From Neocallimastix lanati (nom. inval.) (taxonomy: Eukaryota > Neocallimastigomycota > Neocallimastigomycetes > Neocallimastigales > Neocallimastigaceae), in the NCBI GenBank assembly GCA_016946835.1, contig JACVTC010000012.1, positions 602,001 to 666,000 on the forward strand: a stretch of DNA of 64,000 nt. Reading direction: 5' to 3'. Both the position numbers and the translations under genes were made by a program. Below, piece after piece: positions 1 to 64,000 of this stretch (position 1 is its first letter; each line of letters opens with the position of its first letter). The notes under the pieces are model-generated. The model made no database searches, had not been told where the DNA came from, and saw only the letters and a program-made list of their open reading frames with translations.

Positions 1-367
1 CTGATGAAATGTATATTTAAAAACTAGTGATGAATAGTATATAATTGTAATAATATTAAACAATAATATTAAGAGTTTATAATTATATTTAATATAACAT
101 AATGTATAGTAATTATATAATAAAATAAATAAATAAGGAATAATAAAAAAAATAATAAATAAAATATTTTAGTATAAAATTATATTATTTTCGTGTCATT
201 ATTAATAAAACAAATAATAAATAAAATATTTTAGTATAAAATTATATTATTTTCGTGTCATTATTATATATTTATTAGAATATATTATTTTGTTATCATT
301 CCCTATTGTCATTCCTTAATAAAAATAAAATATTTAGATACTGGTATTTTATAAATATCGCGTATCA
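1..367. repeat. 3' part of an LTR-like element with a tandem duplication
   Basis: This is non-coding AT-rich DNA. A segment of about 54 bp is present twice (151-204 and 212-265, period 61), each copy carrying TTTTCGTGTCATTATTA. The stretch ends in CGTATCA at 367, the same terminus seen on solo LTRs further right (58421, 63939). It is followed by a short T spacer and then a TGGTAAAG start, so it reads as the right end of one LTR abutting the next. No ORF or RNA gene is visible. Confidence 0.4.
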
Positions 368-372
368 TTTTT

Positions 373-1204
373 TGGTAAAGAACGAGCATATAATGGATTA
401 TTAATTAGAATTTCAACTTACTTTAGAATCCATTATATTATTCTTTACTTAATATTACTTTACTATATTTTCTATATTAAATTATTTTATAAATATATAT
501 ATTTTTTTTATTTTTATTAAAAGTTTCTTAAATATTATCAATAATTCTATATTTTTATTATTAATATCAATATCTATAATTTAACCTTAAATTTTATTAT
601 TTTATTAAAGTGTTTATTATCAATATTAATATTTTATTTTTATTTTCAAATATATTATTATATTATTATTATATTGTATCAATATTAAAATTGTATTCTT
701 TTTAGTATTTTATTTTATTTTTAAATTGATTATTTAATATTTTTATTCCCCACAAATAAAATCAAATCTTAATTGATTAATAATAAATATTAAATATATT
801 ATAGTTTTTAAATTTATTTTATATAAAATATAAGAATATTATATTAACATTCTTGATTAAAATAACTTTATTTTTTTGTAAAATCTTTTTAAATTTTGTT
901 TGTTTCTTTTCATATATATTAAATAATTTAGTTTTAGTATATGAAATAATATAAAATTATATAAACAAAATTTATTAAAATAAAAATACTTATGAATTAG
1001 TTAATTTAAATTAATATAAAATTTTAAGTAATTAGTAATAGTAAATTATTTTTTTTTTAAAATATAATGATAAAATGTAGAAAGGCTTTACATATTTATT
1101 TTTTTTCAAAAAGTATAAATAAGTGAAGTTTTTCAATAATTAAAATGTAGACAGAAAAAAATAAATAATTAAATAAAAATTCTAATAAAACTCGAACCAT
1201 AGCA
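373..1204 (+). repeat. 5' LTR-like copy of degenerate element EE
   Basis: It begins TGGTAAAG and ends CGAACCATAGCA. From about 462 to 1204 it is repeated nearly unchanged at about 3948-4692, which fits a pair of LTRs. The first 90 bp do not match the second copy, so the left boundary is inferred from the TG start and the neighbouring CGTATCA end. It contains no ORF. Confidence 0.5.
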
Positions 1205-1211
1205 TAAATTA

Positions 1212-1230
1212 TGGTGGAGATATCGGGGAA
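1212..1230 (+). other. Primer-binding-site-like sequence of EE
   Basis: TGGTGGAGATATCGGGG lies 7 nt after the LTR-like end. The leading TGG is the complement of a tRNA CCA end. The start of this sequence recurs just inside the 5' LTR of E4 (TGGTGGAGAATCCGGG at 51822), so two unrelated elements keep it in the same place. I could not identify the primer tRNA. Confidence 0.4.
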
Positions 1231-1289
1231 TATTAGAAAAATAAAATTTAATATTATTTATTAATTAAATTATTTAACAAAACCTTGGA

Positions 1290-1435
1290 TATAGATTTCC
1301 GGGCTAAGTTTAACCTATATAGTAATTGGGCTAGTAGGCTCTGGACTGCTGTATTTTATATTGAATACAGTAGCCGTGGTACCCGCGTGGCATGACGCCG
1401 TGGAGAGGCAAGCTACACGTCAGGGTATACTATTA
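1290..1435 (+). other. Conserved GC-rich leader RNA, EE copy
   Basis: This island of moderate GC in very AT-rich DNA aligns with the 5' leaders of E1 (21848-22070) and E2 (39762-39990). Shared blocks in order are TTTCCGG..TAAGTTTA, GGCTCTG.ACTG, a hairpin, CGTGGT, CGCG, AAGCT and ATACTAT. The hairpin arms here are 1349-1355 and 1364-1370 (CTGTATT / AATACAG). The arms in E1 and E2 differ in sequence but still pair. The role is unknown; packaging, translation start or dimerisation are candidates. This copy has no gag ORF after it. Confidence 0.6.
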
Positions 1436-1665
1436 GATTATCCATAAGTTTTGTTAAATAATAATAATTAATAATTTAATATTAATACTAATAATAATAA
1501 AAGTTATATAATAAAAAAAATAATAATAAAAAAAAATAATAAAAAAAAATAATAAAAAGTTAACAAATTTACGAAGTTAACATTCGAGTAAGACAGTGTT
1601 GGCTTGCAGGATATTAATTTCATAAACTCTTATTTACAATTTTGCAAGGTTTTGTAGATTGTAAA

Positions 1666-1816
1666 CGCGAGTATCTCAAGGAACAAATCCTTGACAATTA
1701 GGCAAATACGCCCTAGAACTATAAAACCTTCACGCTGAAGGCAACTACACACTTTAACAGGTGATAGTTTGTTCACTCGCGCAAAAAATAAGAGGTGGGT
1801 CAGGTTCGATCCTTGA
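1666..1816 (+). other. Possible structured RNA with tRNA-like T-arm
   Basis: A 7-bp stem, CGCGAGT (1666-1672) with ACTCGCG (1775-1781), encloses several local hairpins, for example CAAGGA/TCCTTG and CTTC/GAAG. Just after it, 1800-1816 can form a T-arm: a TCAGG/CTTGA stem around a 7-nt TTCGATC loop, including a perfect box B (GGTTCGATCC). I find no convincing box A or acceptor stem. It could be part of the EE leader, a tRNA-derived relic, or an unrelated ncRNA. Confidence 0.3.
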
Positions 1817-1850
1817 TAAAACCCCGGTCATTCTTGAGAAGTGACGTTAA

Positions 1851-1904
1851 AATATATAGTTTTTTTTTTTATTTTTATTTTAGGCTTTTATAAATTTGTT
1901 CGCC

Positions 1905-1935
<31 letters not shown>

Positions 1936-3400
1936 TTTGCAATAAAGTAAAAATATATATATATATATTTTTCCTTTTATTAAAATAATAAATATTTCAT
2001 TAATAAATTTTTTTTTAATAAATAATAAAAGCAAAATTTTTTTTGTAGTACAAATTTTTAATTTTTTTTTATTAAAATAAGAAAAAAAATTTATAATAAA
2101 ATTTTTTTTTCTATAATTAATAATTCTAAATAATAAATAGTAATTTTTTTTTTATGTTTAAAAGTTTATTTTATTTTTTTAATATATACATGTAAAATAT
2201 ATATATAGTATATATATAATTAGATTATTATTAATATTTTTCAAATAAGTGTATTATTTTTATGATTTTATATAATTAATTTTTTTAATTGAAATTTTTA
2301 TAATTAAAATTTTTTTGTGTGTGTTAAATTTTCTATCATTCGTTATATAATTAATTAAATTTTAATTAAAAAGAAGAATATAAATAAGCTGTCTTACAAC
2401 TCTCTACGCGGGATAGTTGAACACCCACACATAATACTTTATTGTTTTGATCTTGTTGATACTGGGAAGGATACGTTATTATCTTCTTTATTACTAACAA
2501 TAAGTTAGCCAAATTAAAAAGAATTTAATATTGCTACCTTCTTTTTATTAAGTTTCTTAATAATTAACAATCGACATTATCAACTTATCAATAAAGAGCT
2601 AAGGGGACTTATTGTAAGAAGGGTTAACAAGCTATATATTTGATGGTTCAACACTATATAGTTTGGCTTGTATTTTAACTTTTTATTTAATATTTCATTA
2701 AATATTATAACAAAGAATTAATAGAATAATAAATATATACAAAAAAAAAATAAAATAAAAATAAATATATATTATTATTATTATTTAAGTATTTATACAA
2801 TTTGTTTTATGTTATATTAATTATTTTAAAAAAGGAAATAAATATATTAAATAAAATTAAATAAAGAAATTATTACTACAAATAAATTTAAAAAAAAATT
2901 AAGATATACATATTTTGTGTATTAATGCTTAAGAGAATATAATAAATATTAAAATTCATAATAAAAAGCTTCAGATTTTCAAATTGCGTTTTTGAGTCTG
3001 AATTTAAATTTTTTTTGTTTCAGATTTTCAAATTGCCCTAATCTTATTAAAAAGTTCAATGAAAATAATTAATTACTCTTAATATCTTTATTAATATCAA
3101 TATTATTATTATTACTTAAAGTTTATTATCTTTATTTTTATAATTAAAAAATATGTATCTTAGATAGTTTCTTTTTATATACTTTATTTTTAAATTTAAA
3201 TATTTCATGTATTTTATTATTATGATGTATTTGAAAATTTACTCATATATAATTCCTTGATTTAAAATTAATTCAATATATTATTATCTTAGTTTTGCTT
3301 ATTTTATTATTTTAAAAAATCAAATTTAAGATTCGTCTGGCATCCGAATCCTTGAGGAGGACCATGTAACGAATACTGAAATTTGTAAAAAGAAATTTTT
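1851..3400. other. Non-coding interior of EE
   Basis: No ORF is visible. The stretch is AT-rich with T and A runs and a TTA microsatellite just before it (about 1906-1935). A less AT-biased patch at about 2385-2650 has no match elsewhere in the window and I cannot name it. EE looks like a large non-autonomous LTR derivative: LTR, primer site and leader, but no coding region. Confidence 0.35.
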
Positions 3401-3450
3401 GTATAGCGGTTAGAGCTATAGCCATGGATCAAACTACTCGAGTTCGACTC
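3401..3450 (+). other. tRNA-like fragment (possible SINE head)
   Basis: GTATAGCGGTTAGAGC (3401-3416) resembles a tRNA D-arm and box A. GAGTTCGACTC (3440-3450) resembles box B, about 30 bp later as in tRNA genes. The acceptor stem and T-stem do not pair well, so this is not a functional tRNA. It is best read as a decayed tRNA or SINE head. Confidence 0.3.
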
Positions 3451-3947
3451 ACACTTATTCTTAAATTTTAATTATTTTATTTTCATTGTTCTAGACAATT
3501 CCTTCTGTATATTCTTTACAGAATTTCATAGAAATTCTTAATTATTAAAATAATTTTTTATTCTATTTTATTCCTTTTATCTATTAGTTTCTATTTTTAC
3601 GGTTAAATTTAGTTTTGAAAGAATTTTCTAAAATTTTGAAGATTCGAAATTTTACAAAAAAAACTGTTTTTCCGAAAAAATATTAATATGAGTAAATTTT
3701 TCGTTAAAAATATTTTCTTCGTGCTTTTATTAATTGATTAATTAATAATAAGTAATTTGATATATTACAATATTAATTGATTAATTAATAATTAAATATT
3801 TTAAATAAATTTATCTTTAAAAAAAAAAAAAAAAAAAAAATATTAAATAAAACAATTTCTAACAAAACATTTTTTTACTTATTATTAATATTCAGTGTTG
3901 CCTATTGTTTTCTCTTATTTGAGTGTCCCTCTCGTTACATTTACTAT

Positions 3948-4692
3948 ATTTTCTATACTAAATTATTTTATAAATATAATTTTTTCATGTTTTTATTAAA
4001 AGTTTCTAAAATATTATCAATAATTCTATATTTTTATTATTAATATCAATATCTATAATTTAACCTTAAATTTTATTATTTTATTAAAGTGTTTATTATC
4101 AATATTAATATTTTATTTTTATTTTCAAATGCATTATTATATTATTATTATATTATATCAATATTAAAATTGTATTCTTTTTAGTAATTTATTTTATTTT
4201 TAAATTGATTATTTAATATTTTTATTCCTCACAAATAAAATCAAATTTTAATTGATTAATAATAAATATTAAATATATTATAGTTTTTAAATTTATTTTA
4301 TATAAAATATAAGAATATTATATTAATATTCTTAATTAAAATAACTTTATTTTTCTGTAAAATCTTTTTAAATTTTGTTTGTTTCTTTTGGTATATATTA
4401 AATAATTTAGTCTTAGTATATGAAAAATAATATAAAATTATATAAACAAAATTTATTAAAATAAAAATACTTATGAATTAGTTAATTTAAATTAATATAA
4501 AATTTTAAGTAATTAGTAATAGTAAATTATTTTTTTTTTAAAATATAATGATAAAATGTAGAAAAGCTTTACATATTTTTTTTTCAAAAAGTATAAATAA
4601 GTGAAGTTTTTCAATAATTAAAAGGTAAACAGAAAAAAATAAAAAAAATTAAATAATTAAATAAAATTTCTAATAAAACCCGAACCATAACA
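3948..4692 (+). repeat. 3' LTR-like copy of EE
   Basis: This is a direct repeat of about 462-1204 with scattered substitutions and small indels, ending CGAACCATAACA. The upstream boundary lacks the 5' copy's first 90 bp, so the LTR is truncated or recombined. The next 70 bp (4693-4760) hold nothing recognisable before the LINE-A poly(T). Confidence 0.5.
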
Positions 4693-4945
4693 TCTATAGT
4701 AGAAATACAATAAAAATGTATTACTTATTCTTGGGTGTAACTTTTTTAACAATGTTCCAATTTTTTTTTTTAGACAGGGAAGAGAATACACTTCCAAAAT
4801 TTAATTTTATTTTAAAAAAATACATGTAGGTGAAAAGTACATTTGAAATTAAAAATAAAAAAATTTAAAAAATAAAAAAAAAATAAAAAAGCTCGAAAAT
4901 ACTATGTATTTCGGCAAGTTGTACTATGCGGGAATTTTTCCCTTC

Positions 4946-5671
4946 CTAACAAATAAAAAAAGAAATAAAACCTAGAAGTAACATCTTTAAAATAGATAGT
5001 GTGGTGTCCACTAAACTCTCCCCGGATTCATCATTTATTGAACTACTAGGGCAAGATTCATCCTTCGTAGAAATAGATTCTGATCCTGTATTATCATTAT
5101 GCCTTATCAGTACGACGTCGACTCTCTTGGATAAGTTTGGTATTTTGCAATACCTATCAAATAATAGCTCAAACGAACTACTTATGATAGGTATTGCACT
5201 TGTTAAGAATTCCTCCAAGCCCACAATTTTTGGAACAGGTGACTCAGATGAACCTTTGAAAAGTAGTTCATTTAATTGTCTCTGTTCCCAACTATCGAAA
5301 TGTAGCTCATTTAAAACTAAAGTCCCATCAAGAAGGAACAAGTATATATAATGATTGATATAATCTTCAAAATTAGAAATAGAGTCATAGGAAGAAAGAG
5401 GATTAAACGCTCTAATCTTCCTAAGGAATAAAACATAGAGATCATCGATGAAATTTAAAGAATTCCATCTAAAAGATGCAAGAGCATCGCATTTAAAAAT
5501 CCAATGTTCAAAAGATTGTTTATCTTCGCCACAACAGGGGCAAGACTTTGGACAATCTTCTGAAACTCTACCCATTCTAATAGCAATAGTAGTATTGTAT
5601 TTATAACCACAGCGAAAACGTATAATCCACGAAAACCCTAAGTTGAATTGGGGATATTTTAAGCTAAGCAT
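4946..5671 (-). pseudogene. LINE-A C-terminal zinc-knuckle region
   Basis: Contains a Cys-rich motif of the LINE C-terminus (zf-RVT type): C-x3-CPCC, then H and C about ten residues on, flanked by YPQFNLGF and FRCGYKYN. LINE-B (16078-16485) and LINE-C have the same motif. The tail includes KRVDVVLIRH, encoded by a segment whose DNA (GTCGACGTCGTACTGATAAGG on the minus strand) also forms the tail of the SINE-like insert at 37282. It ends at 4946 shortly before the 3' UTR. Confidence 0.75.
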
Positions 5672-5979
5672 AATTATAGCTTTATTGTTTGAGAACTTAT
5701 TACAATCGTAATTTTGACCTTTAATACCTTGAAATTTGGCAACTGATTTCCAGTAACGTTCTAAAATATCGTCATATTTTTCACATTTATATTTTTTGAT
5801 TTTTTATACAATGTTCTAGATTCTTTAGTCCAGGAATAATAAACATTTTGGGAATAGATTTAATAAGATCCTTTATAATACAGTTTGATTTATCCATTTT
5901 GCAAATGATTTAATCTGTAAGGCTGCGTAGACACCAGCAATAGGAGGAATGCTTAGATCTCGAGATAAAGCATAAGTAC

Positions 5980-6672
5980 TCATAGTAGAATTATGTCTAA
6001 TATAGTCATTGTTTTCTGAACTTGTTTTACCATTTTAGAGAAGGAGTCGATACACCAAAATAGACCAGTATTAATTAATGTTTGAATTCTGGCTGTTCTA
6101 AATTTGTTTGAACCAAATAAAGGATAATAATAAATTACTTTACTAATAACAAAAGATTGAAGAACATTTTTCTTGTATGCAATAATGATAAGTTTATTTG
6201 AGAAGAAATGTGTAAATGACAGAAGGGATTTTCTAACTTTAAAATGCATGTGAGATATAATGTGTTCTAGTAAGAGATCATTAGAAAAAGGAATACCAAG
6301 ATAAATATAACTAGAAACTTTAGGAATAGCATTCATTCCTAAATAGAAGGTTGAGTCACTATAATTTAGAGGAGATTGGAAGTTCATTGGTTTTATAACC
6401 ATAGTTGCACATTTTTCAATACCAAAAGTCATTTCATTTAAATTAGCCCATTTATGTATCTTTTTTAATAATTTTTCTAAATTTTTTGCACTTGAAGCAA
6501 TGAGAACAACATTATCAGCAAAGAGTCCACCACAACACTTTTTTCTTCCAATTTTAACACCATACTTTTCACAGTCATTTAATATATCATTGATGAATAA
6601 ATTGAATAAGATCGGAGATAATGGACAACCTTTACGAACACCTCTTTTAATAGGAAATTCATTTGATAACAT
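5980..6672 (-). pseudogene. LINE-A reverse transcriptase, catalytic half, FADN mutant
   Basis: Follows the TGA at 6682 in the same frame. It contains KRGVRKGCPLSPILFNLF (RT motif B region) and then GLFADNVVL at 6511-6525. LINE-B and LINE-C have FADD here. The second Asp of the catalytic pair is Asn (codon at 6511-6513), so the polymerase should be dead. The frame is lost near 5990-6010, where NSTMSTYALSRDL resumes in another frame. Confidence 0.8.
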
Positions 6673-6681
6673 TGAAGCAAA

Positions 6682-7485
6682 TCAAGCACGTGCTTTAGAT
6701 GAAGTATATAAATTACATAGAAAATCAAAATATTTACCACGTACTCCATGATATAATTTAGTAAGAATGTTAAAAATAGGAACTGAATCATATGCTTTTT
6801 TAAGATCTAAAAAGGCTAAATATGTGAATTTTCCTTGAAATTTTCTTCTCTGGAAAATTTCTCTAACGGAAATGAATAAACTAATGCATTCTTCACGGTT
6901 GCGAAAACCAAATTGTTCAGGTGTAATGAAATTGTGTGAGAGTGCGTAAGTAGATATTCTATCTGTTATAATTTTTGAAATGATTTTCAGTCCAACATTA
7001 ATGAGAGAAATACCTCGATAGTTACTACAATCTGATAGGTCACTTTTCTTAGGGATTGATACAATAGAAGCAGAGTTCCATTTTTTAGGAAAAGACCCAT
7101 TCCATATTTTATTAAAAATCAATTTAAGACACTTTCCAACGGCAGGATGTGTTTCTAGTAATTCTTCATTACAAAACAGAGCTTTGTAGAATTCAATCAG
7201 GATACCATCGTGGCTGGGTGCTTTGTTGTTTTTCATAGACGAAATAGTTTTTTTAATATCGTCAATCGTAATAGGATCGTTGATATTCCAGGTAGAGGAT
7301 CTAAGACTAATATTCTTTAAAGCATGGATCCAGAAGTTACGATTAATGCTGTGACCTGAGGGATCAGAAGCTAGATCTTTATAATATTCACCCCATCTAT
7401 CTAATTGTTTAGTAGGAGAGATAATATCTTGACCAAATTTAGATTTTATGCAAGTAGGGGAGGTAGATGAATACGATGGTTAACC
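6682..7485 (-). pseudogene. LINE-A reverse transcriptase, N-terminal half
   Basis: Carries the classic LINE RT opening blocks: MKNNKAP.HDGI, SIVSIPKK, NYRGISLINV, PEQFGFR and FLDLKKAYDSV, the last holding the first catalytic Asp of motif A. It is close in sequence to LINE-B 17328-17945. It ends at an in-frame TGA (6682-6684), after which the next fragment continues in the same frame. One nonsense change therefore splits the RT. Confidence 0.85.
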
Positions 7486-8655
7486 ATTTTTTTTAAACAT
7501 CTCCATCCATTTTTGAAATCTTTATTCAAAAAATAATTACCAATTTTTACTATATTAGCCTTAAATCTAACAGAACGAAATTTGCTATTTGTTTTCTTTA
7601 TTAATTTGCAAAGTTTTTCATATTTATTAAATTGTTCAAGGTAATTATCAACATTTTCACAGTTAAAGTAAGGCTTAATATTTCGAAATGCAATATGTTT
7701 TACATGAGATAGTTTTTTAGTGTAATAAGGACAATGAAAAGCAGAGCCCTTTAAATTTGATGGAATGAGAGCCTTAATATCTTTCCCGATATTATTTGCT
7801 GTATTGATAAATTTTTCTACCATTTCATCAGCCGTGAGCGAATTGTAATGAGAATCGAGGTCATTTGCTAAGATTGAAAAATAATTATGTGATAAAATAT
7901 CTGAATTTTTTGTTTTACAAATATGCGTAGACCATTTAGAAACTTTAGCAGGCCTTATAAAGCCATCGGAGAGAACTTTGTTGCAAGAAAGTAAAATAGG
8001 TTTATGATCAGAAATACCATAAAATGAAGTGCAAACCGAGGTTTTATTAAAATGAGCTGCCAAAGCCTCATTATAGATGACATGGTCAATGCAAGATGAT
8101 CTAGTAACTTTGGCATAAGTAAATTGATTACCATATAAGGGAGAAATATACCAATTAGGAAAATTATTTGAGATGTATGTTTTGATCTTCTTTAATGACA
8201 TGTTAAAATCACCAACTAGGACAGCAGGAACGTTTTTTCTATTGTGAAAACGTAACCATTGAGAAAGTTCATCAAAAGCAGCTGGCCTTTCTTCCTTCCA
8301 TTTGCTTTGAGGGAAGTAGATATTACCAATAGTATATTTTTGATTCCAGAAAGAAGTAATATTTACTGAAATAATATATTTGTATAAAAACGGTTCTTGG
8401 AAGAAAGAGCACGAAGAATGAGCACCAATAAAGAGTCCTCTCATACCAGGGATTTTAGGATTAGCTCTTAGGAAAACTGAGTTGTAATATGGAATTAATG
8501 GTGATGAAACATCTTTTGGAAGATATTTACTTTTTCCAGTTTCTTGTAAACAGATACATATAGGTTTGAAAATAGAGTTGAGATATAAAATACTATCACG
8601 CTTTTCAGTATTCCAACCGTTAATATTCCAACTAACACAGAGATTAAAAAAAGAA
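7446..8655 (-). pseudogene. LINE-A endonuclease (exonuclease-endonuclease-phosphatase family)
   Basis: This part should nick target DNA to prime reverse transcription. Visible motifs in order are LCVSWNINGW, CICLQETG, VGDFNMS, SCIDHVIYN and ISDHKPI, matching the metal-binding and catalytic blocks of LINE endonucleases. A linker of about 200 residues follows and contains FHCPYYTKKLSHVKH, also conserved in LINE-B. Reading stops at 7446, but the downstream sequence resumes in another frame (LDRWGEYY) from about 7485, so a 1-nt indel lies near 7475-7490. Confidence 0.8.
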
Positions 8656-9079
8656 GAATTGAATTTAGATGGCTAGAGAAAAAATCTTTCGCCATAGGAT
8701 TAAGTTCAACATCAATGTTATTAGATTTTCTTGACTTGTTCATTTGTTTTAGTTTATTACACAAGGTCCAGGTAATTTTAGCTGTTTCAGGAATTTTATC
8801 TCTTAAGAAATCTAAAACATCGAAAAATTTGAGATCATTTTTGTGTTTATTAACCCTAATAATGAAGTATGAGCCGTACCTTGGAGAAAAGAGTTTTTTA
8901 ACATATGGAATAATTTCATTGTAGTTAGGGATCTTACTAATAACTTGAACCATTAGATTGCTAGGGGACCAATAATTAAGGTTATGGATAAAGATAAGGC
9001 TATAATTGTTCATATGATTACCGAAGCAGTACAAACCACGATTGAAGGGAGTAGTATTAACTGAGCTAGAAGTATCCAT
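8655..9079 (-). pseudogene. LINE-A N-terminal region
   Basis: Starts at the ATG at 9079 (MDTSSSVNTTPF). It matches the start of LINE-B (19645-19896) in blocks such as LIFIHNL, NYNEI and YFIIRVN, which supports this start. I do not recognise the domain; it sits where many LINEs carry ORF1-like or RNA-binding sequence. Its frame runs past the real junction into nonsense after about 8660. The endonuclease continues in another frame, so a 1-nt indel lies near the T-rich stretch at 8645-8665. Confidence 0.6.
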
Positions 9080-9349
9080 GTTTAGAGTTTGATGATAACA
9101 GAACTGACTTAATTTCTATTTACTGTGAATTGATTATATGGATTGTATACCAAAGAATTATATATAAAATATTAATATTCAAGTTTACTGAATATAAAAG
9201 TTAAAAATTGAAAAGTAATTTAGATTTTTTTATTATACTATTTTTGATCCCCTCAGAAACCATACAGCTTAGGTTCCATCATTGGGATACATGAGAATTG
9301 TAATACTACATTTTTTTTTTTTTTTTAGACTAAGAGAATAACTTTATTT

Positions 9350-9356
9350 AAAAAAA
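9350..9356 (-). terminator. Pol III T7 terminator after tRNA-Gly
   Basis: Seven T residues on the minus strand begin 2 nt after the tRNA-Gly 3' end. This is the only T run of four or more downstream of any tRNA in this cluster. Confidence 0.75.
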
Positions 9357-9358
9357 GT

Positions 9359-9429
9359 TGCGTTAACCGGGAATCGAACCCGGGCCATTTGCTTGGAAGG
9401 CAAATATTCTACCTCTATACTATTAACGC
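9359..9429 (-). tRNA. tRNA-Gly (anticodon TCC)
   Basis: A 71-nt cloverleaf with a full 7-bp acceptor stem (GCGTTAA/TTAACGC), an anticodon loop CTTCCAA giving TCC, and an intact T-arm with box B GGTTCGATTCC. No CCA is encoded and no intron is seen. It is last in a Ser-Cys-Gly series and 12 bp after tRNA-Cys. Of the three Gly copies in the window this one alone looks undamaged. Confidence 0.95.
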
Positions 9430-9441
9430 TAAGGATGAGAC

Positions 9442-9513
9442 AGGGGCGTTCCGGATTTGAACCGAAGACCTATTGATCTGCAGTCAATTGCTCTACCGCT
9501 GAGCTAACACCCC
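9442..9513 (-). tRNA. tRNA-Cys (anticodon GCA)
   Basis: A 72-nt cloverleaf: acceptor GGGGTGT/ACGCCCC with the U73 discriminator typical of Cys tRNAs, anticodon loop CTGCAGA (GCA), and box B GGTTCAAATCC. It lies 15 bp after tRNA-Ser and 12 bp before tRNA-Gly. Neither spacer contains a T run that would stop Pol III, which suggests one joint precursor. Confidence 0.95.
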
Positions 9514-9528
9514 TAAGAAATCGAAGTT

Positions 9529-9610
9529 CGTCAGCTGCAGGGTTTGAACCTGCGCGGGCAGAGCCCACCAGATTTCAAGTCTGACTCCTTAACCACTCGG
9601 ACAAACTGAC
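9529..9610 (-). tRNA. tRNA-Ser (anticodon TGA)
   Basis: An 82-nt class II tRNA with a long variable arm (GGTGGGCTCTGCCCGC region), acceptor GTCAGTT/AGCTGAC, G73, anticodon loop CTTGAAA (TGA), and box B GGTTCAAACCC. It is first in the cluster, so its upstream side should hold the transcription start. An LTR begins 15 bp further upstream at 9626. Confidence 0.95.
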
Positions 9611-9625
9611 TACTTCGGTTGTGCA

Positions 9626-10499
9626 TGTAATAATTCTATTAAGAACTAACTCAAAATAGAATTATTAACTACAACTTAACGACTAATTCATTAAGTTGAG
9701 AAAATAAAATAAAATAAATTCTTTTTTTACCTTTAGAGCTTATTATAAAATAATTATAATAATAACACAAAAAATAAGAGAAGAATTGTTTATATAAATT
9801 GATTTTAAAAATATGTTTTTGAATAAAATATTTTTATTAATTTATTAAAGTTAAAAATATAAAATTGTTACTATTATAACTATGTTTTTTATAATAATAA
9901 CTCTTGATTTCTCAAAGAGAACTCAAGAGCCTTATTTATATTTTTTTATGAAAATAAGGTTAAATAAGAAAGGGTTTTCTAATCTTAACAAATCTCTTAT
10001 CTAGGAAAAGATTAGATAGAAAAACCTAGATAAGTTTTCGATCGATATTCTATCCATATCGATCATCGTGTTAATTAAGTAAAACCGATTACTTCTAAAA
10101 AGTAATTGGAAAAAATCTTAATTAACCGATTTTCCAATCTAATGATCGAAAATAAAAGAATAAAATAATAAAAGATATTTCGATCATATAATTTATCCTT
10201 ATATTAAAAATATAAAATTAAATAGTTAATAAAATACAGAATACATTATAAAATACAGAATACATTATAAAATACAGAATAAAATACAATACAAAATACA
10301 TTAGTTACAGTAGAGAATTTAACATATTGTAAATATATTATTTAAAATTAATTAAATAAATTTTGTTAAATTAATGAATATTTAAAATTAAATTAAATAA
10401 ATTTAATAAATATTATATGTAATTAAATAAAGTTATAGTTATAACAACTTAACTAAGAAAATATAATTATTTGTTAGCAAATAATTATAGATTCTTACA
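9626..10499 (-). repeat. Solo LTR a (TGTAAG family)
   Basis: It runs TGTAATAA..TTCTTACA, i.e. TGTAAGAATC..ATTACA on the minus strand, and is a close relative of LTR-e at 30474. It contains the family promoter core in reverse (CTCTTGA hairpin and TATAAATAAGG). It lies 15 bp upstream of the mature 5' end of tRNA-Ser. No internal coding region is attached. Confidence 0.8.
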
Positions 10500-10504
10500 C
10501 TATA

Positions 10505-11457
10505 TGTAAGAAATAATAATTATTTATTAATAAATAATTACTATTTCTTAGTCTTTATAATTATTGATAATAATTATAAATTTATTTAAATTATAATTAA
10601 TTCATACATTGAAATATTATTATCAAATTTATTAAAAATATAATTATTCATACACTAAAATAATATTAAAAAATTTATTTAAATAACTATTATATATTCT
10701 TTTATTAATATTATTAATTTTATTTAGTTATTCATTTAATTATCAAGTTAATGTAAACATTAGTTTTATTTATTTTGTACATTGTACATTTAAAAGAACA
10801 ATTAATAAGTTTCTGTATTTTTTAAAGATAGTTTTATGTTAATAAGTTTAGATTAGATTTTAAAAATAAAATTTAGAAAAATAGAATAATTTAGATCATT
10901 CCGGTTATTATTTATTTTTCCTTTTATTTGATGATCTAAATTAAAATTTAGAAAATCGATATATTAAGGTTTTATCCAAATATAAAATAATATATTTGGT
11001 TTTACTTAATATATACGATGATCGATATGAATAGAATATCGATCAAAAAACTTATCTAGTTTTTTCTTCTAATCTTTTTCTAGATAAGATATTTTTTAAG
11101 ATTAGAAAACCCTTTTTATTTAACCTTATTTCCATAAAAAAAATATAAATAAGGCTCTTGATTTCTCTTTAAGAAATCAAGAGTTATTATTATAAAAATA
11201 TAGTTATAATAATAGCAATTTTATATTTTAAACTTTAATAGATTAATAAAACATTTTATTCAAAAACATATTTTTTAAACCAAATTTATCCAAATATTCC
11301 TTCTTTTACTTTTTGTGTTGTTATTATAATTAATTTTATAATAAACTCTCTTTTAGGTAAAATTTTTATTTTTATTTTATTTCTCAACTTAATGAATTAG
11401 TCATTAAGTTGAAGTTAATAATCATATTTAGTAATAGAACTTAGTATGATTATTACA
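10505..11457 (+). repeat. Solo LTR b (TGTAAG family)
   Basis: Runs TGTAAGAAAT..ATTACA, flanked on both sides by the 5-bp spacer CTATA (10500-10504 and 11458-11462), a clean target-site duplication. It holds ATATAAATAAGG, then the CTCTTGATTTC/GAAATCAAGAG hairpin and GAGTTATTATT. Confidence 0.85.
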
Positions 11458-11462
11458 CTATA

Positions 11463-12426
11463 TGTAAGAAATAATAATTATTTACTAATAAATAATTACT
11501 ATTTCTTAGTCTTTATAATTATTGATAATAATTATAAATTTATTTAAATTATAATTAATTCATACATTGAGATATTATTATCAAATTTATTATAATTGTA
11601 ATTATTCATACACTTAAATAATATTAGAAAATTTATTTAAATAATTATTATATGTACACTTATTAATATTATTAATTTTATTTAGTTATTCATTTAATTA
11701 TCAAGTTAATGTAAACATTAGTTTTATTTATTTTTTACATTGTACATTTAAAAGAACAATTAATAAGTTTCTATATTTTATATAATTCTGTATTCTAGTT
11801 TAAAGATAGTTTTATGTTAATAAGTTTAGATTAGATTTTAAAAATAATATTTAGAAAAATAGAATTTAGATCATTCCGGTTATTATTGATTTTTCCTTTT
11901 ATTTGATGATCTAAATTAAAATTTAGAAAATCGATATATTAAGGTTTTATCCAAATATAAAATAATATATTTGGTTTTACTTAATATATACGATGATCGA
12001 TATGAATAGAATATCGATCAAAAAACTTATCTAGTTTTTTCTTCTAATCTTTTTCTAGATAAGATATTTTTTAAGATTAGAAAACCCTTTTTATTTAACC
12101 TTATTTCCATAAAAAAAATATAAATAAGGCTCTTGATTTCCCTTTAAGAAATCAAGAGTTATTATTATAAAAATATAGTTATAATAATAGCAATTTTATA
12201 TTTTAAACTTTAATAGATTAATAAAACATTTTATTCAAAAAACATATTTTTTAAACCAAATTTATCCAAATATTCCTTCTTTTACTTTTTGTGTTGCTAT
12301 TATAATTAATTTTATAATAAACTCTTTTTAGGTAAAATTTTTATTTTATTTCTCAACTTAATGAATTAGTCATTAAGTTGAAGTTAATAATCATATTTAG
12401 TAATAGAACTTAGTATGATTATTACA
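11463..12426 (+). repeat. Solo LTR c (TGTAAG family)
   Basis: A near-duplicate of LTR b in the same orientation, with CTATA on its left and CCATA on its right. It differs from b by scattered substitutions and small indels, so it is a separate insertion or an old unequal-exchange product. Confidence 0.8.
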
Positions 12427-12431
12427 CCATA

Positions 12432-13272
12432 TGTAAAGAATTAAATTTAAACTTAATTAAATTTAATTCTTTTCTACAATTAATACTAATATTAATCGAG
12501 AAATTAAAAATAAAAAAATAAAAGAAAATACTTAAACAAAACTTAAAATAGAGGAAGAGTTTATTATAAAAGATTAGTTAGGTAATTAGTTCAAATAAAA
12601 TTTTTATTAAAATATTTTTTATTAAAAATAATTTTTATTAAGATTTTATTATTTTAAAATAATTAAAAATTTATTTTGTTTATTATTATAATTATATTCT
12701 TATAATAATAACTCTTGATTTTCAAAATAAAGAAAATCAAGAATTATTTATAGTAAAGTTCCAAATCTTAATGAATTACTTTTTAGGAAAAGATTTGGGA
12801 GAAAAACCTAAAAAGTTTAATGATCAATTATTAATAAAATTGATCATACGTTAATTGAATAAAAACCGATATTTTCCAATCGGAAAACTTCAATTAACGT
12901 TTGTTTTATTTAAACAATGTCAATTATACATGACATTGTTTTATTTTAATTAATTTTTTATATATTAATTTATATTAGATTTGTTTAAAATTATATTAAT
13001 GTAACAATTATTTAAATTAAAACTTAACATTTAATTATCAAATGAATTTTAATAAATATAAAAAATATTAATGTTTAATTATTTTAATATTATTAATTAA
13101 TACAATGATAAAGAATAATAATTTTACAATATTAATTTTAAATTATTAATAATAATTTTATATTAAAAATATTTTATAATAAAGTTAATAAATTTTATCA
13201 AATAATTATTTTATTTAATAAAGATTAATAATTATGTTTTATTTTAATAAAAATTATTTATTATTCTTTACA
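12432..13272 (-). repeat. Solo LTR d (TGTAAAG family)
   Basis: Runs TGTAAAGAATT..CTTTACA with CCATA on both sides (12427-12431 and 13273-13277). The core reads in reverse (AATAATAACTCTTGATTTT), so the LTR points left. It is more diverged than a-c. The duplicated CCATA includes the first two bases of the next element (TAATCCGGG). Confidence 0.75.
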
Positions 13273-13275
13273 CCA

Positions 13276-14651
13276 TAATCCGGGACTAGCTTATTTACTT
13301 CAAATAAGCATTTAAAAAAAATGATAATGTTAAGATAATAACTGAATTTCAATTCAATTTCAATTTCAATAATTCAGTTATTTAAATTTCAATATTAATG
13401 AATAATAATATATAATAATTATTATTAAATTAACTTTATTAAAATATTTAGGAATTAGTCTAGGCCAACTAATTACTAAATATTATTAACATATTGAAAT
13501 TAATATATATCAAATAATGTAAACACGTGATTGTCATTAAATTAATTTTTATATTAATTTATTATCAAAATCTTTGAATATTATATTTAATTATAAAATA
13601 TAATATTTAGCTATATTAGATTCTTATATTTTATTTATATTAAATATTTATACTATTATCTTAGTTTATATTATCAATATCAAACTTATATTAATACTAT
13701 TACATATTCATATTAATAATTAATATTTTAATAATTAATTATTTTATATAAATACATGTTTAAATCTTTTGATTAATCCTTTGTAGGATTATTGTAATTT
13801 AAATTATAGTAATAATTATATAAAATAATAATGAAATAAAATATTATTAAGATTAAATAAAATTTATATTTTAAATAAAAACTTATTTATAAAATTTACT
13901 AATAACAATATGTTTTAAATAAGAATAAATTTAAATTATTAATTAATTACTATAATTTGGCATCTTGACCTAATCGTTAAGACCATATTATCATAAATTT
14001 TTGACAGATAAAAAGAAAAAAAATATAAAATATTTATAATAATGAAATTATTTAAAATTAAAATAGTTACAATAAAAAAAAATTTATTTATAATAAAATT
14101 ATTTATAATAAAAATAATTATCTATAAATTGTTTTTAATAAAATAAATACAGAAATATTTAATTCTGTATAAAATTAAATCAATTGACAATACTAACTAT
14201 TATTTTTATTGTTTTCTCTAAAATAGATTATTATTTTCTGTATTCTTTTTACAATAATAAACTTTATGAGAATATAATATTAATAATTTACAAGAATATT
14301 AAATTATATATTAATTGATAAATTAAAATGTTATTAGAATAGATAGTTAAAATATAAATAAATCATTAATAGTTATACAACTATATTTTAAAATAGATAC
14401 TTTAGTATAGGTTAATTTTAAAATATATTAATATTAAAATAACATATAATAATATAAATAAATTTATATGTTAATGTTAAATTCAAGATTCATGTAAAAA
14501 ACTATAAAAGGAAGAAATTTTCTTTCTTTTGAAAAAGGACGACAATAAAATAAAATAAAAAATTATAAAATACTTTTAAACTAATAAAAATTTATTTATA
14601 ATATTTAATATTGTGTTTTTAAAATATTGTGTGTGATCTGTGCCCATATCA
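13276..14651 (+). repeat. LTR-like element U' (TAATNCGGG type)
   Basis: Starts TAATCCGGGA and ends GCCCATATCA, followed by TCCA. The part at about 13338-13995 is repeated with few changes at about 57352-57985 inside element U. Conserved landmarks are AATTCAGTTATTTAAATTTC, TCTAGGCCAACTAATT and GCATCTTGACCTAATCG. No ORF. Probably a solo LTR of the TGNTACGG group. Confidence 0.55.
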
Positions 14652-14655
14652 TCCA

Positions 14656-15573
14656 TGTTAAGGAATGAACAAATAATGTTAATTTTATTATTTTTCATAA
14701 AAATAACTTAACCACTAAAATTAAATTATTTATTTCTTTACTTGGAGAACTTTCTTATGTTTTATTACTGCCAAATTATTACTAATATTAAATTTATTAT
14801 TATTAATATAAATTCTTTATCAATATCAATACTTTATTATTAAAATTAATGCTATATTATTAATATCAATATTATTATCAATATCTAGTTTTATTAATAT
14901 GATTTATTCTATTAATATTTTATTATTAAAGAAAATTTTATTTTACAAATATTACTAATGCAGATTATTTATTATTAATAAAAATTAATATAATTAATAA
15001 TGATTTAAAAATATTTTACTTAAATCCATGATCCTTGTCATTAAAATTATTAATACTTCCTTCCAAAATACACCCTATTTATAATAATATTAATAATAGA
15101 TAATAATCTAAAATGCTTTTATTTAAAAATAGTATAAAATTAAATAATACTCTATTACTAATAGTTCTGTAAAAGTAATAAAATTATTTTTAAAATATAT
15201 TATCACTACAATTAATAATAAATAGTTTAGAATTTAATAATATATAATAATTATTTATTATAATAGAATAGATTATGAATTTATAATCTAAATACAATTC
15301 AAACATGTAACTCTAAAATATTCTAAAGAAATGGCTTGACCATTTCTAACGATAAAAAAAAATACAAATAGATGAGAAAATTGTATTTTAGAGAAATAAT
15401 CTTAAAAAATATAATCTTATTCAAGAAATTAAATTATCTTTAGTTTTAATTGAATAATTTTTATTAAATAAATAAATAAAATATTTTAAAAAAGATATAT
15501 TTTAATTTTTAATTTTTTTTTTATTTTAGTGTTTATTTCTATATTTATTATTAATCTGTCCCGAACCTCAACA
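14656..15573 (+). repeat. LTR-like element DD
   Basis: Starts TGTTAAGGAATGAAC and ends CGAACCTCAACA. The flanks TCCA and TCTA match at three of four bases. The end resembles the EE LTR end (CGAACCATAACA). It is AT-rich and non-coding, and is the outermost recognisable unit of the tRNA-Ser train. Confidence 0.45.
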
Positions 15574-15655
15574 TCTATGATTTTATAAAATTACATGAAT
15601 TAAATGAAAAAATAACAAATAAAATACATGAAATAAAATATTATATATTATAAAA

Positions 15656-16485
15656 TTATAAAAGTGCGTTAGAACCAATAGCCTCTAACTTTTCCCATTC
15701 CTCGATAATAACACCACGTCCATTATTGCGAGAAATAATTTCAGTATTAGTGTTATCAATCGAATCTGTATCTGGAGGTGAAAATCCATACCTTATCACT
15801 TCGACGTCGACGCTCTTGGTAACGGTAGATTCAACGGAATGCCATTTCATCATCAAACTAAAAGATCGACAAATTAATAGTATTACGTTTGTTAGAAACT
15901 CCGCAATCCCCACAAAATACGGAACAGTTGACGAAGTTGAACTTTGTTTAAAAATATTGTCAACTAATTGTCTTTGTTCCCCATCATTAACTTTAATTTT
16001 TGAATATATTGAACGCCCACCAAGAAGTGCACTCAATATATAATAATAAATATTATTATCATAATCCTTTTCTGAATCTAAAAAACATCCAAGGATTTTT
16101 GTTCAATTATCATTATAAACTTCAAAAAGAGATCATCTAGAAAAGGTAAAGATTTATTTCTGTAATTTTCCAATACTTTACAGGCAAAGATCCAGTGAGA
16201 AAAGCTAGGTACACTAACACCACAACAAGGGCAACATTTAGGGCAATCTTCTAAGACGATTTTTCTTTTAATGGAAATACTAATGTCAAATTTAAAACCA
16301 CACCTAATTCGAGAAATCCGAAAGAATCCCAACTGATACTTAGGATATTGAAATGTTAAGTTTCTGATTTCTGAAATAAATCCAAAATCATTCTCCTTGT
16401 AAATAATTGCTTTTTTGGCTTTTGAAGGTTTGAAAGCATCTCTTTCCCAATAAAACTTTTTTATTTCATTTTGTTTTCTTACCAT
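15656..16485 (-). pseudogene. LINE-B C-terminal zinc-knuckle region
   Basis: Two adjacent frames (16078-16485 and 15656-16036) cover the C-terminus. The first has YPKYQLGF, RCGFKFD and the C-x3-CPCC..H..C motif; the second has GGRSIYSKI and KSVDVEVIRYG, colinear with LINE-A and LINE-C. The break between them near 16040-16080 is a frameshift. Confidence 0.7.
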
Positions 16486-17945
16486 TTAATTTCTTATCCA
16501 AAGTCCTTGATTCTTTAGTCCATGAGTAATGTGACATAGTAGGAATATTATTAATGAGATGATTAATAATACATGAAGAATTTTTCCATTTTCTAAAGCA
16601 ACATAATTGAGATATTGTACAGGTAGCTGAAAGAGGAGGTATTCTCAATTCATGAGTAATATCATAGAGACTAACAGAAGAATTGCGAGATTTAAATCCA
16701 TAACTCCAATAAAGTCCTCTATTAATAATTTTTTGAGCTTTAGAACATCTGCTCTTATTTGAACCAAAGAGAAAAGCATAATATATAACAAGACTAAGAA
16801 TAAACGAAATTATAACATATTTCTTCAATGGGAGAGGAACAGATTTATTAATAAGAAATCGAAAGTACAAATTTAACTTGACATTTAAATTACTGTTTAA
16901 TTTGGATTGTATAGGTTTCAGTGATAAAGATTCATCAAAAGGAATACCAAGATAGGTATAGTTGTCAGTTTTAGGTAATTTGTTACTACCAATAAAGAAA
17001 GATGGATCTTTATATTTAACGGTTTAACAAAGTTAATCGGTTTTACAACAGGAGTAGCACACTTATTGATTCCAAAAGTCATTTCATTTTTAATAGCCCA
17101 TTCATGAACTTTATTCAAAATTTTCTTAAGAGCTTGTTTAGATGGAGCAACTAAAACAATATCATCCGCAAAAAGTCCCACCACAACAATATTAAGAATC
17201 TAAATATACACCATACTTATCACAATTATCCAGTACATCATTAATGAACAAATTGAATAAAATAGGAGATAGAGGGCATCTTTGTCTAACACCACGATTA
17301 ATCGAAAATTCTTCTGAGAGATTACCATTAAAAAAAAGCACGAGCTTTAGAAGATAGATAAAGATTCTTTAAAAACAGATGACATTTATCTCTAATTCCT
17401 AGGTTATATAATTTGGTTAGAATATTAAAGATAGGTACAGAATCATAGGCTTTTTTAAGATCGAGAAAAGCAAGATAAGTAAAATTTCCTTGAAATTTTC
17501 TTCTTTGACATATCTCTCTAATTGAAATATATAAACTTATGCATTCTTCTTTATTTCTAAATCCAAATTGTTCAGGTCTAACAAATTTATGTTCAAGGGC
17601 ATATTTAGCAATTCTATTAGTAACAATCTTTGAAATAATTTTTAAACAAACATTAATAAGAGAAATACCACGATAATTATTACAATCCGAAAGATCTCCT
17701 TTTTTTAGAATTGATATTATAGAAGCCGAATTCCACTCTTCAGGGAAATCACCATCCCAGATTTTGTTAAATAATGAAAGTAAACATTTAGCACACTTAG
17801 AGTAGTGATCATCTGAAGAATCATCTTGATTATCGGATAAATCAGATTTACTAAAGAAGGCTTTAAAAAATTCAATCGGAATACCATCGGGTCCAGGAGC
17901 TTTATTATTTTTCATTTCAAGCACAGTGTTTTGAATTTCTTCCAT
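16466..17945 (-). pseudogene. LINE-B reverse transcriptase
   Basis: Three frames carry the RT. 17328-17945 has MKNNKAPGPDGIP, NYRGISLINV, EQFGFRNKEEC and FLDLKKAYDSV. 16918-17184 has GLFADDIVL with both catalytic Asp residues, plus FGINKCATPVVKP. 16466-16870 is the thumb and connection part. Frameshifts lie around 17190-17330 and 16870-16920. Unlike LINE-A, its FADD motif is intact. Confidence 0.8.
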
Positions 17946-18218
17946 AGTAATAGAATCATTAATTTCTAAAGTAAGTTTATTATTAGGATTAGTTCCAAAA
18001 TAAACTTACCCAGTATTCATTATCCAAACTGTGTTGAGTAACATCGGAAGCTAGTTCACTGTAACGTTCAGCAAATCGATTTAATTGATCTGAATGAGAA
18101 AATAAAAAGTTACCCTGCTTGTCCTTTAAAACGCTTTACGAAATAGAATTAGAGTACATAGGGTGAGATGGCTTCTTTAATTTTAACCAAGCACTCATAG
18201 CATTTTTATTACGAAAAG

Positions 18219-18330
18219 AAATATAAAAGAAATATAAAATTGATTAAAGTTAAATAATAAATATATAATAGATATAAAATATTTATATATTATATATATA
18301 ATAATTAAATATAATTATTTTACATTTATG
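18219..18330. repeat. 112-bp AT-only insertion in LINE-B with 11-bp direct repeats
   Basis: The insert is almost pure A/T and sits between two copies of TATTACGAAAA (18208-18218 and 18331-18341). LINE-A is continuous at the matching point. The repeat looks like a target-site duplication. The insert has no obvious inverted ends or poly(A). Confidence 0.5.
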
Positions 18331-19516
18331 TATTACGAAAATCATTACATGTAGATTCTATTGACTGATGAAATTGTTTTGATTTAATAGAAAACTTAAT
18401 TGACCTGACTTTACCACATATATTTTTATATTCACGAAGCAAATTTAAAAATTCATCAAGGCTTTCAAGATTAGAACCTAAAGAAAAATTTTTGATTTCA
18501 TTAAATGCAACATGCTTTTCATGAGAAAGTTTCTTGATATAATAAGGGCAGTGGAAAACTGAGCCTTTAAGATCACAAGGAACTCTAGCATGAACTTTAT
18601 CACCAACTTTATTAGCTGTTTCTATAAATTTATTGACCATTTCTTTAGAACTTAATTCTTTATTATCATCAAATTCATTAAGAAGAATTGAGAAGTAGTT
18701 ACTTGAGAATATTTCATTATACTTTTCATTACACATGCGTTGGGACCATTTGAATCTTCTAGAAGGAGTAGGAGCACGAAAACCTTCTGAGTTATCTTTC
18801 TTACAGGAAAGGATAAGAGGGAAGTGGTCAGATATATCATTGAATGTATTACTAACAGATACCTTATTAATGTATTCCTTTATTTTACAATTAAATAAAA
18901 CATGATCAATACAAGACAATCTACCATCCCGAGCCCATGAGAAATTGAGACCTGATAAGATTTTAGTGAACCACTGATGAGATGATTTATTAAGTAAACT
19001 ATCTAATTGGGATTTAGACATATTAAAGTCACCTACAAGAATAGAAGGTGTATTAGTATGTTTCTTTATTCAATTAGTAATTTCTGAAAAGGCATTCTTT
19101 CTTTCTTCCTTATGAGTGACCATAGGAGCATAAATATTACCAATAGTGCATTTAATTCCCAAAAAAGAAGTAATGTTGACAGAAATGATATACGTATATT
19201 CAAAGGGATCAGGAGAAAATGAACAAGAACGATGTACACTTATACTAAGACCTCTCATACCGGGTATATTTGGATTAGATTTTCGTAAAATTGTATTATA
19301 GTGACAAAGAAATGGGTAATTATTTGAATGTACATTAAGGTATTGGCTATTACCAACCTCTTGCAGGCAAATACAGATAGGTTTAAAAATTTCATTAAAG
19401 TATCTAATATCATCACGTTTTTCATCACTCCATCCATTAATGTTCCAACTGACACAAAGATTAAAGAACTGAGTAGACGGTGAGTAAATACTACTATAAA
19501 GAAAATCTTCAACCAT
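18326..19516 (-). pseudogene. LINE-B endonuclease
   Basis: In one frame from 19516 to 18326, broken only by TGA at about 19067-19069 where LINE-A has Trp (LSQW). Motifs are NLCVSWNINGW, CICLQEVG, LVGDFNMS, SCIDHVLFN and ISDHFPL, followed by the FHCPYYIKKLSHEKH linker. A single G-to-A change explains the break. Confidence 0.8.
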
Positions 19517-19519
19517 TGA

Positions 19520-19896
19520 TTTAATTTCAAAAGAAGAAAATTTGTTGTTAAATTTCTTAACTTCACTGAAAGTTCTGATTTTGTCGGTTTGGATCCAATT
19601 AATTTTATTTATTGGAAGGCAATGGGTAAGAAGAAATAAAATATTTAGGTAATAAATGGGTTTATCCTTAAAATGAAGTAATTTTCCATATTAGGTGTAT
19701 GTTTTTTTGTAATTCCATGAACTATTTCATTGCAATTGGAAATACGTTTACTAAGAAATTCCAAAAGTTTACTAACAGACCATGATTGAAGATCATGAAT
19801 AAAGATAAGAATGAAATCTTTATTCTGAATATCGTATCTTCGAAGGCCACGCCTCAAAACAGGTATAGTTGCTGAATTTGAAGAAGTATTATCCAT
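19520..19896 (-). pseudogene. LINE-B N-terminal region
   Basis: The ATG at 19896 starts MDNTSSNSATIP, aligned with LINE-A's MDTSSS start. Shared blocks are LIFIHDL, NCNEI and YFILRIN. The frame is lost at about 19645, and the following residues up to the endonuclease lie in another frame. Domain unknown. Confidence 0.55.
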
Positions 19897-20420
19897 TTCA
19901 AGAAAGCCTAAAAAATAAAATAAAACAAGAATAAAATAAAAAAATAATAAAAATAATATAAAATAGATAAAAAATTTTTTTTTTTTAATATATATAATAA
20001 AATAAATAAAAATAAAAGAAAAACTAAATTCCCTTTAAATAGTATATAAAAAATATTGGTGTTGAATATATGAAAGCTTGAAATATATAATTGTTCTTGA
20101 TGATTTAATAGATTTTAGACTTTGTAAATAATTGATTTTATCAGGTATTACTGATATAATATTTATAAATTTTCTCAAGGGATAGAAATTTATTGATACA
20201 AAATTACTTGTATATACTGTTAAAATGAATAATTGTTTCTTTTTTATCTTTTGACTGATTGTAATTCTTTCAATTAATAAAGCGCTTTAAGATGTTAAAA
20301 ATTTTCTGTTGAATAATCATAAATTAGCTAAAAGTATATTTAAAAAAGAAAAAATATTAGTAGAGAAAAAAATTTAAAAATAAACTAAGAAAATTACTTT
20401 ATTTAAAAAAATAAAAAATT

Positions 20421-20491
20421 TGCGTTAACCGGTAATCGAACCCGGGCCATTTGCTTGGAAGGCAAATATTCTACCTTTATTCTATTAACGC
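20421..20491 (-). pseudogene. tRNA-Gly (TCC) copy 2, probably decayed
   Basis: A 71-nt match to the copy at 9359 with three changes. Two are in the D-arm/box A region. One turns box B GGTTCGATTCC into GGTTCGATTAC, breaking the conserved G53-C61 pair. The acceptor and anticodon are intact. It is followed by a T run (minus strand) that could end transcription. Confidence 0.7.
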
Positions 20492-20503
20492 TAACGACGA
20501 GAC

Positions 20504-20575
20504 AGGGGCGTTCCGGATTTGAACCGAAGACCTATTGATCTGCAGTCAATTGCTCTACCGCTGAGCTAACACCCC
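20504..20575 (-). tRNA. tRNA-Cys (GCA) copy 2
   Basis: I see no difference from the tRNA-Cys at 9442-9513 over all 72 nt. It is separated from tRNA-Gly by 12 bp with no terminator. Here it is the first gene of the cluster, and element E1 starts at 20593, leaving 17 bp between the mature 5' end and the LTR. Confidence 0.95.
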
Positions 20576-20592
20576 CTTTCTTGACGCCCTTA

Positions 20593-21387
20593 TGTAAGAA
20601 ATTGATATAAATTTTTATAATTTATTTCTATTTCTTATTAATTAATAATTATTTCATAATTATTATTCTTTAAAAAAAATTTATTTCATTTAAAAACAAT
20701 TATACCAATTAATGTATTAATTGTTATATGAAAAAATGTATTTAATATAACTTCTGTATTATTTCATAGAAAAAATGTATTTAATAAAATTTCTGCATTA
20801 TTTTATCCTTCTCTTTTTTATCCTTTTTCTTTTTAATTCTTTTAGTTATTAAAATCGGTTATTAAAGTTTTTCCGATTAATTATAATTGGTTTTATTTAA
20901 TAACACGATGATCAATAAGTATAGATTATTGATCAAAAAATCTTTCCAGTTTTTTCTTCTAATCTTTTTCTGGAAAGAATCATTGTTAAGATTAGAAAAA
21001 TACATTTATTTTTGTAAAAATATAAATAGCTGTTGATTTTCGTCTTTAGAAAATCAAGAGTTATTATTTTAAGAAAAATATAATAACAATAAAAGACATT
21101 AATATTTCAATTAATATAAAATAGTTATTTTAAAATTTGTCAAAAAAAAAAAATAATAAAATATTTAATAATAAAATAGATTAATAAAGTTCTTTTGATA
21201 AAAACATATTTTATTTCTCATTCATTTAAGGTCTATTATATTTTCTTATAATAAACTCTAATTTTAAAGATAAGTATTAAATTCTTATTTTTATTTTAAT
21301 TTTTATTTTACTTTTTTATTTAATCTTAATAGTTTAGTTAATATTAATTATAAATAATAATTTCTATAATTTATAGAAATTATTACA
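20593..21387 (+). repeat. E1 5' LTR
   Basis: Runs TGTAAGAAATTG..ATTATTACA. It contains the family promoter core: GATCAATAAG blocks, a CTTTCCAG/CTGGAAAG inverted repeat, TATAAATAG at 21021, and a TGATTTTC/GAAAATCA hairpin. Confidence 0.95.
21021..21068 (+). promoter_or_regulatory. E1 TATA box and inferred RNA start
   Basis: TATAAAT at 21021 lies 35 bp before AAGAGTTATTATT (21056-21068). E2 has the same spacing (38571 and 38606). That 13-mer is the exact complement of the sequence just inside the LTR, so the RNA probably starts at or near it. Confidence 0.6.
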
Positions 21388-21399
21388 ATAATAACTCTT
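21387..21399 (+). other. E1 self-priming site
   Basis: AATAATAACTCTT begins at the last LTR base. It is the reverse complement of 21056-21068 in the same LTR. No tRNA-type TGG primer site is visible. This matches the arrangement known from Tf1, where the mRNA 5' end folds back to prime reverse transcription. Confidence 0.65.
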
Positions 21400-21504
21400 C
21401 TAGATAATTAGTTAATTGTATTATGATATTGTAGTACAAAAGTAAAAAAAAAAAAAAAAAAAATTATTTTATCCGATCAAATAAATAAATAGATAATATT
21501 AGAG

Positions 21505-21535
<31 letters not shown>

Positions 21536-21571
21536 ATTTTTTCCAATCAGATAAATAAATAATATAATATA

Positions 21572-21619
<48 letters not shown>

Positions 21620-21847
21620 TAGTAAATTATAATTATATAAATTAAATTGTATATATTAATAGATAGTAAAATTATATTATTAAATAAAATAATTATAACA
21701 ATAACAATAATAATAAATACGTAAATTATATACTATAAATTATACTAACAATTAAATTTTTTATATTTAATAATATTAATTTATAATAAAGGATTCTAGA
21801 AGTTATTTCCAAAAATAAACAATATAATGAGAATTAGTACGAACTTT
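21400..21847. other. E1 untranslated stretch with A tracts
   Basis: It has no gene. Three long A runs (about 21443-21463, 21509-21533 and 21574-21613) alternate with AGATAAATAA-type units, and AT-rich sequence follows up to the structured leader. Confidence 0.6.
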
Positions 21848-22070
21848 AGAAGCAGGAGTAGCCTGAGTCTTGTAACTGAGTGATTTCCGGATTAAGTTTA
21901 CCCTTCACGACAAGCTGTGCGGGAGGCTCTGAACTGGTCTGTTTTAATGGTAAACAGATTGCAATCGTGGTGCGCGCGGCAACAAGACACCATTAATAGG
22001 TAAGCTGGTCGTATAGCGCATACTATCACTCAAACTCAGGGGCTTCTGGAAAATTGGTCGGAAATGCTCA
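21848..22070 (+). other. Conserved GC-rich leader RNA, E1 copy
   Basis: Lies in the 5' leader about 190 bp before the gag ATG. Landmarks in order are TTAGAAGCAG, GATTTCCGGATTAAGTTTA, GAGGCTCTGAACTGG, a hairpin (TCTGTTT 21938-21944 with AAACAGA 21952-21958), TTGCAATCGTGGTG, GACACCATTAATAGG, TAAGCTGGTCG and GCTTCTGGAAAAT. E2 keeps all of these blocks although the DNA around them is unrelated low-complexity sequence. A longer pairing, CGACAAGCT with AGCTGGTCG, is possible. Confidence 0.7.
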
Positions 22071-22260
22071 TTTTTGTTAAAATATTGGAAGTGTTCTTCT
22101 AGACTCCGAAGTTATAAATTTCTATTATTAATATAAATAATTTATATTTTACAATTATATACATATATTAAAGATATATTAAAGATATTTTAAAGATATT
22201 TTAAAGATATATTAAAGATATTTTAAAGATCTATATTAAAAAAGTCTATTTAGTATTTTA

Positions 22261-25200
22261 ATGAACTCAATCAGTATGGAAGCTACTAAGGAAGCTGAAG
22301 CGTCAAAATTAATTTCTGCAATTACCGAATTTATTCCCACATTTTTTTCACCTAACGGTGTGTTGGCCCGCAATGAAGACAACACAAAGCTTAATCTAAA
22401 CGAACTAACGGAACAGTGTGAATTGTTCTTTGATGAACATGCCAATTCGTTCCCAAATGACAACTTTAGAAACGCTTTCGTTATCAGCAAACTTTATGGA
22501 CCAGCTAAAAAATGGGGATTATCTCTCAAGGCTGATGGAACACTTAATTCTCTCACCTATGAGGAATTTAAGAGGTTATTGTTAGAAAATTTTGGAGATA
22601 CAAAGGAACAAAGGTTTGTTTTAATTGAAGAACTTTTGAACCTTAAACAGCTTCACCTCGGAAAGGCAGCTTTCTTTACTATTGAATTCAGAAGATTAGC
22701 GTCAAGAATTGGTTGGAACGACGATGTTTTTATTGACCTTATCCGGAGAGGCCTTCTTGAGGAGGTTCGTCTGGAGTTCGATAAAATCGAAAGACCAAAG
22801 ACCCTTTTTGAAGCAACAAATTCAATCATCAGCATCGATAAAAAATGTTTCATTAACAACCTAGCCAAAACAAATAAGTCAACCAACAAGTCGCAAAAAA
22901 GAAAAAGAGATGAGCATCCAAAACAGGAATTCAAGAACAACAAAGTACACAAGAAATTCAGAAAAAATCAAAACAAAGAAAGCATCCTTTCGGCTAACTA
23001 TACACCAAACACCTCAAATTCAATGACCACTACATTTATATTAAATAATAATGGAAAGAAAATGAAAATAAACGTCCTTATTGATTCTGGTTCTGCAAGA
23101 AGTTACATCTGTAGAGACTTTGTAAACGCCAACAGAATTCAATTATCTACTTTGTCTTCACCATTGAACATTCAGTTACCGAACAACAAAAGTATGAATA
23201 TAAGACAAGTAACGAAGAAATTAGGCCTTGCCTTCATGGACCACAAGGAAAGCTATGAATTCTACGTAGCTACCTTACAACTTCAGGGAATATCAGCCAT
23301 CCTTGGAAGAGATTGGTTGAGTATTCATATGCCATACGTAGATTTCAAAAATAATAAGATTTACTTTTTAGAGAACCACTGCGGAAATCACTGCCCTTCA
23401 GCAAAAGGGAATAAATTCATTTTTCACTCTAAAGATGTTACTGCTGCAATTTTGCCAAACAACGAAAACAACAATGTATCAAAAGATAAAACAGAAACAT
23501 ACTCAATATCTGGTGACGAACTTTTTGATATAGATATTTGCGCCGCTTTAGTAAATGAAACTGATAAAGATGAAATTATCAACATATACTATCAAGATTT
23601 GAAAATTGTATTTGAAAAGAAAGAGGCAGACAAATTGCCTCCACATCGTGAATATGATATATCAATTGACCTAGTCCCTGGTGGTCAATTATATTATGGA
23701 CCTGTGTACTCTCTTACGATTGTCGAAATGGAAGCTCTTAAAAACTATTTAAAAGAAAATTTAGATAAGGGGTTTATAAGGAAGTCAAAATCACCTGCTG
23801 GTGCCCCTGTCCTGTTTGTAAAAAAACAAGATGGAAGCTTACGACTCTGCGTTGATTATAGGAAATTAAATTCTATTACAATTAGGAATAGCTACCCTAT
23901 CCCAAGATTGGTTGACTTGATTGAATCGTTTAAGGGGGCAGTAATATTCACTCGTTTGGACCTTCGATCTGCATATAACCTTGTCCGCGTTAAAGAAGGT
24001 CATGAATATTTAACTGCTTTTAGAACACCTTTAGGCCAATTTGAATATCTAGTAATGCCCTTTGGCCTAAGAAATGCCCCCTCGGTGTTTCAAAGATTCA
24101 TCCAGGATGTTTTATCTGATGCAATTGGCATATTTGTTCAAGTATACTTGGATGATATAATAATTTATTCAAAAAGTTTAGACGAACATATTCAACATGT
24201 TCGTAAAATATTGTCGCTTCTAATTAAAAATGGTCTTTACGTGAAATTGGAAAAATGTGATTTTCATGTTAAAGAAACTATTTTTTTAGGGTTTGTGGTG
24301 TCTGTAAATGGTCTTTCAATGGACAGGAATAAGGTTAAAGCTGTTATCGACTGGCCTATCCCAAAAAATATTAAAGAACTCCAAGGGTTTCTAGGACTTT
24401 GTAACTTCTATAGGAAGTTCATAAATAATTTTGCCGAGATCATTGAACCTCTCCGTCGGCTTTTGAAGAAGAACTCTCCCTTCATTTGGGATGTTAGGGC
24501 AGACAATGCTTTCAACAAACTCAAAGAAGCTTTTACGACGGAAGAAATCCTAGTTTATCCAGATCCAGAGAAAGAATTCTTTGTAGAAACGGACGCTAGC
24601 AATTTCGCTGTTGGTTGTGTTTTATCCCAAATTAGTAACAAAGACAATAAACTCCATCCGGTTGCTTTCTACTCTAGGTCCTTGTCTTCTGCTGAAATCA
24701 ATTATACTATTTATGACAAGGAATTACTTGCAATAATCGTAGCTTTTGAAACCTGGCGCCATCACCTAGAAGGTGCTAAATTTCCAGTACAAGTAGTCAC
24801 AGATCACAGAAATCTGTTATATTTTAAGCAACCTCAAAAATTAAACCAAAGACAAATTAGATGGAGTCTCTTTCTCTCAAAGTTCACTTATAGGATTTCA
24901 TTTCGCTCCGGTATTAAGAGTGGTAAACCTGACTCTTTATCAAGACGCCCTGATTACGTCAACAAGGATTCGACCAATGAAGGTTATCCTCTGTTAGATG
25001 AAGAGATATTTTGTTGTGCACCTTCTGACAACTTAAAAGCCTTAATTGAAGCTCAGAAGTCTGACACATACTGTAAGGATACACTCAATAAAATTAAAAC
25101 AAGGTCAAATGAAGTAAAAAGTTCGCTTTTTACCATCGTCGAAGGGGTTCTGCATTTTCAGAACCGAATAATTGTCCCTTCTTCACTCAAGGCCAAGGTA

Positions 25201-26256
25201 TTGAAAATGTATCATGATGGTCCAACTAATGGTCACCAAGGAGTAGATAAAACTTTTGAAAAATTAAGAAGAAATTATTGGTGGCCAAATATGAAAAAAG
25301 ACATCAAGAATTACATATCCTCATGCGATGTTTGTGGAAGAAATAAGCTCCGAAGACACAAGCCATATGGTAAAATACAACCTTTACCGGTTCCCAGTAG
25401 ACCTTGGGAAATAATTGGCGTTGACTTTATCACTTCACTTCCCAGTTCGCAAGATTGTACATGTTTAATGGTTGTAGCTGACCATCTGACCAAAATGATT
25501 CACCTTGTCCCTTGTTCTGATGTTCCCTCCGCTGATCTGACGGCCAAAATGCTTCTATTCAATGTTTTTCGCTACCATGGATTCCCTAAAATAATTGTTT
25601 CGGACCATGGTTCTCAATTTTCATCAGAATTTTGGACTTCGTTGTGCTCTGCTATTAACGCTAATCCAAGACTTGCCACAGCTCACCATCAACAATCCAA
25701 TGGACAAATTGAGCGTGCAAATTCAGTAATTGAGCAGTATCTCCGATGTTATTGTTCAACGTCCCAAAATGAATGGTGTTATTATGTTCCTTTATGTGAA
25801 ATGGCCTATAACAACTCCCTGCATAAGTCCATAGGTAAATCACCATTCTTTGCTAATTATGGCTTTAATCCTTCCTGTACTATAGAGTCGCCTCCTGTTC
25901 TTCTAAAGGATAATGCTTCCGCTTTAACCAGGGATTGGTCCTCACATTTCGAAGCATTGAAGAGACACTTACAAAAAGCTAAAGAAAATTTTAAGAAGTT
26001 TGGAGATTCGAAGAAAGCTACAGGACCTTCATTCAAAGTAAATGATTTTGTATGGCTAAAAAGATATTATTTTACAAATGAGCCATCCAAAAAACTTTCT
26101 TCACAATATCTTGGGCCGTTTAGAGTTTTGGAAGTGAGGGAGAGAATGAATTACCGGTTAGATTTGCCAGAAAATCTACATTTACATCCGGTATTTCATG
26201 TTTCCCAGTTGGAGCCTTATACAAAAAGAAATCCGGAACTAGTGGATGCATCATAA
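22261..26256 (+). CDS. E1 Gag-Pol polyprotein (Gag, protease, RT, RNase H, integrase)
   Basis: A single 1331-residue frame. Gag covers roughly residues 1-240 and ends in a Lys/Arg-rich patch rather than a CCHC knuckle. The aspartic protease has DSGS near 275. The RT has YLDD at 629-632 after VMPFGLRNAPSVFQRF. RNase H starts at ETDAS (Asp 778) and includes TDHRNLLYF. The integrase has an H-H-C-C zinc region near 985-1015 and catalytic D1055, D1115 and E1151, the last two 35 residues apart as expected. The C-terminus has LGPFRVLEV and HPVFHVSQLEPY, typical of chromovirus integrases. It then stops 12 residues later, so the usual chromodomain is absent. The ATG at 22261 is in frame with a second Met six codons on. 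E2 aligns closely throughout. Confidence 0.95.
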   Translation: MNSISMEATKEAEASKLISAITEFIPTFFSPNGVLARNEDNTKLNLNELTEQCELFFDEHANSFPNDNFRNAFVISKLYGPAKKWGLSLKADGTLNSLTYEEFKRLLLENFGDTKEQRFVLIEELLNLKQLHLGKAAFFTIEFRRLASRIGWNDDVFIDLIRRGLLEEVRLEFDKIERPKTLFEATNSIISIDKKCFINNLAKTNKSTNKSQKRKRDEHPKQEFKNNKVHKKFRKNQNKESILSANYTPNTSNSMTTTFILNNNGKKMKINVLIDSGSARSYICRDFVNANRIQLSTLSSPLNIQLPNNKSMNIRQVTKKLGLAFMDHKESYEFYVATLQLQGISAILGRDWLSIHMPYVDFKNNKIYFLENHCGNHCPSAKGNKFIFHSKDVTAAILPNNENNNVSKDKTETYSISGDELFDIDICAALVNETDKDEIINIYYQDLKIVFEKKEADKLPPHREYDISIDLVPGGQLYYGPVYSLTIVEMEALKNYLKENLDKGFIRKSKSPAGAPVLFVKKQDGSLRLCVDYRKLNSITIRNSYPIPRLVDLIESFKGAVIFTRLDLRSAYNLVRVKEGHEYLTAFRTPLGQFEYLVMPFGLRNAPSVFQRFIQDVLSDAIGIFVQVYLDDIIIYSKSLDEHIQHVRKILSLLIKNGLYVKLEKCDFHVKETIFLGFVVSVNGLSMDRNKVKAVIDWPIPKNIKELQGFLGLCNFYRKFINNFAEIIEPLRRLLKKNSPFIWDVRADNAFNKLKEAFTTEEILVYPDPEKEFFVETDASNFAVGCVLSQISNKDNKLHPVAFYSRSLSSAEINYTIYDKELLAIIVAFETWRHHLEGAKFPVQVVTDHRNLLYFKQPQKLNQRQIRWSLFLSKFTYRISFRSGIKSGKPDSLSRRPDYVNKDSTNEGYPLLDEEIFCCAPSDNLKALIEAQKSDTYCKDTLNKIKTRSNEVKSSLFTIVEGVLHFQNRIIVPSSLKAKVLKMYHDGPTNGHQGVDKTFEKLRRNYWWPNMKKDIKNYISSCDVCGRNKLRRHKPYGKIQPLPVPSRPWEIIGVDFITSLPSSQDCTCLMVVADHLTKMIHLVPCSDVPSADLTAKMLLFNVFRYHGFPKIIVSDHGSQFSSEFWTSLCSAINANPRLATAHHQQSNGQIERANSVIEQYLRCYCSTSQNEWCYYVPLCEMAYNNSLHKSIGKSPFFANYGFNPSCTIESPPVLLKDNASALTRDWSSHFEALKRHLQKAKENFKKFGDSKKATGPSFKVNDFVWLKRYYFTNEPSKKLSSQYLGPFRVLEVRERMNYRLDLPENLHLHPVFHVSQLEPYTKRNPELVDAS

Positions 26257-26266
26257 GGAGGTGCAA

Positions 26267-27061
26267 TGTAAGAAATTGATATAAATTTTTATAATTTATT
26301 TCTATTTCTTATTAATTAATAATTATTTCATAATTATTATTCTTTAAAAAAAATTTATTTCATTTAAAAACAATTATACCAATTAATGTATTAATTGTTA
26401 TATGAAAAAATGTATTTAATATAACTTCTGTATTATTTCATAGAAAAAATGTATTTAATAAAATTTCTGCATTATTTTATCCTTCTCTTTTTTATCCTTT
26501 TTCTTTTTAATTCTTTTAGTTATTAAAATCGGTTATTAAAGTTTTTCCGATTAATTATAATTGGTTTTATTTAATAACACGATGATCAATAAGTATAGAT
26601 TATTGATCAAAAAATCTTTCCAGTTTTTTCTTCTAATCTTTTTCTGGAAAGAATCATTGTTAAGATTAGAAAAATACATTTATTTTTGTAAAAATATAAA
26701 TAGCTGTTGATTTTCGTCTTTAGAAAATCAAGAGTTATTATTTTAAGAAAAATATAATAACAATAAAAGACATTAATATTTCAATTAATATAAAATAGTT
26801 ATTTTAAAATTTGTCAAAAAAAAAAAATAATAAAATATTTAATAATAAAATAGATTAATAAAGTTCTTTTGATAAAAACATATTTTATTTCTCATTCATT
26901 TAAGGTCTATTATATTTTCTTATAATAAACTCTAATTTTAAAGATAAGTATTAAATTCTTATTTTTATTTTAATTTTTATTTTACTTTTTTATTTAATCT
27001 TAATAGTTTAGTTAATATTAATTATAAATAATAATTTCTATAATTTATAGAAATTATTACA
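26267..27061 (+). repeat. E1 3' LTR
   Basis: Same length as the 5' LTR, with no difference seen on reading them side by side. It starts 10 bp after the gag-pol stop codon, whose last bases merge with the polypurine tract. Confidence 0.95.
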
Positions 27062-27064
27062 CCT

Positions 27065-27852
27065 TAATACAGAATGAACAAATAATACTAATTGTGCTAG
27101 AATAATATAAATTATTCTAACCTTATAGATTATTCTATTCTATATAATTGGAACTTTCCAATATTCTTCAAATATTACTAAATAGAAATCTTAAGTTAAT
27201 AAATCACTAATTAACTTATAATTCCTTTTTGAATTATCGATCCGATTCCATTATAATGTATTAAAAATCTTTAGCCAAGAATATTGTCCTTGCCCACTTA
27301 ATATATTAATATTATATTTCTTTTGTATTATGTTATATTGAAAATAATCAAATCTATTTAATTAGTTATTAAAATTTTCGTTATCAATTTAAATTTATTT
27401 TTAATTACTAAATTTAACTAAACCACAATAAAATATTCTGTATAATCTCTTTATTTTTATTTTATATATATTAGTATTAAACTATTATTAAATAATTAAT
27501 AATTCAATAATATATAACTACTATTTATAACAATAATATTATTAACTAAAATAATAATTCAATTTCAATTTAAATGTTTTATTTATAAAAATAATTAGTA
27601 ATTAGTTTATTAAAAAAATAGTTAGGCTTTACAAATTTTAAATTGATAAAAAAATATAAATACATGTAATTTTAGTGAAATAAAATATAATCAATAACTT
27701 TCTTTTTATTAAATAAATAATTATATTATTATTTTTCTTTTATAAATTTAAATAAATAAATATTGATTTTAAAACAAATTATTTTTTTTTATTGTAATTT
27801 TATTATTTGTGTTAATTATTATTATATTCCTAAAATTATATGAACCATACCA
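27065..27852 (+). repeat. LTR-like element BB
   Basis: Runs TAATACAGAATGAAC..GAACCATACCA. On its right is CCCT, the same four bases that sit next to tRNA-Cys before E1 (20587-20590). E1's 5-bp duplication CCTTA covers CCT plus BB's first two bases, so E1 entered exactly at the tRNA/BB junction. Non-coding. Confidence 0.55.
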
Positions 27853-27856
27853 CCCT

Positions 27857-29078
27857 TGATACGGGGTGTCACTAAATACCTTGTATTTCCTATTAAATAC
27901 TCTTAATAATAATAAAATAAAATTATTATTAAATATTCTTATTAAAATCTTTTATAATAAAAATTATTAAATATTCTTATAAAATTCTTTTATTAATATC
28001 AAATCTAATAAAAATTATTATTAAATATTCTTATAAAATTCTTTTATTAATATCAAATCTAATAAAAATTATTATTAAATATTCTTATTAAAATCTTTTA
28101 TTAATATCAAATATAATAAAAATTATTATTAAATATTCTTATTAAAATCTTTTATAATAAAAATTATTATTAAATATTCTTATAAAAATCTTTTATTAAT
28201 ATTAAATACAATAATAATTATTATTAAATATTCTTATTAAAATCTTTTATTAATATCAAATATAATAAAAATTATTATTAAATATTCTTATTAAAATCTT
28301 TTATAATAAAAATTATTATTAAATATTCTTATAAAATTCTTTTATTAATATCAAATATAATAAAAATTATTATTAAATATTCTTATAAAATTCTTTTATT
28401 AATATTAAATATAATAAAAATTATTATTAAATATTCTTATTAAAAATTATATAATATTTAAATCATTATTAATTCTTATTTTTATATTAAGAATAATAAA
28501 AACCTATTTCAATAAATATTTGATATAAAATACAGAATTATAAGTTTCTGTATAATATTTTCTAAACCTTTGAAATAAACTAAAAATAAATCAAAAATCA
28601 AAAATAAATTAAATCTTTATTAAAAATAAAAATGAACTAAAATACAGAAAATATCAATTCTGTATAATTCTCTCTCTGAAAAACAATATCAAGAAGAAGC
28701 TACCGCCCGGAATACCCTTCGTGATACAATCTCTAAATTAATTTTTTATATTTTAATTTAATAAATGTTATTTTTTTTTTTAAAAAAATAATTTAAAATA
28801 ATAATTAAAAATTAAAATAAAATAGTTATAATAGTTTTTTTTTATAAAGAATATATTAATAATAAATAAAATGTATTAAAATAAAAGTATAAAAAGAAGA
28901 ATAAATTTCTTTCTTTTTAATACTTGGAACAAATAATTTTAATTTTAAATTTAAATAAAGAATATTTTAAAATTTAATTTTTTTTTCCTTGTTTCCAAAC
29001 TTATTTTTATAGTTATGTGTTAATATTTATTTTTTTTTTGTTTTGAATATCTTAGTGTTTCAACCCCAGCCCGTATCA
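27857..29078 (+). repeat. Solo LTR T1 (TGATACGGG family)
   Basis: Begins TGATACGGGGTGTCAC and ends AGCCCGTATCA, giving 9-bp inverted ends. It is flanked by CCCT on both sides (27853-27856 and 29079-29082). The left half is an array of roughly 56-bp AT-rich units (about 27900-28440). A GC patch, GAAGCTACCGCCCGGAAT, follows, then a TATAAAAAGAAG promoter-like motif. Members T2-T4 are colinear. TG..CA ends and short duplications favour a solo LTR over a DNA transposon. Confidence 0.75.
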
Positions 29079-29082
29079 CCCT

Positions 29083-30466
29083 TGATAAATAACCAAATTA
29101 TAAATTAAGAAAAATCAATAAAATGGAATAATATGTTAAGATTTTGATATAATTTATAGTTTAAATTTAAATAAAATAATATGTTCTATTAAAAAATATT
29201 CACTAAGTCGATATGTCTATATAGTAATATACTATATAGATATATAATAAAAATAATAAATATTTAAATGTTTAGTTTAATAAAAATTTATTTATAATAA
29301 ACTTTGATAATTAGAATTATCAAATTAATTTAATTTTAAATTAGTTTATTTTATTTAATAATAAAATATGTATAATATATTACTATTAAGGTAATTTTAC
29401 AATAACCTTACAAAGAACATAAAAGATAGATTTTTACATCTTTCTTTTATACTTTATAAGTTACATAATAATAATATTTAATTATAAGATAATAATAATA
29501 TAAATAATAATAAAATATAAGGATAAATTTAATTATATAATTAATTTGATTAATTGAATTTAATATAGATATGTTGTAAACATATATAAAAACATAATAT
29601 AAATAAAATACACGTGACGTCAAATGTATCATTGAAATTAATTATTAATATAAACCTTATTTATTAATATTCTCAGAATTATTAGGCCTAAGATAACCCT
29701 TTAAATATTAAACAAGAATTTATATTAATTATTAATTATTTAAATATATATATTATTTATAATTAAATAAATAATATTTTTAATAATTGAAATGTAAATA
29801 ACTGAAATTGAGATTTCAATTAAGTTATAATTTCAACATAATAACCCTCTTCATTAGTTATTGATAATTATAAAATAATATTTTAATAAAAATAAATTAA
29901 AAGATTTAAAATTATTAAATAAATATTATTTTAATTTAAAGAACAATGTATTTAATATTAAATTATTCTTTTATTTTACTTTAACGATTTTAAATTAAAT
30001 CTCAGTTTAAATTGATATTAATATTAATTAAAAAGAAACTTATTAATAATAACAAAATTGTTTATTTTATCTTAAAAGTGTTTACTTAAAATAATTATAT
30101 AGTTTTATTTTAAATAATTTAAACTTAAAAGAAAAATATAAAAACATGTAAATATTTCTTTAAAAATAAAAAAATCAGAATTCAAGAATTAAAAATTTAA
30201 AATTTAAGTTTTAATAAATTATTTTCTTTTATTCTCATTTTTTTTAAATACTTTTTATTAAGAATATAAATATTCAAAAAAAAAAGTACAATTTTATATT
30301 AATAAATAAAGTTTTATTATAAAAAAAAAAAACAAATATTCTTTTCTTACTTTAAACTTTAGTGTTTTAATCAACATTTTTGTGTTAATAACTACCTTTT
30401 TAATTGACACATTATTATTACTTTTAGAAGTAAATTCTAAATTAAGATAATAATCAGCATTTGTCA
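29083..30466 (-). repeat. LTR-like element CC, inverted relative to U
   Basis: Begins TGATAAATAACC and ends TTTGTCA. Read on the minus strand it has the same order of landmarks as U (GTTATTATGTTGAAATT, TTAGGCCTAA, ACGTG), strongly diverged. Its right end, read in reverse, matches the start of element AA (TTATTATCTTAATTTAGAAT). The open frame inside at 29447-29632 is low-complexity Tyr/Ile and not a gene. Confidence 0.4.
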
Positions 30467-30473
30467 CGCCCTG

Positions 30474-31334
30474 TGTAAGAATCTATAATTATTTGCTAAC
30501 AAATAATTATATTTTCTTAGTTAAGTTATTATAACTATAACTTTATTTAATTATATATAATATTTATTCATTAAATTTATTAAATTTAATTTTAAATATT
30601 CATTAATTTAACAAAATTTATTTAATTAATTTTAAATAATATATTTACAACATATTAATTTCTCTACTGTAACTAATGTATTCTGTATTGTATTGTAATC
30701 TGTATTTTATAATGTATTCTGTATTTTATTAACTATTTAATTTTATATTTTTTATATAAGGATAAATTATATGATCGAAATATCTTTTATTATTTTATTC
30801 TTTTATTTTCGATCATTAGATTAGATTGAAAAATCGGTTAATTAAGATTTTTCCCAATTACTTTTAGAAGTAATCGTTTTTACTTAATTAATGCGATGAT
30901 CGATATGGATAGAATATTGATCGAAAACTTATCTAGGTTTTTCTATCTAATCTTTTCCTAGATAAGAGATTTGTTAAGATTAGAAAACCCTTTCTTATTT
31001 AACCTTATTTTCATAAAAAAATATAAATAAGGCTCTTGAGTTCTCTTTGAGAAATCAAGAGTTATTATTATAAAAACATAGTTATAATAGTAACACTTTT
31101 ATATTTTTAACTTTAATAAATTAATAAAATATTTTATTCTAAAAACATATTTTTAAAATCAAATTTCTACAAATAATTCTTCTTTTGCTTTTCGTGTTAT
31201 TATTATAATTAATTTTATAATAAACTCTATAGGTAAAAAAATTTATTTTATTTTATTTTCTCAACTTAATGAATTAGTCGTTAAGTTGTAGTTAATAATT
31301 ATATTTTGAGTTAGTTCTTAATAGAATTATTACA
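30474..31334 (+). repeat. Solo LTR e (TGTAAG family)
   Basis: Runs TGTAAGAATCTATAATT..ATTATTACA with flanks CCCTG and CTCTG (four of five identical). It carries TATAAATAAGG and the CTCTTGAG/ATCAAGAG hairpin. It is closely related to LTR a in the opposite orientation and to the LTRs of E2. Confidence 0.8.
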
Positions 31335-31337
31335 CTC

Positions 31338-32615
31338 TGATACAGGGTGTCACTAAATACCTTGTATTTCCTATTAAATACTCTTAATAATAATAAAATA
31401 AAAACTATTATTAAATCTTATTATTAAAATCTTTTATTAATATCAAATATAATAAAAATTATTATTAAATACTCTTTGAATTTTTTTTATTAATATCAAA
31501 TATAATAAAAATTATTAAATACTCTTATTAATTTCTTTTATTAATATTAAATATAATAAAAATTATTATTAAATATTCTTATTAAATATTCTTTTATTAA
31601 TATCAAATATAATAAAAATTATTAAATACTCTTATTAATTTCTTTTATTAATATTAAATATAATAAAAATTATTATTAAATATTCTTATTAAATATTCTT
31701 TTATTAATATCAAATATAATAAAAATTATTATTAAATACTCTTGTTAATTTCTTTTATTAATATTAAATATAATAAAAATTATTATTAAATATTCTTTAT
31801 TTAATATCAAATCTAATAAAAATTATTATTAAATATTCTTATTAATTTCTTTTATTAATATCAATATAATAAAAATTATTATTAAATATTCTAATAAAAA
31901 TCTTTTATTAATATTAAATATAATAAAAATTATTACTAAATATTCTTATTAATAATTATATATAATTTAAATCATTACTAATTCTTATTTTTATATTAAG
32001 TTTAATAAAAACCTATTTCAATACATATTTGATATAAAATACAGAATTATAAGTTTCTGTATAATATTTTCTAAACCTTTGAAATAAACTAAAAATAAAA
32101 CAAAAAACAAAAATAAATTAAATCTTTATTAAAATAAAAATGAACTAAAATACAGAAGAATTCCAATAATAAAAATGATATAAAATACAGAAAATATCAA
32201 TTCTGTATAATTCTCTCTCTGAAAAACAATATCAAGAAGAAGCTACCGCCCGGAATGCCCTTCGAGATACAATCTCTAAATTAATTTTTATATTTTAATT
32301 TAATAAATGTTATTTTTTTTTTTAAAAAAAATAATTTAAAATAATAGTTAAAAATTAAAATAAAATAGTAATAATAGTTTTTTTTTATAAAGAATATATT
32401 ATTAATAAATAAAATGTATTAAAATAAAATTATAAAAGAAGAATAAATTTCTTTCTTTTTAATACTTGGAACAAATAATTTTAATTTTAAATTTAAATAA
32501 AGAATATTTTAAAATTTAATTTTTTTCTTGTTTCCAAATTTATTTTTATAGTTATGTGTTAATATTTATTTTTTTTGTTTTGAATATCTTAGTATTTCAA
32601 CCCCAGCCCGTATCA
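31338..32615 (+). repeat. Solo LTR T2 (TGATACGGG family)
   Basis: Starts TGATACAGGGTGTC and ends CCCGTATCA, with CTC on both sides. The repeat array spans about 31390-31940, followed by the GAAGCTACCGCCCGGAAT patch. It has one base change in the left terminal repeat compared with T1. Confidence 0.7.
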
Positions 32616-32618
32616 CTC

Positions 32619-32958
32619 TGATACGGTACCACACTAAAAACATTATTAGGAATAGTTTTAGAAATTAGTTAGAGTAATAAATTAAAAATAAATAATGATT
32701 GGTAGATAATTAAATTAGACTAAATAGTTAGATACATATTTTGATAATTCATTAAGAATTAAACGGGGAGTTCTTTGTTATAATAGAGGAAATATATAAT
32801 AAAGATACTTCGAAATAACAGGTTTATTATTAGAAGATATAATAGTTGATAGAGTAATAAATATTAATTATTAAGTGTATAATTAGATAGTTAGTGAGAA
32901 AGATAATAATAAATATATAACTTGTATTTTTATATTTTTGTAAACATTAAGAATAATG
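32619..32958 (+). repeat. Truncated LTR-like fragment
   Basis: Starts TGATACGGTACCACAC directly after a CTC spacer and runs into the LINE-C poly(T) without a recognisable end. It is probably the left end of another TGNTACGG element cut by later rearrangement. Confidence 0.35.
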
Positions 32959-33378
32959 TTTTTTTTTTTTTTTTTTTTTTTTTTAACGGCAGCAAACTTG
33001 TTTCATCTTTATTAATTAAATATTTGATAAAATACATGTAATAAAATAAAAAAAAAATAGAAAAAAGATAAAAAAATAAACAAAAAATAAAACACAAAAT
33101 AAAATAAAATAATAGTATAATATATTCTAGTTTCATTTAATTAATATTTGTAAGACTTCACAAGGGCATTATTATACTGAAGTATAATAATTAATTTTGA
33201 CTTCGCAATGTTAATCCTAATTTTAAGATACAAAATTATGATCTTCATTGGTTGCGCTATCCCTGCTGGCCTGTCTTACTGTTTCTTCGGCATTGACGCT
33301 CTTGGTAGTAGTAGTATGATTCGATTTGAACCTATTGAACAATGACCATTGCTGGCCAATAGCAATAGGTATAATCGA

Positions 33379-34668
33379 TTAGAGAAGTGCCGCAGTAACC
33401 ACCAAGAACGGAGTATCAGAATAAACACCTGATTTCATCTGGCACTTAAATAGATCCTCCCATTCCCTTGTACTGTTATTAATACTTCGACCTCCAAGAA
33501 GGAAATTAAACACTTTTTCACACACACTAGAATCAACATACACATTATTTTCAATACTATTACTAACATTACTAAAAATACTATTACTAATATTACTATA
33601 ACTATTATTACTATTACTATTATTACTATTACTATTATCATTATTACTATTAACTATATCATTTGTTAGGTTGCCACGGTAAAAAGCATTATATAAAAAT
33701 AAAATTTTATCATTAACTTTACTACGAATATGATTGAAAAAAGGACAATCAATTAACCAATGACTTATCCATTGTATATTACTTTTACAACAGGGACAAA
33801 AATTAGGACACATTTGATCTATTATTTTTGCAGCTTTAGCAATTCTAGCATCTAATCTATATCCGCTTCGTGCTCTCAATAGCCAATAGAAACCATATGA
33901 AAGATCAGGATATTCATAACAAAGTTTTATAAATTTTAATGTATCTTCGAATTTGTTTTTGTCATAAAACTCAGCTTTAATAGAATTGATTTTCATATCT
34001 CTTTTCCAATAAAAATCCTTGATTTTATTATCGTTATTACCTCTTTTCTCTAGTTTATGTTTAAGAATTCTACTTTCTTTTGTCCATGTATATTTTCTAG
34101 ATTTTGGAATATTATTAACTAAATAGGAAATAATACAATTTGAATCTTTCCACTTATCAAAACATTTGACTTGAGACAAAGCACACTTAGCTGACAATGG
34201 AGGAATATGTAAATCTTTTGAAATAGAATATACATTAATAAATGATTTGGCTTTTTGTATACCTGCAATCCATCTTAATCCTTTATTAATTAATTTCTGA
34301 GTATTATTTGTTCTAGCTTTATTTGAACCAAGTAAAGGCGCAAAGTAAGAGACTTTACTAAGTACATAGGAGTTAATTATAATCTTCTTAAATGGAATAG
34401 GAATTTTTGAATTTGAAAGAAATTTACTAACAGAAAAGAGAGCTTTAGTAACTTTAGAGTTAAGTAATTTAATAATAGGGTTCAACGATAAGCTTTTATC
34501 AAATGGTATACCTAAATAGGTATAGCATTTAGTTATTGGGATTGGTTGACCAGCAAGATAAAAAGTAGGATCTCTTTTATTTTGAAAAAGAGGTGTGTCT
34601 GGTCGAATCACCATCATTGCACACTTGTTAATTCCAAAATTCATCATATTTAAATTTAGCCCATTCAT
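33379..34668 (-). pseudogene. LINE-C RT thumb and C-terminal zinc-knuckle region
   Basis: A 429-residue open frame. It opens with FGINKCAMMVIRP just after the FADD motif, continues through the RT thumb (YTYLGIPFDKSL, GSNKARTN, WIAGIQKAK), then the CPNFCPCC..H..C motif, DCPFFNHIRSKV and an Asn/Ser-rich low-complexity run (about residues 328-365). It ends with GGRSINNSTREWEDLF. The true reading continues upstream in another frame (34670 onward), so the apparent Met is not the start. Confidence 0.75.
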
Positions 34669-34669
34669 T

Positions 34670-35690
34670 TACCTTCTTAAGCATTTTTTTTAATTAGTTC
34701 TTGATGGTGCGTATAGAACAATATCATCTGCAAAGAGTCCACCGCAACATCTAGATTAGCCTAAAGGAATTCCAAGTTCTGAAAAATCATTAAAAATGTC
34801 ATTAATAAAAAGATTGAAAAGAATTGGTGATAGTGGACAATCTTGTCTAACTCCTTTCATAATTCTAAAAGATTCCGAATATTGATCATCAATTTTAACA
34901 CTGGCTTTGGAAGTCAAATATAGATTTTTAATAAATTGATAACATTTACCTCTAATACCTAAAGCATCTAATTTATATAAAATATTATCTATTGGAACAG
35001 AATCATATGCCTTTTTTAAATCTAGAAAAGCAAGGTAAGGTTTTTTATTATCATTTTTACGCCTTTGACAAATTTCTCGAATTGAAATAAATAAACTAAC
35101 ACATTCTTCTTTAGTACGAAATCCAAATTGCTCTGGCCTAATAAAATTATTTTTAAGTCCATATTCCGAAATTCTTTTGGAGACTATTTCGAAATGAGTT
35201 TAATACCATTGTTAATCAGAGAGATACCTCGATAATTGTCACAATCAGATAGATCATCACCATTTTTAGGAATAAATATAATACTTGCTTCATTCCAAGA
35301 GCTAGGAAATTCTCCATTCCAAATTCTTGAGTATATCTTCTGTAAACAATTTAAACCAGAAGAAGAATTATTTACTGAATTTTCGTCATCCGGAGGAATT
35401 AAAGCTTTATAAAATTCAATAGGAATTCCATCCGGGCCTGAAGCTTTATAATTTGGAGTAGCTAAAATTGCTTCTTTAATTTCTTCTATACTGATGTCTT
35501 GATTTATATCCCATTCATTGTGTCTCGTATACCTAATTGTTCCATTGGAAAATTTATTAGACCATTCGATTAATGCACTATTGATATCAGAATGGCTTGA
35601 AGCAAGTTTTTTATAGTGATTGTGCCATACTTCTAACGGTTCTTTAGTAGAAGTAGCTAGTTTACCATTTTTTGTCCTTTACTGGAGAAT
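34670..35690 (-). pseudogene. LINE-C reverse transcriptase core
   Basis: Read across frames, this carries CCGGLFADDIVLYAPS (FADD at 34723-34734), a PLSPILFNLFIND-type block, FLDLKKAYDSV, RPEQFGFRTKEEC and PDGIPIEFYKALI, in the right order from left to right on the plus strand. Small indels break the frame, one of them near 35190. The catalytic Asp pair is intact. Confidence 0.7.
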
Positions 35691-36154
35691 TTGACATATT
35701 TTTAAATTTATCTACTTTTGCTGTTGTTTTAAGCCATTTCCAAGCTTTCTTAGGGTTATGAGATTTCATATATTCACATCCTGTATTGATCCAATGTTAG
35801 TATTCAGTTTTCCTATAAATATTACACATATGATGAATAATTTTGCACATTCTATTATATTTTTCAATTAATTCTTCAAATTCATCTAAATTATGATAAG
35901 AACCTCTTCTTTTAATGGTTTTATATAATTTCATTTTTGAGTTTTTGCAAATTAAATATATTCTGTGACATATGAAAAAAAGATTTTCTAACATCTGATA
36001 TTGACGTGATATTAAGTTCCTTAGCAATATTGTATGAAGTTGAAATAAATTTCTTAGAAATATCATCAATACTAATATTAGGATCTGGAATCACTTCCTC
36101 TAATACACTAAAATAGTTGTTATTAAAAATTGATTCTTTTTCATTTATACATTT

Positions 36155-36964
36155 TTATCTATCCCATTTAACTGTCTTTTTAGGTAGAGAGAAAGAATTA
36201 TCTGAATTAACTGATGAAAAACATTTACCTTTTATTAATAAAGGTTTATGATCCGAAATGGGGGGGGGGAAGTCAATAAAAGTACCATATGAAAGTAAAT
36301 CTAACATATGATCATTGACAATCGCATGATCTATATCAGATTCTCTATTACCTCTACTCCATGAAATTGGGGAGCCCCATAAGGGAAGAATTTTCCAATT
36401 ACTAAATTTAGAGAGCAAATTACCTAATTTCTCAGTAGATAAATTAAAATCACCAACCAACATTGAAAGATGAGAAGAGTGACTATTTAACCACGACAAA
36501 ATTTCAATTCTAGCAGCTCTAGCATGAAGGTTATGGCCACTATGAGGTACGTACACATAACCAATAGAACATTTAGTGAAATTCCAAAAATTATAAGTAT
36601 ACAAAGAAATAATATACTCATAAGTGTTGTTTTCAAGAGAGGCTTGACAAGAATTATGAAAACCTATATAAAGTCCTCTTTTACCGGGAATTTCATTATT
36701 AGCTTTTTTGAAGAAATGTTTATAGTTTTTTAAAGAAACTCGACACGGATATTTACTGCTATAACCTGAACCATTTCCTGTTTCCTGAAAGTATAAGAAA
36801 AGTGGTTTGTACATTGAAATAAAGAATTCAACACTGTCTTTTTTATCAAAGTTCCATCCAGTAGTATTCCAACTGACACATAGAGAAAATTCTTTAACTG
36901 TAATATTATTAATATGAGTGTTATTAATATTATTGAAATTATTATAATTGATTGAACTGGAATT
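36155..36964 (-). pseudogene. LINE-C endonuclease
   Basis: Blocks are SLCVSWNTTGW (just upstream of 36814), FLYFQETGNG, GKRGLYIGFH, LVGDFNLS, SDIDHAIVN and ISDHKPLLI. The run of Gs at 36260-36268 encodes Pro residues before ISDHKP. The N-terminal extension is Asn-rich. The linker to the RT (35797-36069) is frameshifted. Confidence 0.75.
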
Positions 36965-37004
36965 TCAATTTGAATCTGAACTTGAAACTGAATTTAAGCA
37001 TAAA

Positions 37005-37077
37005 TTTGAAATTGAACTTGAATTTGAACTTGAACTTGAACTTGAACTTAAACTTGAACTTGAACTTGAACTTGAAC
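37005..37077. repeat. Hexanucleotide TTGAAC microsatellite
   Basis: About eleven TTGAAC units with a few substitutions. On the minus strand one frame reads as a Ser run, which explains a spurious ORF here. Confidence 0.8.
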
Positions 37078-37082
37078 TTGTA

Positions 37083-37210
37083 CTGGTAGAAAGCATTATA
37101 TAAAATAAAATTTTATCATTAACTTTACTACGAATATGATTGAAAAATGGACAGTTTCTTTGGCATATTTCTCTAACGGAAATGAATGAACTAATGCATT
37201 CTTCACGGTT
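37083..37210 (-). repeat. Mosaic of LINE fragments
   Basis: Bases 37085-37150 match LINE-C's own C-terminal coding DNA near 33685-33750. Bases 37160-37206 match the RT region of LINE-A near 6852-6900 (CTCTAACGGAAATGAAT). The two are fused directly and lie upstream of LINE-C, beside the tRNA-Gly remnant. Template switching during reverse transcription would explain it. Confidence 0.6.
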
Positions 37211-37262
37211 GTGACATATCATTGGGGTATTTAAAAAAAAAAAAAATAAAAATAAAAAATTT

Positions 37263-37279
37263 TGCGTTAACCGGGAATC

Positions 37280-37281
<2 letters not shown>
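37263..37281 (-). pseudogene. tRNA-Gly copy 3, 3' fragment
   Basis: TGCGTTAACCGGGAATCGA is the acceptor and T-arm part of tRNA-Gly. The remainder of the gene lies at 37729-37793, separated by a poly(T)-ended insert. Confidence 0.85.
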
Positions 37282-37319
<38 letters not shown>

Positions 37320-37728
37320 GACTGAAGACTTTGGTCTTCCCCATATAGTAATATGGGTGTATGATTAACTGCCATACCGGTACGGCGTCGACGCTCTCAA
37401 CTCCCCATAAGCAAAGAAACTCCATATAGAAGCACCCTACGCGATCCTCGAGGGAAAGCAGAGCCAACTATAGGTGGCGTCCTTGCCATCCCAGAGGAGC
37501 TGGACACTGTAAATCCTCTCAGACAAGGCTTACGCAATGGGATTCTAATAGTGTTAGAAATATAGAAAACTTAGAAAGTATACCTACCTGAGTATCGTTT
37601 AACCCCTAACCTTTCACGCAAAACCCAAAGGGAAAAATCGTGAAGATATGATACTTGTGGGGGTCAATCCAGAGACCTTTGGTATGATAAGCCAACGACT
37701 TAACAACCCAGGATAAGAACTGGATGAC
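37282..37728 (-). mobile_element. SINE-like insertion inside tRNA-Gly
   Basis: Flanked by a 13-bp direct duplication, AACCGGGAATCGA (37269-37281 and 37729-37741). Reading on the minus strand, the 5' end has a box A-like TTGTTAAGTCG (37696-37706 region) and a box B-like GGATTGACCCC (37660-37670), spaced as in tRNA genes. The 3' end has GAGCGTCGACGCCGTACC, similar to the 3' coding end of LINE-A/B, then two short hairpins and about 35 A residues. A tRNA-related head plus a LINE-like tail plus poly(A) is the usual SINE plan. No ORF. Confidence 0.65.
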
Positions 37729-37793
37729 AACCGGGAATCGAACACGGGCCATTTGCTTGGAAGGCAAATATTCTACCTCTATACTATTAACGC
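37729..37793 (-). pseudogene. tRNA-Gly copy 3, 5' fragment
   Basis: Holds the 5' acceptor strand, the D-arm and the anticodon arm (TCC), and continues into the duplicated T-arm bases. One further substitution sits in the T-stem (ACACGGG for ACCCGGG on the plus strand). Confidence 0.85.
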
Positions 37794-37807
37794 TAAGGAC
37801 GAGACAC

Positions 37808-37879
37808 AGGGGCGTTCCGGATTTGAACCGATAACCTATAGATCTGCAGTCAATTGCTCTACCACTGAGCTAACACCCC
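37808..37879 (-). tRNA. tRNA-Cys (GCA) copy 3, possibly weakened
   Basis: A 72-nt match to the other Cys copies with four substitutions. One makes a T-T mismatch in the anticodon stem, and another changes the D-arm (CACTGAGC for CGCTGAGC on the plus strand). The anticodon and acceptor stem are intact. It is 14 bp from the Gly remnant. Element E2 begins 15 bp beyond its mature 5' end. Confidence 0.8.
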
Positions 37880-37894
37880 CTTTCCTTGCGCTAT

Positions 37895-38893
37895 TGTAAG
37901 AATCTATAATTATTTTTAACAAAATAATTATATTTTCTTAGTTAGGTTATAATTAATATAACTTTTATTTAACTCATATTTCATTTATACAATTAATTAT
38001 AATTAATAATTTATTTAATTATATATTAAAATTTTATTTAGTTTAATATTAAAAATTTATTTAATTAAATAATTTTTATACATTTAAAATAATATTAAAT
38101 TTATTTAATTATTCACTTAATTATTAAATTTATTAGTTTTAGTTTTCTCTCACTTATTAAATCATAAACTAAAACACTATTCTGTATTTTATCATGTATT
38201 CTGTATTCTATCATGTATTCTGTATTCTATTAATCATGTATTTTATTATTAATGTATTGTTTTATATTTTTTATGTAAAGTTCTATAAAATAGAACTAAA
38301 TAGATTAAATTTTAAATTTTATGATCGAAATAATTTTCATTATTTTATTCTTTTATTTTCGATCATTATATTAGATTAAGTAATCGGTTAATTAAGGTTT
38401 TTCCAATTACTTCTTAAAAGTAATCGGTTTTACTTAATTAACACGATGATCGATATGGATAGAATATCGATCAAAAAACTTATCTAGGTTTTTCTTCTAG
38501 TCTTTTCCTAGAAAAGAGATTTGTTAAGATTAGAACCCCTTTTGATTTTAACCTTATTTTGACAAAAAAGTATAAATAAGGCTCTTGAGTTCTCTTTGAG
38601 AAATCAAGAGTTATTATTATAACAATTATAATATAATAATAATAACAATAAGTTTTAACATTTAAAATTTTTAATAAATAATAAAACAAATTATTTTAAT
38701 AAAACAAATTTTATAATTAAAACTTTTCCTTATCAATTTTAGTGTTTCGTCTATTATAATTCGTTATAATAAACTCGATAATTAGAAAGAACCATAGGTA
38801 AGTATGATTCTTTTCTAAACCTTTAATATTAGCAGTTAGAGCTAATATTAATGATTAATAATTTAATTATAATTTTTTAATTATATTATTACA
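37895..38893 (+). repeat. E2 5' LTR
   Basis: TGTAAGAATC..ATTACA. TATAAATAAGG is at 38571 and the inferred RNA start AAGAGTTATTATT at 38606-38618. The complementary primer site AATAATAACTCTT is at 38893-38905. Confidence 0.9.
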
Positions 38894-39279
38894 ATAATAA
38901 CTCTTCTTAGTATAGTTTAATAGAATAGTTAATTAATTTAATAATATAATTAATTTCTAGAATCAAGTAGTACAAAATAATTTAGTGTAGTACAATAAAA
39001 ATTTTTATGATTAATAATAAATAAAATAATATAAATTATATAGAATAATCTAGAAATTAAAAAAATAAATTAATATATAGTAAATAAATTAAATATTAAA
39101 ATATAAGTAGATAATATTAGTAAATCAGATCAAAAAATCATTAATTAATAATTTAGTATAGAAATTATAAGAATAAATTAATATAAACCATAAATTAAAT
39201 ATTAAAAAATAAGTAAATAGTAATAATTAGTTGGATAAATAATTAAAATCATAAAAAATTAAAAGAATAGATATATAGT

Positions 39280-39600
39280 AATAAATAATAATAAATAATA
39301 GTAAATAATAATAAATAATAATAAATAATAATAAATAATAATAAATAATAATAAATAATAATAAATAATAATAAATAATAAATAATACTAAATAATAATA
39401 AATAATAATAAATAATAAAAAATAATAAATAATACCAAATAATAAATTATAATAAATAATAATAAATAATAATAAATAATAATAAATAATAATAAATAAT
39501 AATAAATAATAATAAATAATAATAAATAATAATAAATAATAATAAATAATGATAGTAAATAATAAATGATAAATGATAAATGATAAATGATAAATAATAA
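39280..39600. repeat. AATAATAATA microsatellite in the E2 leader
   Basis: About 300 bp of AATAAT/AATA units with few interruptions, ending in a GATAAAT variant run (39560-39595). Open frames here encode only Tyr/Ile/Leu runs and are not genes. Confidence 0.9.
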
Positions 39601-39761
39601 AAAAAAAATTAAACAACAATAAATAGCAATAATAAAATAAATAATAACAATAATAAGAACACATAAATACACTAACATATGTTTACATGATTTTAGGGAA
39701 ATAGAACTGGAAGAAGTAGGCCAAAGAAACAATATAGAAGAACCAAGACTTAGTACAGACC

Positions 39762-39990
39762 TTAGAAGCAGAAGTGTGTTAGCATCCAGGTAACAGTTTC
39801 CGGATTAAGTTTATCTGTCACAGGCAGCGATCTGGGCAGCTCTGGACTGGCCTATCCGATGTGTGGTAGGTTGCAATCGTGGTGTACGCGGGAACATGAC
39901 ACCAGTAATAGGCAAGCTGCTCCCGTCATTAAGTACATACTACTGTTTACTGCTAACGTGCTTCTGGAAAATCGTCTGGAAATGCTTGAG
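39762..39990 (+). other. Conserved GC-rich leader RNA, E2 copy
   Basis: Same order of blocks as in E1: TTTCCGGATTAAGTTTA, GCAGCTCTGGACTGG, a hairpin (CCTATC 39851-39856 with GGTAGG 39865-39870), TTGCAATCGTGGTGTACGCG, GACACCAGTAATAGGCAAGC and GCTTCTGGAAAAT. GCAGCT can also pair with AGCTGC 75 nt later. The hairpin arms differ from those of E1 and EE but keep pairing. Confidence 0.7.
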
Positions 39991-40103
39991 TATTTTCTTA
40001 TTCAACTGTTTTCTTTCGCCAAAACTTCCTAACTATGACCTTATAATCATAATAAACATACATATATATTTCATAGTTAATATAATTTATAATTTAGGTA
40101 AAA

Positions 40104-43100
40104 ATGGAATCCAATAGTAATAACGCCCAAATTCCAAGTGAAGTTGAATCCTCAAAGCTTATAACAGCTTTAACAGAATTTATTCCTACCTTCTTTTCCG
40201 CCAACGGAGTGTTATCCAAGGACTTAGCTGATAACAACAAACTTAACGTTAATGAGCTCCTGGAACAGAGTGAATTGTTTTTTAAAAAACATCCCAACTC
40301 TTTTTCCACGGACGACTTAAAAATTTCTTATGTTATCAGCATGTTACATGGACCTCCAAAGAAATGGGGACTTTCATTGAAGGCTGATGGGACTTTAAAT
40401 TCGTTAAGCTATGAGACCTTTAAAGATATTTTGATAAGCAATTTTGGGGATACTAAAGAACAGAAGGATGTTCTTATTGAACAACTTCTAAACTTAAAAC
40501 AACTTCATTTAGGAAGAGCCGCATTATATACTATTGAATTTCGAAGGTTAGCTGGACGTATTGGATGGCCGGACGATGTATTCATTGACCTAATCAAAAG
40601 AGGTCTTCTTGAGGATGTTAAAACAGAGTTCAATAAATTAGACAAACCTAAAAGTTTATTTGAGGCAACAAATTCTATTATCAATATTGATAGAAAATGT
40701 TTACTTAAGCAAAAAGTAAAGACCAATGACTACAAGCCAAAGAGTAGTAAATCTTTCAAACGAAAAAGAAACGAAACTAACATGACCGAAAACAAATTTA
40801 AACGCAATAAGCACCATAAGGGACGAGACAATGGAAGTATTTTATCAGCAAATTACACCCCAAGTCATAATAATAAAATGACTACAACTTTCTTGTTAAC
40901 CGTTAATAACAAAAAGATTAAAACCAGAATCCTTATTGACTCGGGCTCTGCTAGAAGTTATCTCTGCAAAAGCTTCGTAACAGCAAACAAAATTCCTTAT
41001 TCAAACCTCTCAAATACGATCAATGCAAAACTTCCTAATGAAAAGAATATGGCTATAAAACAAGTTACAAAACGTCTTAAGCTTACTTTCATGGACCATA
41101 CGGAAACATTTGAATTCTTTATAGCCAATTTACAACTTCAAGACGTATCTGCAATCCTTGGAAGAGATTGGTTAAGCCTTCATTCACCTTACATTGATTA
41201 CAAAAATAATAAAATTTACTTCTTGGAAAGCTACTGTAAAAACCATTGCCCTTCTGCTAAGGGTAATAGGTTTGTTTTCCTTTCATCAGATATTACTGCT
41301 TCACTCTTACCCAATAATGAACAGAAGGAAGAAATTCCTCTTGACTCAATAATTCCAGATTCCATACCTGAAGACGAACTTAGCGATATGAACATTTGCG
41401 CTGCTTTAGTTCACAATAGTGAAATTAAGAATACCAAAAGAAATAAAAAAATAATTAAAAAATATTATTATGACCTTTGTATTGTATTTGAAAAGAAAGA
41501 AGCTGATAAACTCCCTCCACACCGTGTTTATGATATATCCATTGATTTAGTTCCCGGTGCTCAACTTTATTTTGGACCAATTTATTCGTTGACTGTTGAA
41601 GAAAAGAAGGCACTTCGTGAATACATTAAGGAAAACCTTGCTAAAGGATTCATTAGAAAATCAAAATCTCCTGCTGGTGCCCCGGTGCTATTTGTTAGAA
41701 AACGTGACGGTTCTCTTAGACTTTGTGTTGACTATAGAAAGCTCAATTCTATCACCATTAGAAACAGTTATCCAATTCCTAGGATATCTGATTTGATAGA
41801 ATCATTTAAAGGTGCTATTATTTTCTCTCGGCTTGATTTAAGATCTGCCTATAACTTAGTTCGTGTCAAGAAAGGCCATGAATACCTTACTGCTTTTCGT
41901 ACTCCTTTTGGTCATTTTGAATACCGTGTAATGCCTTTTGGTTTACGTAATGCACCTTCGGTTTTTCAACGCTTTATCCAAGACATTTTTTCTGATGATA
42001 TTGGCTTGTTTCTCTTTGTCTACTTAGATGACATTATAATATATTCGAAAAACCTTACTGAACATATTAATCATGTTCATCATGTCCTTTCCTTGTTAGT
42101 CAAAAATGGTCTCTATGTAAAACTAGAAAAATGTGAATTTCACGTTCCTGAAACTACTTTTTTAGGGTTTGTTGTATCAATAAATGGCCTTTCTATGGAT
42201 AAAAACAAAGTAAAATCAATTCTTGAATGGCCTACTCCAAAAAACATGAATGAACTTCAAAGTTTCCTCGGACTCTGTAACTACTATAGGAAATTCATAA
42301 AGAATTTCGCCATAATTATGGAACCCTTAAGAATACTCCTCAAGAAGAATAACGAGTTCAAATGGAATGATGATGCTGAGAATGCCTTCAAAAAATTAAA
42401 ACTTGCTTTTACCACAGACGAAATCCTTATCTACCCCGATCCAGATAAGGAATTCACTGTTGAAACTGATGCCAGTGATTTTGCTGTGGGTTGCATTCTT
42501 TCTCAAATCATTGACAAGGATAACGAACTTCACCCTGTCGCTTTTCATTCTAGGTCTTTGTCATCTTCTGAATTAAATTATACAATATATGACAAGGAAC
42601 TACTCGCTATTATCACCGCTTTTGAAACCTGGCGTCACCACCTTGAAGGGGCTAAGTTTCCTGTTCAAATCATTACCGATCACAGGAATTTATTATATTT
42701 TAAAAAGCCTCAACATTTAAACTAACGCCAGATAAGATGGAGCCTCTTTCTTTCTAAGTTTGACTTTAGGATTTCGTTCAGACCTGGATCAAGGTGTGGT
42801 AAACCAGATTCGTTGTCGAGACGTCCGGATTATAAATCCGTGGTTTCCCTCCACAACAAAGACCGTCCTTTATTGGATGATAATGCCTTATGTTGTGCAA
42901 ACACTGATAATATTAGTAGTTTGATTGATGCCCAAACGGCTGACACATATTGCAAATCTATTTTAGAAAAGATTAAAACTAAGTCAAACACAGTTAAAAG
43001 TTCTTTATTTTCTTTAAATGAAGGGGTCTTACATTTCCAAAACAGAATCATCGTCCCATCCACTTTAAGAGCAAGAATTTTGAAATCTTTTCATGACTCA

Positions 43101-44138
43101 CCCACCAACGGACACCAAGGTATTGACAAAACTCTTGATAAAATCAAGAGATACTACTGGTGGCCTAATATGAAGAAAGATATTCATAATTATGTACTTT
43201 CTTGTTCAACTTGTGCTAGGTGTAAAATTCGTAGACATAAACCCTACGAAAAAATTCAACCGTTGCCTGTTCCCAATAAACCATGGGAAATTATTGGGGT
43301 TGATTTTATAGTTTCGTTACCTAGTTCACAAGATTGCACATGTATTATGGTGGTTTCGGATCACTTAACAAAGATGATCCATTTAGTTCCTTGCTCCGAC
43401 GTCCCTTCCGCTGACCTGACCGCCAAGATGCTCCTTTACAACGTTTTTCGATACCATGGATTCCCTAAAATCATTGTCTCTGATCATGGCTCCCAGTTCT
43501 CTTCTGAATTTTGGACCTCACTCTGCTCAGCTCTAAATACTAAGCCAAGACTCGCTACTGCTCATCACCAACAAACAAATGGTCAAGTCGAAAGGGCTAA
43601 TTCCGTAATCGAACAATATTTACGATGCTACTGTTCTACTGCCCAAAATGAATGGTGCTTTTATCTACCTCTTTGTGAAATGGCTTATAACAACTCATTT
43701 CACAAATCTATAAACATGTCGCCTTTCTGTGCAAATTATGGTTTTAATCCAGTATGCAATATTGACTCTCCTCCTGTTCTTTTAAAAGATAATGCCTCTG
43801 TACTTACTAGGGATTGGTCTGCCCATTTTGATGCCCTTAAAAAGCACCTTATCAAAGCTAAAGAAGATTTCAAAAAGTTTGGTGACTTTAGGAAAGCTTC
43901 TGGTCCTACTTTCCATGTTAACGACATGGTTTGGTTGAAAAGGTATTACTTCTCCAATGAACCTGCAAAAAAGCTTTCTAACCAGTATCTTGGACCCTTT
44001 AAGGTCATAGAAGTGAGGGAAAGAATGAACTACCGGCTTGAATTACCAGAAAATCTTCATTTACACCCGGTATTTCATATCTCGCAGTTGGAGCCTTATA
44101 CTGAAAGAGACATAGGATTAAAGGAACCATCACCATAA
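40104..44138 (+). pseudogene. E2 Gag-Pol polyprotein with one nonsense codon
   Basis: Aligns with E1 from end to end (1344 codons). The protease DSGS is near residue 279, RT YLDD begins at 640, and RNase H has ETDAS. TAA at 42723-42725 (codon 874) replaces the Gln found in E1 (LNQRQIRW), a single C-to-T change. The frame then stays open to 44138 through the integrase zinc region, the D-D-E core (GVDFIVS, VSDHGSQF, GQVERANS) and HPVFHISQLEPY. As in E1, no chromodomain follows. Confidence 0.9.
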
Positions 44139-44147
44139 AGGGAGCAA

Positions 44148-45127
44148 TGTAAGAATCTATAATTATTTTTAACAAAATAATTATATTTTCTTAGTTAGGT
44201 TATAATTAATATAACTTTTATTTAACTCATATTTCATTTATACAATTAATTATAATTAATAATTTATTTAATTATATATTAAAATTTTATTTAGTTTAAT
44301 ATTAAAAATTTATTTAATCAAATAATTTTTATACATTTAAAATAATATTAAATTTATTTAATTATTCACTTAATTATTAAATTTATTAGTTTTAGTTTTC
44401 TCTCACTTATTAAATCATAAACTAAAACACTATTCTGTATTTTATCATGTATTCTGTATTGTATTAATCATGTATTTTATTATTAATGTATTGTTTTATA
44501 TTTTTTATGTAAAGTTCTATAAAATAGAACTAAATAGATTAAATTTTAAATTTTATGATCGAAATAATTTTCATTATTTTATTCTTTTATTTTCGATCAT
44601 TATATTAGATTAAGTAATCGGTTAATTAAGGTTTTTCCAATTACTTCTTAAAAGTAATCGGTTTTACTTAATTAACACGATGATCGATATGGATAGAATA
44701 TCGATCAAAAAACTTATCTAGGTTTTTCTTCTAGTCTTTTCCTAGAAAAGAGATTTGTTAAGATTAGAACCCCTTTTGATTTTAACCTTATTTTGACAAA
44801 AAAGTATAAATAAGGCTCTTGAGTTCTCTTTGAGAAATCAAGAGTTATTATTATAACAATTATAATATAATAATAATAACAATAAGTTTTAACATTTAAA
44901 ATTTTTAATAAATAATAAAACAAATTATTTTAATAAAACAAATTTTATAATTAAAACTTTTCCTTATCAATTTTAGTGTTTCGTCTATTATAATTCGTTA
45001 TAATTAACTCGATAATTAGAAAGAACCATAGGTAAGTATGATTCTTTTCTAAACCTTTAATATTAGCAGTTAGAGCTAATATTAATGATTAATAATTTAA
45101 TTATAATTTTTTAATTAAATTATTACA
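44148..45127 (+). repeat. E2 3' LTR
   Basis: Like the 5' LTR but one tandem unit shorter, with a few substitutions. It is followed by TAT and then directly by the E3 LTR. Confidence 0.9.
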
Positions 45128-46006
45128 TATTGTTACGGAACTAGCCAAAATACAATAAACTAATGATTTAAATTATACAATTCGAAATTATAATTAAATT
45201 TAATAACTTTATATGTTAATTAATTTAAACTATTTTTATAATTTCATAATTTTATTTTTAATTTAAAATAATTATATAAATTATCAAATTAAATTGATTA
45301 ATAACTAATTATTAAATAATTATTATTTTATTAAATTGATTAATGACTAATTATTAAATAATTATTATTTTATATTAATTAAATTGATTTATTATTATAT
45401 TTAATTATTATTTATATTAAAATGTTTTAAGAATTATATTATCGAAAATATTATCAATAATTTTATTGTTAAATTTATTAATTTTATCATTATTAATATT
45501 TTGTCATTAAAAATAATATTAATTATATTAATATTAATATTTTTATTATTAAAATAACTTTTAAAAAATATTATTAAAATCACATGTAATAATTAATTCT
45601 AATAAGAATTAAAATAATTATAAAATTCATGTAGTAAAAAAAAAAATATAAAAGAAAAAGAAAATACTTAATAAAAAATTTAAGAGTTAATAAAAGATAA
45701 AAAAAAGAAAATCTAATTATTAAGAATATATTATTTTTGAAAATAAAAATTTAAATTATTAAAAATCCTGCAACATTTGGCGAGCTATGCAGGACTCAAT
45801 CAAAAATAATATGAAAATTAATAATTAAAAATAAAATATTGAGTTAAAAATAATTAATTGTTTTAAAAAAAAAAAATTTTTTAAAAAAAAAAAAAGCGAA
45901 AAGAGAAGAGTAGAAAACGAAGATTTTGGAATTAGAAGAGCTACTTCCTAGACTGGACGAAAACTTGAAGGACGTGGACTCTTGGGGAGACGAGTTTATT
46001 CGAATA

Positions 46007-46770
46007 ATGAAACTAGCCAACATTACTAGTCCTTCTAGTATTCATACTTGGCCATGGAATGCACAGAAGGGAAACTCAGAGGAGTTTTACAGGAGCTTGT
46101 GACTACTGATCAAGAAGGAAATGAAGCCTACCCATCGTTTCAAGAAATAAAGAAAGCGTTAGAAGACGCAATGGAAATAACCCCTCAAGAGAAGTGCAAA
46201 AGACTTCAGAAGATGGTTATTCAAAAAGGAGAGTCTATTAAAAATTTTAATTGGAGGTATAAAAAGCTATACAATAATCTTAGTAAACTTTATCAGACCT
46301 TTATAACCGTAGACGACTGTATCGATTCCATAGCTTACAGACCTTACGCAAGAGCTCAAGTAATAACGCAAAGGTGTGAAGATCTTGAAGAGGCATTCGA
46401 AGAAGCAGAACTCGCTGAGAGAGCCGAAGAAAGAAGGAATAAAAGAAATGAAACTATCATGACAGCCGTATATACTAATCAAAGTTCTAGGCTAGATAAA
46501 TTTATAAACAAAAATCATCCATTCAAACAATTTGGAATCAATAATCATCAACAGAAAGATAATATAAACTATTGTGGTAAAAACAGTAAAGCAAATCAAA
46601 AATTTAAAAATAATTCTGTAATTTCCAAGAAACCATCAAAGGAGTTAAAATGCTTTAAATGTAACCAAATTGGACATGTAATTAGACAGTGTCCATATAG
46701 TTATAAAGAGTTAGCCGAAATGGAAGAATCTGGAAAGTTGACAACTGAAAATAACTCTTTAAACTATTAA
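46007..46770 (+). pseudogene. E3 Gag with CCHC zinc knuckle
   Basis: Read from about 45920 or the ATG at 46007 (MKLANITSPSS), with a 1-nt frame break near 46050, the protein continues as MECTEGKLRGVLQELV to 46770. The body resembles retrotransposon Gag (KCKRLQKMVIQKGESIKNF). A perfect CX2CX4HX4C knuckle (CFKCNQIGHVIRQC) lies near the end. No start ATG upstream of 46007 is in frame. The stop TAA overlaps the ATG of the next frame by one base. Confidence 0.75.
46758..46764 (+). other. Candidate -1 frameshift site T TTA AAC
   Basis: The heptamer is in the correct phase in the Gag frame (TCT TTA AAC TAT TAA), two codons before the stop. Slipping back one base leads directly into the following frame (CTA TTA ATG GGA). 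This is one of the strongest known eukaryotic -1 slippery sequences. Confidence 0.65.
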
Positions 46771-47204
46771 TGGGAAGAAGGAAAACTTCCACTAATCAAA
46801 CCAATAATTTAAAACTAGACGTAATAGCCGTAGCCGCAAGAAACGCAAAAGATAAGCAGAAATATCAACCTTATGAGAAATTACAAAAATTAACAACCTT
46901 AAGGGATAATCCAATTCCAATACCAGTTCCAACAAATAGGAAAGAAAATAATTTAAAAAGAACCAACAATAAAATAGTGATAGAAGAAAAACAAAATGAT
47001 TCTAATACAAATGAAAATACTGAAAAATTGAAAGAAATTGATCTATCAGTAATTGCTCAACCTTCAATAAACAAATCAAAAAGGGACTCGAAAGAACAAA
47101 GAAATAAAGATATATATCAAGAAGCAAAAGTAATGAATGAATCCAACTTAAATGAAAAAGACTCTTTCTCAAAAGGTAAACAAATTCTAAGCAAAAACAT
47201 ATAG
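46770..47204 (+). CDS. E3 linker frame, unknown function
   Basis: A 144-residue, strongly charged, Asn/Lys/Glu-rich frame (MGRRKTSTNQ..) that lies in the -1 phase relative to Gag and in the +1 phase relative to pol. It has IPIPVPTNR and many acidic/basic stretches but no recognised domain. It could be a Gag C-terminal extension or a protease spacer. Just before its TAG comes C AAA AAC (47192-47198), a weaker slippery-type heptamer that would pass reading into the protease frame. Confidence 0.55.
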   Translation: MGRRKTSTNQTNNLKLDVIAVAARNAKDKQKYQPYEKLQKLTTLRDNPIPIPVPTNRKENNLKRTNNKIVIEEKQNDSNTNENTEKLKEIDLSVIAQPSINKSKRDSKEQRNKDIYQEAKVMNESNLNEKDSFSKGKQILSKNI

Positions 47205-47206
47205 CA

Positions 47207-48049
47207 ATGTTAGAACCGCAACATGAATATGATATAAATACAGATTTAAATTCAATAACAGCGAACATTACATTTGCACAGTTGTTGGATATTAGTCCAA
47301 AACTACGCTCTCAATTAACTAAAGCTTTAAAGTTAAAAAATGTCCAATGTGATGATAAAATGGAAGAAGTCATTTTATCAGCCATATCCAAAGATGACAT
47401 TGCAACATGTGAATGTTATATCAACGGTAGAAAGGGTAGTGCATTTTTAGACACGTGTGCAAGTATTAATATAATTTCAAGAAAATTTTTAAAGAATTTA
47501 GGAACTTTGAAACCTTTTGGTTACACTACTAATAATATCATACAAATCACTACAAAAACTAGCATTTCTTCTGAACTTTACTTATTAAAAGTTGAAATTG
47601 GAAAATTGTGTATTCAAGACATATTCAGAGTAATTGATTATGAACAAGACTTATTTGATGTACTTATAGGCTACAAAACTTTAAAAGAAAATAATTTATT
47701 TATAAATCCAATCAATAATTATTTATGTCAAATGAATGAAAATGAAAGTTTTAAGAAAATAGTATTATTATCAAATGATACAAATGATTCAAATGATTCA
47801 AACTGTATCGAAAAAGATAATGAAGACAACTTTGACAATAATTCTATGCTATTTTGTTTTATCAATAAAATTAATACGTCTAAAGAAGTCAATAAAAAAT
47901 CAGCAACTAACACTAAAATTGATGAACCTATAACAATGGAAATGAAAAATGATGATACAGAATCCAAACAAGATAATGAGGAAAACAATATAGGAACAAA
48001 AAACATTTCTAATGAAAAAAGAAACTTGGTTATGCAAATAATAGATTAG
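47207..48049 (+). pseudogene. E3 aspartic protease region
   Basis: Frame from MLEPQHEYD. The protease core reads ECYINGRKGSAFLDTCASINIISRKFL. The catalytic triplet is D-T-C instead of D-T-G, which may impair it. The second half is Asp/Asn/Ser-rich. It ends at TAG 48047-48049, but the RT region continues in the same frame 12 codons later, so one nonsense codon separates them. Confidence 0.7.
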
Positions 48050-49822
48050 AGCCCATCGTTTATTAGGAAAAAATTTAAAAAATTATTGAAAAACAACATA
48101 GAAATCTTAGCTATTAAAATTGATGAATTGGGAAGAACAAAGCTACTACCACACTCTATTCAAATTAAAGAAAATACAACTCCAATAAAACAAAAATGTT
48201 ACAGACTATCAAAGATTCAAGCGCAAGCACTTAAGAAAGAAATTATAAAATTACTACGAAATAAATTAATAGAACGTTCCTGTTCTCCATGGTCCTCACC
48301 TGTAATTCTTGTTCTAAAGAAAAATAATAAATGGAGAATGTGTATCGACTTCAGGAAATTGAATAATGTTACCATAAAAGACGCCTATTCATTGCCATTA
48401 ATAGATGATATTCTTTTTTCTATAGGGAAAAATGTAAAGATTTTTACGACACTTGATTTATTCTCCGGGTTTCATCAAATCCCGATGAACCTTGAAGACA
48501 TCCCAAAAACTTCTTTCACTACGATGTATGGGAATTACCAATTTAAAGTTATGCCTTTCGGACTCTGCAACGCCCCAGGAACCTTTCAACGCGAAATGAA
48601 TAGGATATTCCTTCCTCTAATTGGAAAATGCATGTTTATTTACATTGATGATTTGATTATATTCTCTACCAGTCTCGAAGATCATATTTCAGATCTTAAT
48701 AAAGTTTTTCAAATTATAAAAGATAACGGTCTAAAAATCAATCTTGAAAAATGTAAGTTTTTTAAAGAATCCGTCGAATTATTAGGTCACACTGTCTCAA
48801 TCAATGGAGTCTCTACTATTCCTTCAAAAACCAAGGTAATTTTTGAATGGCTTCCACCGTCAAACATTAACCAGTTACAATCCTTCTTAGGAGCCGTAGG
48901 ATATAACCGAAAGTTTATTTTTAATTTCGCATCAATCGCTAAACCTCTTTTTAAACTTTTAAAGAAAGGAGTGAAGTTTTCATGGGGGGAGAAAGAAAAA
49001 GAAAGTTTTGAAGAATTAAAAAACCGTTTGATTACTGCACCTATTTTATCGATGCCCGATTTTGATAAACAATTTATCATACGAACCGACGCCTCGTTTA
49101 ATGGAATAGGCGGAGTACTGTTACAAAAGGACGATGCTGGAAATGAGAAACCTATTCATTTTATAAGCCGTTCTTTGAAGCCAGCAGAAAAAAATTATGG
49201 AATCACTGACTTGGAAGGAACAGCCGCTTTTTATTGTGTTAAAAAATTTAAACCTTATATTTCTGGAAACAAACAAGAAACGTTACTCTTCACCGACCAC
49301 AAGCCATTAATAGGACTTTTTAAAAATAAGGAAACAATGAACTCTCGACAAACAAGATGGGTTCTACTTCTCTCTATGTTAAAGGTAAATATAATTTACG
49401 AACCAGGGAAGAAAAATGTCATAGCAGACGCGTTATCCAGGATGAGAATGAAAAATGAAGAAGTAGTAGCAACCTTATTGTCTGACTTGAACATTAATAT
49501 TGACAACAAACTAATTAGTAAATTCAATGATAAATTTATCAAGGTTAATAACGAAGAATATTTTGTTAATCAAGGATCTCTAAGAAAAGTTATAAAAGAA
49601 GATAAACAAAAAATTAAATTAATTCTCGAGGCACACAGGATTGGACATGAAGGGGTATTCAAGACTTATAACCGACTGAAGAGAGACTATTACTGGGTAA
49701 ACATGATATTAGATGTTAAGTATTTTGTTAGTACATGCAAAAATGTCAGTTATTTAAACCGCAGACTTTTAATACTCAAACGGAGAATATTCCCACAAAA
49801 CCGGGCTTACCTTTCACTGTAG
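48050..49822 (+). pseudogene. E3 reverse transcriptase, RNase H and integrase zinc region
   Basis: In frame with the protease. RT blocks are PWSSPVILV, MCIDFRKLNN, TTLDLFSGFHQIPM, MPFGLCNAPGTFQ and YIDDLIIF (48641). RNase H has RTDASFNGIGGVL and FTDHKPLIGLF. The integrase zinc region begins with HRIGHEGVFKTY..DYYWVNM and STCK. Then one base is missing near 49743-49750, and the frame runs off to the stop at 49822 while the correct reading continues in another frame. Confidence 0.8.
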
Positions 49823-50676
49823 TAGGATTGGATATCGTAGGGCCATTACCGGTAACAGAAAAAGGAAATCAGTATATTATAGTCTTAGTAGACTACTTAA
49901 CATAGTGGGTAGAAGCTGAGCCCACTGGTACCATTGATTCAAATGATGTAATATTTTTCTTAACTAAGGTGTTTTCGAGACACGGTATACCAGAAATTTT
50001 AATAACAGACAATGGTCCTCAATTCCGTTCAGACAAAACTAAAGCCTTCCTAGATCTTTATGGAGTCTATGTAAAATATATTTCTGTTTATCATCCTGAA
50101 TCAAATGGAATGGTATAAAACAGAAATAAAGAGATTGGGAAATACCTTAGGATATTATGCAATAATAATACACATAAATGGGACGAAATACTTCCTAGTG
50201 CTCTTTGGGCCCTCAGAACCTGTAAAAATGAGTCAACTAAGTTCTCCAGCTTCGAACTTTTATACGGTCGTCGAGACTTCCAACCCTTTGAGCTAACTAT
50301 CAATTTAGACAAGAAAGAAGAATATGAGAGTGAAGAAGAATATCTTATTAGGAAATTTACTAGACATCACTTATGGATTAAAGAAGCTATAGAAAATATT
50401 CAAACTGCCAATAAGTTATGGGAAGACAGAAGAAACCAAATGAAGCGATTAAAAGCAGAATATAAACCAGGAGAACTAGTTTTGATTAGAACAATTAATA
50501 AGAAAAAACTTGAACCTTTCTTTGTAGGACCTCTAAAAATAGTAAAGCAACAATATAATACAGTAACTTTATGCGACCCCATCACTAATGAAATTGCGAA
50601 TAGAAATGTGCATCTGAAAAATATAGTTCCGTACAAATTATGCGAAATTGAAACTTCTGGGACGAAGTCCAATTAA
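49750..50676 (+). pseudogene. E3 integrase catalytic and C-terminal region
   Basis: In the frame after the indel: CQLFKPQT, VVGLDIVGPLP (first catalytic Asp), DYLT, then TAG at 49903-49905, WVEAEP, ITDNGPQF (second Asp) and YHPESNGMV, then TAA at 50116-50118 where the catalytic Glu is expected. The C-terminal part (KPGELVLIRT, FVGPLKIVKQQ) stays open to 50676. With the Glu gone, the enzyme is inactive. Confidence 0.75.
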
Positions 50677-51817
50677 AAAGGGGGCGTCATGTTACGGAAC
50701 TAGCCAAAATACAATAAACTAATGATTTAAATTATACAATTCGAAATTATAATTAAATTTAATAACTTTATATGTTAATTAATTTAAACTATTTTTATAA
50801 TTTCATAATTTTATTTTTAATTTAAAATAATTATATAAATTATCAAATTAAATTGATTAATAACTAATTATTAAATAATAATTATTTTATTAAATTGATT
50901 AATGACTAATTATTAAATAATTATTATTTTATATTAATTAAATTGATTTATTATTATATTTAATTATTATTTATATTAAAATGTTTTAAGAATTATATTA
51001 TCGAAAATATTATCAATAATTTTATTGTTAAATTTATTAATTTTATCATTATTAATATTTTGTCATTAAAAATAATATTAATTATATTAATATTAATATT
51101 TTTATTATTAAAATAACTTTTAAAAAATATTATTAAAATCACATGTAATAATTAATTCTAATAAGAATTAAAATAATTATAAAATTCATGTAGTAAAAAA
51201 AAAAAAATATAAAAGAAAAAGAAAATACTTAATAAAAAATTTAAGAGTTAATAAAAGATAAAAAAAAGAAAATCTAATTATTAAGAATATATTATTTTTG
51301 AAAATAAAAATTTAAATTATTAAAAATCCTGCAACACTATTGGTACGGGACGCCCTGATAACTATGAAATAAGCAATAAATTTGAGAATAAAGTTATAAG
51401 ATTAAATATTTAAATTTTTAAAAAATAAACAATTATAACCTTAAATTAGATAAAAAAAGAATATAAAAAGATGTAAATAAGAAAGAAAATAATGATGAGG
51501 GGGGAGAGATCAGAAAGAAAAGAAAGAAAAAAAAATATAAATAGGACAAAAATATAAAAAAATGTAGTGTAGAATGGAGATATAATAAGAAATAAAAATA
51601 TATAGTTAGTTAGATTATAATAAAAATGTAGTAATTAAAATAATGTATAATTAAGTAATATAATAAATAAAAAAAAATATTAATAAAATAATAATGAAAA
51701 AAAATATTTTAATAATAAATAAATAAAAGTTATTAATTTATGTGTTTATTCAATTTAGAATAATTTATATTAACTAGAGTAGTGTCAAAAAAGCCCAAGG
51801 TACAATAACACGTACCA

Positions 51818-51937
51818 AAAATGGTGGAGAATCCGGGCGTTGACACGTTAGGATAAATTGAAAATAAATTGAATAAAAAAAAAAATATAAAAAAAAAATT
51901 ATAATAAAAAAAATATATAGATAGATATAAATATCAT

Positions 51938-51982
<45 letters not shown>

Positions 51983-52018
51983 ATAATAAAAAAATATATA
52001 GATAGATATAATTATCAT

Positions 52019-52056
<38 letters not shown>

Positions 52057-52837
52057 TGTTGGTATTCATTAATACTTAAAAAAATATATAAATAATAATA
52101 ATAATTAGTTATATAGATTTAATAGTAAAGAAATATTATTGAATAAATAAAATTTTAAGAGAATATAAATTTTAGGTATAATTATTATATTATAGGCTTA
52201 TAGGGAGTATAAGCTATAATAAATATTAGATTATAATAAAATTGTATATTGATTAAAAAGAAATTATTCAAATAATATTTTAGTATTAAATTTATATAGG
52301 AAATAATAATAATAATAATAATAATTAATTATATATATATAATAGGAAAGGTATATAATAAAATAAATAAAATTTTAAGAGAATATAAATTTTAGGTATA
52401 ATTACTATATTATAGGCTTATAGAGATGAGATAAGCTAATAATAACTAATAGATTATAATAAAATTATATATTGATTAGAAAGGAATTTTTCAAATTATA
52501 TTCAAATATAAAATTATATACAAATATTATATAAAATAAAATACTATAATTCGGTGGATATGTATATATATATAAAAATAACAAAAAAAAAAAAAAAAAA
52601 AAAATTAGTAAATAAAAAAAAAAATAAAACTAAATAATAATATTTAATCAATTATAATAGGAATTAAATTATATTAATAATAGAATTACTTGATTAGTAT
52701 TTATATATATTTATTATATTAAATTTATAATAATTAAATAATTACAAGACATTATAAAATTATATACCATTATTAAAAATTACTAACTAAAAATATAACT
52801 AATTACAAGTGAATAAAAATTTGAATGAATAATCAAA
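51818..52837. other. E4 leader with internal repeats
   Basis: Non-coding. After the primer-like site come two A-run units (ATATATAGATAGATATAA.. at about 51913 and 51985). A diverged direct repeat follows (about 52137-52270 and 52355-52490) carrying TTTTAAGAGAATATAAATTT and TATAGGCTTATAG. Confidence 0.6.
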
Positions 52838-53674
52838 ATGGAATTATCTGAGAATTTAAATAAGAAATTAAATCAATTGTGCAAAAAGTGTAACGACTTC
52901 AATAAAACCATTATAAAAGAATTTGAAAATTTATCTAATGATATTATAACTATTAATTTGTATAAAAATTATATATCAGAAATAAAGCCTCCTAAATATT
53001 AGAAATCTGTAATCCGAAATAATAATAATATTTTTAAAATTTATTATGTTGAGAATTGTAGAGATGTTGGAAGATTTGAAAAATACTTAAAATTCAATAA
53101 GATACAAACCAAAAATAAAATCTCCATACAAGAGGAACAAATTATAATTAATAGAAATAATAGTAATTTTAACCTACTTAAAAGATTCAGAAGTTATTAT
53201 AATTCGGAAGATAATATTAATAATAATAAAAGAAAAGAAAATATTATTGATATGAAAGAAGTCGAAAATAAAATAAGTATAGCTGATAAAAGAACATCTG
53301 ATATACAGGGCGATAACGAAATTAAGGAACAAGAACCAAGTCATAGAAATGAGGGTCTACAAAGAGTTTGTGGAGAAGAAGAAAAGAAAAGCGATAATGT
53401 TAAGAAAGAAAAATTAATAGCGATGAAGATTAAACCTGTTAATAAAGAAATAAATGAAGAAAATACTAATTCAACTTTGATTAAGTCAAGAATAAAAAAA
53501 ATAAAAATTAATTCTAAGAAACATAATAATATAATTTTTAATAAAAATAAAGCAAAGAGTATTAAAATTATTGTTCTAAAGGAAATTTTGAGTAAAACTT
53601 GTAATAATAGAAAGGATACTAAAACTCTAGAACGTAATTATAAAATTAGAAAGAAGAAAAAGACCCATATTTAA
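52838..53674 (+). pseudogene. E4 single ORF, unknown (Gag-like position), one stop
   Basis: A 279-codon frame from ATG 52838 (MELSENLNKKLNQL) to 53674, interrupted only by TAG at 53000-53002. It is Lys/Asn/Glu/Ile-rich, with LCKKCNDF near the start and a very basic C-terminus (IRKKKKT). No domain is recognised. By position it could be a Gag or RNA-binding protein. The 140-residue part after Met 53252 is uninterrupted. Confidence 0.55.
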
Positions 53675-54200
53675 GTAAATTGAGACTTCAAAGGATGAAG
53701 TCTAAATTTAGGGGGGAAGTCATGGTACGGGACGCCCTGATAACTATGAAATAAGCAATAAATTTGAAAATAAAGTTATAAGATTAAATATTTAAATTTT
53801 TAAAAAAATAAACAATTATAACCTTAAATTAGATAAAAAAGAATATAAAAAAGATGTAAATAAGAAAATAATTATAAGGGGGGAGAGATCAGAAAGAAAA
53901 GAAAGAAAAAAAAATATAAATAGGACAAAAATATAAAAAAATGTAGTGTAGAATGGAGATATAATAAGAAATAAAAATATATAGTTAGTTAGATTATAAT
54001 AAAAATGTAGTAATTAAAATAATGTATAATTAAGTAATATAATAAATAAAAAAAAAAATATTAATAAAATAATAATAAAAAAATATTTTAATAATAAATA
54101 AATAAAAGTTATTAATTTATGTGTTTATTCAATTTAGAATAATTTATCTTAACTAGAGTAGTGTCAAAAAAGCCCAAGGTACAATAACACGTACCACTAT

Positions 54201-55171
54201 TGATAAATAACAAAATTATTAAATTAAAATAAATAATAAAGAACAAATTCTTGTCTAACTTAACCCAAAAATTAATCCATTCTATAAAAAAAAATTAAAT
54301 CCATATTAAAGAAAATTTAATTAAATAAAAATAATTAAAATAAAATAATAATAAATTAATTAATCATTAATAATTTTAATTAAAAACTAAAATAAATTAA
54401 TAAATAATATTTTTCTAAAACTACAAATAAACAAAATAATAAACAAATTTAATAAATTATAAATAACAAATAAACAAACTTATAAACATCTCAAAATTAA
54501 AATTAACTAGTTAAATAATTTTTTAAGTTACTTTTATTTAAAATAATGATTATTTTATTTATTTTATAACTCAACTTTTATAAACAAATTGTAATTAAAA
54601 TAACATTTTAAAACTCATCTTTATTAATATTTTAATTGTAAATATTGTTTAATTTAATAATAAATTATTCTTTATTTCTCTTTTATTAATTTTATTATTT
54701 TTAATGTAAATAGTTTAAAATCAAAGAAAAATATAAAAACATGTAAATATTTCTTATAAATTATTCTTTATTATTAATTATTTAATAAATTATTATAGAT
54801 ATTTTATTAGTTTTAATAATCAAAAAGTATGATTATTAATTATTTTGATAAATTATTATATATTTTATTAGTTATTAATAATCAGTTTTATTATTAAAAT
54901 TTAAAATAAATTAGTATAAATAATCAATATTTCATTTTATTATTTTATTAGTTTTAACAATTATTTTATTAATTTAAACAAAATTAATTATTAAATAAAT
55001 AAAGATTAATATTAAAATAAAAATAAATTTTTTAATAAAACATTTTTGTGTTTAATAATAAAACATATTTATTTTTTTAAATTTCTTAAATCAATTTTAT
55101 TCAGTATTTATCCTTTTATTCACTTCTACAAAATTTAATTTTTGTAAATTAAGAATATTAGGTATAAATCA
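54201..55171 (+). repeat. Solo LTR Y1
   Basis: Runs TGATAAATAACAAAATT..GGTATAAATCA with CTAT on both sides (54197-54200 and 55172-55175). It is nearly identical to Y2 at 62357-63332, which has a different target duplication. That shows this is a mobile unit and gives both its exact ends. Non-coding. Confidence 0.8.
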
Positions 55172-55175
55172 CTAT

Positions 55176-55778
55176 TGTTATAGTTTGCTTATTATCTTAA
55201 TTTAGAATTTAATTTCTAAAAGTGATAACAAAATTAAATGTTTTATAATCAATAAATTAAAATTTTATTAAAACACAAAATATCTTAAACTTATAAAGAA
55301 AAGCAAATTTCTTTTAAGTTAAAAGATAATAAAATTTTAAATTAATAATTTTTGAGAAATTAATTATTTTTTTTTTTATTAATTCTGTTTCTTTAAATTT
55401 GAGATTATTTTTACAAGTTTATATATTTTTCTTTTAAATTAAAGATTTTAAAATAAAACTATCTAATTATTATTTTTAAACAATTATCATTATTTTTAAA
55501 CTTAAGTTTACATTAAGATTTTTATAATATAACATTTTTAATTTTTATTATCAAAATTACATTGTTCTTTAAAATAAAATATTTAATATTTAATAATTTT
55601 AATTATTTTAACAATTTAATTTATTTATATTATTTATTTAAAATATTTACTTTTATTATTATTAATTAATTTATAGTTATTGTTTAGATGGTAATATGAT
55701 TTATTTTATTTTGTTTAATAATTTTATTCATTTTCAATAATATAATGTTTTATTGATTTATAATTTAATCCTTTATCA
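55176..55778 (+). repeat. LTR-like element AA
   Basis: Runs TGTTATAGTTTGC..CTTTATCA, after CTAT. Its first 50 bp resemble the right end of CC read in reverse (TTATTATCTTAATTTAGAAT). Non-coding. Confidence 0.45.
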
Positions 55779-55783
55779 CTTTT

Positions 55784-57289
55784 TGATACGGGGTGTCACT
55801 AAATACCTTGTATTTCCTATTAAATACTCTTAATAATAATAAAATAAAATTATTATTAAATATTCTTATTAAAATCTTTCATTAATATCAAATATAATAA
55901 AAATTATTATTAAATATTCTTATAAATTTCTTTTATTAATATTAAATATAATAAAAATTATTATTAAATATTCTTATAAATTTCTTTTGTTAATATTAAA
56001 TATAATAAAAATTATTATTAAATATTCTTATAAATTTCTTTTGTTAATATTAAATATAATAAAAATTATTATTAAATATTCTTATAAATTTCTTTTATTA
56101 ATATCAAATATAATAAAAATTATTATTAAATATTCTTATTAAATATTCTTTTATTAATATCAATTTAATAAAAATTATTATTAAATATTTTTATAAATTT
56201 CTTTTATTAATATCAAATATAATAAAACTTATTATTAAATATTCTTATAAAATTCTTTTATTAATATTAAATATAATAAAAAATTATTATTAAAAATTCT
56301 TATAAATTTCTTTTATTAATATCAAATATAATAAAAATTATTATTAAAAATTCTTATAAATTTCTTTTATTAATATCAAATATAATAAAAATTATTATTA
56401 AATATTCTAATAAAAATCTTTTATTAATATCAAATATAATAAAAATTATTATTAAATATTCTAATTAAATATTCTTTTATTAATATTAAATCTAATAAAA
56501 AATATTATTAAATATTCTTATTAAAATCATTTATTAATATCAAATCTAAAAAAATAATTATTAAATATTTTATTAATATTAAATATAATAATAATTATTA
56601 CTAAATATTCTTATTAAAAATTATATAATATTTAAATCATTACTAATTCTTATTTTTATATTAAGAATAATAAAAACCTATTTCAATAAATATTTGATAT
56701 AAAATACAGAATTATAAGTTTCTGTATAATATTTTCTAAACCTTTGAAATAAACTAAAAATAAATCAAAAATCAAAAATAAATTAAATCTTTATTAAAAA
56801 TAAAAATGAACTAAAATACAGAATTTCAATAATAAAAAAATTGATCCAAAATACAGAAAATATCAATTCTGTATAATTCTCTCTCTGAAAAACAATATCA
56901 AGAAGAAGCTACCGCCCGGAATGCCCTTCGTGATACAATCTCTAAATTAATTTTTTATATTTTAATTTAATAAATGTTATTTTTTTTTTTAAAAAAATAA
57001 TTTAAAATAATAGTTAAAAATTAAAATAAAATAGTTACAATAGTTTTTTTTTATAAAGAATATATTATTAATAAATAAAATGTATTAAAATAAAAGTATA
57101 AAAAGAAGAATAAAATTCTTTCTTTTTAATACTTGGAACAAATAATTTTAATTTTAAATTTAAATAAAGAATATTTTAAAATTTAATTTTTTTTTTCTTG
57201 TTTCCAAATTTATTTTTATAGTTATGTGTTAATATTTATTTTTTTTTTTTGTTTTGAATATCTTAGTGTTTCAACCCCAGCCCGTATCA
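55784..57289 (+). repeat. Solo LTR T3 (TGATACGGG family)
   Basis: Colinear with T1, flanked by TTTT (55780-55783 and 57290-57293). It has the longest internal array of the family (about 55850-56600), then GAAGCTACCGCCCGGAAT and CCCGTATCA. Confidence 0.75.
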
Positions 57290-57293
57290 TTTT

Positions 57294-58421
57294 TAATACG
57301 GGATGAATAAATAAATATAAAAATTAATAAATTTAGAAAAATTGTTAAGATAATAACTGAATTTCAATTTCAATTTCAATTTCAATAATTCAGTTATTTA
57401 AATTTCAATATTAATAATAATATATAATAATTATTATTAAATTAACTTTATTAAAATATTTAGGAATTAGTCTAGGCCAACTAATTGACTAAATATTATT
57501 TACATATTGAAATTAATATATATTAAATAATGTAAACACGTGATTGTCATATTAAATTAATTTCTACATATTATATTTTAATTATAAAATATAATATTTA
57601 GCTATATTAGATTCTTATATTTTATTTATATTAAATATTTATATTATTATCTTATTTTATATTATCAATATCAAACTTATATTAATACTATTACATATTC
57701 ATATTAATAATTAATATTTTGATAATTAATTATTTTATATAAATACATGTTTAAATCTTTTGATTAATCCTTTGTAGGATTATTGTAATTTAAATTATAG
57801 TAATAATTATATAAAATAATAATGTAATAAAATATTATTAAGATTAAATAAAATTTATATTTTAAATAAAAACTTAATTATAAAATTTACTAATAACAAT
57901 ATATTTTAAATAAGAGTAAAATTAAGTTATTAATTAATTACTATAATTTGGCATCTTGACCTAATCGTTAAGACCAAATTATCCTAAAAACTTTAACAAA
58001 AATAATAAAATATAATTAATTAAAGTTAAAATAAAATTATATAGTTTAAAATAATAATAAACAATAAAAAAAAATTAAAAATAAATAAAAATAAGAATTA
58101 TTAAAAAAAAATAATAATAATATTTTAGAGATAGAGAAAATAAATATAATTAAATGGTCTTAGAGAGAGGCCTTAATTGAGATTTTTAGTTAGTAATTAT
58201 TAGTAAAATAAAATAATAAGAGTAATGTTAAAAATGTAATTAATGTAAAATTTAAATAATTATAAATAAAGTATTAAATAAATAATAATAAAATATTTAA
58301 GTTTTATTTAATATAATTATTGTGTTAAAATTATTAATTGTATTATTAGAATATATTAATTTTCCTCAAATAAAATATTGCAAGTCCCATAAAAGTATAC
58401 GATTATAAAAATATCGTATCA
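57294..58421 (+). repeat. LTR-like element U
   Basis: Runs TAATACGGGATGAAT..ATATCGTATCA between T spacers. It shares about 640 bp with U' at 13338-13995, including GCATCTTGACCTAATCG. Its remaining right third is unrelated. Non-coding. Confidence 0.6.
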
Positions 58422-58424
58422 TTT

Positions 58425-59804
58425 TGATACGGGGTGTCACTAAATACCTTGTATTTCCTATTAAATACTCTTAATAATAATAAAATAAAATTATTATTAA
58501 ATATTCTTATTAAAATCTTTTATTAATATCAAATATAATAAAAATTATTATTAAATATTCTTATAAATTTCTTTTATTAATATTAAATATAATAAAAATT
58601 ATTATTAAATATTCTTATAAATTTCTTTTATTAATATCAAATATAATAAAAATTATTACTAAATATTCTTATAAATTTCTTTTATTAATATCAAATATAA
58701 TAAAAATTATTACTAAATATTCTTATAAATTTCTTTTATTAATATTAAATATAATAAAAATTATTATTAAATATTCTTATAAATTTCTTTTATTAATATC
58801 AAATCTAATAAAAATTATTATTAAATATTCTTATAAATTTCTTTTATTAATATCAAATATAATAAAAATTATTATTAAATATTCTTATAAATTTCTTTTA
58901 TTAATATCAAATATAATAAAAATTATTATTAAATATTCTTATTAAAATCTTTTATTAATATAATAAAAATTATTATTAAATATTCTTATAAATTCTTTTA
59001 TTAATATTAAATATAATAAAAATTATTATTAAATATTCTTATTAAAATCTTTTATTAATATCAAATATAATAAAAATAATTATTAAATATTTTATTAATA
59101 TTAAATATAATAAAAATTATTACTAAATGTTCTTATTTAAAATTATATAATATTTAAATCATTACTAATTCTTATTTTTATATTAAGAATAATAAAAAAC
59201 TATTTCAATAAATATTTGATATAAAATACAGAATTATAAGTTTCTGTATAATATTTTCTAAACCTTTGAAATAAACTAAAAATAAAACAAAAATCAAAAA
59301 ATAAATTAAAACTTTATTAAAATAAAAATGAACTAAAATACAGAAGAATTCCAATAATAAAAATGATCTAAAATACAGAAAATATCAATTCGGTATAATT
59401 CTCTCTCTGAAAAACAATATCAAGAAGAAGCTACCGCCCGGAATGCCCTTCGTGATACAATCTCTAAATTAATTTTTTATATTTTAATTTAATAAATGTT
59501 ATTTTTTTTTTAAAAAAACAATTTAAAATAATAGTTAAAAATTAAAATAAAATAGTTATAATATTTTTTTTATAAAGAATATATTAAAAATAAATAAAAT
59601 GTATTAAAATAAAAGTATAAAAAGAAGAATAAATTTCTTTCTTTTTAATACTTGGAACAAATAATTTTAATTTTAAATTTAAATAAAGAATATTTTAAAA
59701 TTTAATTTTTTTTTTCTTGTTTCCAAATTTATTTTTATAGTTATGTGTTAATATTTATTTTTTTTGTTTTGAATATCTTAGTGTTTCAACCCCAGCCCAT
59801 ATCA
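58425..59804 (+). repeat. Solo LTR T4 (TGATACGGG family)
   Basis: Colinear with T1 and T3; array at about 58490-59110, GC patch at about 59425-59460. The right end is CCCATATCA, one change from the family CCCGTATCA. Confidence 0.75.
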
Positions 59805-59808
59805 CTTT

Positions 59809-60774
59809 TGGTAAAGAATGAATTAATAACCTTTATTTTATTATTAATAATTCTATACTAAATTGTACTTTCCTATATTCTTGATAACTAAACTTAATAA
59901 TAAAATTTAATTTATTTTGATATAAATTAATTTTAACTTGTAAATAATGTAAATCAATTTTAATTAATTACTTCATTGTTATATTATTAAATATATGTAT
60001 ATATTAAAATACAATTGTAAATATTAAAATTATACTTTTAAGATAATAAATTATTAAAATTATTAATTAAATATTATTATAAAAATTATTATAAATTATT
60101 AATATTATAAAATTATTAAAATTATTAAATATTATTATAAAAATTTATTTATTATAACTATTAAATATTATTATAAAATTATTAAGATTATTAATTAAAT
60201 TTATTATTAAAAATTATTATTAAAAATTATTAATTATTATAAAAATTTATTATTTAAATATTATCAAATTTATTAATTAAATATTATAAAAATTTTATTT
60301 TATTTTTGAAAATAATTACAAGTATTATTTAAAATAAGAAATGATTATTAAATTTATTATATTAATCTTTAAAAACAATTTATTTAACTTAAAAATATCA
60401 AAGAAAATAGTAAAACTATTTTCTATATATTTATTTTATAATTATTTTTAATTAAATTATATTTGAATATTATATTATTATATTTATAAAAATTAAAACA
60501 AAAATGAATTATTGATATAAAATTAATTCAATAATTCTATAAAATTACTTAAATTATAAACAACTAATTATACTTTAAATTTATAAAAAAATATAAATAT
60601 TGTAACAATTTCTTAAAAATTAAATATGTGTACTTAAAAAAATAAATTTTTATATTAATAAATAACAAATAACTTTTAATAAAAAGAATTTTTTTTATTT
60701 AAAATCAAAGCAGGGTAATACCCGTCCCCCCCTGCTTGATTTTAAATCCATACGAATCAACCCCGAGTCTACCA
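59809..60774 (+). repeat. Solo LTR V
   Basis: Runs TGGTAAAGAATGAAT..GAGTCTACCA (TGGTA/TACCA inverted ends) with CTTT on both sides (59805-59808 and 60775-60778). Near its right end a 14-bp inverted repeat (AAAATCAAAGCAGG with CCTGCTTGATTTT) could form a strong hairpin in the RNA. Confidence 0.65.
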
Positions 60775-60777
60775 CTT

Positions 60778-61610
60778 TGTTACGATACAAATAATAAATA
60801 AAAAATATATAAAAATTAAATAAACTATTAAGATTAATTAATAAATAAATATGAATAAAATACTAAAGTATTAAAATATATAATAAGGAAATTAAATATG
60901 TATAAATAACTAAATTATTTAAAATAATGTATTAATTGTATTTAATTAATATTGTAATAGTAAACAATTAGATATTTTATTATAAATAATTAAAATTATA
61001 TTTATTATTATTTTATATTTTTATTATAAAATTTTTATTATACTTTATTATATTTTTATTATTATCTTATATTAAATATTATATTAAAATTATATTTTAT
61101 TATATTTTATTATTATAAAATTATTATATTTTTGTTATTATATTTTTATTATATTTTATATTTTTATTTTTATTTTTACTCCAATCAAATAAATGTTTTA
61201 AAGATATAAAAAGAACAAAGTAAAACAATACTTTAGTTCTTCCTTTTCTTTCAACTTTATTTTTATATTTTTCTTTTAATTTTTCGAGAATGAAATTGTA
61301 AATATTTAATATTAGTATTAATAAATAATTAAATAAATAATTAAATAAAATTAAATTGTTCTCTAGTTAAATTGATTAATTTTGTTTTTGTGTTTTATTA
61401 TAGTTAAGGATAAAAATAATTTTGGTTAGTTTAAATATTTAGTTTGTTTTTGTAATTTAGTTTTAATTTAGAGATAAATTTTATTAAAATATTTATTTAA
61501 GTTATTTATATTAGAATAGTTAAAATAATATTTATTTTGTTAGTGAAAAATTAGATTTTTAATTATTAGAATATATTATTTTATTTTTAATAATCTTCAA
61601 TTCTGTACCA
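60778..61610 (+). repeat. LTR-like element W
   Basis: Runs TGTTACGATACAAAT..TTCTGTACCA between a CTTT and a GCT spacer. AT-rich, no ORF. The boundaries follow from the neighbours more than from its own sequence. Confidence 0.4.
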
Positions 61611-61613
61611 GCT

Positions 61614-62351
61614 TGATAAAAGATGAAATTTATAATTTAAAATTAATTAATAAACTAAAATTAATAATTTATAATAATAATTTACTAAACTATAAAATCA
61701 TAAATAATTATTATAAAAAGTTAGTATTTTCAAATAAAATTTTAAGATTAATAAAAGAACAATGTAAATTTAAATAATTAATATAGAAATTAAATTTAAA
61801 TAATTTTATTATGTAAAATATATTTTATTATATAAATATTTGTTATTATTTGATATAATTAGTAAATAGTTATTTTATTTTAAAGACTTAAAACTAATTC
61901 TTTTTTTTAAAATAGAAAATAAGACTTTAAATAGAATTAAAATAGTAATACTTTTTCTTTTTTAATATTTCTAAAAGATATAAATAGTAATTAAAGTAGA
62001 TAGTTAATTATATAGTTTAATCTTAACGAAAATTATAAAAACATGTAATAATTCTTATTTAAAAGAACAACATTTTTGTTAACATTTTTGTTTATCAAAA
62101 CTTGTTCAATAAATACTTATTTTATCTTTATTTAAATTTAAAAGTATTTATTTAATATTATAAATTTAAAACTTAATAATAATTAATATTTAAAAATTAA
62201 ATAAAATTTATGTATTAAAATAACTTCAGTGTTTCTAATAAATAAATTTTAAAAAGTTTTATAATAAAACATATTCAAATTATCTTAAAATTTATAACTT
62301 TGATAAAGAGTTATTAATAAACTAAAGTGAGTTATTAATAATTTCTTATCA
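61614..62351 (+). repeat. LTR-like element X
   Basis: Runs TGATAAAAGATG..TTTCTTATCA, with GCT before and CGCTC after. Non-coding. Confidence 0.45.
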
Positions 62352-62356
62352 CGCTC

Positions 62357-63332
62357 TGATAAATAATAAAATTATTAAATTAAAATAAATAATAAAAAAC
62401 AAATTCTTGTCTAACTTAACCCAAAAATTAATCCATTCTAAAAAAAAATTAAATCCATATTTAAGAAAAATTAATTAAATAAAAATAATTAAAATAAAAT
62501 AATAATAAATTAATTAATCATTAATAATTTTAATTAAAAACTAAAATAAATTAATAAATAATATTTTTCTAAAACTACAAATAAACAAAATAATAAACAA
62601 ATTTAATAAATTATAAATAACAAATAAACAAACTTATAAACATCTCAAAATTAAAATTAACTAGTTAAATAATTTTTTAAGTTACTTTTATTTAAAATAA
62701 TGATTATTTTATTTATTTTATAACTCAACTTTTATAAACAAATTGTAATTAAAATAACATTTTAAAACTCATCTTTATTAATATTTTAATTGTAAATATT
62801 ATTTAATTTAATAATAAATTATTCTTTATTTCTCTTTTATTAATTTTATTATTTTTAATGTAAATAGTTTAAAATCAAAGAAAAATATAAAAACATGTAA
62901 ATATTTCTTATAAATTATTCTTTATTATTAATTATTTAATAAATTATTATAGATATTTTATTAGTTTTAATAATCAAAAAGTATGATTATTAATTATTTA
63001 ATAAATTATTATAAATATTTTATTGGTTATTAATAATCAATTTTATTATTAAAATTTAAAATAAATTAGTATAAATAATCAATATTTCATTTTATTATTT
63101 TATTAGTTTTAACAATTATTTTATTAATTTAAACAAAATTAATTATTAAATAAATAAAGATTAATATTAAAATAAAAATAAATTTTTTTTAATAAAACAT
63201 TTTTGTGTTTAATAATAAAACATATTTATTTTTTTTTTTAAATTTCTTAAATCTATTTTATTTAGTATTTATCCTCGTATTCACTTCTACAAAATTTAAT
63301 TTTTGTAGATTAAGAATATTAGGTATAAATCA
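62357..63332 (+). repeat. Solo LTR Y2
   Basis: Second copy of Y1, with GCTC duplicated on both sides (62353-62356 and 63333-63336). Confidence 0.8.
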
Positions 63333-63336
63333 GCTC

Positions 63337-63939
63337 TGATGCATGTCCAGTAGAAATAATATAAAATAATAGAAAAATTATTTAGAAAAATTATTAATAT
63401 AAATATTTATTAAAAATTAATTTTATATAATGAATCTTAAAATATATTATTAAAGATAATTTATTATTATTAATAATTATTAAAATATTAAATTAAATAA
63501 TAATATTAAAATTATTAAAAGAATTGTTGATTATATAGTAAAATTAGTTATATTAATTATAACGGAGATTGAATGTTTAATTAAATTGATGTTAATATTA
63601 AAATAATTTTTAAATAATGTTAAACAATATGAATTAATAGTTATAAGTAAAAAAATTATGAATATTTATATTTATTAATTAATTTTAGTGTTTCGACAAA
63701 TAAAATTTATAAAATTAATAAAAATATAATTATGAAAATAATTTATAAATAAATATTTTCTTTTTTTTAATGAATAATAAAACATGTATTTTTTATATGA
63801 TAAAATATAATAAATAAAATAATAAAAGATAAATAAATAAAAAGTAAATATAATTATTGTAATATAATATTCTTGGAGTAATTCCCTTTTGCACAAACGC
63901 CCAACTAACATATACGATATTGAATAAAATATCGTATCA
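63337..63939 (+). repeat. LTR-like element Z
   Basis: Runs TGATGCATGTCC..ATCGTATCA, with GCTC on the left and CGCTC on the right. Non-coding; the minus-strand frame at 63675-63992 is Tyr/Phe-rich noise. Confidence 0.5.
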
Positions 63940-63952
63940 CGCTCAATATTTA

Positions 63953-64000
63953 TTTTTTTTTTTTTTAGACAGGGAAGAGAATACACTTCCAAAACTTTAT
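63953..64000 (-). mobile_element. LINE-D, 3' end only (continues beyond the window)
   Basis: A T run (63953-63966) is followed by AGACAGGGAAGAGAATACAC, the same 3' terminus as LINE-A at 4772. A fourth LINE of the A family therefore starts here on the minus strand. Confidence 0.75.

Follow-up and report, generated by a model that had tools for sequence, protein, structure and literature searches.

How does a 26-kb stretch beside a single tRNA-Cys gene come to be filled, without a break, by LTR retrotransposon units that stand only a few bases apart? The question arises from the window analysed here, a 64,000-nucleotide stretch (C24:602001-666000, C24 being the contig that carries it) of a genome searched across 199 Mb in 762 contigs. 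The train covers 37895-63939 (26,045 bp) and holds 13 LTR units end to end: from the tRNA-Cys gene come three elements with paired LTRs (E2, E3 and E4), followed by ten solo LTRs, with 14 nt between the end of the gene (37880) and the start of the first LTR (37895). Very probably, the train represents at least 13 separate Ty3-like integrations at one Pol III target, with older units displaced outward. The relevant features, in window coordinates, are:

20593..27061, plus strand: E1, sister element beside the neighbouring tRNA-Cys (20503-20576); LTRs identical (0/796 aligned)
37722..37793, minus strand: tRNA-Gly (TCC), the cluster's second gene (ARAGORN; 39.6 bits)
37807..37880, minus strand: tRNA-Cys (GCA), the anchor gene (ARAGORN; Rfam RF00005, 60.6 bits)
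37891..37894, plus strand: CTAT, the present target adjoining the tRNA, 11-14 nt from its 5' end
37895..45127, plus strand: E2, Ty3/Gypsy element (LTRs 37895-38893 and 44148-45127; 4/980 differences)
45131..51336, plus strand: E3, Ty3/Gypsy element (LTRs 45131-45775 and 50690-51336; 1/645 differences)
51341..54196, plus strand: E4, short element (LTRs 51341-51817 and 53723-54196; 10/471 differences)
54201..55171, plus strand: Y1, solo LTR with CTAT on either side
55176..55778, plus strand: AA, solo LTR, one substitution from the nearest copies compared
55784..57289, plus strand: AB1, solo LTR with an internal 54-bp tandem repeat
57294..58421, plus strand: AC, solo LTR starting TA instead of TG, ends less certain
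58425..59804, plus strand: AB2, solo LTR, of the same family as AB1
59809..60774, plus strand: AD, solo LTR, copies with matching ends
60778..61610, plus strand: AE, solo LTR, copies with matching ends
61614..62351, plus strand: AF, solo LTR, copies with matching ends
62357..63332, plus strand: Y2, solo LTR, of the same family as Y1, end-to-end matches
63337..63939, plus strand: AG, outermost solo LTR, the first to arrive on a serial reading, copies with matching ends
63940..63944, plus strand: CGCTC, outermost copy of the target

Clusters of tRNA-Gly and tRNA-Cys on the minus strand are repeated along the contig, and at least 31 genome matches cover most of the pair (40 were scored among 153 candidates). 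Between these clusters and the outer ends of the trains sit minus-strand LINE-like elements (about 4761-8444, 15600-20400, 32950-37721 and 63950-64000), three with endonuclease or reverse transcriptase matches, most with a poly(A) tail at the 3' end and some 5' truncated close behind tRNA-Gly; it is the poly(A) end of the last that follows the outermost CGCTC. In the tRNA-Gly gene beside the train the final bases differ from other copies, at the join with the LINE, whose junction seems to replace them. As LINEs follow the tRNA pairs, a mobile LINE with the pair as its 5' end was considered; five tRNA-pair units (703, 726, 737, 743 and 217) have one LINE junction in common, and the idea was rejected, since the LINE sequences behind several pairs differ, as do their junctions.

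The unit boundaries were assessed by querying the genome with units carrying a 20-nt overhang. For five solo LTRs, copies elsewhere match both ends to the base (AA 21-623 of 643; AD 21-986 and AE 990-1822 of 1842; AF 21-758 of 778; AG 21-623 of 644), which bears out the unbroken train with 3-5 bp spacers reported in the first-pass annotation. Y1 and Y2, queried without overhang, have end-to-end matches, and their ends, with those of E2-E4 and AB, are also supported by alignments among the copies examined. For AC, only two other copies among the matches listed reach the right end and none starts exactly at the left, where ends vary and many matches cover the inner part only. Automatic detection recovered nine of the 12 inter-unit junctions. 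No unit in the train was seen interrupted by another, so the units are not nested. LTRs apparently starting TA rather than TG occur three times (window 57294, window 27065 and C24:592441), and sequence related to the AB tandem repeat spans some 4.6 kb at C24:203672-208262 (L024).

Coding content places E1, E2 and E3 in Ty3/Gypsy (Metaviridae), a group marked by paired TG..CA LTRs around gag, protease, reverse transcriptase, RNase H and integrase in that order. The clearest frame is that of E1, a single 1331-residue Ty3-type Gag-Pol (capsid, protease, reverse transcriptase, RNase H, integrase) whose best PDB match is Ty3 Gag-Pol (7q5b_A, 7.5e-146), extending through the integrase; its pol shares 58% identity with a protein labelled Orpsp1, which we take to denote Orpinomyces, and 62-72% with sixteen further hits (P0002-P0017), which makes an anaerobic gut fungus the probable host. 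E2 carries capsid to RNase H in one frame and an integrase core with SH3 in a second, E3 a zinc knuckle, protease and RT-RNase H-H2C2 spread over three frames, and in E4 no pol match was found. A long AATAAT-type simple repeat lies behind the first LTR of E2 (39280-39600). All nine pol-bearing paired-LTR elements in the columns examined are oriented away from the tRNA. A fixed orientation of LTRs in general was rejected, since 13 tRNA-adjacent LTRs point away and ten in the same direction, a count of 23 (two duplicates dropped) in which 16 assignments rest on 67-76% identity only.

The association with tRNA genes extends well beyond this locus. An LTR-type end, defined by five strict motifs in tRNA-oriented upstream sequence, lies 11-18 nt upstream of 44 of the 55 leading tRNA genes sampled (mode 14); of 1760 control windows of equal width placed farther upstream of the same genes (-40 to -300), 74 contain one. 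This near-constant distance identifies the tRNA as the cue for insertion. By isotype the rate is 26/29 for Cys, 6/7 for Asn, 8/13 for Arg, 2/2 for Ala, 1/2 for Ser, 1/1 for Phe and 0/1 for Thr, the last a possibly false ARAGORN prediction containing a 95-nt intron; the Cys loci were selected by similarity to the present one and the Arg and Asn loci come from among the best Rfam hits. Among tRNAs within 60 bp behind another tRNA the figure is 0/39, a weak control given how little space an LTR would have there. All 11 misses (L036 included) were counted as such, even where four (Ser592, L094, L101, L103) resemble ends with one base changed and two (L042, L057) show a CA end that the five motifs do not cover, L057 being a mapped AG copy; L048, L104 and L107 look empty. 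L104 lies in a region (C555:330271-333608) where tRNA-Arg copies recur about 540 bp apart, without an LTR end at the usual distance. The loci are partly non-independent, a few being identical across contigs: over the 60-120 nt compared, upstream sequences coincide for L033/L034, L045/L046, L094/L101 and L096/L097, which suggests duplicated or haplotype contigs.

Directly beside the tRNA, a paired-LTR element stands in six of 12 examined columns, with LTR differences of 0/796 (E1), 0/686 (C24:217k), 0/482 (703k), 3/466 (743k), 4/737 (Ala578) and 4/980 (E2). Each is flanked, by eye, by a matching target repeat of 4-5 nt, that of E2 one base short. Insertion within about 1-20 bp upstream of a tRNA and a target duplication of 4-5 bp, both seen here, are the behaviour of Ty3-like Pol III-targeting elements.

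One mechanism would account for these observations. The integrase, similar in sequence to that of Ty3, would be directed to the region where the tRNA-Cys gene begins, most likely via TFIIIB as for Ty3. It would insert the LTR some 14 nt (11-18) upstream of the mature tRNA, cutting with a stagger of 4 bp and a wobble of roughly one base. Each newcomer would then re-duplicate the same flank and land on the tRNA side of its predecessor, pushing older units outward, many of which would be reduced to solo LTRs by recombination between their two LTRs. A cut one base outward would add to the flank the T of the neighbour's TG, and a cut one base inward would leave the flank one base shorter.

It is in the spacers that such a history may be legible. 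The 12 between units are 3-5 nt each and 46 nt in total (summed by hand); with the two outer flanks included, the series reads outward CTAT, TAT, CTAT, CTAT, CTAT, CTTTT, TTTT, TTT, CTTT, CTT, GCT, CGCTC, GCTC, CGCTC, the first five as originally reported. Neighbouring spacers are alike beyond chance (edit-distance sum 14 against a shuffle mean of 27.1, p = 8e-5), and distance from the present flank grows outward (rho 0.84). Across columns, spacers match the flank of their own column over those of others in 8 of 25 cases (shuffle mean 3.2, p = 0.004), and in 5 of 16 with the present train removed (p = 0.016).

Under an order model that combines a 4-bp stagger with a wobble of one base, framed after the present train had been seen, outer-to-inner arrival requires two base edits and the reverse ten; shuffled orders average 17.4 with a minimum of 7, and none of 2000 was as good. 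With the outermost unit first, 11 of 13 right-hand spacers are explained unchanged: the flank is CGCT after AF, followed by GCT plus T at AE, CTT plus T at AD, CTTT at AB2, TTT plus T at AC, TTTT at AB1 and CTTTT minus one at AA. This run, AF to AA, needs no edits, which only two of 5040 orders achieve, the actual one included. Edits are required at Y2 and Y1, with one further base to reach the present flank, a step at which the script counts two (total 4) owing to a cut at nine letters. The passage from CGCTC through CTTT and TTTT back to CTTT would thus be free of mutation, and a single T-to-A change would then give CTAT. The outer TTTT/CTTT and GCTC spacers had been taken as a possible record of a changed target; one-base wobble about the same target, albeit in a post hoc model, is the better explanation. 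Without wobble the two directions tie at six edits each, so the direction depends on it. The extra T that the model predicts is absent from E2 and, by eye, from a 703k element. The spacers of the present train suggest an arrival order with the outermost unit first.

Elsewhere, outer-first order is favoured by none of the three other columns, whose spacers were hand-picked (GGTTTA entered as GGTT): forward and reverse edits are 3/3 in column 737 (4.2% of shuffles as good, the only one to beat most shuffles), 1/1 in 703 (all as good) and 4/3 in 622 (49% as good). Column 611, beside a tRNA-Ser, has the spacers CTATA, CTATA and CCATA (window 10499, 11457 and 12426) and TCCA, unlike its own present flank.

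Age provides a separate view of the order, taken as LTR-pair divergence for full elements and as divergence from the nearest genomic copy for solos. The latter is weak, since it depends on the copies compared (3 to 8 loci per family): Y1 12/969, AA 1/603, AB1 6/641, AC 19/1014, AB2 7/635, AD 21/964, AE 9/832, AF 9/734, Y2 10/969 and AG 7/601, the AB units being dated by their last 640-650 bp only. The first-pass annotation had expected age to rise with distance from the tRNA and would have read the lack of such a correlation as evidence against layering. The trend over all 13 units is non-significant (rho = 0.47, p = 0.10) and over the ten solos absent (rho = 0.07, p = 0.85): the two innermost units (E2, E3) are young, with no gradient beyond. 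On that yardstick, the result counts against strict layering. Among 13 paired-LTR elements in the examined columns, age and distance are likewise not significantly related (rho = 0.29, p = 0.34), and adjacency to the tRNA does not go with significantly younger age (p = 0.12). This set was kept by judgement, one member (667c) lacking the TG/CA flag, and uses separately counted LTR differences for E2 (4/980) and E4 (10/471); excluded were internal tandem repeats, LINE and tRNA-unit pairs, separate solo LTRs of the same family, the C24:209-217k pair (no tRNA to its left), the AB pair of 217 and the pair of Ala571. LTR divergence itself seems a poor clock here: in the 667k column the first element's 5' LTR is nearer to the LTR of another element (99.6%) than to its own 3' LTR (98.2%), and exchange of LTRs between elements is therefore likely.

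Three other explanations must be weighed. The one that survives best, although unlikely as an account of the train and compatible with the main explanation, is insertion also at LTR-LTR junctions of an existing train, in which case position would not strictly follow time. Such insertion would likewise yield complete units and repeated spacers, and young units do stand outside older-looking ones: AA (1/603) lies beyond Y1 (12/969) and E4 (10/471), and in the 667k column (L014) a 9-kb element with 12/843 LTR differences is followed outward by a Y-family element of 5.2 kb (C24:677331-682552) that has 1/1108. The 4-nt repeat of this Y-family element seems to take in the last base of the inner element, and a late insertion at the far junction is possible. 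Against this stand the near-constant tRNA distance at the leading genes, the spacer changes that fit outer-first order (two edits) and not the reverse (ten), and the paired-LTR elements, which occupy the innermost three of 13 positions (by hand, 1 in 286 by chance), as had been claimed.

Growth of the train by tandem duplication or unequal crossing-over of LTR blocks is very improbable. Families Y and AB each occur twice and tRNA-Gly/Cys clusters are repeated on the contig, but the 13 units belong to 11 families, of which the eight searched genome-wide each have many scattered copies; Y1 and Y2 differ at 13/968 and each has slightly nearer copies elsewhere, the six nearest copies of AB1 and of AB2 exclude the other, and no group of several units was seen to recur in the train with its order and spacers preserved. 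Equally hard to credit is an assembly artefact joining repeats, for although some tRNA-upstream sequences are identical on different contigs, the units carry private differences, the spacers make a consistent series, and at six loci, picked for adjacency, the same families again meet in unit-spacer-unit junctions. For the present train, repeated insertion beside the tRNA with outward displacement is well supported by where the units end, by their spacers and by the tRNA distances; of the original interpretation, that part and the innermost position of the paired elements stand, the changed target is better read as wobble, the age gradient is not established, and strict order everywhere is not supported.

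As in Ty3 of Saccharomyces cerevisiae, the pol is of Ty3/Gypsy type, that of E1 having Ty3 as its best PDB match, and tRNA-adjacent LTRs occur in both orientations; unlike Ty3, with its 5-bp target repeat, the repeat here is mostly 4 nt, the stack is 13 units deep and most sampled leading tRNA genes are occupied. Ty3 integrates 1-4 bp away from where tRNA transcription begins, a position some 15 bp from the mature tRNA (PMC5911963; PMC5006619). Tj1 of Schizosaccharomyces japonicus, another Ty3/Gypsy element, inserts 5-11 bp from mature tRNAs in a genome whose centromeres hold tRNA clusters interspersed with LTR elements, a similar arrangement to that found here, except that the Tj1 insertions at Pol III genes are all gene-oriented (PMC4600332; on fission-yeast centromeres see also PMC10085805) while the nine pol-bearing elements here point away. 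DGLT-A of dictyostelids likewise inserts just upstream of tRNA genes, at about 15 bp, and a table footnote states that earlier insertions are displaced when further elements integrate at that tRNA gene; the available text gives twenty insertions in D. discoideum and describes no deep ordered train (PMC5006619). Ty3-gypsy elements listed in a table of the review PMC5911963 as inserting a short way upstream of tRNAs are Ty3, Ty3p, Tj1, Tyl3, Tyl6, Ylt1, Beta/Tca8 and DGLT-A. A search of a limited literature collection found no report on tRNA-targeted LTR elements in anaerobic fungi. With tRNA-targeted insertion and displacement already known in yeasts and Dictyostelium, the mechanism itself is ordinary; what is unusual is the depth and legibility of the train.

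A wider reading, somewhat less probable than its converse, is that each tRNA gene in the genome heads a time-ordered column of retrotransposons, the spacers encoding arrival order in their lengths and letters without recourse to a clock, as the one-base wobble of the integrase would rewrite the target at each event by gaining the T of TG or losing a base. Were the direction in which a column grows known, retrotransposon families could be placed in time order independently of divergence, LTR clocks could be checked, and the precision of a Pol III-guided integrase across evolutionary time would become visible. What is probably an anaerobic gut fungus would also join the hosts of tRNA-targeted integration; in it, one and the same short interval separates an LTR-type end from most of the leading tRNA genes sampled.
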